From Diadema setosum (Eukaryota > Echinodermata > Echinoidea > Diadematoida > Diadematidae): a DNA stretch of 64,000 nt. Positions 1 to 64,000 of this stretch are shown piece after piece. The stretch covers positions 15,102,579 to 15,166,578 of the forward strand of contig NC_092685.1 in assembly GCF_964275005.1 (NCBI RefSeq), read 5' to 3'. Both the position numbers and the translations under genes were made by a program. The notes beneath the pieces were generated by a model. The model had not been told where the DNA came from and did no database searches. It worked only from the letters and a program-made list of their open reading frames with translations. Position 1 is the first letter of the stretch; every line of letters begins with the position of its first letter.

Positions 1-563
1 TGAGGCCCAGTTACATGTGTAGATTGAATACAGATCTTTTTCATTTCTATTTTGAGACGACATCGCGGTCCACTTGTTGAGAAGCACTGCTCTATACAGA
101 TGTCACATGGTTTGACGGGTGATCGCCGCTTTCCTTGCGGCATCAAGCGGTTTGGTATCAGTGGTTACATCAGATCGCTTAAGATCTATACACTAATATC
201 GAAAGTTATGTTATAATCTTCATTGAACAATATCAACAAGTTACCAGCACTATTGCGCTATATTACTTATAATATATCAAAATATGAAGTCATTAGTTGC
301 ACATCAAGGACAAATATAGGCGTACATGATAATTGCTGGTAACTCTGACAATGAACAGTCACCAGACAATTAGAAAGATGAGAAATTTACACAGGCAACA
401 GTTGAATCATCAAACCCTATGGAAAACTCATAAAGATTGAATACTCAACAGAATCGTACATACCGTATACAAAGGTAAAGGTGTTTCTGAATTTGATTTC
501 ATCTTCTGTAAAAACTAACAGTCAAAGGAATTGTCTCGTATTGTCGCTTTTCCTGCATTACAG

Positions 564-635
564 AGACGTGTCTGGAACAAACGTGCAGTACATTCCAGAG
601 GGTGCTTTCTCACACATGGCAAATTTGCGAGAGCT
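564..635 (+). CDS. Gene 1 exon: leucine-rich repeat
   Basis: This is a 72 bp exon in phase 2 at both ends, between a CAG acceptor and a GTGAGT donor. It encodes one LRR of form DVSGTNVQYIPEGAF..MANLREL, which fits the LxxLxLxxNxLxxIPxxxF pattern of LGR-type receptors. Each LRR exon of this length codes for exactly one 24-residue repeat. Confidence 0.85.
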
Positions 636-3600
636 GTGAGTGCAGTTTCTTATCCTTTCTTTCTTCAAGTATGCATATTTCAGCCTTCTTAGACTACTTA
701 GGATCTGTAGCATTCATTGCATTTTCACTCCGTCTTAAAAACTCCTTTTAATCTTAATGATCCATGAGTTATAAATGGACTCATAATTATCGTTTCCTGT
801 AGCCTGCCCAATAACAAACATTATAATAATGGTTTCGCCTTGACCATGTACAGTACGTTTGAAGTATGTGTGCAGAAGTTTTATGAAAGGGAGAGATAAA
901 GATAATACTAAATTACTTAACTAAAATCATAAGATTCTGGAAATTTTACAAACTTTGAACTTGGTTGGTACCATTCGCAGACTATTTTCTTGTCCCCCGA
1001 GATAACACAAGGGGGCAGTATTGCATTGGTGGCTCACAGAGCCACATAACAATGTTTGACTAACTCGGTTTCAGCTGACCTCGTCATGGCGTACATTCGT
1101 TGTTACATGCATATACCTATTGAGTATGAGAGCTATATTCAAAATTAAGCAGATGTAGCAAATGCCAGTGAGCCTGTTTTCTCTTGTAGGATTGACAGGA
1201 AGCAGAGGACGATCTTGCTCGCCTTCCACGGCATAGCATAGGTCTAGTTTCCTGGCTACATAGTTACTATACACAAGATACATATATACATGCAGTTAGT
1301 AATTTGATATCTTTGAATTTTGCAAGCATCTACATGGCACATGAGTGACAAAAAAAAATCAGACGTTTACATGGTTCTAGCAAACAGAATCTGATGTCTT
1401 AAACTAAGGGAAAGGGTTAGCTCACTTGCAAAGTGAGTCGCTGTACGTGTGAGTTGATTTGAAACAGAAATGAATCACGTTCAGGTGAGCAAGAAATGAG
1501 ATGAGAAAAAAAATAAAACGAAAAAAGTCAATTTGAACATTGGACTAGTCTTTTTTGTTGTTGTTTGAATGGGGATTAAAACATAAAAAAGGAATTGGTA
1601 TTATACTTTAACTGACATCCAAAAGTTGTTCATAATGATCTTGCTTTTTCAAATTTCAACCCCAGAAACATTTCCCGCAATCCTTTTCTCCGGATTCATC
1701 CACAAGTTTTCGAGGATCTTGGAGACGTGCACATTCTGTAAGTTGTCATAACTACCGACTACTGTTATTTAAAGCGAGTATTAACCACAAAAATGTCATT
1801 GTAGTACATTTTTTTTTATTAGTGTATGGTATTCACCTCTCTTATCAATGCTATGGTGTCTTTTGAAAACGATGTGTCAAAGTTCATGGTAGAATGGTCA
1901 GTACTATAGGAAAGGGAAACCATGTCTTAAATCGGATATTCAGGCATGAACGGTATTCCAATGAGCAAAATGTGAGTTCATCTTGTCAACAATGGCGCTA
2001 GTTTTTCGCGCGAGCTAAGTCTCGCTTTGTGTGTGTTTAGTGCATGGATGGGGGCGTGACTCTTGTATTGTTAAATTTCGCGTGATTAAGTACTGGCAGA
2101 AAGCATCGACACTATTAGACATGGTATTCTTACGCAATCCGTACACAAAACCCGGCTTTTGCATTATCTATTGTCCACTCCAGTCTTTAAAACTTCAATC
2201 CTCGACCATACTTTAATGGGAATGGAGGGTTAGGTCTACCAGCAGGTGTATTGAAACTGTCATCACTATATCTATTATAATCTATGCACAACCTGTTGTA
2301 TACAGAATCACTGGGATTGTGAATTCGAGAGGGGTACTTCTTGATATTGTAGCGACATCGAGGACAATAAAGGGTTTAGTCTTCACGTGCAAGTCTTTTT
2401 CTCACTTCATCCAACATTGTGCTGTTGGACAGTCATTTCTAGAATTTAAAGAAAGCGGCTGGCAAAAAAAGACTAGAATAATCAGGCTGTAGGACACTGT
2501 TGTATCTAGCTTTTAGATAAAGCGGCTGGCAATAAAAGACTAGGCTACTTGTGAGTCATTCATGCAGAACACCCAGGAGTCAATAAAAGAGACGCACACC
2601 CCGGATGGTTGGGCGGATTTCTCCCTGGTGGTCGCAGTGAGTGGACGTGCAACACGATCCCCACGCGCAACTGCACCCACACACCAATCACAGGAACACC
2701 ACACACACCACCACCCCCGCCACTATAGGAGCACCACACACACATACCATCACCGCCAACACAACCATCACCACAATCCAAAACGAGTGGAGGTGCAACA
2801 CGAGCCCCACGCGCAACCGCACACACACACCAATCACAGGAACACCACACACCACCACCACCACCACCCCCGCCACTATAGGAGCACCACACACACATAC
2901 CATCACCGCCACCACAACCATCACCACAATCCAAAACAAAACTAACGGGGCCAGCAAGCACATACCGCTATACCACCACCAACTCCTCCTCCACGTCAGT
3001 GATAAAACTCACTACCATCCACACTCCAGCACACGCCACACCAAACCAACGGGACGCTCTACTCCAACTAGGGATAAACTATCACCACACCAAGCCAACG
3101 GGACGCTCTCCTCCAACTAAGGATAAACTATCACGACCATGACTCACGCGTATAGTGAACAGTGAACATAATTTTAGCAGAAGACATAGATTTGAAATAA
3201 CAGGGATATCCACCCCTATTCCAAGCAGAAGATATTAGAATTGAAATATTAGGGGTATCCACCCCTTACTCCAAGTAGGGGTATCCACTCTTACGCCCAA
3301 CAAGCACACACCACTACCACCACGACAATGCCGAACAAAACTACTAAACTCCGTGACTCATGCCGAACTACTAATCTCCACCAACTAAGGGATAAACTAC
3401 CACAATCGCGACTCATGCACATAGTGAACGATGAACATAATAAACATTTGAATATTTCAGAACTATGCCTTATGTTTACCGTTCACTATGTGCATGAGTC
3501 GCGGTTGTGGGTGTTTATCCCTTAGTTGCCAAAATCGCTAAAATTCATGGCCACCAAAAACTGAAATTCCCGTATATGTTTTCTGTTATTATACGACCAA

Positions 3601-4342
3601 TAATTGTGAAACTGTCATGGTTGTGCCCTATTTCAAAGATTCAAGATGACTGAAAAAAAGGAAAATAAAAGACAGAAAAATAACCGTTTTTATCCTATTT
3701 TGAAGATGCTGCATTTTGAAATTTGTAATATTCAAAATCTCACATTTATATACATTTCCTTACAAACGGTAAAAAAGTGTTTTTTAAATGAGTTGTTTAA
3801 AATCTAAGATTTCTTTACTAATATGTCCTTGTAGATGATACAAAAATGTGTTTTTAAATGATTCAGGCAGTTGAATCCAGGGTAAAAGTTAATACTTCGT
3901 AGCTCTCTATACATGACCGCCACAACAGTTTTCACTCTTGCAGGAAAATGAGACAAGAGAGGAATTTAATCCACGAAGCTTGACAAATAAAACCCCCTTA
4001 CAAAGACTCGTGACTGGTAGGGTATGATGTCAGTTTCACCTTATGAATTGCATAAAGCCTACTTCTGTTAGTGCTAACAAACGTCAAACGAATAGGTTTC
4101 TAATGTTGGCACCACTGAATTTTTCTACTGATGAACATAATCTGCACATTGGGGTTTTTCCTTGGTTTTCGACTTTTGTGTATCGACGTTATGATGTGGT
4201 ATCCTACAGTTTTGTCTCATTCATTTACCAGTTCTGTTCATTTGTACATGGTGATTTGCCACTTGCTTGTGATTATGTATTTGCAATACATCTTGTATTC
4301 ATGTGCGACGGAGCCATCACTGATCCCCACCCCATCCCCATG

Positions 4343-4392
<50 letters not shown>

Positions 4393-6008
4393 ATTAAAAG
4401 TGAAGATGTTGCACCAGACACGAGTAGACAATGATAGAGGATGACAAACAGACACTCCAATCCTAGAAGAAAGTAAAACTAATTACTGAAAAATTATTGC
4501 TTCTTTGCCATTGCTTCTTTTCAAGCGACCTGATGAACACTGGACTAAAATCAAGTGATGCTGAAACCACTCACGCATTTTCAACAGGACTTCAAAATCT
4601 GCAGACACTGTAAGCGCTCAGCAATTTTACAAAGGCACAAGTGCTTAGTGAATCTAATCTTTTAGTAATTGTACCAATGACATGGAAAAAGTTTAAAAAT
4701 CCAATTGTCTTGCGTCAAGGAAGACAATTGGAATAATTTCACTGTCTTTCTATTTGCGAAGGTATTATCTTCCTTGTTTGTCTTCTTTATTTTCTGCTTC
4801 CACGGTACATCTTCTTTTAAAGTTAAAACTGAGGTAATGATTATCGTTGTTATTGAGATGTAAAGGAAGGCCCATTCACGTGTATACAGAAAGAGCCAAA
4901 CGCAATTGGACACAAGGTGACGGAAGATCAAAGGGTTATTCAATGTGAATCGTTATTTTTGTGGAGTAGAACTGTTACACATGCGTAGCATTTAGAGCAA
5001 CATGACTAACTTTGTCACAAATAACTAATAAAGATTGTTAAAACGAAATCGGTTTGAAGTGTGAACGCATTCTGACTTTCTACATCTATGTTTTTTTATC
5101 GTTTCTCCCAAGTTATAACATCTTAATGAAAGAAATCTCTGATGCGAAAAAAAGTTAAAAGGTCATGACAACTAGGAACAAAGGTCCCTTTATCATATTG
5201 AAATCCAAATGTTTATTACTCTTCCTCGCATAATGTAGTTACACGGATAGTTTCGGTTTCTGCTGCCTGATACCGGATGGGGCCGTTTGTGTCGGCTACG
5301 TCAACTTTTTCTCGTCCTGTGACGACCTCCTGAAAGATGTGTCCCTCCGTGCCTTCATGTGGCTGCTGGGACTCAGCGCTCTGGTGGGCAACTTTCTGGC
5401 TTTCTCCGCCCGCATCTACCGGCGGAGGAAGGCGGGGCAGAATTCGATCCAGATCTTCATGATATCGAACCTCGCCCTGGCCGACCTCCTGATGGGACTC
5501 TACATGATAATCATAGCAATCGCCGACGTCCATTTTCGAGGAAGGTACGCGCAGCACGCCGAGGAATGGACGAACAGCGCTATTTGTAAGATTTCTGGAT
5601 TCACCTCGGTACTCTCCAGCGAAGCATCGGTCTTTCTCCTCATGCTTATTAGTATTGATAGGTTTCTATCTGTCGTGTTTCCCTTTAAGACAGAACTCCA
5701 CCTGAAAGCGACGCCGGCACGCCTCCTTGTGTGTGCCGTGTGGTTGATGTCCCTCTTCTTAAGTCTGATTCCAGCACTACCGGTGCCTTACTTTGAGGGC
5801 TTTTACGGGAAGTCCAGCGTGTGTCTCGCCTTACCCCTAACCAATGAACGAGGACCAGGATGGGAATATTCCCTCATCGTCTTTATTGCGACAAACTTCG
5901 TGTGCTTTATGATCACTTTCGTCTGCTACTTTTCCATTTTTGTCAACGTGAGGAAATCGCATAGAAGGATCGTAAGTCTAGGGTAAGAGCAATCCCCCCT
6001 TTTTTCTT

Positions 6009-6046
<38 letters not shown>

Positions 6047-7299
6047 AGTGTGTGATGATCTGGTTGTTTCCAATCTGCTTGTTTTCAATCATGAGAAAGA
6101 AACCTCACAATCCCCCAAAGAAAAATAGTTATCAAATCGCTGAAACAATAGTATTTAAAAGGCAGGTACTGCGGAATGTTCTCTAAATGTCCTTCCATGG
6201 AGGGAAATCAGTGCTTGTTGCAAGTGAGTATTTTTTTATGTGTTTAAAGACGAAAGTGTGTGGTGTGTGTGCTTGTAGGGGGGGGGGATATACAGCCACC
6301 CATTCCTTGTTCCGTGGTGAATAATGAGTGAACAGGTAGTTCGTGTAGGTGTTATTTAGCAGTCGAGCGCCAGCTATTGTACATATTTTGGAATGTGTGA
6401 TGCCAATCGTGGCCGATGGATAACCAAACTCATGTGAACCCACGATGTTCCTTATCAATTTCATTATGTGCAATCGTCTTAGGCAGTAAGAAAATTACAA
6501 ACAAAGGCAACAACAGGCCAAAAGCAGTAAATGCAAAAACAATATCAGCAAAAAACCTCAACCCAAAACAAAGTATAAATCACTTGCTGTAGGAAAAAAA
6601 TGACTGCAAAACACTTTTAAGATATGGTTGTCGTATGTCTTTGGTCTCTTATCTGGCGTTCGATCACAGAGCAGCCAGCACAGCTATGCTTAAAGAGCAA
6701 GTACAGATGACGACAAAGATGGCCCTTGTGGTCGGTACGGACTTCGCCTGTTGGATGCCTATCATCCTCATGGGCATCCTAGCCAGCTCCAAAGTGGTTG
6801 AGATCCCTGCTGATATCTACGCCTGGACGGCGGTGTTCATCCTGCCTCTTAACTCGGCCCTGAACCCGTACCTCTACACGCTCTCGACCATCATGCAACG
6901 CAGAAAACAAAGCGAGAACAAAGGTAGGCTAGCTGTCTATATCAAACGTATCTGTCTAGGACTTTATTTTGTGATACAAAAATTATACTTAAACATGGCT
7001 AATCCTACATGGTCCACAGATACGAAAACGTTGAAACGATGTTTATTATCTAATCTTTTAAAGCTGCTGGAGACCATCCCTAATCTACTTTACGGACTAA
7101 TAGGTTATTTTTTGAGTGTGTTTAGAACTTTCTTGTTTTATCTGTCCTTTTCTGGTGCGTATTTTTTATTTTTTTTATTTTTTTTTTTTGCTAAAAAGAC
7201 TTAGGTACATATCCATCCTGATACGGTAACAGTTGTATCAGAACAAGTTGAGCAGGATTATTCAACTGCTGATATACTTATGTACTACACCTAGACAGC

Positions 7300-7334
<35 letters not shown>

Positions 7335-9191
7335 TTTGAAGTTGCTTTAAACAGAATGAATTCAAGGTAAATAAAATGACAGACCAATGAAATTTCGAAC
7401 CTAATTCAGCTGTAGGGTTCGAATTCATTGAGCACATCGGAGCTTTCCGTTGACGATAGAGTGTGTAAACAGGCGTCGACAGCGCAATTCGGAATATTGT
7501 ACAAATGAGCAACCATTTTCGGTTTCCCCCGATGTAAACACTTAAATGAAAATGCTCGTATCGCATGCCTTGTTCCCTTGCATGGGGACCCTGACACTTT
7601 GAGGAATACATGTATTGTTATTACCAAGTTGTACCCAATGTTACATAACAAATGCTTGAAATGCTTTCCTTGTGTTCATGAGTTATGATAAATTTGATTA
7701 ATCTGCTTAATCTGATCCATGCTGTCAATTTCTTACGAAAAAAAAAATGAATATGGTGTGTGTTCTCAGAGCCGACAAATATCACCGAGACGTCTACCAG
7801 CATGGAGTTGAGTCCACAATACGAACGCCTCGGCGAACACCGCATCATTCTCCAGGAGACGGTCTTTGCCCGCCACGATGTCGAGCCCATTGGGAGATTC
7901 ATCAAGCGCCATGGTGGATGCCTGAATGATCACCAGGAAGCACTGATAACACGTGACCTGCGGAAGGCTCAGTATTACCTCAAGAGTCTTGGCGTAGAGG
8001 AACTATCTCTTTCGAGCGCAAGCATTGTAGTGGAGAAGGTACGCCAGTCATAACAGACACTATCGAAATTAGAGTGTAGAGTTTAATATTGTTCTGTCCA
8101 TTGTTTAAAATGTTCGCATTGTTATTTTAATATCGTACGTATGTCGGCTAATCGATCACTCCTTATAGAAAAGGAGAACGAAAGCGATCCTCATCCTTAC
8201 ATACTGAAAAGACAAGCTCGTCATAATACTTGAGTACATGTTCTAATTGACAATGAAACAATCATTTACCTTGAAAGAATTAACCGTCTCATATTATGTT
8301 CTTCATGCACGGCCATCATGTTCACAGAGCAGAAGAATGGAGCAGTTGCAATGGTTACTATGAAGTATTGTTTCTTTTTGTAGTGAATTATCATTAATTA
8401 CACACTAAAACGGGCACTTTGTTGATCTTACGTAGATTTGTAACTACTCATATCCTTACTTCTGTGGTGGTATCCAAACTTCATCAGAGTTTAGTTTTCC
8501 TTCTCATTATGCAGTTGATAGTGTTATCATTGAACGAGTTTTTCTTTAATTAAATTGGCAACATTCGATCGCATTTTTTCAAAACTCGAGTTTGATTTTT
8601 ACGTCAAGTTGTCTTCATTACAACTCATTGACAAAGTGCCCTTTCTCGGTATGTTAGTACACACATATTCAGTGTGTTTGAGTCATAGCTATGATAAAAA
8701 TCATAATTATGTTTTTATTGTGTTTAGTCTTTTTAGTCACTAGTTTTGACTAATGAGTATGTCTTTGAATTCGTGCATTTTACAGATACACGCTTTAATG
8801 TAATAATTTGCATGATCTTTCATTCACCAGTTTCTATATGCACTACAAATATTATCGTCCTTGTTTATCAACGTTTTAACTTGATCCAATGTATCCACCC
8901 TCGGGCAAATCACCAATGTATCATGCAAATAATCTGGTAAATTGCATTCGAGATCGTTCATCGAAATCATCATTCGTTTCTTTTTGTTGTTGTTGTTGTT
9001 GCATATTTCAGGACAAATGCGGAGAAATGTCCAAGGCTCTCTTCGTCATATCCAACAGAAATGACATCCAAAAACTTACCGGAAGTACTTGCTGTGACCA
9101 TGGAGGAGGTCAACTGGACGCACTTCTGGCGCATATGGATATCTCATCAAGCATTACTTCAAAAACCAACATCCACGAAGTGACTGCGTAG
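564..9191 (+). CDS. Gene 1: LRR-containing rhodopsin-like GPCR (GRL101/RXFP type), 3' part
   Basis: This multi-exon gene is cut by the left window edge. Visible coding exons are 564-635, 1666-1737, 5239-5982, 6670-6923, 7770-8038 and 9012-9191, about 530 residues. All exons have AG acceptors and GT donors and the phases agree (2,2,2,1,0). The product has two LRRs, a Cys-rich hinge (GFCCLIPDG), seven transmembrane segments with GN in TM1, LALADLL in TM2, DRF after TM3, FACWMPI in TM6 and NPYLY in TM7, and a cytoplasmic tail of about 150 residues. These motifs are those of leucine-rich-repeat GPCRs related to snail GRL101 and the relaxin receptors RXFP1/2. It should sit in the plasma membrane and couple to G proteins; the ligand is unknown. 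It lies head-to-tail with a larger paralogue (gene 2). Upstream ectodomain exons are outside the window, so its full architecture is unknown. Confidence 0.88.
1666..1737 (+). CDS. Gene 1 exon: leucine-rich repeat
   Basis: This 72 bp, phase 2-2 exon lies between a CCCAG acceptor and a GTAAGT donor. It encodes one LRR (NISRNPFLRIHPQVF followed by DLGDVHIL). Its split last codon (CT) joins in frame to the T that opens the 7TM exon at 5239, giving LYTDSFGFCC. It may therefore be the last repeat before the hinge. I saw no other LRR exon in the 3.5 kb intron that follows. Confidence 0.85.
2630..2940. repeat. C/A-rich minisatellite, two units of about 147 bp
   Basis: Two long units, one starting near 2640 and one near 2787, share GTGGACGTGCAACACG / GTGGAGGTGCAACACG and the same later landmarks (CACTATAGGAGCACC, CATACCATCACCGCC). 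The plus strand is nearly free of G and T. The open frames here on both strands come from the repeat composition and are not genes. Further 50 bp repeats (ACGGGACGCTCT) follow at about 3040-3140. Everything lies in a gene 1 intron. Confidence 0.8.
3385..3529. repeat. Inverted repeat / hairpin in gene 1 intron
   Basis: The left arm (AACTAAGGGATAAACTACC ... CATGCACATAGTGAACG) is repeated as its reverse complement on the right (CGTTCACTATGTGCATG ... TTTATCCCTTAGTT, with small differences), with arms of about 55 bases. The unit GGGATAAACTA also occurs in the tandem repeats just upstream. It looks like a small MITE-like or recombination-derived hairpin. Confidence 0.65.
4344..4390. repeat. (CA)n microsatellite
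   Basis: About 23 CA units lie in a gene 1 intron. Similar dinucleotide tracts occur at 6011-6045 (GA), 14149-14203 (CA), 17874-17900 (GA), 18003-18045 (TA), 36998-37027 (CA), 55026-55048 (CA) and 59613-59640 (CA). Confidence 0.9.
5239..5982 (+). CDS. Gene 1 exon: Cys-rich hinge and TM1-TM5
   Basis: This 744 bp exon starts after a TGTAG acceptor and ends before GTAAGA. It opens with the hinge YTDSFGFCCLIPDG and a second Cys pair, then runs through TM1 ([13 protein letters not shown]), TM2 (NLALADLLMG), the extracellular Cys before TM3, the cytoplasmic end of TM3 ([11 protein letters not shown]), TM4 (around [17 protein letters not shown]) and TM5 (FIATNFVCFMITFVCYF). It has exactly the same length as the matching exon of gene 2 (61270-62013) and is roughly 70% identical in protein by eye. 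DRF stands in place of the usual DRY. Confidence 0.92.
6670..6923 (+). CDS. Gene 1 exon: TM6-TM7
   Basis: This 254 bp exon lies between ATCACAG and GTAGGC. It encodes the end of the third cytoplasmic loop ([15 protein letters not shown]), TM6 ([14 protein letters not shown]), the third extracellular loop ([11 protein letters not shown]), TM7 ([20 protein letters not shown]) and the start of the tail. The CWxP and NPxxY motifs are intact. Its DNA is nearly identical to the gene 2 exon at 62460-62710 over about 125 bases, including third codon positions. Confidence 0.93.
7770..8038 (+). CDS. Gene 1 exon: cytoplasmic tail, conserved part
   Basis: This 269 bp exon runs from a TTCTCAG acceptor to a GTACGC donor. 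It encodes about 89 residues of the cytoplasmic tail and has the motif [16 protein letters not shown], preceded by GRFIKRHGGCLNDHQE. The matching gene 2 exon (63297-63580) has [16 protein letters not shown] after a similar Cys/Gly stretch. I do not recognise a named domain. Conservation between paralogues argues that it is under selection, perhaps as a docking surface (inference). Confidence 0.82.
9012..9191 (+). CDS. Gene 1 terminal exon
   Basis: The last coding exon follows an ATTTCAG acceptor in phase 0 and ends at TAG 9189-9191, giving 59 residues. It begins DKCGEMSKALFVISNRNDI; the gene 2 last exon has [19 protein letters not shown] in the same place. The shared pattern is ALFVISN/AFFVVSN. 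The ends of the two proteins then diverge. Confidence 0.82.
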   Translation, partial: DKCGEMSKALFVISNRNDIQKLTGSTCCDHGGGQLDALLAHMDISSSITSKTNIHEVTA

Positions 9192-9248
9192 AATCCAATG
9201 ACGTTCAGTTCTGATTTGAGTATATTCATGTCATTTTTTTTTTGCACA

Positions 9249-9281
9249 AATAAAGCATAAACTCTATGACTATGTAATAAA
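9249..9281 (+). terminator. Gene 1 polyadenylation signals
   Basis: Two AATAAA hexamers (9249-9254 and 9276-9281) lie 58 and 85 bases after the gene 1 stop codon. That is the expected place for 3' end processing, so the 3' UTR is probably only about 100 bases long. Confidence 0.7.
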
Positions 9282-9345
9282 TGTTACCCTGCATCACAAA
9301 ACAAACAAGAGTCGCCAGACATGAAATTTTAGTTAAGAGCATATT

Positions 9346-9873
9346 CTGAAAGAGCAGACTTCAAGCTTTAAAATGATGTATAACTCAAATCAAATGGACT
9401 CTCCTAACCTATCTAAATATTGGAAAGAAGGCGCACACTCAGGAAAAGTGTGAACTGAGAAAAGAGGCTCTAAAGTACAGTGTCTATTCAAGCGCTTAAT
9501 CTTTACCAAGTCGTGCTGGCTGTGCGATGAATGGGACAAAAAAAAAATAAACCAGGATGTGAACCATCAGAGTAACAACAATGAAGGGATTATTAGATTA
9601 AACTGAAATTAAGCATGCCTAATCAACACATTCTGCCCTTAATTAATACCAATTTTCAAAGCAGTAGCATCATCCTTTTCAAAAGTTATAGGAGTTGAAA
9701 GTGAAGAGTGTGTACACGGTTTTTAAGAAATGAAAAGGGGACTATATAAAGACACACTTAATCACACTATTCTGCCAATAAATTATCGAGATAAACTGCT
9801 AAAAAACACACTTTCCTGCCCGTTTTATGATCCAAAATTTTAGCATAATGTAGAAGAAGACTTGCTCTTTCAG
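9346..9873. mobile_element. MITE-like element with inverted termini
   Basis: CTGAAAGAGCAGACTTC at the left end is matched in reverse complement by GAAGACTTGCTCTTTCAG at the right end. The enclosed 528 bp are AT-rich, with no long frame. No clear target duplication was found, so the superfamily is open. Confidence 0.5.
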
Positions 9874-10481
9874 AAAATATGACAAAGTCAAGATCGGCTT
9901 GGTTGACTCATTTCACCTATTTTAGGTCCTCACACAAAATTAGTGTGTGCAACTTTTTTTCGTTTGTGATGCACTGTAACAAATGGTCTCTCATAGTTTG
10001 GAAAGTCAGTATTGTGCTTTTGTCAACCTATCCATGTAATCAGTTAATTGATTTATTCTTTTCTATGATGAGGGCAAACGTCCCGAATTTTAATCCTAAA
10101 TGCGTGATTAACTTCATTTATCCCCCCCCCCAAAAAAAAAGGAACATGCCTTTGCCTTGCCTGTACTGTATTTGATTTCAGAGTTTGATGTATGAAATAG
10201 TCAGCAAAAAAAAAAAAAAAATTCATGGGAGATCACAGTAATCGAAGTACAAATTGACAGTAAGTCAAGAATCTAGTAAATCAATAATTGTTCGATATTC
10301 TATTTCGGGTCTCCCCATAATTATGTACTCTCTTACTGGCTGAACTCAGAGCGATGTAGTTTAAAACAATCTTGATCAGTTAGATAACACAGTGCCTGCA
10401 GAAATAATATTTAGGAATCATCCGTAGACTGGTATGTATTGTGTCAGACTTACAGTATGGTTCTATGTCAGTAGAACAATG

Positions 10482-11031
10482 TTAAAGGACAAGTTCACCT
10501 TTCATAAACATAAGGATTGAGAGAATGCAGCAATATTAGTAGAACACATCAGTGAAAGTTTGAGGAAAATTGGACAATGGATGCAAAAGTTATGAATTTA
10601 AAAAATTTTTGTGTTGGAACCGCTGGATGAGGAGACTACTAAGGCTCGTTATGTCATATGAGTACAACAGTATAAAGAAAATGTAAAGAAAAATCAAACA
10701 TATTCTCACTTTTTTCGCATAATAAAAGAGCACTTGACTTGGGAATAATATTACCCATAACATATGTCAGTAACGAGTCAAGGGAATGTGTACTTTTTTG
10801 AAAAGATGAAATTTTGTGAAATTCTCTTTATATTTTCCTTATATTGTTGTACGCATGTGACATCATACACTGCAGTAGTCTTCTCATCCAGCGGTAACTG
10901 CACAAAATCTTCAAAAATTCATAACTTATGAACGGATTGTCTGATTTTCCTCAAACTTTCAATGTTGTGTTCTACTAACATTGCTACATTCTCTCAATCC
11001 ATATGTTAATGAAGGTGAACTTGTCCTTTAA
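10482..11031. mobile_element. TTAA-bounded palindromic MITE
   Basis: The element begins TTAAAGGACAAGTTCACCTT and ends AAGGTGAACTTGTCCTTTAA. Much of the interior is also palindromic (for example CATAAGGATTGAGAGAATG against CATTCTCTCAATCCATATG), about 550 bp in all. TTAA at both ends is the target site of piggyBac-type transposons, so a non-autonomous piggyBac-like element is the likeliest class (inference). A decayed second copy lies at about 48860-49115. Confidence 0.75.
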
Positions 11032-14000
11032 GGGAAATAAACGTGTATACTAGTATGTAGTTTTTCCTATATGTCTCTAAGTATCTACACATCTAAATAT
11101 GTAAATTTTATACATAATCCTTGTGTACATTTATACACATGTGCAAGGAATCGTTTGTATAATATCACGTTGTCTAGTAATTTTATCCTCTGTCAAGATC
11201 TGCTTGGCCATTTATTTCCCGTCAGAGAAAGGTTGCCTCTTTACTATATACGCAGAATCTTTCAAGTTATACTTAACTTTATTCTTGTCTTCGGCATGGA
11301 ACCCGGCTGTTCCCGGCCCGGCAACGCACTTTAAACGCATTAAAATGTCCCGTAGTGTATATGGTGCTGTTTACTGTGGTTTTTTTTTTTTTTAAATCTA
11401 TAGCTGCCATTTTGAGAATAAAGTGCATATTGTAAGTAACAATCAACGTATAATTCCATAAGTTTTTGGATTTGATTCATCATCACAGTGCTATCCAGCC
11501 CTATGATGACGTCTGGGTATGCGATACACATCGGGATGTCATGAAAGCTAACTGGATGTGAAATACACTCAGCAAAAAAACAAAGCAAAAAAGAAAGTAA
11601 ACACTTTTTCAAGTTTATATTTCTCATAGAATATTTGGTTAAAAGTTAATTTATTATTTACCGTATTCAAGATAATTTAATTGACTATCAGCCTGGTAGG
11701 TTAATAAAAAAAGAGACTTTATGCATGAGTAAACACCTTTGTTTTTCTCTTCCAAGGCACAAAAGTAAAAATGGCAAAAATGAACAAGTTGTTTTTTTCA
11801 TTCGTAACTGCACTTCTATATAACAATAAGAACAAAAGACAAAATTAACACAATTATAATGTTACATTAATTAAGATGCAAAAATAAACCTTTGATCTCT
11901 ATGAAATCTTTGAAGCCCAAAATATCAATTAAGTCCAAAAATAAGGGAGAAAAATGAAGAATCTTGTGTCAAAACCAAATTAAAATGAAATAAGAGAAGA
12001 AGCAACATAAAAAAATGGTAGAAATTTCAGTTTTCTTTTAAATTAGGAAAATTGTAAATAATGTTGTGGTACGGCGTACATAGGCCTTCTGCCTGTGGTA
12101 CATGTAGAGTTCTGTGTAGAAGGGTCATTTCTATAGATCCCGAAGTTTTTGTTTTGTTTTGTTTTGGTTTTTTTTTTGCTGAGTGTATGTTCCAAGTATT
12201 ATACCTCCACTCTTCTAAGAACTACAATGTATATGAACAGAAACAAAACAATGATTGCTTTAGTCTGTGATCTCCAAAAGGTCTCTTCCGAGAGCTCAAA
12301 GACGAAATTTTCCTGTATCGACCAGTCTAAATATCTGTTTCCTATCTTGGTATTATGATGAAGACACAGACATTATACCCATATTCCTGAAAGTTATTCG
12401 CAGAAGCAAAATTAAGGGCATGGGATCTTGGGTAAGGTTTCGTAAGTCTTTCGCTGAGGATAAGTTCTTAACGTTGTATGATAGATGAGGTACTATTTCA
12501 TTTCCGTTTTCTTGATAAGCATTACGTAACAACTCTGAAGTATACTCATTGTCCAGACTAACATCTTTACAAGTTGGAAACGGAAAACCAGAAGTTCGTT
12601 ATAGTCTCCTTATCCCTCAGGTTGTGGAGAAGGAGGTTGAGTATATGTGTTGCATAATAATCCGTTGGAATCATGTCCTTGAAATAGAAACCACGATCAT
12701 TAAGACCCTGAAAACAAAACTTGATGCGTGAAGATGAGGATCTGAATGATTTTCCCAGACTCTCAATTCTCTTTATCATAGAAAATAAAGATGTTGATTA
12801 TTTTGAGAACCTGCAAGATCGCTTTCGATATTACAAAGTAAACAATAGTGTTCGATGTATCAAGACACAAGAATCTTTTCAAAAGAAAAAAAAAAACATG
12901 ACTGCCTGAAAATATTGCATATATGTACAAAATCATTGTTAGAAAAATGATCATAATATGACATGTATTTCATCAGCACTTAATATAACGCGATGACGCA
13001 CGCGTCCCTGGAAGTTTATTTTATAATGCAAGTAGTATTTGAAGAGCTGTTATTAATAAACACTTGAAGAGTCATCAATATGTACCTCGCTTGGTAAGGA
13101 CTCTTTCTTGCGTATTCGATGCCCATCGTGTGACTCGTTGAAGTCTTATTCTGGACGTAGAGAAAAAAGTAATAAAATGTATTGTTATGAATAAATTTTC
13201 TGTCTGTTTGCCATTCGGTGTAAAGTATAGTCGATGTCATATTCTTTCAAATCCGTCCGTGGCAATGATCTGAATTTTGTTAAGAGCACGATACTTCACC
13301 GCAGTGATTGGCGATGGCGGAAGAACCTTGCTTTATTATTTACATCGCGAGGTGTATAATATTTGCCATCCACGCCTGGTATATTTGATTGCCATGGACA
13401 TGATAGAATATTAATAAACCAGAATAGAGATATAACGTTTTGTCATTGATATTTGTCATAAAAACAAACTCTCCTCTACGGGCAAACACGGAACGTGTTT
13501 TTGTATGCTTGGAGACTTGCAGATGTAGCTATAATCAAATGTATGTAAAGAAAAAAAAAAAAAGATTCTCCTTATACTGGAGAGGGGCGTTGCTTTATGG
13601 ATTATGCATTGAACAACAAAGCCGCAATATGAATATGACCGAAACCTGTCCTGATACAGTAATAGATCCTGTATATTCTCTGTATATTCTCTGTATATAC
13701 GCACAACGTTAAGACAATTATGGTACATTGAGGAATATGACATAAGATCTCATGCACACTACCATAAATGCATTCTGATGACACTCTCTGGCCTTTTTCT
13801 GTGAAGGTGCGTGTCTCAGTCTATAGAAGAACATTGCATCAAGTGTGGATATGCCTTTGCAGGCATGAGAAAGCCGTAAGTGACTCAAAACACCAGCCTG
13901 ACAATGCAAAATGAATGAAGCTGCTTTGCACATTCAGCGCATCAGGTCAAATGAATGAGAAATGACATCAACAAAGTCATAATATTGCGAAGAGTGATTC

Positions 14001-14157
14001 AATGCAAATTACTTTTGTTTATTTGCAGCTCCATCCGCTAAGATAAAACGGCCTTATATAATTGAATGTGCTATTACGTTTGCATCGGGCAGTTATCCTA
14101 AAGAATAAACAAACTTAATTAGGTGTGGCACAGTTAACGCACGCATTTACCCACACC

Positions 14158-14196
<39 letters not shown>

Positions 14197-16612
14197 TCAC
14201 ACACAATGCTCTATATGCATCATTATATATCTATTGCAATCTATCCGTTTCAAGCAATAGGGGCCTATTTCAGCGCGTTCAACTTCTTTTCTTTTCTATA
14301 ACGTATTTGGTTGCCTTTCCACTAGCATTCCCAGGGATTAGCCACATTATCGCACAGGATTTTTTTTTTTTTTAAACTAAGCTCGTTCCATTATCTTGGA
14401 AAGCGTCCCGCCATTTTATAAGGTAGTTTTCGAATGTTCTAGGAATACTTCATAATGGCAATACGTCAAGAAACCCACATTAATTTTGCATAAAATGTAG
14501 ACAATTAACAAAATGGCATCATTCTAAAGGCGAGTCATCCGTTTCCCTGATGTCTTGTTTGTCTCGTCAATGTCACAAACAGTCTGTTATTGGCACAAGT
14601 ACGTCACAAACAAAACACAAAGAAACATTTCAGGTATGGAGATTGAGTTGTACATCGCAATTTTCTGGGAAATGTTTAAAAAGTTACCCATTCATTTAAA
14701 GAAAAATGCCCAAAGTGAATCTGGTAAGAAGCGACTTTTTATTAATGTAAGAGTTCCTGTTGTGTTTTCTTTTAGCCTTTAAAAAAATTCTACCCCTGAG
14801 CTTCCTGAAGTTTCAGATCGTAAGGACAAACACTGTGTCCTGAAAAGAACAGATTCTATCACTAACGTCAACTTTCCGTCCCTCGCTTGAAACCTCTTTG
14901 ATCAGAGTAAATGCAAATACACATGTATCTCTCGAAGCTCTACATCCTGTCTTTGTTCTCAAAACAAACCAGTAAATGCAAATGTAAGAAGTCAAACAAA
15001 ATATAACCGACAATCTGCAAGGTTACGGGCTTGAAGCACTTACGCTGTGCACGGTAATGTAATCTAATATATCGAGAACTCTAAAAGAGCGTACATATTA
15101 GTAACATGTATAAAATAGATGTATGCATGTATTTGCACAAGAACGGCAGTAAGCCGTATACTTTGGTCAACAAATTGATTGTTATTGACCACATTTCCAA
15201 AGCGTCCTAGTTCTTCACCTGAGTCTGGTACTGACTCTTTCAGAAACTGTGTAATCTTATCAAACAGGCGCTATTGTGATGACGTGGGCTGTGCCGGTGA
15301 CTGGTGCATAATTCGTGTGATGTTCTTGGGAAAAAAAATGAATACATTTACGGCGTGTTGTAGTCATAGTCACATAAGGGCCTAGGGGAAATATGTATGG
15401 ATTACGCTGCTATTTATACGAGAACCTTTTACAATAGCAATTATCTTACATATGCCGCGTTATAAATCACTTGAAATTGGTAATGCTCTTTCAAATAAAT
15501 GATTGGATACTTATTACGTAAATTGTATAACGAACAAAATTCTCAGAAATAACGTTTACCGTCACCACTTCATTTTTCCTTTTTAAACACATATAATAAT
15601 TCAATGTATTTGAAGTCTAAGCTGATGAAAAACTGCCTATTCGACTGTGTAAGACCTTCCAAATAATTACATTTAAGGTCTTATGTCATGTTCCAATTTT
15701 CATCAAGCACCAACGATCAACGAACAAAAAAAACTATCTGATCATTTCTTCTGAATTACCTTGGATCAAGTTTCAGGAAAACATGACGAAATAAGTGTTT
15801 GGCTATAATAAACACAAAATCACTTAAGAAACGGATTTAAAACATACGTTTCTCGTAAGTTGGATCGAGTTTGACTGAGAAGACCTAAGCAGCTCACCTC
15901 TTTTAAAAAGAGTACTCAATTCACAAGAAGTAGTGAAATCGTACCCAACTCAAAACCTATGAAATCAAAATTAAACCAAGCCATTGAAATCAAGATGAAA
16001 TCTATTGTTGATTTATACTAGAACGCATCTTTATTCACAAGCATATCTGAAAAACCAGAGTTGAAGTTAAAAAAGTTAAAATTTGCAAGAATCTTCAAGA
16101 TTGGATGAGGTATACTGAACCACAAGAAGATGAAGACGAAGAAGACAAAGAAAAAGAAGCAGACGAGGTAGAAGAAGAAGGTAACAAAAAACTGAATGCT
16201 CTCTCATGGAATATCTTTTTTGTAGTTCAAGGTGACGTTTAGGGAACAAACCTTCAGAAAACATCCACTTACGATGACACAAAAAGATTGAGTGTATGTG
16301 TGTTGCAGCCATGCAAGGTTGACAGGCTCCGAATAAAAGCGTACGATTCCGAAGTAATAAGATGTGTGTGCACAAAGATGTGCAAAGCCTGGAGAGGGGC
16401 GTAGATGACCACCGGGAAAAAAAGTAAATAATTCAGATCATTATAGCTGCTCGCCCACTCAGTGTTCGGACACACCAGTATTTTCCTGATACATCTTAAG
16501 ACGGGGAATCTTTCCTGTGATTCCCAAGACTGAGTGACGTTATGTACAGGACGAGTGGAGGCGGGCAACCCACGAAAGCATGTCTAAGGATCTATAGGTC
16601 AATGTGTTAACA

Positions 16613-16673
16613 ATGGCCAACCATAAAATTGGCCCATTACTCATGATCACGAAAGTTTACTTGTTGTCATTCG
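16613..16673 (+). CDS. Gene 2 exon 1: signal peptide (proposed start)
   Basis: ATG at 16613 has a near-ideal context (A at -3, G at +4). It opens [20 protein letters not shown] and the exon ends in phase 1 at a strong GTAAGT donor. The spliced continuation at 20310 adds [13 protein letters not shown], giving a typical short basic start and a hydrophobic core of about 17 residues. The phase matches the SRCR exon exactly. A non-coding 5' exon further upstream cannot be excluded. Confidence 0.6.
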
Positions 16674-18000
16674 GTAAGTGCGCTTTGATTACAAGAGTTT
16701 GCTCAAATATTGAAGAATCTTTACATGAGCCTTCTTCATTATTTTTTTTTTCTCATCGTTTTTTTTTATACCATGTATTGAAATGACCTTTCATGCAATG
16801 TATTGTTTTTTTTTTTCTCCCTGCCATTTAAATACCTGTTATTGACAAACAAGAGAGGAGCTTTAGATGATCATTACGCTTCTTGCTGCTGTACTAATTT
16901 TGTTTTTATATGATTTATCATGTCTGCAGAAACGAGGGAGTTATTGTCTCAGAAAATTCTCTCAAAATGTTCATGGCAGCAGTTTGATTGTTAAAGATGG
17001 CTTTTTATGCGGTAAACATCAAATCTCTAATGCCATGTATGATTGAGTCAACTTGTAAAAAATTCAAGATAAATCAAACTCGCAAAAATTAAAAACAAAA
17101 CGTAAAGGTAGACAAACTCTCCGTCGTGAATCATTAGCAATGTTCACATAGGAATAATTTACTTCTTTATTAAATTTTCCTTCATGAGGGGGTTATGACG
17201 ATGGGATTACGTGATAAGAGTTAGTTAAAGGTCCTGTTTACCTTTGGGAGCAGTGATTTAGAAAATTTTCAAGATATCACTTTTGATGCATATATGTAGG
17301 TCAGTTGTATCACAAAACATCCTACCATGTAACATTTTTGCAATAAAGCCTAAAATACAAGGAAATATTACTATTTTTCTCATTAAACCGTAACTGTAGA
17401 CTGTTTAGTCTGGAAACATTTTCATTATATCTATTGTTCACATTTTGTATATCTAAAAGTACTTAACATCGATTATATCGGTTGAAAATTTTACATTGGT
17501 TGTTTCTATCCCTAACTCACATTTTAGAACTATTTTGAAGCACTAATGCTGGGTTTTTGTTTCATCTGCAAATGGTAGATTATCCCTTTAAGGTTCCAAA
17601 CGGTAACATGGATACTGCTTTGTTTTGACATGAAGTTGACATGCAGGTAATTACAGCTCAGATACGACAATTTTGATCACAGTGATATGGCTCTGTAGTC
17701 AGATGAAAGGAAGATAGAAGAAAATTTGGTTCGAAACCCCTCATTAAGAACAAATATCTCGACAAATAGCGCCGTCATAAGCGGTACATGACCATGACGG
17801 TTGGCCTAAAAACAAATCAAATGAAAAATGTTCTACTAGTAGAGAGCAAACATAATCATAATAGTCTTTGAGCTAGAGAGAGAGAGAGAGAGAGAGAGAA
17901 AGTTAGTCTGTAGAGTGTCTCTGCGAGTTGTTGTATGTCTGTGTGTTTGTGGGGAATGTGGGGTAATTATGGCTATATGTTCAGGCTTCAAGATTTATGA

Positions 18001-18050
<50 letters not shown>

Positions 18051-21000
18051 AGGATGAGATTACAATATATACTAAGAACGCTTTTCTTCTAGAGTGCCTT
18101 CAAATAATAGAATATAAAAGTGCCATAGCAGCATTCTCTCGTCATTCTAAATATCTTTACCAAAGATTATATGAGGTTTTTCTAAATTGTCACTTGAGAT
18201 GTGGGCTATTTTGAGGGAATATTTGAAATAAAATGTGTCAAAGCAGAATGGTCGAGGGAAGTATAGTTTGCAGAAACTGCAGTAAATTCAGTATCAACTG
18301 CATTAGCTCAAAAGGCATTTTTCGGATACAAAACAATAATATAGTTTATGACTCGGCAATAACACGTATTTAAGAATAGGAGACCACTAAATGGTACGGT
18401 CTATTCCAAGGGTGCATTAAAATCGTCTAACAATCAACATCTTTTGCATGACGCATTTAATGGTTATTAATATTAGTGAGAATTTGGATTCAAAGATAAC
18501 GCACGGAGGTCGAGGTGAAACCAGAGTACAACAAAGTGGGTCGTTAGTGACTACACATTATTTTCCATTTTGTGTTTATGCTTAAAAAAAAAACACGCTC
18601 TGAGAAATAAGCTAAGGCAATACCTTTCTCTTTGGAATCTCATTTAAAGTGTGTTCACTTCCAACCGAAATACGACATTTTGCAATTATCTACAACTTTA
18701 AAGCCGGAAGAGAGTATTAAATCCTGTGGGATAAGGTAAAGGGCTATCACGTCATCTTGCACATGTCCATGATAAATTATTCTTGTTAGAAATTTATGCA
18801 AAAAAAAAAACCAAAACACACACACACTTTATCATAGGTCACTGATACAATCATGTAAACACCAACGTTTTGAAGACATCCCAGGAAAATATTCCCCGCC
18901 TAAATTCTGATGAACGTAACCCCAAAGGTCGCATCTCTCCGCCGATACAAACTCTGGTTGTCACCATCGGCCACTTCTCAGTTTAGAAGGAATTTCTGAG
19001 CCCGATGTCCAAGATACAAACTTGCGCATTTGAGCCTTACCTTATGATTTCTCGGAAACAACCACCTGCTCGTATCTCAGTTTGAATGGCTGTAAACTCA
19101 TTCTGGCCCACAGTGCGACATGGGTCTTACTGTTGACCATAGAATGATGTCAAAAGTTTAATAATCAGTTTAATGGAAGAAACATGCCATTAAACGCAGA
19201 GTGGTGAAGATGTACTATGACTGATTTTCAATCAATTGTCCCCTCCCCGTTAGAAAAAAAAAATTAATTGCAGCTGCTGGTAATACATTTAAACAAACAT
19301 GTCGGGGGAAAAAAGTTCCAATGGTTGTGAACTCATTCCGGCCCACAGTACGAGAGGTGAAGATGTGCCATGGTTGATGTTCTATCAATTGTCTCCTCCC
19401 CGTAAAAAAAGTATAAATACTCTTTGTATGATTGCAGCTGCTGATATCTATTTAAACCACCATATAGAGAAAAAAAAAAACCCGATAAAATTCGAACCTG
19501 TCATCTACTGGTTTCTTTGCCGCGACACTACCACCATGCTGTCCCTGGTCGGTTGCAGTGACACGATGAACTTGAATCCAACACCCAGGCTCTGAAATTC
19601 CAACATTCTGAAATGTACAATACAAGGCTTTCTGAGTGCAAAAATTGGAAATTGTTAATGTAGAGGGGTGAGGATGTGCTTTGACTGATTTCTGTATTCA
19701 ATTCGCGCAATCTTTGGACCTACAAATGGAATTGTAAGATTGTAACCGGTGATCTACTTTTTGACAAACATGTCGAGGAAAGAAACAACAACCCGGAAAG
19801 CAGTAGATGACAGGAACTTTAATCCTATACTGGGTTTTTTCTAAATGTTTATTAAAATGTAGATAAGCAATTGCAATTTTACATATTAATTTGTCCAGTG
19901 GGTGATAAAGGAAAAATCAGCAATCATCAGGATCACTTAATCTTTGATTTATATCAAGTATCTATGTATACCAATGCATTTACATTTGTGAAAATTGTAA
20001 TTTTTATTCTAATTATGGTGTGAAATACAATGCTGTCTTTGAAATATTTTGTACAAACGTGTAACAAACTCAATAACAATATTTCTCGAAAATTTGAAAA
20101 TGCTCAACCGTCGTCATATTTCAATACAAAGTATATCAACTTTACATCTGCGGAAAGCCATAGAGAAAGTAGCCGGTACAGCCCTCGACTCGTTAATGAG
20201 GGTGAATTATTGAATATATCTGACACGATAAAAGAATGGCTCTTCTCAGAAAGTTCTTCATTGTTTATTATGTTCTTTTTTTAATCTCATTTTTTGTAAA
20301 ATATTTCAGCGTTGTTAGCGAACGGTTTGCTACCAATAAGGGACAACGAGGCATCCATTTCTAAGCCCGACATTCGATTGGTGAACGGAAACACGCCCTT
20401 TGAAGGTCGTGTGGAGCTCTTCCAAGATGGACAGTGGGCGACCGTGTGCGATGACTTCTGGGGGCTGGACGATGGCAGAGTCGTCTGCCGAATGCTGGGC
20501 TTCCCGGATGTCACAGACGTGTTTTTGTCAGCGTATTTTGGCCAAGGATCCGGGGAGATCGTTCTTGATGATGTCGACTGCCTCGGAAATGAAGAGCACA
20601 TAATACATGACTGCGACCACGAACCGATATTCAAACACAATTGTTGGCACTCAGAAGATGCCGGTGTACGATGCTCACCAGGCAAGCATTTCCTTTTCAT
20701 GTAATGTATTCTTTATGTAATTTTTGTGTGTGACACTTAATATACTTTAGTGGCTGTTGGAATGTGCCTGAACTCAGTTTCCCCCGTCTTTAGTGACAAA
20801 ATTAAAGGATAGACATACCAGTCGCTTACAGTCATTGGCGCTCAAATTAAAAACTACGCCGGTCTCCCCTAATTCTTCTAGTCACCATCGGAGGCATCTT
20901 ATGAGAAGATGCGATGCCATTAGAGCCCATCGTGGAGAGTCGAATGAAAATTTAATCGATATGTATATGTGTAGGAGAATCTTTTTTTTTTCCTTCTTTT

Positions 21001-24000
21001 TTTTTTTGCCCTGTCTGTGCTAAGTTAAAATTTCCTTCTCGCAGACATTCTCAAATTTAGGGTTTGGATTTTTTTTTTTTTGTGTGTGTGTATGAGTCTC
21101 TTTGTTTGGGCAGAAAATGGAGTATGAATTTTCATCTACAGCAGTATAAATCACTATTTCATTTTACCCTATAAAAGCTAATTTAAGGAATTCTGTTTAC
21201 TATGGTCGGTGCCTGCTTGGCAGATGGTCGGCAAACTATTTTCAATTGGACGACAGCTGACTGGCAACCGGAAGGTCTTCTTGTAAAGGCCAGTTATCGC
21301 TGAATCATACCCTAAAGGGTCGGTTTCCAATGTGCGATCGGTTACCTGCCTTGCTTGGTTGGCAAAAGGATTTCGATGCAGAGTCGAAACCCGGGGTCAA
21401 AACCCGGGGTCAAAACCCGGGGTCGAAACTCGGGGTCAAAACCCGGGGCCGAAACCCTCTATGCTATATAAGCAAAACTTGTGGCTTGTCGGCTGCCGAA
21501 CAGTGAACAACTGTGCCAACTTCAGAAAGCCTCTTTCGCAACATTTGACTACTAACTACCAGCAGTAGTTTCAGAGGGTGTGGAACGATCGGATCAAGTG
21601 TGACCGGGGCCTTAGCATAAGATTAACGAATCAGTTCGCAGACCAAACTCTGAAACTCTGCCAGCAAGAATCAAAATTAAGAAGTCAGCAACAACCAATT
21701 GATTTAAATTTTCAGATCATAACACTTTTTGGGGGGAAGAAATTTTGTAGATGTGAATTTTAATCTACTGTTTTGTCATATCATGTCTTCTGCATCTATA
21801 GTCACCAATAAACCCGAGTATGTTCGTCTCAACGGGCTGAGGAACCTACGACAGGTAATGTCAAATGGTCGTGTAGAAGTGAACTTCAATGGAACGTGGG
21901 GAACAATCTGTGACGATGGGTGGGATGCGAAGGCGGCGAACGTCACGTGTCGCCAGCTTGGTTACGACGGCGCCCTCATCGCTACGGTCAGGTCGAAGTA
22001 CACCGGGTATTGCGAATCGGACACTCCTCCCGTGATCATGGACGATGTCGTCTGTGAGGGGACGGAACTCGACATCCGGAATTGCAGCTATCTCCCGCAG
22101 TCAGACAGTAATTGCAGGAATAACACGGAAAATGCCGGCGTGTCGTGCTTACCAGGTTGGCAACAGATTCCTTGCAATAAGCCAGTTCGGAGATAGCTCA
22201 TGTGCTCACGGGTACAAATGACCTTTCTTTTTTTCCTCATTTGGTTAGCCACTTCACTTGATTTAAAGCGCATAATACATCAGCTTGCCCAACTAGCAAT
22301 TCATGGAATTCGTATTCAAACAAAGAATGGACCTGCATCGACCAGGTGACCAGAATGGTTCATCAGTCAACACTCGGGGAAGCATCAATTTCATTGTTTT
22401 GTATTAAATGCGTTAACAAACTTTTTCTTTTAACATTGCCAAACACCAGGCTTGCTGTCAGGTTGATGTACTGGCAAGCACCGTCTAAAAAAGGATAAAA
22501 TGAATAATTACAACATCACAGATGCTTATCTCATTGAATATAAAAAACGACCTGTCTCTCAGTACAAATGACCTTTTTCTGCTCATGCGCAAACTGGAAC
22601 CCCGAACTGGCTTATTTGCAGGGTTTTTAAAGCAATCAACATGACCGATTGATGACAGCATACCTACAATCTCTTATCAACAATAGGCAAAAGTATGTAT
22701 AGCATTCATCATTAAAAAAAAGGGGGCAGAAGGATGAAACTTACAGCAGTTTCACACGGGTGTTACTTTGTTGTTGCCTAGATTGTTGTTTACACACTGT
22801 TGTAACACGTTTCAAGTATGTGAATAAAATAGAACCGAAAATGCCACTGAAGTATAATTCCTTTTTTTTTTCTTTGTGTGTTATGAATAGACGTGCGACT
22901 TCAAGGCATTAATGACTCAAACAGTGGTTTGGTTGAAGTCTTTTACAACGGATCCTGGGGCACTCTCTGCTTATATAATCAGGACATCGACCTGGGTGCA
23001 ACCGTATGTCGAATCTTAAATTTCCAGGGTTTTTCAGCATTTACCAAAATTGGTGAAGAGAAGATGAACCATGCGTTTTCACCCATTGACTTTTATTGCC
23101 GAGGTGGTGAAACTTCACTCTCCGATTGCCCGTTCTGCTCACTTTCGCAAGCTAAATATGAGGACAGAAATTGTTCCGTGGACGGAACAATCATTGGTAT
23201 CGAGTGCGCTTTAGGTACGTAAGTGTTTTCAGAAATCGTAATCAGAAATATATCGCCGTTTCTGACTTGATAAGGTGATCGCAGGACCACGTATAGAGGA
23301 ATAATAACGCTCGAAACACTGTAGATCTCGTTCGGGAATTGACAGGTGTTAAGTCTTTCCATCAAAATCCACAAATCATCACTGATGCTCACTTGTTGAT
23401 AGCAAAATGTCCAAGAACACTTTGGCGTGTTCACGCTTAATGACTGATTTGATTATAGGGCAGAACATACCATCTCTACGCTTCATCTGATTCCATAAAA
23501 GGTTAAAAACGCACAATCTTCAAATAATGAAAATGATCTATATGTATACTGAAAATGACACTTGAATTAATCTACTGCTTGGGATTAAGACTTCTGTTCC
23601 AGAACACACTCACAAAAAAAAAATGTCAAAATCGTAGTCCTAGGTTTTCTGGCTATGCTGCGTGATACATTGTTTTCATTGAAAATGTGCAGATAGCTCT
23701 GACCGCTGTGGTCATTACTACTTCATCTTAACTCAGATGTCCATTGTACCGCCTAAAATGGTGTGATATTACAGTATCGTCTTCTATGAAGGTCTATCAC
23801 ATGCCATCTTCTTCGCTGGAGGCATAATGCAATCTTTTCTACTTCAGAAAGAATGATCTTAATATCAATATCAATATCAATGTCAATGTCAATGTCAATA
23901 TCAATATCAATGTCAATGTCAATATCAATATCAATATCAATATCAATGTCAATATCAATATATCAATATGATTCTGTGAAAAGAACTGGTTTGATATTAA

Positions 24001-27000
24001 TCAATCAATCGGACTTACAACACAGTCATATTCTGCTCTCCTTATTATGTCAAACAGAAGTTGTACACGATTCCGACGAAGGCTCCAAGAGTTTTTACAG
24101 CATGCATTTCTACTCTCCCGTCGTGTTCAATGTCCAGTCTCGATTGTTGGGCTCTGCTGAATTTTCTTCTCCCGGAGGAGGAGACAGCGGATCGCTGCAA
24201 TTCGTATACGTCCTTCTGCTACCAAAGGCCAGCCAGTTTGTTCTCATCTTCGGAGCAAACTTTACGTCAAAAATTTCTGTTCGCATGTACAAACCAAGCA
24301 GCGTTTTCTTGAATGATGTCGATTTGGAGTACTACATTTCCGGTCGAGACATTGCAAGCGCTGTGCGTATTTGGAGCAACGAAATCTGCGTTTTAGTAAC
24401 CATTGCAGACGGAAACGAAGGCATCTTCAGCATGGACTACTCGGCAGGTATAGATATTCCTAAATGTTAGGAATATAAAATCATCAAATTGACAGAATGC
24501 ATAGGGGAAAAAAATTGTTACTACTATCATCATTACATTTACTATTGTATGTTATGATGCACTATTGTCCTAAGCTTATGTTTATTTGTAATTCCTTGTA
24601 CTTTTCGCTGAAAAGTCCTGCAAAATGTTTGAGAAATTTGATAGTCTGGTGTGCGGCTGTGTAGGGTAATACATGTATGTTCCTAATAATAGATGTTGAA
24701 GTATACATCTGTACATTATAGCAAAATGTACATTTACATATTTCGCTGTGTAGGATGTTTAACAGATATATACTGTGTAACAATATGCTGTCTGTAGGTG
24801 TAAAAACAAAACAGCTGTAAGGACCCGTATTATGTGAAATATTTAAATGCTATCATGTCTTATCCTAAATCTGTACGTTCGACTCCGAACGTGCAACTCC
24901 GAACGTACAACTCCGAACGTACAACTCCGAACAACTCCGAACAACTCCGAACAACTCCGTACAACTCCAAATAGAGTGTTCCGAGGACAGTGAGTACGAC
25001 GCCGAAGGTGAGTGATTTCTTAACTTTATAAGACCAAGATTGGGAGAGGTTTTTTTTCTCTCTTCAGCTCATCTTATGGTCCCAGTAAAGAACAGCAAAT
25101 ATCTAAAAGAAGATTTTTTGAAGGCAGACGATTTGATAAAACTACTGTTGATGATTCATTATAACTGAGGTAAACTGAAAAAAGTATTTGGGGTAATGAT
25201 ATCAGAGGAGATTTTAAATGTAAGTTAAGAAATTAAAGTGTAAGTTTGAAACTCTTGCTTCAAACATGTTTTATAACGTAGATATGCATGGATTTTCAGA
25301 ATTGTGGAAAAAATAAACAAAATAGAAGTTTAGGGTTTAATCATTTTGAAGTGTCAGTTTGGAATTTCTAGGTGTACCGTAAGTACGCATGAACGTTCAG
25401 AATTGTGGAGAAAAATAAGAAGAAGTTTAGGGTTTCATTGTTTTTTTCTGCAGCCAATGGCAACATTTATGCCTTAGTTTAAGAAACATGAATGGATTCA
25501 AAATGAATATCTACAGAACCATTTTGTTGTCCCTGTGGAACACCATGTCAGATTACATGCCATTGAAACTTTTTTTTTATGCGCATTTGTCTAATGCCAT
25601 AAATTTGCATATAGAATAATCTTACTGCTTTGTTCTATCAATGACATCATCTCAAACTATAACTTCAGCTATAGATAAACACTTTCCTCGCATGATTTGC
25701 ATGAAAGTCTTATTACAGGATGCATCAGTGACGCGTTCTACAGGTCAAAAACCCCTGTCACAGAAAGGTGAGGTATTGATTTTAGAAGGAAAAAAACAAA
25801 CAAACTTAAAACAATAAGTAAGGGAACAAATGGAAATTTATATATGCATCATTAAGAGTATGAAGTTATCAAGTGCATGGGAATATTGTTGACTTATATA
25901 TGTTTAGTCTTTATGAGTACAGAGTCTACTAAAGACTTAATTAATGATTTGTTGTGTTTTGATTTTTTTTTTTTTTTGGTTTGGTAAAGACTTTTCTCAT
26001 AATATCTTACATAATACAAAAGGTACCCCTCTGACGTAGCTGGAAGATTATCTATGATAACTATTTTTGATAATACATATAATTCATGCATTGAGTGATT
26101 GTAACCTTCTCATCAGTGCTTTCACGCTTTATGAACGGTATAAGACCCCGTTTACAGTGCGGGGCTGGGCCGAGCCGCGGCCGAGCCGCGGCCGAGCCCA
26201 GCCTCAATTGCGAGGCCGGGCCCCGCAATTTTGTCCGTTTACACTGCCGGGCTCGGCCGCGCTTTTGATTCAAACCTTTCAATATTTTGTCGTAGTGGCG
26301 CTCTGCTTGTAAATAAATGCAATTTGGTATTGTCTGGTTTTCAGACCCTTTGCCAAATGAATTCCGTGGCGACGAAGTCGCCGTTCGGGCAAAGGCCTTT
26401 GCCGAAGGAAAGAATCCTTTGCAGGACAAAACCACCTTAAACTATACTAGTTTTCGACGTTGAGGGGGTTAATATCCTGAATAGCGAAAGATACAGGCAG
26501 AGGGTTTGGAAGCCAGACTAAAATTGGCCGCGCAATTGGCCGCGCATTTGGCCCAGTTTGCGTTTACACTTTGACCCCGTTTACAGTGCGGATTCCGGAT
26601 TCGGCCGCGGCCGAATCCGGCCTCAATTGCGCAGCCGAGCCTCGCAATTTTGTCCGTTTACACTGCTGGGCTCGGCCGCGCTTTTGATTCAAACCTTCAA
26701 AAATGCGAGGCCAATTTTGGCCTCGCATTTGGCCTTTTGCGCGTTTACACTGAAGCGGGGCTGGGCACGGCCGCGGCCGAGCCTCGCACTGTATACGGGG
26801 TTTAAGACCCCGTTTACAGTGCGAGGCTCGGCCGCGGCTCGGCCGCGGCCGTGCCCAGCCCCGCTTCAGTGTAAACGCACAAAAGGCCAAATGCGAGGCC
26901 AAAATTGGCCTCGCATTTGGCCTCGCTCTGGAGGTGGTCTCGGCCGCGGCCGAGCCGCGGCCGAGCCCGGCCTTTTCTTGGTGTAAACGCAAACTGGGCC

Positions 27001-30000
27001 AAATGCGCGGCCAATTGCGCGGCCAATTTTAGTCTGGCTTCCAAACCCTCTGCCTGTATCTGTCGCTATTCAGAATATTAACCCCCTCAACGTGGAAAAC
27101 TAGTATAGTTTAAGGTGGTTTTGTCCTGCAGAGGATTTTTTCCTTCGGCAAAGGCCTTTGCCCGAACGGCGACTTCGTCGCCACGGAATTCATTTGGCAA
27201 AGGGTCTGAAAACCAGACAATACCAAATTGCGTTTGTTTACAAGCAGAGCGCCACTACGACAAAATATTGAAAGGTTTGAATCAAAAGCGCGGCCGAGCC
27301 CAGCAGTGTAAACGGACAAAATTGCGAGGCTCGGCCGGGCAATTGAGGCCGGAATCGGCCGCGGCCGAGCCGCGGCCGAGCCCGGCCCCGCACTGTAAAC
27401 GGGGTCTAAGATGAGCGAGTTCTTGGTGTGCGCATAATGCAGATCATATGTTCTCTCTACAGCCACATGCCTAATTCCACTCGGAATGGAAGCGGGATGG
27501 ATAAAGTCCGAGCAGATCACGGCAAGCAGCCAGTTAGATGACGATCACTCACCTCAGCAAGCTAGGCTCCATGGCTCTTCATCTTGGATTCCAAACCCGG
27601 ATGACTTAAACCCATTCTTGCAGGTGCACACCATTGTCTTAAACATCAGCAATGACATAGCGTTCAATTTCAGCTATCGTAATTATACATGATCCCTCAC
27701 GACCATTCAAAGTTAAATAAAATCATGGATGAAAAACCCTCAGACGAATTGCACTTTAGTTCCGTAGCTCTTTGTGGATTTTTTTTTCTTTTACAATAAA
27801 CACACAGTATATGAAGTTATAATGAACATGCAACTAACCCAATACATACATGAACAGCTGATGAAAATGTATTTCATCTGCTAGTTTTTATGTGCATGCA
27901 ATGTAATCTTTTCCGAAATATCATCATGTTTAAAATCGTTTAGCATGTTTTGCGATGGCGTGGCTAGTAAGATTACTTCTTTGAATTAAACAATGACTAT
28001 AGTTCCTGCCATCACATTCTATTTCAGTAGCTTACCTGTGCATTGCACGTATCATGCTATGTTCAATTGGGTGAACTTACTTTACACATGAATAATGCTA
28101 CTTTCATAAAACAAAGGTCTGATTTACACATTTAGGGTATACGTACCTACTGAAGACCGTTTCATTTATATACGGAAAACAAATATGAAGATTATGACTA
28201 CATTGGTACCCTTGACAAAACGTTCGTCGTTTTCTAAAAAAAATAACAATGTCATATTTACGCATTTTACAGCTGACATTTTCATCCCGAACTGAAGAGA
28301 CATATTTTCAGGTGTCAGGCAAAAATGCAATAAGTAGAAATTGTCAGGGGTTAAAATTATTATGCTTTCATGTTTTCATCTTTGAACATACGATCATTCC
28401 TCTGACTGCATGGGGATCTGATGAGTACTCTCATAGTGTGTGAATTCTCTGACAAAAGACATTTTTTGATGCAATGACTGAAACTGCTATTTTGAAAGGT
28501 GTAAAATACACAAACATCAATGAAAAATGAATGATAATTTTTCTTAACTACTTGTAGATATTACTTGAGGAGAATTATTTTGTGGAAGGACTTATTCTGC
28601 AAGGAGGAGGTGCCGATGATCCATTTTGGGTGCAAACTTTCACGCTGGAGTACAGCATCGGGGACATGCTTGTTCCTGTAGCAGACATACACAGCGTGGA
28701 CCTCATTCCACAAGTAATCACCAGTTTTCGTGATAATAAATGACCAAGTGAATGTCTTTTTCTTGTACCATTAATGGCACCGTGTTGTGCATAATGCACT
28801 ACTTGACTGTAATCCTTTGCCACGCTCTTAAATAACACAATAGGGGATCTTATTTTGAAGTTGAACATTGTTTGGTGCATCATTCGTTCCTTGTGTCCAT
28901 GCTTCGATTTCTTCTATTTAAAAAAAAAAAAACCCGATGTACTTGTTGCGGGTAAAAATAGTGTGCGCACCTCTCTCATTTTTACTGTTCATTAATGTTT
29001 TTGATGAATGAACGATTTTGACATGCATTGTGTATTCAACATTCTTGCCTTCCTTTTTTTTTTTTGGTTGCAATCAACAGTTTTACTTTAAAGATTACAG
29101 AGCTTTGTCTCGTTTTCTCTACTTCAAGCACTTCAAGGGAAATTCAGACTTCTATTGTTCAAAGTACATCTATCTCAGGGAGGGTATTCTCACTAACAGG
29201 ATTCGGTTGAAGCCGATTACAGGGGGAGGTACCATGGCTCTGCGCCTGGAAATTCTTGGCTGCAAAGGTATGATGGCGTTTTAGCGTTCACGAAAGTGCA
29301 TTCAGTGACTATGACGTCATTCATAATTTTGAATATGGTCATGCGGTTTACTCGATTATTGTGGCAAGTAAGTTCGCACGACAATGATATTTCTATAGTG
29401 GAAAACATACTCATTGGTTTATTAAAATGTTGAAAAGTGCAACAACGGCATTTCTAAAAATAAAGTGAATAATGTACTGTCAATACCACGACTACTTTTG
29501 AAAAATGCTTATTGATAACAGATTTACTGTATCATGCTTTTAACATTGCTAAGTCTCTTACTCTGAACCTAGAAAATATAATTCTGCTTTCTCTCGATGT
29601 CAATTCTACAGACCTTAATGGAAAGGGATGAGGGATACCGACCATTGCGGTTTATCTCATGTAAACAAGAGGAGGAGGAGGAGGAGGAGGAGGAAAAGGA
29701 GGAGGAGGAGGAGGAGGAGGGGAAGGAGGAGGAGGAGGAAAAGGAAGAGGAGGAGGAGAAGGAGGAGGAGGAGGAGAAGGAGGAGGAGGAGGAGGGGGAA
29801 GGAGGAGGAGGAGGAAAAGGAAGAGGAGGAGGAGAAGGAGGAGGAGGAGGAGAAGGAGGAGGAGGAGGAAAAGGAGGAGGAGAAGGAGGAGGAGGAGGAA
29901 AAGGAGGAGGAGAAGGAGGAGGAGGGGGAAGGAGGAGGAGGAGGAAAAGGAAGAGGAGAAGGAGGAGGAGGAGGAGGAGAAGGAGGAGGAGGAGGAAAAG

Positions 30001-33000
30001 GAGGAGGAGAAGGAGGAGGAGGAGGAGAAGGAGGAGGAGGGGGAAGGAGGAGGAGGAGGAAAAGGAAGAGGAGGAGGAGAAGGAGGAGGAGGAGGAGAAG
30101 GAGGAGGAGGAGGAAAAGGAGGAGGAGAAGGAGGAGGAGGGGGAAGGAGGAGGAGCAAAAGGAAGAGGAGGAGGAGAAGGAGGAGGAGGAGGAGGAGGAG
30201 AAGAAGGAGGAGGAGGAGGAGGAAAAGGAGGAGGAGAAGGAGGAGGAGGAGGAAAAGGAGGAGGAGAAGGAGGAGGAGGGGGAAGGAGGAGGAGGAGGAA
30301 AAGGAAGAGGAGGAGGAGAAGGAGGAGGAGGAGGAGGAGAAGGAGGAGGAGGAGGAGGAGGAGGAGGAAAAGGAGGAGGAGGAGGAGGAGGAAAAGGAGG
30401 AGGAGGTAGAAAAGGAGGAGGAGGAAGAGAAGAAAACATAATTGGAAGCGTCAGATATGCGCCTTTATTAATCTGAAGTAATGTACTTTTGTGTTTCCAG
30501 ACTTCATATTCGTCCATTTGAAATCATCTGTCCCTGTTTTCCTCCCACAGAATGCGAGAGGACAATGGAAGCATCCAGCACAACGATTGGAACAGAAATT
30601 CAGCAGATCGTGGGGGACATAGCTCACACTTCATATGAATCGACATTTGAAGATGTACGTCATTTCACTCTATATGCGCTCATATCTTGACAACAAATAA
30701 CTCGTTCTATCATTGGCAGGGTCCTACTTAACTATACTTTTTCGCTCACTTTTCCCATCGAGCTAGCAAAATAAATTAGAAATGAAAAAAGCAAAACAAA
30801 AACAAAAAATAAGAAACACTACCCCAAAATGGCTCCAATGCAGGCCCTATTTCAACTTTAGGAGCTTCTGATTGTTAGATTAAAGACGGCATTTTTACTT
30901 GTACGATCAGGCAGTTGGTCTTATCATTATACATATTATTTCCACTTGATCAACACACAATCATTTACAATCGAGTAATATTTGCTAATGTCGAGCCCTG
31001 CCATAGGTATGTAACCCCCCCCCCCCCCCCGGTCTCAGGGAGCCTCCCATGCCTCTCCCCTCACTATTATTGCTTGTTACCATGGTTATATGTTATATTT
31101 AGATGATGAAGAAAAAAATAACATTTCTGCCATCGGTGCCACATGTTCCAGCGATAAAAGCTGAAACATATACTGGTTACCTTTCCTCTCTTTATCTCAT
31201 ACAATGTACTTGTCTTGTTAGATGCTATGTGAGTTGTATGACCGAGAGTAGAAACAATATAATTTCCAAGCAGTAACCAGTAAATATATGTACTAATAAC
31301 TAAGTCGAGTGAATTCATATCCATTATGCGATACGTGTTCACTGAGCCGTTCCTTTTTACAGGTATTGGAGTCTCCTAACCCTGTGCTTGTTACTGGGGT
31401 AATAGCGAGAACGTGTCTAGGTGGAAAGAGGCTGGAGGGATTCGATCTTGTCTTACAGAGTTTCCACGGAGAAAATCAGATTTCGGTAAGTAGTAGTCTA
31501 TCCATGGAGATACATTTGCAGTTCCACGGTCCATCTGACAAGTGATGTGTTCCAGTGTGTGTTCACTATTCGAAAATATCAATATCTCCATTGGCTATGT
31601 TTGCATTTGTATGTGGATGTTGGTGTGTGCGTTTGTGGGTGACTGAATGGCAGAGAATGAGTGTGTGTGTGTGTGTGCACGCGCGCATCAGCGGGTTGCA
31701 TGTATTTGACTTTTCCTGCTGATGTATTTGAAGAGACAATATGACACATAATCAGGCATATTGACTGACATCTGTGAAGAAAAATGTAAATGAAATATCT
31801 TCGCCTTTTTGCAGATCATAACAACGACGAAGTATTACTATGAATAATTTGATTTTTCTGCAGTCGATATCCACCTAGGAAGAAATGAGAGTCAGCGATG
31901 AAAAAAAAAACGCGAGAACGTGAAGCTCTTACAACTGCGACAACAAAACGAATGTACACAAACTGACAAGATTAAAAATCTGGAAGACTTTGGTCCCAAT
32001 AAACATAAAGCACACAAGAAAACTTTTGGAGAGAATGAAAGATGCGAGAATAAACTACACCTTGTCTCTTTCTCTTGCGTTACAGGAAACGTTATCGTAC
32101 AACAACGATTGGGCAAAGCACGTATTCGACTCTCCTTTCCAGAATGTCGTCAGGATTAAAATCAGACCTACGCTATGGAGAGGAACAATGCCATTTTACT
32201 GCGTGCACCTGCAAATCCTTCTGTGCCCAATGGGTATGGAAATAGTCATTCATGACAAGACATTTTTTTTTTCATCTTTTTCATCTTCATATTTCAGAAC
32301 ACTTCATCATGACAACTTCATTTAGTAGCACTTATTACCGCCCTTACTTGGGGGGGGGGGGGGGGGTGAGTTGGCTCAGTTGGTAGCGCGTCTGCCTCCG
32401 CCCCAAGCGACCCGGGTTCGAACCCGAGTCTGGACTGAGCAATGTTGTGTGTTATCATACCGTCCCCTCTAACAAGAGGCAAAACACTCTGTCCCTCGGA
32501 TAGGACATGAAATGGAGGTCCCGAGTGTGAGAGAGTCACAACTCATACACATATAAGATCCCGCTTCATTCATTCATCGCAAAGAGAAGGGTGTTTAAAC
32601 CCTTTGAAGTGTTCCCCCTCACATCCAACTGGACCCCATGGAAGACCAGCTTAGCATAGCTGAATATGGGCTATCCAGTCATCTTCTCAATGGAAAATGA
32701 CAACAAAAACAACAACAACAACAACAACAACAACACAAACTTATTCAAATTTTAGAAGGTTGGCATTAATATTCCCACATGTTCGGGCAGTGCATCTCAC
32801 GGAGGAGGTTTACAATCATCTGAGTTCCTTTGTGTGGATACTACATCATTACGAGTGGAATTACCATGTTATTTACATAATTCACACTTTACCGATGTTA
32901 GTGAACAAATCATCACGATATTGGTTCTTTTGACATCCGCAATGAAAGCGGGACTGCTATAACTATCCATAAAAATCAGTGTCGAAACAATTATTTTCTC

Positions 33001-36000
33001 TTCAGAATTTTATCACCATTACGGGGGATTCATGATCACACTATTCCGTCTTGACCCCCCCCCCCCCCCACTTTTTTTTTTTTTTTTTTTGTCTGATGAC
33101 GCTATGGGCGTCTCGTTCCTTTCGATGTCCTTCTGTCAACATGGTCAAGGCGGTGTCCGGTATAATGACTTTTAGAATTCATGAGAAGTCATTTGCAATT
33201 TTAGTTCCTGCGGTCTGAAGAAGTTAAGTGATGGGTGCCAATGGTGATACAATGTCGTGTTAAAATGCACAGTTGTTTTGATTGATAAAACAAGACTTGA
33301 CCGGAATTCATGACTATGTAACCAAAGGAGTTAACCTCTATGCAGCTTACGGAGATGGCAAACTCACTGAGTTTTAATTGTCTCGATGTACTGCGTTAAA
33401 TGGGAAGAACACAAAATTGGCATCCGCGTTGCTTTCGGAAATATACGTTCAGAGCAAATCTCCGCAAATAAACAATTTTTTTTTCTCAAACTTCTCCTTT
33501 TTCTAACAGCAACTGATTCTATGGTTCAGCATTTGGCATCGGATTAGGGACGTACCTGTTACCGACATCAAGTGTGGCGGATGTGACGTGGACACCATAG
33601 GCTTATCGGGGCTGGATGTTGCTGACAGTGCCGGTTCGACTGGGTGCCTCTTCCCTTTCCAGTCTGGTAAAATTTGTATTTGGGGCTTTCTTCTCTTGCT
33701 TTTTTCAATTAGGGAATTCATGCAAGCGCAAATCAAGAGTAGGATCTGACAAACGTTACGTGATGGATAATGCCACTTAAGGTCTGCAAAAACGTGGAGA
33801 AGCAAACCAAGTAACCTACCGCACGTCTTTCTCGTTTGCTCTACATAAATAGCTTTGCAGCCTTATTTTCAAATCAACGAGCACACGAGTAGCCTTTAAA
33901 AGTGCGATCAAGCCATAACTTGAACAGTTATGAATGGCATCAGGAATAAATAACGATTCAAGTAATTACCGGATTCATATCAATATCGCTGATAGAAATA
34001 TATTCGATATTAGTTCTTTCAAAATGATTACCGTACCTTGAAGGAGTGTAACAAAAATGAAATCGTATTGCATAATGTTGGTATCACATGTTGTACTAAT
34101 ACAATCGCCAAATCGAAGTGGGTTGGACAGACATATCAGAATACGATGAGTAACAACACAACAAGAAGCATTTAATGAAATAATGCTATGATGCTAGTCT
34201 TCCTGAAAGTTGTTAATGATTCAAGAGTCGTATCTGCAACATCAGCAGAAAGAAGAAAAATCGTAAAGTTTGCACTTGCGTTGTGTTTTAGTGTATAAAT
34301 CAATATGTTGGGAAAGAAATGACACCATCCTATCCTTTCACCTTTCACCTATCCTTTCCACGTGGCGTCTGTATTTCGTCCCGATTTAGGGAGCATTTCA
34401 TCACCATGGATACAGGCATCTTTCCATCGGCGAGTATATATCAATGCTGTTCTCGTGGCATTTGGCTTATCCAGCGACCTGCGGGAATTCCAATATGATT
34501 ACAGTAAGGACGACCCAAACTGCGAAGTTTATTACCGCAGCGTCACGGCGACCAACGCTGACGACTTCACATTTTCGGGTCGCATAGAAATAATCGTGAG
34601 TGTTCGGATAAAACATACTGCACGCTGAAGCAGGAAACGTCCAGATTTAAACCCACAGTTTTATTTCGTACAGAACATTGTTGTCATCACCAGGAAATAG
34701 CACTTAACCCAATGCGATGCTGTGGATTTGAAAAGTCTTAAAAACGTAAAAAGGAACTGAGTTTGTAATCGCGGTTACGATCATTGCGGTCGAAAATATC
34801 CTTAAGTCACGTTAATGTTCTGTCAATGCTTCTGAACAAACTCAAGTTAACGGCGTCCTGAGTACATTCTCATATTTGCATGCAATCCTGTCGATGCGGT
34901 ATATACGACTATATAAACATACTACACAATTCTATATTATTTCTACAATGCTATTCTTATATAAAGAGTTATTTCATGTTTTGTGATATCGGTATTTTAG
35001 ACCTCACTGCGTGCAGCACATATTGTAAATTCGTAGGATGAGAAAGTGGTTATGTTTTTCTCCAGTATTTTTTTTTTCATGTTTAAGGCCTTTGTGAATT
35101 CATATCAGAAGTCCAAATCGCCTTAAAGGGCAATCTGGATTCAGAAACGTATTGTAATTTTCCCTCCATCAGGCGAACAACCCTGTACCATCAAATATGG
35201 TGGAGTTACCAACCAGGGTGCTTACCACCGCACTGAAGTTAAGTTTTCCAGACTACGAGCATCCAATTCGGTTGTCATTTGACGCGTTTGGAACCTACAC
35301 TGAAGGTTAGTTACGTTAGTTATATCTATTATGGTATAAACGCCTTGTTAGCCGATAGCAACTTCACAGAGTCGGTTAACGCGTGACACATACAGAACCA
35401 TTTCTTCTGCTGTAGGGCCTACTCACAAACAAACACTTACATACACACAAACGAATCCCACGTTGCATCATGAATTTTATTCTGAGAAGATGAAAGTATG
35501 AACCCCTGTAGACGGGTTGAGTGTTACACAACATCCTTCTTAATCAAATTCATGAAATTCTTCCGTCCATGATTTTTTTATCATGACTACTACTAAAACA
35601 CTGATCAATTCAGTCGTTATTACGTCGATGTAGGACAATTTTTCAATCAGTTGCATCCTTCTTAATGTCTTGGTGTTTGGTTGTACATAATTGATGATGA
35701 TTTATTTCATGCCCTTCTGGATGATATTGTTCTACTGGGGCCTTGCACCAGAATACTGCAGGAGCGCAGGGGAGTATTTCAAGGGGCAGTGCTACGAGCT
35801 GGAAAAAGGCGCCGGTGAGATGTGCGATCACTACACGGAACCTGGGTATCACTTGGCGTTCCTGAAGACCACTTCACAAATATCCTATGCCAGGCAGCTT
35901 GCTCTCATCTCAGCAGCTTTTCGAGATCCTATAATCATAGGACTGCAAAATGTCGATAATCGGTAGGCAAATCAAGTATGAGATGACGTCACTAACTAAA

Positions 36001-36996
36001 ATTCAGTCAATAACTCTCTGTGTCTTGGATCTAATTCAGATAACAATCTAAGGCTGTGATCTTCCCCATTGACCTACACTTAAAATGTAAAAAATGGACC
36101 TTTGTATTACATTGTCTCAGTACAAACTTTAATCATGTTTCAATGGATTTCGCCCCCTCCCAAAAAAGAAAACAGCCAACAAGTGATTTTTTGTTGTTGT
36201 CATAGTCTATCACCATTTATTGTTTGACACTGCATCATTTATGACATAAGGCTATTGACGTCATGGAAAGAAAACAATTTAATCTTTACGAGGATACGTG
36301 TACATGTTATTATAACAAGTACATGGAACTTCTCAAATTATCGCTCATGGCTATGTTAATGTGCATGGATCCATGGGTGCAGAAACGGACAGAACAATTT
36401 CAGAATACCTACAGTGTCGCCAAAGTCGTATGAACGTAAGGTATATAAAAGAGTTAGAATTAAACATATCTTGGTGGTAGCACTTTCTCTGGTATACCCA
36501 TCCCCTTTCAAGAATTTTTTCTAAAGGTCTATATACTCGAACTTGTCAATTATTCCTTACTCTAATAATAATGGCGAACAACTCTTGTTCATGCAAAATC
36601 TATTTTGTCTCCTCTTCAACAGATGGGAATGGACTGATGGTGACGAGGTAGACGTTCCTATCTACAGTTCTGGGACATCCACGCCCGAGGGGAACCAAAC
36701 TTTGTGCGGGTATCTGGACTCCAGCCAATGTTTCAACATAGAAGTCGGCGTTTGTCCCCACGAATCTTCATCTCGCATCTTGTGCCAAGCGGGTTTGTTT
36801 ATCATACTGCAGAATTCTGCAAATGAAACTACACGCAGCATGTTGATATACAGCTGCAACACCCTGGTATCAGTTTGTTTGTGTTGTTTCTTGCATATGA
36901 CTAGAAATAGCATTATGAATGATGATGTCGACATAAGATGCAGAGAGGTTCCCATCTATCTTTTCCATTCGTCTTTACATCTACGATACTTATTTT

Positions 36997-37030
<34 letters not shown>

Positions 37031-40000
37031 ACCTACTTTATAAGTATCTATATCAAAGGATCTATACTTGTGAAAACATGTTTTTATAGTAGGTGCTATT
37101 TTCCTATGTTAATACAGTATATTATACCTCCATTTTTGAGTGGTCGAATTGATACCACGTGTCATTCATTATTTTACAATGTGTATTTCATTATATTCGT
37201 ATTTTGTTATAAATATACTTTATTGGCCCTCTTGCAATTCCGTGTCACCTCGGCCGTAGGATTGGGTGTATACCCATGAAGTAGCTCCGTCGTATACCCA
37301 TTCCCTAGTCTTCTGATATACCAAGAAGAGAAATTGTTTTGCCTATAGTGACGACAGGTCAGGTGACACGAATTTGAATGCTGCCAACGATATAACAGTC
37401 ATTGCCTTGTCTATCGTTGCAATTAAACACTTGGCAGTCCCTTTGGAGTTATATTTTCTTGACCGCTGTGCGCTTCGGGAAAGTTCTGATCTCTTGGGGA
37501 AATTATAACGCCCGCAGGGATGTCAAGTTTTTTTAACACCTCTAAGTAACCACAACATAATACCGTTTTTCAAGTTTTGCATTTATAACATGAAATCAAA
37601 TGGATGTATTAATTTGGGTTCATCACTCATTCAATCTAAATGAACAAATCAATTATTTTGAAATAAACAAGTTAGTGACATTCTTCTGGCGCTGGACGGC
37701 CACCAGGAAGTTGTGCTTGTTCTCTTAGACTATAGTGCGGCTTTCGATACTATCGACCATCAAATCTTGCTCCGGAGGTTGGCTGAACGCTATGGATTTG
37801 GCGGTACAGTCCTCAACTGGTTTCAGTCATACCTGGCTAACAGATCCCATGTCGTGATGATCAACGGTTCATCTTCAAGCGTTTACAGCGACGCGTGTGG
37901 TGTAGCACAGGGATCTGTAATGGGTCCACTTACCTACACACTCTATAGTGCTCCGATATATGATATTGTTAAAGCGCATGGATTGGAAGTGATGATGTAC
38001 GCTGATGACACCCAAATTTATTTGACTTTCCGATCAAGTGACAGGGCTCAATCACTTTCTCTTGTCAGTGAATGCCTTGCAGATGTCAAAGCTTGGTCTC
38101 ACGAGAACATGCTTACACTGAATGATGCAAAAACTGAAATCGTTCATTTCTCATCGCGATTTCGGCATATGCCTGAACAGTTGTCCGTTGGAGTTGGAGA
38201 TCTGGTGGTGGAAGCATCCCCATTCGGAAGGAATCTTGGTTGCATCATGGATCAACATCTCACAATGAAAGAACATGTCAGCTCTATCTGCCGTTCTGCC
38301 ATGATAGCCATCCGAAGGATAGGACAGATTAGACAGTATCTCACTACTCCAGCGACGTCGGCTTTAGTTCATGCAGGCATTTATAACCAGTAGACTTGAT
38401 AACAATAACAGCCTCTTGTTTGGACTCCCACAATCCCTGATCAGCCAACTTCAGCGAATCCAGAACACTGCAGCCAGGATTGTCCAGAGGGTTCCTAGGA
38501 AACATGATGTATCTAATACTCTTCAACAACTACACTGGTTACCCATCAATAAGCGCATTCTGTTCAAGATCCTAGTTATCACATTTAAGAGCCTTCAAGG
38601 AAAATCTCCCACATATATCTCCAGCATGATTTCTCCATATCAACCATCCCGCTCTCTACGATCAGCTGAACAGAATCTCCTAAAAGTCCCTAAGGTAGTC
38701 TCCCACACCCATGGTGACAGAGCCTTTTCAGTCGCCGCCCCTTCACTGTGGAATTCACTCCCCTTGAGCTTAAGAAATCAGCCATCCCTCAACAGTTTCA
38801 AAACTGCACTTAAGGCTTATCTTTTCCGTAATTAGTTGCTCAGGTAAATGTTACCAGCCTGTTGAGGGTATTGTGCTTTCATTGTAGTGTAAACCACCGT
38901 GTACTTATGCAATTATTATTATCATTGAAGTGATTAATTATTTGTGTTAATTGTAGTATTTTGGATCATGCAGTAGTTTATGTTTAGGTATATAGTATGT
39001 AAGCGCTTAGAGAATTTTATTGATAAGCGCTATATAAATACTGAGTTATTATTATTATTATTAAAATTTGTCTTGCAGATGTCAATGAATGTCTCGAGCC
39101 AGACGTACACATGTGTTCACACACTTGCGTCAACATGCCAGAGTCATTCTACTGTACATGTCCTTTTGGACATAGCCTAAGCAATGAGCGACAGTGTGAA
39201 GGTAAGTTTTTCTTAAAAGAAATAGCTGTGTGGCTAGCATGCAGTATCATTACATTGGGATCCATGGAAACAGATTATCGTAAGATTAATCTCAGGAATT
39301 TATATAAGAATATTGAGTTCGTGGGGTTTTTTTTTTTTTTTTTTTGGTTATTTTGTTTTCTGCTTGTAAAAATGTTCCGGATTTTTTTGCCAACAAAATT
39401 AATAGAATGTTAAATTACCTTCGGATTGTGTGCAGTACCAGCTCTGTTCAAGGCATACGGTATAAGATTGATGGGGAATTTCACAACACACACAAGTTAA
39501 TTAGCAAGTTAACAAAAGAGACATAAGTAAACTCTTTTAATGTTTAAGGAAAAGTCTAAGGAAAATCGGGGGATCCGTTCAAAAGACAATATGAAAGGAT
39601 TTTCACAAAATGTTCTAATTGAAAACAAGTATCCCATTCCCCGGACCTGCTACTGAGAGATGTTAGGTAAACCTTGTTTGCCTTGATTTCTGGAGCAGTT
39701 AGGTGGATTTTGATGTCCAAGGTTTTTCCCAGTGATAATTTCTCTATGTTGCTCTACCTTCTTTTCTGAACGAATTGTAAAAATTCATTTAGAGAGGGCG
39801 ACTCGTATAGAATCAAATAATCATAGTTACACAAAATAGTGGCTATTTTCAACATATCTTATGATTTATTTTACTGTATTTGTGAAAAAAATACTTTCAA
39901 TGTTAATGTTCTTAGTGTAAGGTGCTAACGAAGACGTGACATGTGTTTCATTACAGACGTTTGCTCAAACATTGGTTCCACTTTGTATGAAACTCGCGAA

Positions 40001-43000
40001 AGTGGATCTGAGATAAAGTGCATTTTCCATGGGAAAGATTCTTGGTATTCGGCGTATGAAACTTGTTATAAAGTAATGAATGGACGACTTGCCGGAAAAG
40101 AAGATCTTCTATCGATGGTCTATCTAGTAAGTTGGTGCCCTATAATGATTATATCCGGGGGGTAAACGGCTTGTGCCGAAAGGGTGAGTTGGGTGGTGGC
40201 GCGTCGCGTTAATGGGAACACCGCCCTTCGTCCAAAGCCCCCCCCCCCCGGTTTTGCCGAAAGGGTGCGTTGGTACTTTTCCTCATGTAATATTAAAAGA
40301 CGAGTTTTGAATTTATATTTAACCTTCAAACAACCATTTCAAAGAGGCTATCGTCTGGATCGGTTTACACTCTATTACCACTTGGTCTAGTCATCATTTC
40401 GTCCAATTACTGTTTGGTCTAATTGTTATTTGGTTTGATTACTATTAATTGGTCCACAGTCAATTCGTCTAATAATAGCCATTGGACTATTTTTAGGTCT
40501 AGCACAAATTTATATCATCAAATACCGATTTGGTCTATAATGAGTTGGTCTAATTCCATTTCGTCTTATCATCAAATGGTCTAAAATAAAACCAAATTTG
40601 TCCAATATAAATTTGGTGTACACATCATTAATTTTGGTCCATTGCCCAGTTGGTCTAGCCTCTGTCTATCATCATTTAGTCTACACCCATTTAGTCTAAT
40701 AACCATTGATCTTATTGTCATTTGGTCTAATAGCCAGCCTCCTGGTCTAATCAGGTACCATTTGGTGCAATCATCATTTCGTCTATATGACCAACTGGGC
40801 TATTTTTTTTTTTTTTTTGGGGGGGGGGCCTTTTTATTGATGTGTACACCAAATTTATATTGGACAAATTTGGTTTTATTTTAGACCATTTGATGAATAG
40901 ACAAAATGGAATTAGACCAACTCATAATAGACCAAAAATAGACCAAATGGCTATTATTAGACGAATTGACTGTAGACCAAATAGTAATAAAACCAAATAA
41001 CAATTAGACCAAACAGTAATTGGACGAAATGATGACTAGCCCAACTGGTTATTAGACCAACTGATATTAAACAGTCTATTAGACCAACTGGCTGTAGACC
41101 AAGTGGTAATAGAGTGTAAATCGATCCGGACGATAGCCTCTTTGAAATGGTTGTTTGAAGGTTAAATATAAATTCAAAACTCGTCTTTTAATATTACATG
41201 AGAAAAAGTACCAGCGCACCCTTTCGGCAAAACCGGGGGGGGGGGGGCTTTGGACGAAGGGTGGTGTTCCCATTAACGCGACGCGCCACCACCCAACCCA
41301 CCCTTTCGGCACAAGCCGGGGTAAACAAGGGTCGATGGTGATCCTTTGATCAGGTCTTTCGATCCATCGTTCTCCCAATTTTCTACATTAAAGCCAAAAC
41401 GTAGTTCTCGTATGCCATAATTTAGTACTGCCGATTATTGCTCTAAAATGTACACGACTGTGCGAAATAACGTTGTAATATCACTATTTCCGATGAAACT
41501 CGACGAAAATGCGAAATATCAGCCGAAAAGGTTTGCTTAAAGTCTACAGTCTCAGAGCTTACCCCATTGTGGTTGCTACGAAAATACTTGTCATAATCGG
41601 TTGTCAGAAATCGACAAATTGAGCTGTAGATCTTCCGCGCTAGAATGAATCGCAGCTTGTTGGAAAATACCATTGCAAGGGCATGATCGATCGTCACGTT
41701 ACGTTCTACCCTCCCACAATGCTGAACGCGGGGTTAACGGGAGATGACTCTTCTGGTATGAGAGTCGTGTACTACGATCGAAATTATTCTACACTTTTGA
41801 TCTCAGAACAACTCATCATCATGGCAAATTGCCTCAACCGAATTAGTTTCTTGGTAGACCCGTTCAGTGTATTGGAAGCAAATTCTAAATGATGGAAGTT
41901 TAATTTTTAGCACCATCGAGAACTATATTTTGGCTTTAATCATGACGCGCAAAGTTGATTCCTATAGTAAATATAATTTCGGGGATAAGATGACGAGATA
42001 TTAAAATTAAAACATTGAGTATATTGGAATGGTTATAAAGATGGTCTGGGCATCAAGTTATAGAAATACCTCTGAACGCATTGGGAATATTCCATGCAAT
42101 TCCATATTCTATAAGTCTTCTAATTTCCTTCCTAACTTTCAAGCATTTATGTCAATTAGTTCTAGGAAATTACATGATCGGTAGTTTGATGTAAATGATG
42201 TTGAAAATTTTCATTTTCTCGACGCTACTTATTTTTATCACACCTGAGAACTACACTCTCAATTAGGGTTTTCTTTGTTTATCTTATTATTCATTCCTTC
42301 TTTTTTTCCTTAAAGGATTGTTATATTGAATGATTTTTGTTGGCTATCAATCTTATCATCTGCCTTAGAGTCGTGATGAGTACTGGTGGTTAGATGGCCC
42401 TACAAATATGTACGCCTGTGAAGCACTGCAGACATCAACCAACAGCTCCACCGTACTTAACTGCAGGTGGCAATTCTCTTACATGTGCATTATAGGTAGG
42501 TTATCACATACCGCCACACACTTTCCAAAAACAACATGCTAAATAAATCGTATTTTTTCATGTTCGAAAGGAATGCCTGAGAGGTTGTTGCAATGATATA
42601 GAAATAAGTACACCAAGTATGTCCGTATAAAGAAAAAGGGGAAGCAGCAAGCTTTAGAAATAACATCTTACAATCGAAGGAGGCTGGCATAGGTTAGATA
42701 CTCGAGAATTCAACACCGTAATTAGTAAATGCTATCTTCTTCTCCAGAATTTCTCTTTCTGCAGTTGGATCAAATGGCTACGACAACAGAAGTCACCAAT
42801 TCCCATCTTTTTGCCGGGCACATCGGCTTAGTTTCCCACGCAGACGATGTGGGTTTCAGGCACAAAATAAACATACGTGTTGAAGAGGGTCTGAAAATAA
42901 GGTAATGTAATGATGCGTTGAAAACTGCGATTTTGGTCTTTTAAAAGTTTGTATAAAGTTAACCGAATATTGACTGTGAATTGCAAACCGCTCCTATACT

Positions 43001-46000
43001 CAACCAACAAGCAAACAAACAAATAGGCATATTCAATAATAACAACAGCAAAACAACTCCCAGCAATAATTTACTCTATACTTCCGGTAGTTTACTTCTA
43101 GTGAGTGGAGGTTTCATTTTGGTTGATTGGATGTTCAAGGTTGAAAGAGAAGGTGAAAGGGTATATGTTGTATTCATAGTTGCATAATAATCATTCCTTT
43201 CGTAGTCGTTCTATACTTTCTAACGTGGTTTAAAAGCCTTTCGCGAAATTCACACGATGAACTCAGAAAGGGATTAATATAATTATTTGTTAGTGATGGT
43301 GTAATTCTTGGCTATTTTGAAGAAATTGTACTGCTCAGAAACAAATAGACTTAGTGTGCAAAAGCATTTCCGGCATAGTAATTATCGCCACTGACATTAC
43401 ACGGTGATATTCCTTTGTCAAAACAGTTTGTAAAAACTTTATGATTGGGTCTAATATGTCTTAATCAGTGACTCAATTGTTTCCAAACACTAGAATGAAT
43501 TTCAAGCTAGCTTCACTTCGGAAGAGCACGGATCCAAGCGTCGGCTGTGTCGACTACGTGGGCGTGTCAGATGTTGAAAAAGCGAACGGGCAACACCACC
43601 AAATCTGCGGGCATTTCGATAACATCACTTTCTACATGTCCAATCATATTAGCGTGAATGTGTATGCCACCAACGTGACGTCTCTCGTTCGCTTCAGTCT
43701 TGTCTACAAAGCTCTTAGTAAGTGGCTTGACATGATGTGCTGGTATGGAAAACCAAAACAAAATAACAAAAAAAAAAAAAAACTGTCGGTAGATAGCAGG
43801 AACGAATATTATCAATAGCGTGAAATGTGGTATACGTTTACTATTTTCGTGGTTGCTTGCATATGGCTTTATTTGTTGTGTATACATTTTTTTTTTCAGT
43901 TTGGCACCATTAGAAACATTATGTTGATGATTGTAATGGCATGCGGCAAAATCATGCGGCTTTTGAGTAATAGACAACCCTACCTGTCAAATAAGTGCAC
44001 AGCGTGTTAATGCGTAGTCATTAATGAGCTCATGACATGAATCGTGATTGGCTGGAATGATCAACACTCAGTCATGATTTTCATGCTTCTTGATGCTTAT
44101 CCACCGTACATGGTGGTGCACTATACCAATTATTTCCTATATCCACGGTAAGCAATGCGTATACTTTATCTATTACAATATTTATTGTGCAGTCCAGCCA
44201 AGGATATAATCACTCCCAATGTGTCATTAGTCTTTATGCAGGTCTGCTTCACTCAGGCTCAATAATAACGAGGGTGCACTCTACCCAATCACAACATGGC
44301 ATGCATTTCATGAAAATAAATTCAGCTTTATAAGGCTATTACGTAAATACCCCTTGTCTCTTTCTTAGACTGCACCACCTTCCACTGTGAGACCGGGTGT
44401 GGAAATATCAGCTTCGTTCAAGACGATGGCTGGTTGCGGACCGAACCCGCTACCGCCCTGTTCGCACCCTTCAGCTCGTGTGAAGCCACGGTCACCGTGC
44501 CTCGTGACAAGTTCGTGCAGATGGAGATTGTGGAATATTCGGTAACGTTTTAATACCATGCTGTTACAGTCTGTTATGACAGAGATTTGTTAGTCCGAAT
44601 ATTCGTTAGCCTGAAAATGAAAATTCAGATGAGGTTCTTTAATCCAAAAACGAAATATAAGATTCTGTTCTTAAGTCTGAAGTTCGTAGGTATGCATATT
44701 TCTTTAATTGTTGGATTGGTGAACCTTATTACATTTTCTGATTAACTGATCTTGAGAACAATGAACAACACCATTCCATGTAGGATTGTTGATACGTTCT
44801 TGAGTTTACAAACCTGAATGGATTAATGGAAGAAACATACCTGTTTCACTAGGAAGTTACGGTAATTATTATCCGACTGTCGCGATAGTATCACGATGAT
44901 TCTCTTTGGTCTCAATCCAGGGACGTATAGTAAAAAGCAATTTAATTCACCTGTACACACTGCGTTTCATTATTTGGAGTGCACTTTGCATGTATTCATT
45001 GTTGCTAACTCGGGCACGCCTCAGGCAAGCATTGGTATTGGAGTTTTGACAAAGGCAAGCATTGGTATTTGGGTTTTTGTTGTCAAATAAGCTTTGTTAT
45101 TAATGTAGCCATACAACTTAAATTTGTTTATATACAAGTTTATTACGATTAGAATTTGTCCGGTTGTTTACTTTACATGAAGTTTACATGAAGTTTCATT
45201 TTCCTTTTCTTTTTTCCCTTTTTTTCTTTTTTTTTTTTCGTTCCTTCCTGTTATTTCATTTCATGTCAGTTGACATTGGCTTCTTTGCTTTTGTTTCATA
45301 ATATATGTGTTTGTAGTTTCATGAAGTCATTATTCGTTCTCTTGTGTATTTCTGAGGGTCCCATATCGTACAAGTTTGGCTTTTCAGTGGGACCCTCCAT
45401 TTCCATTCCCATCCATGTAATATGCATATTTATATACCTTATAAATGCAATTATGTTGTTACTCATGATCACATGTATTTTGTTAATGTACATTTTTGAA
45501 ATTACTAACATGTTCTGTTAATGCATTGTATATAGTTTTCCCTGTTTATTTAATGGAAATGAAAATAAAGTTGAATTGAATTGAATTAGCTCTTTATACA
45601 TTGCTTTATAAAACTAAAGTAGTCAGGGTTAAATCGGGAATCGCTTTAGACAAAGGCTGTATTATTGTGTAGAAGTGTCAATTATAACATCAGAGCTGTT
45701 GATTAAGTCGTTCATTAAAGAAAGAAGAAGGTGAAAACAGAATTCCTGAACAGAACTCTAATCAAAAATAAGTTATGACAGGTTTGACTGTCAGTCAACC
45801 AGGTTCCCCTAATACGTTAGCCTATAAGTATAATTTCCTCCCAGGATTTAACCTTTTATGTTCTTTTAGACTGACACAGACATAGCGTTATACACACTGT
45901 TCAGATCCCTGGCTCAGAATGGGTTAAATAGAACAGGTGACAGCTTGATAAAACAGCTTCCATTTCCTCCGGGGGTAGAGGGTCTGGATTCCAAGGTGCT

Positions 46001-49000
46001 TCAATAGGGGTAAAAACCATGGCCCGAATTCACGAAGGTGGTACAATCTTTGTCCGTGGTTTGTAAGATTGTACCACCTTCGTGAATTCGGGCCCATGAG
46101 TTCAACATCTTGGTGCTTAATGCAGCATATTGTAAGATTCTTTGAACAATGTCTGCCGCTATAGATAACCATCGAATCCGATGGATCGTGTCCAGACCGA
46201 GGGATCATCTCAATTCCGAATGCAAACGCAATGTTTGGATGCGTCTCGTCTGACTTTCCACCACTAATCATCGCCAATTCTTCGAGACTGACGATGCTGG
46301 TAACAACGGGACGAGAGTTGACGGCGGTAGGCTTCCGGGCTCGCATCAAGTCCTCTGGTACGTATGGCGTTCGCCATCTCACCGTGCGTAGGAGCACATC
46401 ATGTACATACGGGTGGAGCATCATCTTTTAGTGGGTAACCGCCCATGCACCTTTATCTTCTGGTAGCTGGAACTCCTCTCAAATCTTTGGGTATGTAGAT
46501 GTCATAATCTCATGAATACCCAAATAAAAGTGAAGTAATGAAATGAATTTAAGTTTTTCTGATAATACCAGCCGAGCCAAGTGTGCGGTAATTATCCTCC
46601 CTCGAGGGTTCAGAAAAGAACATCGCATTTGATTGTGTGCACTCAGGACGAGGAGGCAATGATAATTTTAAGTGCACTCTCTGATTGTTTCTTGTTCAGA
46701 TCTACAAGGATGTGCCGTGGGCACCGACCTTTCGATCTCCACACACTGCTGCACGACTTCACCGGGCATCTTGGCCTCACGATTTTACCCCGACCCATCC
46801 CCGATCAGTGTCCTCGAGACCTGGCTCCTCATAGCGCCCCGAACGTCGTTCATCAAAATGGTTTTCCATACATTCGTCATTCCGGAGGACAGTCAGTCCA
46901 CTCTCACTGTGTATGAGATCACGGACCTTACCTCCCACATGGATGCAACAAACCCTGGACTTATCATTGCAACATTCTGCTCTACTTGCACGCTTACTGG
47001 CAATGACACATCGGTCCAAAGTGATGTCAACAAAGTGAAAATAACTCTCAACGTTGATCCTGCGGGAGGAACGTTATATCATGCAGAATACGTTTTTGTC
47101 GACGTTGCTGGTAACATCGATATCGGTGAGAATACTGTTGGTGTGTAATTGTGCAATTAAAATATCATTTATATTCAATTAGATCATATTCCATTGTTTC
47201 GCATTCCGTTACAGTTTCCGTTGCCTTGCATTACGTTTTGCTCAACGAAAGCTATATTTTCAAAGATATTCTGATGCTTGTAAATCATTATTCGATAGGA
47301 TAGTTTTCATTTGTATATGCATAAAAAACCGACAAATTGCCCAAATGCATTCCGTACCTTTGTTTGCAGAAGGGTGAACAAGTCAAATGAACATTTCAAA
47401 TGAGTAATTTTAGATTACTGCCTGCGCTCCCGAAAACGAAATAAGTGTAAAAAAAATCACAACTAAAGAAAGATATGAGTCATACATCGCATGTTGTAAA
47501 TCACTAGATCTAAACCTAATAGATGTAATGGTCAACAAAATTCCCTTGACTTGAATAAAGTATTGCTTATTATACTTCTCTTTGACTTTCACTACTTACA
47601 TTAAATTATTTGTATATTAACACTTTTTTTCTCATCAAGCAAAGTAACAATACGATAATCAGTGTTTTATAGTGGAATCAGAGTAAGGTTCTTAAGTACT
47701 TTGCATCTCGCAGAGGCCCATGCACCCCGCCAGAATGAACTGTGTCCCGATGGATGGGACGCCGACGGGGGAAACTGCTACTTCTATACGAAGATCGCAA
47801 ACAAGTCCTGGACCGACACAGTGGACTACTGCCAGTCCCACCTGCATCCGGATTCGACAATGCTAAGCATACGTAATGAAGAGGAGGCAAGCTTTATCCA
47901 CCGCAAACTCATTTCGAAGTGGGCGAAGCTCGGCGAAACGGTTTATATTGGTAACGTGTCATCAAATCAACTCCATTCTCGGGTATAATCAAGACGTATC
48001 TTTCACAGTGTACATCGATGTTCTTCTCATGCAACGATGATGATGTTAGTGACAGTGATGATGATAATAATAATGACGCAAAATAATTTTAAGACTGATT
48101 TTAAGACAGTCTGCATGCTTATACACCTTTTAGATTCAAGTCAGGTGAACACCATGCACATCCATTCAAACTTTGTACAATGTGTATAGAGAATCATGAT
48201 GACAATCATTTTGATTGCGACAAATTTGCACGCAGTGCGCTGATCAGATATCATCTTAGGAACACACTCTCAAATGCCTACATACAAAACAATTGTGGGA
48301 TGGTTTGGAACCCAGTTGGAACCTGTACTAAGTTGAAAGAACAAGACACCCCCCTTTTTATCATTATTATTTTTTTTTTTGCTCCCCACATCGCTGATGT
48401 TTACTGTATTCTGTATGTATTCTAGAGGTAATTTTGCCATATAAGAGCCAAAGGAATGTTCCATGCGACCCCGTACCCCTTGTCATTGATATACTCTAGT
48501 CTCAGTTCTAGCAATCCTAAGGAATTATTTTACGGAAGCATCCCCCCTCCTCCACTTCAAGCGGGTTTTGAGACGGCTATTATAAATATTTTCTTTTATC
48601 TATTTCAGGGCTCGGACAAAGAGATTCCGCTAGTGTCTTTAGATGGACGGACGGATCTCCGATGTCCTACACTGATTGGTATATGCCAAGAAGGTAAAAC
48701 ATTCGAATATGACGATATACCATGCTTTTTTCATGCATAAATATAGTATCAGGTTCCTGCAGGACATTGCAATATCGAGAGAAATCCGATCCCTTATTTT
48801 CACTTTTCTAGAATAAAAAAAGGATTGACTTACCTCTTTCTAGAAGCAGGATGAACATCACCCTTAACAATGTCAGTAACAAGTTGATGTCATGTATGCT
48901 TTTCACGGATAGTAAAATTTCTTGAAATTCTCCTTATGATTTCTTTATATTGTTGACCATAATGACGTCATTAACTTTAGTAGTCTTCTTATCCAGCGAT

Positions 49001-52000
49001 GACTGCACCGTAACTATCCTTTGAATCGATTGTCCCATTTTCCTCAAACTCTCACTGATAATAGTGTTCTACTGTAGAACATTGCTTCTTTCACTTAATC
49101 CACATTTATATTTTTCGGATTGGTTTCCGTTTATGAATATGTTTCCGCATACATGTTCGTATTAAAAAACATATCAATTTGACATGGGCGGAAACATTAC
49201 TACTCACACATCAGTTCTACAAATAATACTCTGACAAACATACGTAAGTACATGTTAGCACTTAAACACACTTTCGCATATACTTATTCTCTTTATATCC
49301 ACGTTTTCTTAAACGATTTTCCCATATTTGTTAATAACAGCACAGCGGAAGGCTCCAGGCAGCCAGATGGTGGTCTAATAGAACGCTGCACCATGATTGA
49401 GCTCTCTAAAATTAGCTCTACTGCCCTCTGGCATGACATACCGTGCGCACAGCTCTCCGCTGAAGGTGTCATTTGCAAGATCAGCGGCACGGGTAAACAG
49501 CCTAATAAGTACTTTCGCGTACTAGTAATTTATTTGCACGTTCGGTTCAGACGAAGCACTGGTTCTCCTGGTGTGGTGTTCAGTTCAAATTATCGCGTAC
49601 ACATCCATAGAAGAATTTCACTCTGGTGTGTAATTTTCGCCACATTATAAGAAATAACCTCTGGTGATTCCGATACTGTTGTAACACAGTGGTGCGTGTA
49701 GCAGATTACCTACATTTCTTGCCAATCTATTTATCTACTCATTTTTCCTGCAATTGGAAATAATCTGATGTGGTCAGTAATAGATATTTAGAAAGACGCA
49801 GTTGTAACGTAACTATATAATTATACATCATATTGCGAGGGAGTTTTTGAATCTGTGCATATAGATTTACGGAAATTACGAAATATCGGTTCTTTAATTG
49901 CTTTTCCAAAGCACATCACGCACACTTGATTAAAAATAGGCCCCTAATAAAAATACAAATGGAAAAGGAGGACCGTAAAGTCTGTGTATCTTTAAGTGAA
50001 CAGATAAAGATTTATTGGAAAATTACACCTTTGTGACCCACAACCATGTAAGCGTGGTAAACTCGCCTGTCATCAATTTTCCGAGTTTTGTATATTCATA
50101 TTTTTTTATATTCTTTATAGTTGTGTATAGTTTGTATTCTCTACCTGCATAAACTTAACAACCACTCGATAGGTGTCATTCGTATAGAAAATATCAGACA
50201 TTAAACAAAACAGTTCGATTTAAGACACCGTCGCAACTGGAAAAGAAAACTACCAGAATGCTTCGACTTTTAAAACATTCTTTTTCTATTGAATTCGGAC
50301 AAATGGTGGTTAAAGTTCAAACTTATGATATTCTAACAATAGAAAATGTTCTTCTTATCAACCAAATCATTTGACTTCCTGATTCCTGGGTTAACATATT
50401 TGCGACCTCATAAAAATTTAATGACTTTCTAGAGAGTCAAATTTTTGTTCAAAGATAATTAAATTTTTCTTGTAACTGACTTTATGGCTTCTTATGCTAC
50501 CACCCTTTGCAAGATCTAATATGTAAAAAATTACCTCCCATGTGGCTTGATAAGCATCATGCAACCATCTCAATTACTGAAAAAAAAAATGTAAAGATTA
50601 AAAAAGAAACTATGGCGTCTGAATCATGTTACCAACAGGAAGTTACAGGTGAGGTTCTCATCTGCCGTCCAAAAAGCACATGGTAGATATGGAGGAGCAT
50701 GAAATGCACCCACACACATTTAAATATATCATGATAGATTTTAACATGCTTAACATCTATCCTCTTTTTAAAGATCAAGATTACGACTTGCTCTACACGG
50801 ACCCAAGCCTGTCTCGGAACTGTACAGGTAACACTTTTCAGTGTCGTGACAGCGGTGAATGCATCCAGAAGATCTTCGTGTGTGACGGAGTGCGAGATTG
50901 CTCTGACGAAACGGATGAAGATGGTTGTGTATTCAATGGTAAGGAAACTTTCATTCGATTCCGATTATGCAGGGCAACAGACCAACGTAAAAAGTGTACC
51001 AGAGGATTATAAAGTACAATAAGCAAGAGTTTAACTGCGACTGTGAGATGAAGCTGCTTCTAGTAACTTTTCTGTCGCTGCGGTCAATCGACGTATTCAA
51101 ATAAAAAAAAGTATAGTAATATCGTAAACACCCTGGTGTCCTTGACGACAAGACTTAATATGATAAACAACTAATTGCAGACCAAATATTAAAGGATTAT
51201 TGTCACATAGTTTGCAAAATATGTTCCTCGAACGTATTATTTAAGTGTTGTGTAAAGTGTTCTCGTACTCGTATTGGAACGCTACAGTTTGGTGCTTTGT
51301 GAAGTCCACAATAATTTTTCCCCGTTTCCCAACCATGCAAAGCGATCCTAGCAATATCGTATCTTCTTTTTATGTGCGAATCGATATAGCGTATTCCATG
51401 TCCATTGCTTCTTCCTATATTCATTTTTTCTTTTTTTTTCATATTTTCCAAGCACTCGACAACCATTGGCAACATTGTTTTCAAACGGTCGGTGATCAAT
51501 CGGTACCAGTTGCTGATAGGAGGAATTAGGGGTTTTGTCATAGATCGGTTGTCGCCAGAGGTCGGCAACCATTCTTCGGTTGTGACCACTGGTCCTAGGA
51601 TGGATATTGATTGTTAGAATGCTTCCGTCACAACATACCTTGGTGCATGGAGTAATGTTCAGGAGCTCAGCTGTACGCCAACAGTTTTTGTTTTGTGTTT
51701 ATATGTTCATTTGCATGCATAGATGATGAATGCAGACGTGATCAATTTTCATGTACAACAAACAACTTGGAGTGCATACCGATTTCGTTCTACTGCGACT
51801 TTAAGAGCGATTGTTCGGATGGATCCGACGAACTAGACTGCGGTAAGATACAAATATCACACACACAACTATAAAACACATCATATATGATACAATCCAT
51901 GTTAAAATTTATCCCTTTTTAAAAGAAAAATAGGTCATAATATCTTACATACATGCACAAACATATTAATATGTACATACCTTTAATTTTTAAATCAAAC

Positions 52001-55000
52001 CGTAAGATATTTCGCAACTAATTTTGAAAAACTCTATATCCCATGCTTAATTTCCAATCATTTAGAAAAACAAATCTCTCATTAAGACACTTAGACATGA
52101 TCAAAAAACGATTTATAATGTGCGTAAGAAGTAGAAGTGCCACCGAGACTTTACGCTTGCCAATCATTCATAAAGGCAAGCTTGTAAAATTTAATGTCGG
52201 TCATCTCTTGAATTACATTCATTCCGATGATGCAGAGTTCGAGAGCGACTGTCCAGAAAGTCATTTTGCCTGTGCTGACTCGGGTTTATGTCTGGAGAGA
52301 TCGAAGGTGTGTGATTTGATCAATGACTGTCCAGTGTCATCCGCAGACGAATATGATTGCACTGAAGGTAAGATATTTCACAGACGAGGATGAATATATA
52401 ATTTTGATGAATTTACATGAAAAAAAAAAATATACAATACAATGTGATGCCAACCAGGTTTATGATTAACCCTTAGATTGACAATGCTATTTACTTTCCA
52501 CGGGTTCTACAGAGTTTGAATTGTGGATTGAAATTGATGACAAGTTAAATCAAACTGCAGACTAATTGGTCTTTTTTGTTATCCAGTGGCATAAAGTTAA
52601 ACATCACTCAAAACTCTGCATTTAACTTCGGATTATCTACAAACGGGATAGGAAAATAGTATCCGAAATTATATAAAACAACTTAGTAAACGAGAACAAG
52701 TTCGCACAAACTTACTCGATTTTGAGGTTTGAAGAAATTGATGTTCACAATGTGTAATCGTTATTTCATGGAAGCACAATATTCAGAATGCTTGATCAGA
52801 GAGGGCACAGCCCACAACAATCACACGTCTAGCGTCTTTGTAATGCATCTCTATGCAGAATACAGAGCCAAGGGATTCACACAGTGTTTCAGCGGGACGT
52901 GGCTCCCCGGTTCAGTCCGTTGTGATGGACTGGTGGACTGCATTGGAAATCAAAGAGAAGACGAAACAAATTGTCATGGAGGTAAAACATGACACTGTAA
53001 TGTGGTGGCGAGGGATAGATCCTAATGATTTGATTATGTTCAGAAATATTATGTACGTACATTCTTATATAACGTTATACTAAGCTCGATACTAAATTGT
53101 TCTCTTGTGACGTGGGGTAGATAATAATGATGTGATTATGTTTATAGAAATTATCATTAGTGATTATGTGTGTAGCGATTTATAAATGCAAAGATTGAGA
53201 GGGGAAAATAAGTTAATAAATTGATTTCTTCAATTTCCACGTCGACAAAGAAAAACAAAACAAGGCACACAACGTTTATCATTCATACACATAATCATGA
53301 CAGCGTATATTAAGTATGTTTCGAAATTGTCATCAAAGCGACCCAAATACTTCTTTCTCGAAAAAGTTGGGAGGTTGCATCATATTTTTAGTTTATAACG
53401 TTACCTAATTATAACTGCTATGTATTTTGTATTTTCATGTAGAATGTGTTTGTTATTGCTACAACCCTGCAGTATGAAATAGATTTTACAAATAAATAAA
53501 TACATATCAGAAAACAACCTTTCTTTTGGGTACAACTGACAGGGATTGCTTGTGTTTATTTTTTCCAAAATGTGCCATAAACTTTCTTCGTTAGATGAAT
53601 GTGGTCTGAAGCAGTTTCAATGTTTGAACAGACTGTGCATCGATGAAAACTTGGTGTGTGTCTACGATATCGATTACCTCGGTTTTGTGCAAGGTTGCCG
53701 AGATGTTTCTCATCTTAGAGGAGACATTTGTGGTAAGTTGAACGTAGTTTGCCGCCTTAATTTGTACATTCATGTATCAATAAATCCTCGCATTTTTTTC
53801 TTCAAATTTAACTACACAAGACAGGCTTGCTTTGAGATTCCCCACAACCTCACCCCCACCCCCCCCCAAAAAAAACAAGAGAGAAAAATACCCTCACCTC
53901 ATACACGCTGTTCCGATACCAGTGGAGCTGTCGCCTAGCCAAGGAAAGAATGGTACACTTCTTAACTGCATGTAAAATTATCTTTGAAGTTATTTTGTGA
54001 TGAGGCAATAATTCGAGAAGTTGAACTTATGGTTGTTGCTTCGAAGATCTACCTTGGTCATTATTATCATCTGATAATACGAACTTATTTAATTTCGGTG
54101 GGTTGACCAGCACTGCAATTTGAAAAAAAAAGTTCCTGAAATTTACCGGCATAATAATGCATATCCGTGCAGGGACTTCCTGTAAATGAGTGACCGAAAT
54201 TGAACTTCATCGGTGAAATTATTTTGGTAAGCAAGTAAGAAAAAAAAAGTCATGTCCACTGATGCTTACTAAACATTGTTTTGACTGGCAAATTCATCAC
54301 TTTGAAGCTTATATATTCCTGGGAACTTAATGTTTTGCACTATGAAGTCACTGAATACGAGGTTTGGGTGAGAGCAAAGTAATGAAACACTTATGATTCT
54401 CGAAATGGCTAAATTGCAGGTGGCAAATATCCTTCGTGATGAAACATTGTGCATCTGCAATGCGCTTTAAAGAGTATGACAGCTGACATCGAAAATACTC
54501 AGCTATTCTCATTCGTTTCATTTAATTTGACGTCAAACACGCAGAGAACTTCGAGTGTCCAGCCTATCACTACAAGTGTCCCTCCTCCTACTGTATCCCC
54601 ATGAGATTCCGATGTGATCTGACATGGGACTGTCCAAACGGCGAGGACGAAAAGGATTGTTCTGGTAAGTCTAATGTCACGCATTCGAGCTCACGGTGTA
54701 TAGAGAAATCCGTGAACAGCATGAAGCGTCCTTAACAGACCAGCTCAAAGAATACAGAGATGCCTGTGGACAGAATGAAAAGAGTATCTATTTACGACAC
54801 TTAGGAAACTCAAGACTAATAAGCCACCGGCACACTACATGATCCAATCGGTCGCACGACTGTGGAGTTGAGTTTGAGTTGAGATGAGATTATTTTATTT
54901 CACCACGGGTCGGTCACTTCAGTCATTGGCTGTTCTTCTGTGAGTCCGTATAGTTTAAAACCACACAGTTACAAAATACATCATCTTATACATAGTATAG

Positions 55001-58000
55001 GAAATGACAGAAAAAAATAAACAAGCACACACACACACACACACACATAAATAAAATATACGAAATCATGCATACATTATTTCGAAAAAGACAACAATAT
55101 AAGAATTAAAACGTCGGGAAAAAACAAGAAATGACTGACATAAAATGTTACAATTCATTGCAAACAATTGCTATCTAATTTATCTATCTTATTCTTAAAT
55201 ATAAAGAGGGATACACTTTGTTTTACATCGTCTGTTAAGTCATTCCGTAGTTTGGCACCGCAATATGTTACACTACGTTTCTAAAAATTAGGCAAGCCGG
55301 GTCATACCACCAGTCGCGCAATTCAACGCCGCACACTATGGGATCAGACTAAATAGCTGGGCTTACGACTGCACTGGCGTCAGTACATGATACTACATAC
55401 TGTAGCGTGATTAGCTGAGAGTCCGCGACCGGTCGTGAAATTCGGACATGTCAAATCTTCACGACTGGCACTGCGACCCATGTCGCATGGATGGAAATAT
55501 CAACCAGGACCAACCCTGTATACTAAAATATAAAGCGGATGAAACAATGTCCTTCGAACTTGTAAGGTTATTTCACTGCAAATTTATGGTTGATGAATAT
55601 TCAAGAGAGAGAGAGAAAAAAAGACAGTTCCGGTATTTGGATTTAAATGTTCTCATGTTATATCAAAACAGTGATATATATACTGGTGGCATTGACTTAT
55701 GCAAATAAAATAAATTGACGATAACATCGCCTCACAAGGCTCCCAATCAATCATTTGCTGTCAAAAATGTGTGATAATTTTCGATGTTTTGAAATGAAAT
55801 CAATAAGAGTATCGTATTACACTGGAATCAAATCAATGTAGGCATATATATTGTTGTGACAACCTAGTAACGTCTGCTTAAATGGAAAAATGGTTGTAGC
55901 TGGTAAATAATAGAAATATGATTTTCACCATTTATGTCAACAAATAACTGTGTTGTGAAGTCATGACGAACCATTGTATCTGATTTTTTCATGTGGTCGC
56001 AATGAATATTACACTCTTTTTTATGAAAACATGCGGAACTTCAAGATATATGTTTCTTGTGACCTACTCTTTTGAAACAGCTGGCCTTATGTTGGTTTGG
56101 TTTTACTCTTGTCAAGTCAAGTCTATTTGATTTGGAATGTCACTGCACCTGGATCCTTTTACGTATATTAACTCATAATTTCCGACGCCCTCCTAGCAAC
56201 CAATCATAGATGCCATCGAGGCGCCTTCCACTGCCGACAAAGTTTGAGATGTCTTCCACCCTCCCAGGTCTGTGATGGTGTCAGCCACTGTCCGCATGGC
56301 GACGATGAACTCTTTTGCGGTGAGCTATATACATCGACCTTATTGTTACCTTTCATTGACTATACTCTTCCAATATATTATGTCAAAGATCCCTAAATAT
56401 CGAGAAGATATCTCTTCTGTCATTATAAAGACCGTGTATCATTGAATACTTTGAATATGATGACCAGCACCGTCATTGTGTCGACTCTGGCTTATGAAGA
56501 ATGAGACAAAATGAATTGAATGTCGGAATTTTTATTCTAATAATATTGAACTAAATAATAGATTACAAACAAAGCATGGGAAGAATTATGAGAAGGGAGT
56601 CATTTCTTATTAGTAGCTACATACTATTTTGTCTTTTGTTGTTTGTGTTTTCCAGGTATGATTTGCCCGCCTGAATGCAACTGCAACGGACAGAGTGTAG
56701 AATGTTACTTTGTGTCCTCTACGGGATACATTGAGTTTCCTTCTGACGTAAAACAGATGTAAGTGGAAATTTTATCGAGGAAAACAAGAGATATATCAGT
56801 ATCTTGATGCACTCCCGTAGCACTGAGACATTTCACACTATATTAAACGGAATCTTAATTTAAAAAAAGTTTGTCTGTTATTTTCTAGTGCTAAACATTG
56901 TTAAGTAAAAAGATATATTATCTACAGCGATTCAGAAAGGTACATGTATGCAACAGTTATTCATTTGCAATAAAGTCACGCTCAACACGCCAAAAGCAAT
57001 ACATGGTGTAATATATTACACGGGATGATCAAGCGAATCAGCGCTTGAATAATGGTCACCCTATAGTGGGCTATCTATCACATGATCATGAATGAATTGT
57101 CATGAATGATGTTCCTTTCGAGGACCATTTAGTGTGATAAATAACAAATGGGGGAGGAAAAAAGGCAAATTTGGGCAGGCGATTTCGTTACCCACGCATT
57201 GTGCCCAGACTGGGGATGCACACTTACGGTTCAAACCTAGCTATGTTGCAGCAGACTCGTTGATTACTACGAAATATTTCCATTTCTGTAGCAGTTTCTT
57301 CCTGTTATCTCTAGTCTTTTTGTATCGCAATCTTTACAGATTCATTGACATTGCTACCAGCACGACTTTACTTACCGTCAGTTCGTCTCCGAATGATACG
57401 TTCGTCGGAAAAAGGGAAAATAACAATATCATTTATCTGAGGCCTTCTTCGTACTACAATCTGGTTTATCTGTAAGTACAAATTGTGCTACGAGTTTCCT
57501 CATAAATTATCCAGTGTGAGTGACTCTGCAGACAAAAAGTCAGTTCCACTCCATTCTCAAGTCCGATGTATTCACAGAGTTGAATCAACTAAACTGGATG
57601 GTGGAGGTTTTATCACGATCGAACCTTCAAAAGACACTTGTGAAACCTTCCAGTATGGAGTCACTAACAAAACAGTGACTTTGCTAAATAGTCGCGTGAT
57701 AACCATGGTAACATGGTTCCACGATTGGTGTCACACTAACCGACATGCAAACTATAATCAGACTGATGATCCTGTAATATGCCTGTGTGTGTGAGATTAT
57801 GACTTTTTATGTTAGGTGTTGAGTAGTATATTAATTATCGACAAAAATATTTCTTTCGTAGGTTTGGCCACAAAGCAATAGAAGAAGTCTGTCGATTACA
57901 GCGTTACCTCATCTTCTTATAACATGCATGATTGCACCCGCTATTACACTTCGGAGAAAACATGTGAAAATTAAGTTTTTATTTTGAAGACTTGTGTAGG

Positions 58001-61000
58001 GAAAGTCCGACTTTAATTTTTTTTTAAATTCTGTTCATTTTACTTACTCTATCGAATTGCCCTTCATGTCTGTCAAATACCTTACTTCAGTCGTCGAGTA
58101 CAGTCACCCAACTGGAAGGGTTTTACATTTAACACAGTGAGTCAGTGAGTGAACCGATACTAGAGGCAGAGAGGTGATATGTGTGTGTAACAGCGCAGGG
58201 CGAATTGCTACCATAATTATTGTCCAGTTTGAGCATTTTATCGCGATAACTGATCTTTACCGTTTTTTTAAGCATAACGCCGCAGTTTGTGTTTTACTAG
58301 TAATCAGTTATGTTCAGTGTTTCAGAGGCAGCCGTAGAATTCAATGCCTATAAAACACCTTATACCGTTTTTTTTGATCAATCTTGTGTACTGGTGTAGT
58401 ATCAGCATATACCTACCTCAATTAATTCAGATTACGAATGCTTTAACATAGGATCCTACTGCACACTATGGCATAAAAACAGTTCCTTTTTGAATTTGTT
58501 TATTCTATTATCATAACTGATTTATCATACTCGCTTGCATTGCTGTCATTTTTACTTACAAGCTATAGTAGTAATAATAGCAATTATTACCGTACCGATA
58601 TCATCATATTTTCCCAGCGATCTATCACAGACAAACTTGGAAATAATCCCTGCCGAAGTCTTCAGGAATCTACGCAATCTTAGAACACTGTGAGTATAAG
58701 CATTTTCCTGGAACTACCACAACGAGCAAAGGAAGTGATAAGCATCTTTGCTGCATTGCGTTCACTGCAGGAGCTCTTGTCCATCTCAATAGAGTCGAAG
58801 AAGGACATCATGTGCTTAGCATCCCCTTAAACATGTTTAGATTGAGTACCTATAGCCTCTTGAAGGCACTTCAATCTTTTTTTTACCTGATTCGATTAAT
58901 ACTTGAAGTAATGATGACGTCACCGGTCACCTTCGAACAGTGCCACATCTAAAAAGCCACACCAAGACAAACACAATAGAAACTCTGCACTTGGAACAGA
59001 CGGTAAAGGTAAAAAAAAAAGAAGTGAAGTTACATAATCATTATCTTCACGAGGCAATTTACGCTCTTCACGGATATACAATTTCCTTAGTTCAATTAAT
59101 TCAATGTGATTTTACATTGCGCAAGATTTCGTCAAAAACAATATGCAATATCATGAAAAGTGTCATTGAGGTGTGCTTTTCTTTGATAACTTTATTGTTT
59201 TCTTCAACAACGTAGGAACTTGTCAGGGAACAGTCTACTTTCACTAGACGCGTCCGTGTTTCTCGCCCTCCAGAATATACAGACATTGTAAGTATCCGTA
59301 TTCCATTTTATGTAAGTAGTTATTTGTTGGATGAAGTAGCACTCTATACTCCATTAACTTTTTCCCCCGCTAGCCCTCATTTTTCTATTTGTTTTTTTCT
59401 GTAGTAATTATTATTTTTCGTCAATAGTTTCTAAAGCAAGGCTCTTCGAAGAACAAAAGTGATAATTGTTTTCACTTGGGATCATGGACTCAGCCCCGTG
59501 TAATGAAATGTGGAACATTTTGTAACATAACGTATTATTTTGTACCTGATGTTTTGTGAATAAAAACAACAACAAGCAACTCACCCTCCAATACAACAAA
59601 CCATACACTCACACGCACACACACACACACACACATACACACATACAATTGTGTTCAGCGTAAAATAATATAAATAATTTATATCATGCCCTTACACCAT
59701 GTACACGTTTTTGCATAATAAGCGTATAACCTATTATGTACAAATTGGTAACCATAACTCTATGCAAAATATCAGTCAAATATGAAATCAGAAAAAGCAA
59801 AATAACTTTTCTGATTACTCACCTTTTCCGCTAAAGTGACTGCATCAAAAAGGAGTCTGCGTCTATCAGGAATCTTAATGGCCGCATAGAGAGAATTAAG
59901 ATAAGTGTTCAGCCCACGAAATTCTGAAGTTGCAACTCATGGTTAGCGGGAGCGCCAAGGTATATTGGAGAAGGACATGGATATAGGTAAAATAGAAGAT
60001 TTGTGATTCAAAACTTGCCCAATGGGTTCATCCCTAAACCCACAATGCCCTTCGGGACCAGATGGATATAGAGAACAATGGTGAGAAGAAGATTGCTAGC
60101 TATCACCTAACAAGCACCTTTGGATGATTAAGTCAGAATATTACCGTTATGATTATGACATCTAGGGATATAAGGGAAACGAATACGAAGTCAGCTGAGC
60201 CAGGGGTTTCCGAGGCGTTTACGGGTCTCCACGCAATCACCTCGCTGTAAGTATCCCCCTTTGTACTTTGAGTCATGTGGTATTATGTAAAGACACTGAG
60301 ACATCAATACTGCATTGTACACTTACTAGTAACCCATTGTACACTTCTTAGCAACCCCCTTGAACAGGTGTTGAATATTGAGACTTCTTGTGTACAAACT
60401 TGTGCAGACAATCATGATAATAACTTATTCAGTCGATGGCTTCGCAATATTTTTGTTAACTATAGGTGTAATAAAAAACCCAAATAATAAGGATATACTA
60501 TCACTAGGAACTGTATATCATTTGAAATCTCCTTTTTTTTTCTTTTATTATGTTAAGTTTGCTTTGTTGGATACTGACTGTATTCTCTTTTGTCATTGAG
60601 AAGCACTAATTCATATATAATGGAATTACATTGCGTCATGGATCAGATTATTTCCAATTGCTTAGTCTGCTTTGAGGGAGAAAGGTTTGCGGTGACACCA
60701 TGAGTATGTAGTCCTTAACCGGATCGTTGCTTGGCTGAAGAGCTTAGAAAGAGGAGAATTGAAGAGGGAAGCGACATATGGGGGTTCTAAGGAGGGCAAA
60801 AAGTGAAGAGTGGTAGACAGAATTGGGCTGGAAGTTGAAGTTGCACCAGTGGAGACGGTAGAGAAGGAAACAGAGAGAGTGGTAAGGAAGAATAGAGTGA
60901 AAATCAAGTAAGATGTTCGGACATCTTTAGGAGGAGAGAGATGAAATAGAAGGGAAGCGAAATACGGAGGAGTTGAATGTTGGAAAATCATGGAGATAAG

Positions 61001-63997
61001 AGAGAGAAGTGAAGATTTATGAAACAAAAAAGAAGAACGAAGTCTGCAAAACAAAGTAGACTATGGAATGTGGAATCAATCAGTCTGCTTTGTCATGGTT
61101 CAGTTTCTATGACGCTACATATACACAGAGAAATTGAATTTTCAGGTGGTACCCATCCTTTAGAGAAAAATAAAACTTTGACTGATCAGTTATCAATATT
61201 ATATCTTTGTAAATTCTTTCTCTATCCATTTACATTTCATTTACGTTACATTCGTATGTGTTGTTATAGGTACACGAGCACGTATGGATTCTGTTGCCTG
61301 TTACCGGACGACGCGAAGTGTTTCGCCAATACTGACCAATTTTCATCGTGTCAGGATCTTCTGGAGGACATCTCTTTGCGTTCCTTCATGTGGCTCCTTG
61401 GTCTCAGTGCTTTGATAGGAAATGCTCTATCCATCGTCTCGCGCATTAAAGAAAGTCGTCGACCTGATCAGAACTCAATTCAGGTGATGTTCATTACGAA
61501 CTTGGCCCTCTCCGACTTATTCATGGGAATGTACATGATTACTATCGCGGCGGCCGATTCGTTCTATCGAGGCAGATACGCGCAACATGCCGAGGAGTGG
61601 ACCAATAGCATCATCTGTAAAGCGGCAGGGTTGCTGTCGGTACTCTCTAGCGAGGCGTCCGTACTTCTTGTCATGTTAATTAGTGTCGATCGATTCCTGT
61701 CGGTCGTCTTTCCCTTCGAGACGAGGCTGCACCTCAAAGCGACGTCCGCCCGCATCCTCACCATCTCCGCCTGGTCTTTTTCGCTCCTTCTGAGTCTCAT
61801 TCCAGCCTTACCAGTCCCGTACTTCGACGGGTTCTACGGCAAATCTAGCGTTTGTCTTGCCCTGCCGCTGACAAGCAACCGTGCGGCAGGATGGGAATAC
61901 TCGATTGCGGTCTTCATAGGCACCAACTTTATCTGCTTCATGTTGACATTCTTCTGTTATTTCGCTATCTACGTTAGCGTCCGGAGGTCGCACAGGAGGG
62001 TTAAAGATATGGGGTACAGTGCTCAAATTTCCAAATTTTCTTTTTGATTATAAACCATGAAAATTAACTTCCTATATCCATCCACTTTAGAATTGTTTGT
62101 TTGACAGAACAATGTAAAACATGTTTTCTACCTTTAAAAAAGACAAACAGGCACAAAAAGCCACGCATTCAAAATGGATGATGAATTTAGAAAAAAGAAG
62201 ATAATTCATCAACATGTCGTACATGAAACAGGAGTTGCTGGTAGCCGCAAACTGTATTTAAAGTAACTTACGCTGATTGAACCACATAAGAATAGAATAA
62301 AACAACACATTTCAACTTTTAACAGAAATCTTGAATGCTGTCAAGAATCAAAAACTTCCATCCGTTAACATCAACATAAATGTGAAACTCAAGATTAATA
62401 AGTAACCGTCACTCATAACACCTGTTTCTTTTTCTTCTTCTTTTTTTTTCTATTCTCAGCGCCGTAAACACTCAGATGATGAAGGAACAGATAGTGATGA
62501 CGACAAAGATGGCTCTCGTGGTCGGTACGGACTTCGCCTGTTGGATGCCTATCATCATCATGGGTATCCTAGCCAGCTCCAAAGTGGTTGAGATCCCTGC
62601 TGATATCTACGCCTGGACAGCCGTGTTCATCCTGCCCCTGAACTCGGCTCTGAACCCCTACTTGTACACACTGTCCGCTGTTCTTCAGAGACGCCGAAAG
62701 AGCAAGATCGGTAATTCATCTGATGAAAACGATAATAGAAGTTTCTTGACTGTGAGAGCTTTTTTCGCCCCATTTTTGTGCCTCTTTACTATGCTTTACG
62801 TTATAATAAAGACACGTGTGCATTACCTACACACTAAGAAATACGGGTTCAAACTTGAACCCAAAATTGTCCCTATACAACCACCCTAATGGGTGCAACT
62901 TTGCACCGCAATAAGCAATTTGCACCCTTAGAGGTGCAATATGCTGAATTTTGAACCTGCAGGGGTGCGCATTTGCGCCCTCAGTTTTGTGCTAATCAAG
63001 GGTGCAAACATGCACCATAAACATAAATACATTGTCAATTAAACATTTTGGACCACGAGTACCAAGGTTTTACTCGTAAGATCAAACTTACACTCTAATG
63101 GATATGTCCTAAGTATACTATACTTATATATATACTTAACTATACTATATTATATTATACTACACTATACTATACTATACTATACTATACTATTATATAC
63201 GTTACTAATATGATTACTGTCATTCATATCGTATTCTAATATTCAGGACATGAATAACAATATAGTGCTCTTTTGATTATCATGTCCGTTTAACAGAGTC
63301 ACTTACAATGAATATGACACAATTCACGGTCGTTGGTAGAAGAAGGGTCTTCAACCAAGTGGAGGAACGGTTGCGGAGCAACTGCATCATTTCATCTACA
63401 ATGCTTTCGGACGACCCGAGTATTGAGCCAATCATAGCTTACGCTGACCGTTGCGGCGGTCATCTCAGTCCAGGGGAAGAACGTCTGCTCACGCGCGATC
63501 TCCGCAAGGCCCAAAGCTACCTGAAGGCTGTCAAAGTTTGTGACTCGTCAGTCACTGCCGGTAATATTGCAATCAAGAAGGTAAGTAATTAAAACATCAA
63601 CAGCTAATTGGCATAAGTTTTACCAAGTGTGTTATTGTTTATTCTTATGCAAACAAATTTAAAGTGAAACTGAAGCTGTCATCCATCCGACTGACATAAA
63701 AGTATTTATGCGTTTTCTCCTCGCAACGCATCTTTTACATGCTCTTCATACGACGCCTCACGACCATCATGTTGCTGATGTTTGTATTCATTGTCGCTCA
63801 CTAACGATGTCTATACCGTCTTTTATTTCTCCCTGTCTCTATAATAGAATGCAGAGGGCGCTATTTGTCAGGCATTCTTCGTGGTATCGAACCCCAGTGA
63901 CAATATGCTGTTGTTTGGTATTGGGTCAACCGGCGTATTGAATGCACTGACTACCCTTTTGAATAGGGTCGGCACTTCTGACAAGTCTGGTCTTTGA
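16613..63997 (+). CDS. Gene 2: giant chimeric multi-domain LRR-GPCR (SRCR/CUB/F5-8C/CLECT/EGF/LDLa/LRR/7TM)
   Basis: About 43 coding exons over 47.4 kb encode roughly 2,700 residues. Exon ranges and domains are given in the entries below. The order is signal peptide, 3 SRCR, CUB-like, 3 F5/8C, CLECT, EGF, CLECT-like, 3 CUB-like, CLECT, 7 LDLa, LRRNT, about 5 LRRs, hinge, 7TM, tail. Established: LDLa-LRR-7TM is the plan of snail GRL101 and of relaxin receptors, while SRCR, CUB, F5/8C and CLECT modules bind glycans, proteins or phospholipids in scavenger and immune receptors. Inference: a plasma-membrane GPCR whose very large ectodomain senses a complex ligand, possibly microbial or tissue damage. 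Phase-1 introns separate the ectodomain modules and phase-2 introns the LRRs, as in exon shuffling. Two junctions do not keep frame with canonical splice sites (see the F5/8C entries), so the model is not final, and it could represent two transcripts rather than one. Confidence 0.75.
17225..17591. mobile_element. Second TTAA-bounded repeat (possible MITE)
   Basis: This 367 bp stretch starts TTAAAGGTCCTGTTTACC and ends ATTATCCCTTTAA, so TTAA lies at both ends with weakly matching inverted termini. It sits in intron 1 of gene 2. The class is guessed from the ends. Confidence 0.4.
19192..19470. repeat. Locally duplicated segment in intron 1 of gene 2
   Basis: Two copies share GGTGAAGATGT, CAATTGTC, CCTCCCCGT and ATTGCAGCTGCTG in the same order (about 19203 and 19353). 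A more decayed third copy starts near 19668. The flanking phrase AACTCATTC.GGCCCACAGT also occurs twice (near 19095 and 19330). Confidence 0.6.
20310..20681 (+). CDS. Gene 2 exon: SRCR domain 1
   Basis: This 372 bp, phase 1-1 exon encodes a full SRCR domain: [68 protein letters not shown]. Six cysteines are visible, the group A number, yet the domain sits in one exon as group B domains usually do. The acceptor is TTTCAG. The donor appears to be the non-canonical GC of CCAG|GCAAGC at 20682. Confidence 0.93.
21383..21456. repeat. Tandem GGGGTCAAAACCC repeat
   Basis: About five units of 13-14 bp (CCGGGGTCAAAAC, partly self-complementary CCCGGG) lie in the intron between SRCR 1 and 2. Confidence 0.85.
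21802..22155 (+). CDS. Gene 2 exon: SRCR domain 2
   Basis: This 354 bp, phase 1-1 exon encodes [55 protein letters not shown] and NAGVSCLPG, the canonical SRCR landmarks. An extra Cys (GYCESD) in the middle makes seven. The acceptor is CTATAG and the donor GTTGGC. Confidence 0.94.
22891..23214 (+). CDS. Gene 2 exon: SRCR domain 3 (divergent)
   Basis: This 324 bp, phase 1-1 exon keeps [36 protein letters not shown] and IECALG, but CDDGW is replaced by CLYNQ and the middle is shorter than usual. It is still recognisable as an SRCR domain and is probably structurally degenerate. The donor GTACGT is strong. Confidence 0.88.
23861..23969. repeat. TCAATA/TCAATG hexamer repeat
   Basis: About 18 hexamer units alternate between TCAATA and TCAATG, just upstream of the CUB-like exon at 24058. 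Confidence 0.9.
24058..24447 (+). CDS. Gene 2 exon: CUB-like domain
   Basis: This 390 bp exon is open throughout with phase 1-1 ends (AACAG acceptor, GTATAG donor). It encodes about 130 residues with beta-rich segments ([49 protein letters not shown]). The ending resembles the last strands of CUB domains (GFxxxY), but it lacks the usual CUB cysteines, so the assignment is tentative. Confidence 0.65.
24876..24970. repeat. Tandem ACTCCGAACGTACA repeat
   Basis: The units ACTCCGAACGTACA and the shorter ACTCCGAACA repeat about eight times in the intron before F5/8C domain 1. Confidence 0.85.
26144..27406. mobile_element. GC-rich nested foldback element bounded by TAA
   Basis: This 1,263 bp element begins GACCCCGTTTACAGTGCGGGG and ends in its reverse complement, with TAA on both sides (26141-26143, 27407-27409). 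The outer arms, about 430 bp each, are nearly identical. The centre (about 26573-26976) is a second palindrome that again starts with GACCCCGTTTACAGTG. Repeats of GCCGCGGCCGAG make it strongly GC-rich in an AT-rich intron. A 3 bp TAA duplication fits PIF/Harbinger-type elements (inference). The open frames on both strands are by-products of the palindrome. Confidence 0.75.
27463..29267 (+). CDS. Gene 2 exons: F5/8 type C (discoidin) domain 1
   Basis: Three exons make one domain. 27463-27623: [36 protein letters not shown]. 28560-28713: [30 protein letters not shown]. 29081-29267: [34 protein letters not shown]. These are the classic discoidin landmarks (C..LGM, ITASS, W, LQVDL-like, IxxQG, GN.D, IRxxP, LRxExxGC). 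The first junction is odd: a GT donor after 27623 (phase 0) and the acceptor at 28559 (phase 2) leave two bases missing. A weak GC donor at 27626 would give [13 protein letters not shown] in frame. The second junction is canonical (GTAATC / ACAG). Introns 2 and 3 match positions used in the next F5/8C domain. Confidence 0.85.
29667..30436. repeat. 770 bp purine-only (GGA/GAA)n tract
   Basis: The plus strand has only G and A over 770 bases except one C (30156) and one T (30407). Variants such as GGAGGAGGAAAAGGAAGAG recur in a higher-order pattern. It lies in the intron between F5/8C domains 1 and 2. Long Glu/Gly/Arg or Pro/Ser/Leu frames here are artefacts. Mirror-symmetric purine tracts can form triplex DNA, and the transcript could form G-quadruplexes (established for such sequences). 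Confidence 0.95.
30551..32233 (+). CDS. Gene 2 exons: F5/8 type C domain 2
   Basis: Exons are 30551-30654 ([18 protein letters not shown] ... ESTFED), 31363-31485 ([29 protein letters not shown]) and 32086-32233 ([29 protein letters not shown]). The phases (1,0,0,1) are canonical. The fold landmarks VTGVIAR, LxGFDLxxQ and VRIKIRP mark a discoidin domain with a shortened N-terminal part that lacks the usual LGM/ITASS stretch. The first intron before it holds a 770 bp purine tract. Confidence 0.78.
32363..32735 (+). mobile_element. tRNA-derived SINE
   Basis: A tRNA-like head holds a pol III A box (TGGCTCAGTTGGTAGCGCG) and B box (GGGTTCGAACCC). It is followed by about 270 bp of unrelated body and an AAC-repeat tail (32701-32735). 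This is the standard SINE layout. The head lies directly after a G run. It sits in the intron after F5/8C domain 2, in the sense direction. Confidence 0.85.
33056..33092. repeat. C-run / T-run homopolymers
   Basis: About 15 C are followed, after CA, by about 19 T. Another 15-base C run lies at 31016-31030. Such runs are prone to assembly error. Confidence 0.9.
33510..35305 (+). CDS. Gene 2 exons: F5/8 type C domain 3
   Basis: Exons are 33510-33666 ([20 protein letters not shown]), 34390-34595 ([39 protein letters not shown]) and 35173-35305 ([31 protein letters not shown]). The last two exons read well as discoidin strands. The first exon is open only in the frame starting at 33510 (phase 0), whereas the preceding exon ends in phase 1. 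Either its true start differs or a small exon was missed between 32233 and 33510. The internal junctions are in phase. Confidence 0.7.
35752..36792 (+). CDS. Gene 2 exons: C-type lectin domain 1
   Basis: Two exons, 35752-35962 and 36623-36792, join in phase 2. The landmarks are [56 protein letters not shown] and SSSRILCQ, that is, the W-W-DG core and the final Cys pair of CLECT. The calcium-site motifs (EPN/QPD and WND) are not present, so calcium-dependent sugar binding is unlikely for this copy (inference). Confidence 0.88.
37681..39063 (+). mobile_element. 5'-truncated CR1/L2-like LINE
   Basis: Reverse-transcriptase sequence runs from about 37690: [39 protein letters not shown] and the catalytic YADDTQIY (near 38000). 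It is followed, after one frame change near 38380, by the typical C-terminal region ([37 protein letters not shown]). The endonuclease half is missing. The 3' UTR ends AAGCGCTATATAAATACTG and an ATT repeat, as in L2/CR1-type LINEs. The element is a dead insertion in the intron before the EGF exon, in the sense direction of gene 2. Confidence 0.9.
39079..39201 (+). CDS. Gene 2 exon: calcium-binding-type EGF domain
   Basis: This 123 bp, phase 1-1 exon encodes [17 protein letters not shown] followed by [17 protein letters not shown] and QCEG. It has six cysteines, the DVNEC calcium-binding start and the CxNxxxxFxCxC pattern for Asn beta-hydroxylation. The acceptor lies 15 bases after the ATT tail of the LINE. 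The donor is GTAAGT. Confidence 0.93.
39957..42495 (+). CDS. Gene 2 exons: divergent C-type lectin-like domain 2
   Basis: Exons 39957-40126 ([31 protein letters not shown]) and 42369-42495 ([32 protein letters not shown]) join in phase 0. The SWYSAYETC and WWLDGP motifs place it in the CLECT fold. About 25-30 residues that usually lie between the two parts are absent. Either the domain is shortened, or a middle exon exists in the 2.2 kb intron that I could not find. That intron carries a foldback element inserted about 40 bases after the donor. Confidence 0.75.
40168..41317. mobile_element. Foldback element with 9 bp target-site duplication
   Basis: This 1,150 bp palindromic element begins GGCTTGTGCCGAAAGGGT and ends in its reverse complement (CCCTTTCGGCACAAGCC). 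The arms stay alike over several hundred bases. The inner arms consist of degenerate repeats of TTTGGTCTAAT and its complement, around a G/T-rich centre. GGGGTAAAC lies directly on both sides (40159-40167 and 41318-41326), a 9 bp duplication. Long repetitive arms with a 9 bp duplication fit Foldback-type or Mutator-like non-autonomous DNA elements. There is no transposase frame. Confidence 0.85.
42748..43717 (+). CDS. Gene 2 exons: CUB-like domain A
   Basis: Exons 42748-42888 ([39 protein letters not shown]) and 43469-43717 ([45 protein letters not shown]) join in phase 1. C-x-D-Y-V, I-C-G and the closing VRFSLVY correspond to the second half of CUB domains. For the first exon the donor GTCTGA after 42888 is weak, but the stronger GT eleven bases later would put the next exon out of frame. 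Confidence 0.72.
44369..46357 (+). CDS. Gene 2 exons: CUB-like domain B
   Basis: Exons 44369-44541 ([37 protein letters not shown]) and 46165-46357 ([46 protein letters not shown]) join in phase 0. The SCEATVTVP strand, SSRLTMLV and GFRARI are CUB landmarks. The intron between them contains a possible LINE 3' end and a perfect-looking hairpin element. Confidence 0.8.
44890..45588 (+). mobile_element. Possible LINE 3' end with GAATT tail
   Basis: This AT-rich stretch, with no coding sign, ends AAATAAAGTTGAATTGAATTGAATT. Such pentamer tails are common at LINE 3' ends. The left boundary is unclear and no reverse-transcriptase sequence is left, so this is a guess from the tail alone. Confidence 0.35.
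46019..46098. repeat. 80 bp near-perfect hairpin (small palindromic element)
   Basis: CCCGAATTCACGAAGGTGG with GTACAATCTT on the left is repeated as an exact reverse complement on the right, around a 14-base loop. The arms are about 31 bases and differ only by one G near the outer end. It is probably a deleted MITE. It lies in the intron 5' of exon 46165. Confidence 0.85.
46700..47110 (+). CDS. Gene 2 exon: CUB-like domain C
   Basis: This single 411 bp, phase 1-1 exon encodes [44 protein letters not shown] and AEYVFVDV, a clear CUB pattern (SPxxxSxxYPxxY, WxIxAPxxxxIxxxFxxF, LxVYE, final xxYxF). The interior is Cys-rich and longer than usual. The donor is GTAACA. Confidence 0.83.
47714..49492 (+). 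CDS. Gene 2 exons: C-type lectin domain 3 with QPD motif
   Basis: Exons are 47714-47950 ([44 protein letters not shown]), 48609-48693 ([24 protein letters not shown]) and 49341-49492 ([25 protein letters not shown]). The phases are 1,1,2,1. This is the most canonical lectin domain of the protein, with the long-form CLECT cysteines, FRWTDG, a QPD tripeptide where galactose-type lectins carry QPD, and WHDIPC in place of WNDxxC. Calcium-dependent binding of galactose-type sugars is plausible (inference). Confidence 0.93.
48860..49115. mobile_element. Decayed copy of the TTAA palindromic MITE
   Basis: Segments such as AGTAGTCTTCTTATCCAGCG, TTTTCCTCAAACTCTCA and GTTCTACTGTAGAACATTGC match the right half of the element at 10482-11031 in the same order, with many differences. 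It is an old partial copy in the intron between the second and third exons of lectin domain 3. Confidence 0.65.
50774..50938 (+). CDS. Gene 2 exon: LDLa repeat 1
   Basis: This 165 bp, phase 1-1 exon encodes a linker and then [34 protein letters not shown]: six cysteines and the complete acidic calcium cluster (D..DCSDETDE). It should fold and bind calcium like ligand-binding LDLR repeats. Confidence 0.95.
51723..51842 (+). CDS. Gene 2 exon: LDLa repeat 2
   Basis: This 120 bp, phase 1-1 exon carries [15 protein letters not shown] and [11 protein letters not shown], a canonical LDLa repeat with the SDE calcium motif. Confidence 0.95.
52236..52367 (+). CDS. Gene 2 exon: LDLa repeat 3
   Basis: This 132 bp, phase 1-1 exon carries [25 protein letters not shown] and SADEYDC. 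The six cysteines are kept, but the calcium loop has an insertion (PVSSADE in place of xDGSDE), so calcium binding may be weaker. Confidence 0.9.
52859..52981 (+). CDS. Gene 2 exon: LDLa repeat 4 (degenerate)
   Basis: This 123 bp, phase 1-1 exon encodes [34 protein letters not shown]. Only four cysteines remain. The core VRCDGLVDC and the acidic tail EDETNC identify it as an LDLa relic, still open and correctly spliced. Confidence 0.8.
53595..53732 (+). CDS. Gene 2 exon: LDLa repeat 5 (degenerate)
   Basis: This 138 bp, phase 1-1 exon encodes [20 protein letters not shown] followed by [14 protein letters not shown] and a last Cys. The start is LDLa-like, but the acidic calcium motif is lost and the loop is longer. 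Confidence 0.8.
54545..54664 (+). CDS. Gene 2 exon: LDLa repeat 6
   Basis: This 120 bp, phase 1-1 exon carries [26 protein letters not shown] and NGEDEKDC, a canonical repeat with GEDE in place of GSDE. Confidence 0.94.
54862..55284 (-). mobile_element. LINE 3' end, minus strand
   Basis: Reading the minus strand from about 55284, there is the typical reverse-transcriptase C-terminus: [33 protein letters not shown] and a stop. An AT-rich 3' UTR with a CA microsatellite follows, and then a CTCAA-type tail (plus strand GAGTTGAGTTTGAGTTGAG). It is heavily 5'-truncated. It lies in the intron between LDLa 6 and 7, opposite to the direction of gene 2. Confidence 0.7.
56197..56319 (+). CDS. Gene 2 exon: LDLa repeat 7
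   Basis: This 123 bp, phase 1-1 exon carries [27 protein letters not shown] and GDDELFC. The cysteines are complete and the calcium cluster nearly so. It is the last LDLa and joins the LRR N-cap, the same order as in RXFP1/2 and GRL101. Confidence 0.93.
56656..57471 (+). CDS. Gene 2 exons: LRR N-terminal cap and first LRRs
   Basis: 56656-56758 encodes a Cys-rich LRRNT ([27 protein letters not shown]) and ends in phase 2. 57340-57471 (132 bp) encodes about 44 residues with a weak first repeat and a clearer second ([19 protein letters not shown]). CPxxCxC is the usual N-cap motif. The second exon is not a multiple of the 72 bp LRR unit, so the repeats here have decayed. Confidence 0.82.
58618..58689 (+). 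CDS. Gene 2 exon: leucine-rich repeat
   Basis: This 72 bp, phase 2-2 exon encodes [20 protein letters not shown] and LRTL, a textbook 24-residue LRR (CCCAG acceptor, GTGAGT donor). Confidence 0.93.
59216..59287 (+). CDS. Gene 2 exon: leucine-rich repeat
   Basis: This 72 bp, phase 2-2 exon encodes [20 protein letters not shown] and IQTL. The LxLxxNxLxxL pattern is clear. Confidence 0.92.
60166..60246 (+). CDS. Gene 2 exon: last leucine-rich repeat
   Basis: This 81 bp, phase 2-2 exon encodes [20 protein letters not shown] and LHAITSL, a slightly long and divergent LRR. Its split last codon joins the G at 61270 to give [10 protein letters not shown], the same junction as in gene 1. Confidence 0.8.
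60700..61020. repeat. Purine-rich intron stretch before the 7TM exon
   Basis: About 320 bases are biased to A and G, with repeated phrases such as AGGGAAGCGA and GAGAGAG. It opens a spurious minus-strand frame. No domain or splice sites support a gene. Confidence 0.5.
61270..62013 (+). CDS. Gene 2 exon: Cys-rich hinge and TM1-TM5
   Basis: This 744 bp exon encodes the hinge [17 protein letters not shown] with a second Cys pair, TM1 ([15 protein letters not shown]), TM2 ([13 protein letters not shown]), the conserved first extracellular loop ([14 protein letters not shown]), TM3 with [10 protein letters not shown] at its end, TM4 ([20 protein letters not shown]) and TM5 ([20 protein letters not shown]). 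The motifs are those of class A LRR-GPCRs. The exon starts after TTATAG; the reading frame runs further upstream into intron, which should not be included. Confidence 0.94.
62460..62710 (+). CDS. Gene 2 exon: TM6-TM7
   Basis: This 251 bp exon encodes [17 protein letters not shown]6 [14 protein letters not shown], the loop [13 protein letters not shown]7 [20 protein letters not shown] and the start of the tail. CWMP and NPYLY are intact. It is almost identical to the gene 1 exon at the DNA level. Confidence 0.95.
63113..63200. repeat. CTATA microsatellite
   Basis: About 88 bases of ACTATACT-type pentamers lie in the intron after the TM6-TM7 exon of gene 2. The preceding 130 bases (62890-63020) hold several inverted GGTGCAA/TTGCACC pairs. 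Confidence 0.85.
63297..63580 (+). CDS. Gene 2 exon: cytoplasmic tail, conserved part
   Basis: This 284 bp exon encodes about 94 residues, with [20 protein letters not shown] and AQSYLKAV shared with gene 1 ([12 protein letters not shown]). No known domain is recognised. The N-terminal part ([20 protein letters not shown]) has no close match in gene 1. The intron 5' of it holds a CTATA microsatellite (63113-63200). Confidence 0.83.
63848..63997 (+). CDS. Gene 2 terminal exon
   Basis: This phase-0 exon follows an AATAG acceptor. It encodes [19 protein letters not shown], then [20 protein letters not shown], and ends at TGA 63995-63997. AFFVVSN aligns with ALFVISN in the last exon of gene 1. 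The 3' UTR and poly(A) signal lie beyond the window. Confidence 0.8.
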   Translation, partial: NAEGAICQAFFVVSNPSDNMLLFGIGSTGVLNALTTLLNRVGTSDKSGL

Positions 63998-64000
63998 AGA

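Follow-up and report, generated by a model that had tools for sequence, protein, structure and literature searches.

Does one gene at this locus of the diadematoid sea urchin Diadema setosum place SRCR domains and a large recognition-type ectodomain on an LRR-GPCR, or do the outer modules and the receptor belong to different genes? The first-pass annotation of the window (the whole stretch of DNA analysed, 64,000 nucleotides long) had proposed a single exon chain running from SRCR, CUB-like, F5/8C, C-type lectin-like, EGF and LDLa modules into an LRR-7TM core. We built a model of this gene (gene B) by chaining exons on splice signals, codon bias and phase, and then adjusted it by eye and by homology. 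The model has 44 exons and runs on the plus strand, as had been read before, from an ATG at 16613 to a stop at 63995-63997 (Table 1); the two ends proposed earlier, 16613 and 63997, find support, the first in an exon that resembles a signal peptide and the second in a terminal exon that ends at 63997 in the model as well. All introns have an AG acceptor (43/43), 42 have a GT donor and one a GC donor; the first is the longest (3,636 bases), the next longest has 2,286 bases and the median is 700. Splice phases are compatible at 42 of the 43 junctions; the chain proposed earlier is broken at one junction, 32233 to 33510, which is out of frame. Because the exons were picked for these very features, counts of splice signals and open frames describe the model and do not prove it; they become independent evidence only where either of two public proteins, D. 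setosum P0241 or L. pictus LOC129265611 (P0001), agrees.

Table 1. Features of gene B, in positions of the window.
Feature	Position	Strand	Evidence or remark
First coding exon	16613..16673	+	signal-peptide-like, 20 protein letters; ends in phase 1; sole plus-strand match of signal-exon scan
Alternative first exon	19299..19356	+	used by public protein P0241; no apparent signal peptide
SRCR 1	20310..20681	+	Pfam E 3.2e-28; GC donor; identical in P0241
SRCR 2	21802..22155	+	Pfam E 2.5e-25; identical in P0241
SRCR 3	22891..23214	+	Pfam E 3.2e-14; identical in P0241
Domain without family match, CUB-like by eye only	24058..24447	+	identical in P0241
Two small linker exons	24975-25007 and 25708-25767	+	present in P0241
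F5/8C 1	27463-27623, 28558-28713, 29129-29267	+	Pfam 1.7e-14; P0241 and P0001
F5/8C 2	30551-30654, 31363-31485, 32086-32233	+	hhalign 99.0% to F5/8C 1; P0241
F5/8C 3, first exon	33510..33666	+	out of frame after exon ending 32233; in-frame stop 33545-33547
F5/8C 3, further exons	34390-34595, 35173-35305	+	hhalign of three-exon F5/8C 3 against F5/8C 1, 99.6%
CTLD 1	35752-35962, 36623-36792	+	Lectin_C 0.012 (below cut-off); hhalign 98.4% to CTLD 3
EGF, calcium-binding type	39079..39201	+	EGF_CA 3.5e-6
CTLD 2, degenerate	39957-40126, 42369-42495	+	hhalign 61.8% over 29 columns to CTLD 3, 0.2% to CTLD 1; first exon aligns to P0001
CUB 1	42748-42901, 43494-43717	+	CUB 0.0074 (below cut-off); hhalign 97.4% to CUB 2
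CUB 2	44369-44541, 46165-46357	+	hhalign 98.1% to CUB 3
CUB 3	46700..47125	+	CUB 0.0016 (below cut-off)
CTLD 3	47714-47950, 48609-48693, 49341-49492	+	Lectin_C 5.1e-11; QPD and WHD motifs
Seven LDLa exons	50774-50938, 51723-51842, 52236-52367, 52859-52981, 53595-53732, 54545-54664, 56197-56319	+	Ldl_recept_a 3e-11 to 2e-4
LRR N-cap and three LRR exons	56656-56758; 58618-58689, 59216-59287, 60166-60246	+	LRR_8 2.4e-15
7TM	61270-62013, 62460-62710	+	7tm_1 3.4e-30; best PDB match RXFP1 1e-52
Cytoplasmic tail	63297-63580, 63848-63997 with stop	+	aligned tail region, terminal exon

A scan of the 64-kb window for phase-1, ATG-bearing, hydrophobic first exons (threshold 1.9) returned one plus-strand match, exon 16613-16673 with a score of 1.99, and one minus-strand match. 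As the threshold was set just under the score of this exon, the scan shows that there is no equal candidate downstream and does not establish the exon itself.

The SRCR family is very large in sea urchins, and the three domains found here open the ectodomain. The domain that follows them (exon 24058-24447) had been taken for a CUB-like module, a label that no profile tested bears out: there was no Pfam match, profile-profile probabilities reached at most 0.3% in one set of comparisons and 1.2% in another, and the single-sequence fold, all-beta with low confidence (pLDDT 46), was too weak for searching, so we did not keep the name as a firm label. At 25500-27450, after the linker exons and before F5/8C 1, both strands have open frames rich in Arg, Ala and Pro, perhaps a repeat element.

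For the middle of the ectodomain, where a Pfam scan of the model did not detect F5/8C-2, F5/8C-3, CUB-2 and CTLD-2, profiles were built for each domain from 9 to 13 relatives and compared pairwise with hhalign. F5/8C pairs matched at 97.7-99.6% probability and CUB pairs at 94.7-98.1%, with unlike domains at 1.2% or less. Taking Pfam and profile comparison together, the earlier module list holds for three SRCR, three F5/8C, the EGF, LDLa, LRR and 7TM modules and for a count of three CTLDs in which CTLD-2 is a weak candidate for a C-type-lectin-like module. The QPD and WHD motifs present in CTLD 3 are marks of calcium-dependent, galactose-type binding. The introns of this region hold several further elements: a GAG-type triplet repeat, about 760 bases long, that lies between F5/8C 1 and F5/8C 2 (29669-30429), a retroelement reverse transcriptase fragment between CTLD 1 and the EGF (37662-38835; RVT_1 1.2e-20 in 37662-38390), and a large nested inverted repeat within the CTLD 2 intron (40167-41318; arms to 152 nt, 97% complementary), which is perhaps an inserted foldback element and at which an exon of CTLD 2 may have disappeared.

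The membrane-proximal part is that of a recognisable receptor. LDLa was found in all seven of its exons at E <= 2e-4, five of the seven lying above the Pfam cut-off, and the LRR block consists of an N-cap and three repeats, whereas Lymnaea GRL101 is described with six (PMC8286064). The PDB sequences closest to the 7TM are RXFP1 (E 1e-52) and also LHCGR and TSHR, and the motifs DR, CWMP and NPYLY fall at positions (DR, CWxP, NPYLY) that are invariant in 20 relatives. Upstream on the same strand lies a tandem paralog, gene A (564-8040), with three LRR exons, 7TM exons at 5.2-6.9 kb and a tail, its 5' part being left of the window. Over 330 codons the 7TMs of A and B are 72% identical, with pN 0.18 against pS 0.73 (dS saturated), and the 7TM is therefore strongly constrained. 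The tail (63297-63997; 7771-8040 in gene A) is conserved and has no Pfam match; a profile of four tails recovered it in 20 of 96 family matches, and in 40 of 96 after one iteration, including hemichordate, scallop and coral proteins; in a few of the proteins recovered, the first stretch is not C-terminal.

We searched for relatives with the full model as query, scoring the LRR-7TM region and accepting lengths of 0.55-1.75 times the query (1457-4637 aa), which gave 124 proteins, 120 of them listed. The best of the 120 listed was P0001, with 58% identity over the LRR-7TM region. In a 34-row tree of the 7TM, made up of genes A and B and 32 of the 120 proteins listed and containing no type A, B or C1 receptors, A, B and P0001 form a clade with support of 100/99, and the order of A and B relative to P0001 has support of only 88/66. 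Adhesion GPCRs carry as hallmarks a GPS/GAIN region and 7tm_2; Pfam scans of the model pieces, read up to an E of 1, showed neither, so the protein does not classify as an Adhesion GPCR. LRR-GPCRs with multiple LDLa modules have been termed GRL101 or type C2 (Roch and Sherwood, PMC4079206; starfish relaxin paper, PMC11863921), and the features of that type are present here: a rhodopsin-type 7TM of the LGR group, LRRs in the ectodomain and multiple LDLa modules. Since the type C1 receptors of starfish are described with one or two LDLa modules (PMC11863921), seven such modules fit C2 and not C1 (RXFP1/2, LGR3/4), the class being assigned here by LDLa number.

Whether the SRCR exons belong to this receptor was approached through public proteins. 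D. setosum P0241 (819 aa) is identical to the model at 757 of 757 aligned residues and joins SRCR1-3, the exon 24058-24447 domain, F5/8C-1 and F5/8C-2, ending inside exon 33510-33666; a further 31-residue stretch of it corresponds to the two linker exons, which were added to the model afterwards. This residue-for-residue agreement from SRCR to F5/8C-2 is an independent check of the model, leaving aside the first exon and the linker exons. P0001, in turn, aligns to model residues 509-2642 in one collinear HSP at 42% identity; its own model begins inside F5/8C-1 and says nothing on the modules upstream. P0241 (SRCR to F5/8C-2) and P0001 (F5/8C-1 to tail) overlap and so jointly span the gene, which makes the single transcript proposed earlier plausible, while the frame break at which P0241 ends interrupts it.

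The break lies at exon 33510-33666, whose 157 bases are incompatible with its flanking phases. Reading on from the exon ending at 32233 yields 11 residues and then the stop at 33545-33547, the exact end of P0241, so that with all 44 exons translation stops at residue 821 and no open frame connects the signal peptide to the 7TM. The later part of the exon is open in another frame, one that is compatible with the exon that follows, and can be aligned by eye to P0001. If the exon is left out, the other 43 form a single open frame that encodes 2,628 aa, with zero phase breaks. Two donors within or directly behind the preceding exon, 32202 (score -8.4) and 32244 (-4.4), would keep the frame with the exon included; the donor at 32233 scores 0.8, no GT donor of the model scores below -2.2, and use of either alternative is unlikely. 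For the gap from 32233 to 33510, the exon-chain program had offered a small bridging exon (32298-32365), which was dropped.

The end of P0241 at 33547 is just where one would expect it if there were two neighbours, an SRCR-F5/8C protein of the 819-aa type and a GRL101-like GPCR downstream. Moreover, module borders in phase 1 are generic, so phase fit alone cannot join genes, and we did not take it to prove a single gene. On the other hand, the break sits within an F5/8C domain whose remaining exons follow it, P0001, P0007 and P0013 continue through the corresponding point as single proteins, the plus strand offers no second signal-type first exon at the scan threshold of 1.9, and the last residues of P0241 resemble, by eye, the start of the P0001 F5/8C-3 and not a new tail. 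We regard two genes as unlikely.

Somewhat less improbable, if still doubtful, is that the locus is a broken allele or a decaying gene, a former single receptor that no longer yields a full-length product, be it in this individual or in the species; the likelihood we give it partly overlaps that of the one-gene reading. The misfit of the 157-base exon with its flanking phases would be expected in such a case, and the HiFi reads on which two published D. setosum assemblies are described as built (PMC11066563, PMC13264686) make a simple base-calling slip less likely, still possible. Among the 120 listed of 124 proteins of 1457-4637 aa, moreover, the D. setosum GPCR half was absent, there was no long D. 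setosum or D. antillarum orthologue, and the nine recognised Diadema proteins all fell outside the clade of this gene. Against decay, the other 43 exons are open, albeit selected for openness, the 7TM is strongly constrained relative to gene A, and the frame is kept by dropping exon 33510-33666, as it would be by the weak donors 32202 and 32244. Taking the overlap of P0241 and P0001 together with the short introns (2,286 bases or less from the SRCR exons to the 7TM, compared with the roughly 8.6 kb that separate the last exon identified in gene A from the first of gene B), the lack of a second signal exon and the position of the break within a domain, we consider it probable that this is a single D. 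setosum gene of the GRL101 (type C2) LRR-GPCR kind, predicted to carry an SRCR front on the usual ectodomain.

How unusual would such a receptor be? The first-pass annotation had put forward three SRCR and three discoidin domains at the N-terminus as a combination not known from LRR-GPCRs and had pointed to a domain search against known LRR-GPCRs. From the 120 proteins listed we picked 20 echinoderm relatives for a domain scan, the crinoid protein P0020 being included deliberately. LDLa, 7tm_1 and LRR_8 were found in all 20, CUB in 19, F5/8C in 18, Lectin_C in 17, EGF_CA in 12, Kringle in 10 and SRCR in one. The family is therefore ordinarily equipped with discoidin, lectin, CUB and LDLa modules, present in 18, 17, 19 and 20 of these chosen relatives, and that part of the ectodomain is not new; like P0001, the proteins P0007 of D. 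setosum and P0013 of L. variegatus are collinear with the model from F5/8C-1 to the tail. The SRCR front, on the other hand, is rare: SRCR stood in the Pfam column of one of the 120 listed of 124 relatives, P0020, and SRCR together with F5/8C on an LRR-GPCR was unseen among the listed relatives. SRCR joined to the 7TM clade of this gene occurred in none of the 120 listed of 124 matches (1457-4637 aa). In the accessible parts of the open-licence PMC literature, no SRCR-bearing LRR-GPCR was found, and GRL101 and scavenger receptor cysteine-rich co-occurred in one paper, each in a row of its own in a gene table. What appears new in the predicted protein is thus an SRCR front added to a known kind of receptor, the discoidin-CUB-lectin part being already known.

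The front module varies among these echinoderm receptors. P0001, of the same clade, and other echinoderm GRL101-like LRR-GPCRs share F5/8C, CUB, CTLD and LDLa modules with the model; in P0001 no SRCR was found, in a protein model that begins within F5/8C-1, while P0007 and P0013 differ in carrying a Kringle and P0003 has several CUBs. The crinoid protein P0020 (Anneissia japonica LOC117103150; SRCR-LDLa-LRR-7TM) resembles gene B in having SRCR on an LRR-GPCR, with six SRCR stretches, but these lie between LDLa blocks, there is no F5/8C, CUB or CTLD at E 0.01, and its 7TM sits on a distant branch, so SRCR was probably gained separately there. Used on its own as query, the SRCR part matched DMBT1-like multi-SRCR proteins best, and none of the 120 listed of 872 had 7tm_1 in the Pfam column. 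Outside echinoderms, the GRL101-like receptors of the SudRes2 region of the gastropod Biomphalaria sudanica are likewise LRR-GPCRs with LDL and C-type lectin domains in a tandem cluster, and the passages of PMC12297450 that deal with them mention no SRCR, F5/8C or CUB. Amphioxus Adhesion GPCRs share the outer modules (SRCR, discoidin, CUB, Lectin C and Kringle) but belong to the Adhesion family and not to the LRR-rhodopsin type, so that such fronts are already known in another GPCR family, as described in PMC2246102.

The order of modules suggests how the receptor might work. Three SRCR domains and the exon 24058-24447 domain would sit before the usual F5/8C-CTLD-EGF-CTLD-CUB-CTLD-LDLa-LRR ectodomain; the outer modules (SRCR, F5/8C and CTLD-3) may capture polyanionic or glycan ligands of microbes, cells or matrix, and the LDLa-LRR hinge may relay this engagement to the rhodopsin-type 7TM and so to a G protein signal. 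From these module identities we infer a possible role in recognition or defence. In this haplotype, transcripts with exon 33510-33666 would yield a truncated SRCR-F5/8C-only product like the public model P0241, and transcripts without it would have the open 2,628-aa frame reaching the 7TM. We think it quite improbable that the exon serves as a switch between a soluble SRCR-F5/8C protein of opsonin-like kind and a giant pattern-recognition GPCR; if true, one gene would make both a decoy and a signalling receptor that share the same binding front.

A different role has to be weighed as well, in which GRL101 is a second receptor for insulin/IGF-like peptides and the outer modules serve adhesion only. 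The nearest solved relative of the 7TM is indeed the relaxin receptor RXFP1, and Veenstra proposes IGF as the GRL101 ligand (PMC8286064). The same paper, however, has one GRL101 orthologue per ambulacrarian species, whereas the subfamily described here has many paralogs with varied ectodomains; and in the snail, the SudRes2 region, which a GWAS ties to schistosome resistance, holds a cluster of GRL101 genes with C-type lectin domains, the validated variant being in a neighbouring non-GRL101 gene, a Zn-RING-IAP gene (PMC12297450). In starfish, enrichment of a GRL101-like gene in the sensory tentacles relative to the tube feet has been reported (PMC6267866). We view a hormone-type receptor as a tentative and rather unlikely alternative to one for recognition or defence.

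Among the sequences searched, the gene has been seen in part, as the SRCR-F5/8C half that is P0241. If the full-length protein is made, it would place SRCR recognition modules directly on a G-protein-coupled receptor. Together with the snail resistance region, a full-length product would suggest that type C2 LRR-GPCRs are a little-studied class of invertebrate recognition receptors, one in which, if this is true, the front module (Kringle, CUB or SRCR) is swapped on a conserved LDLa-LRR-7TM base.
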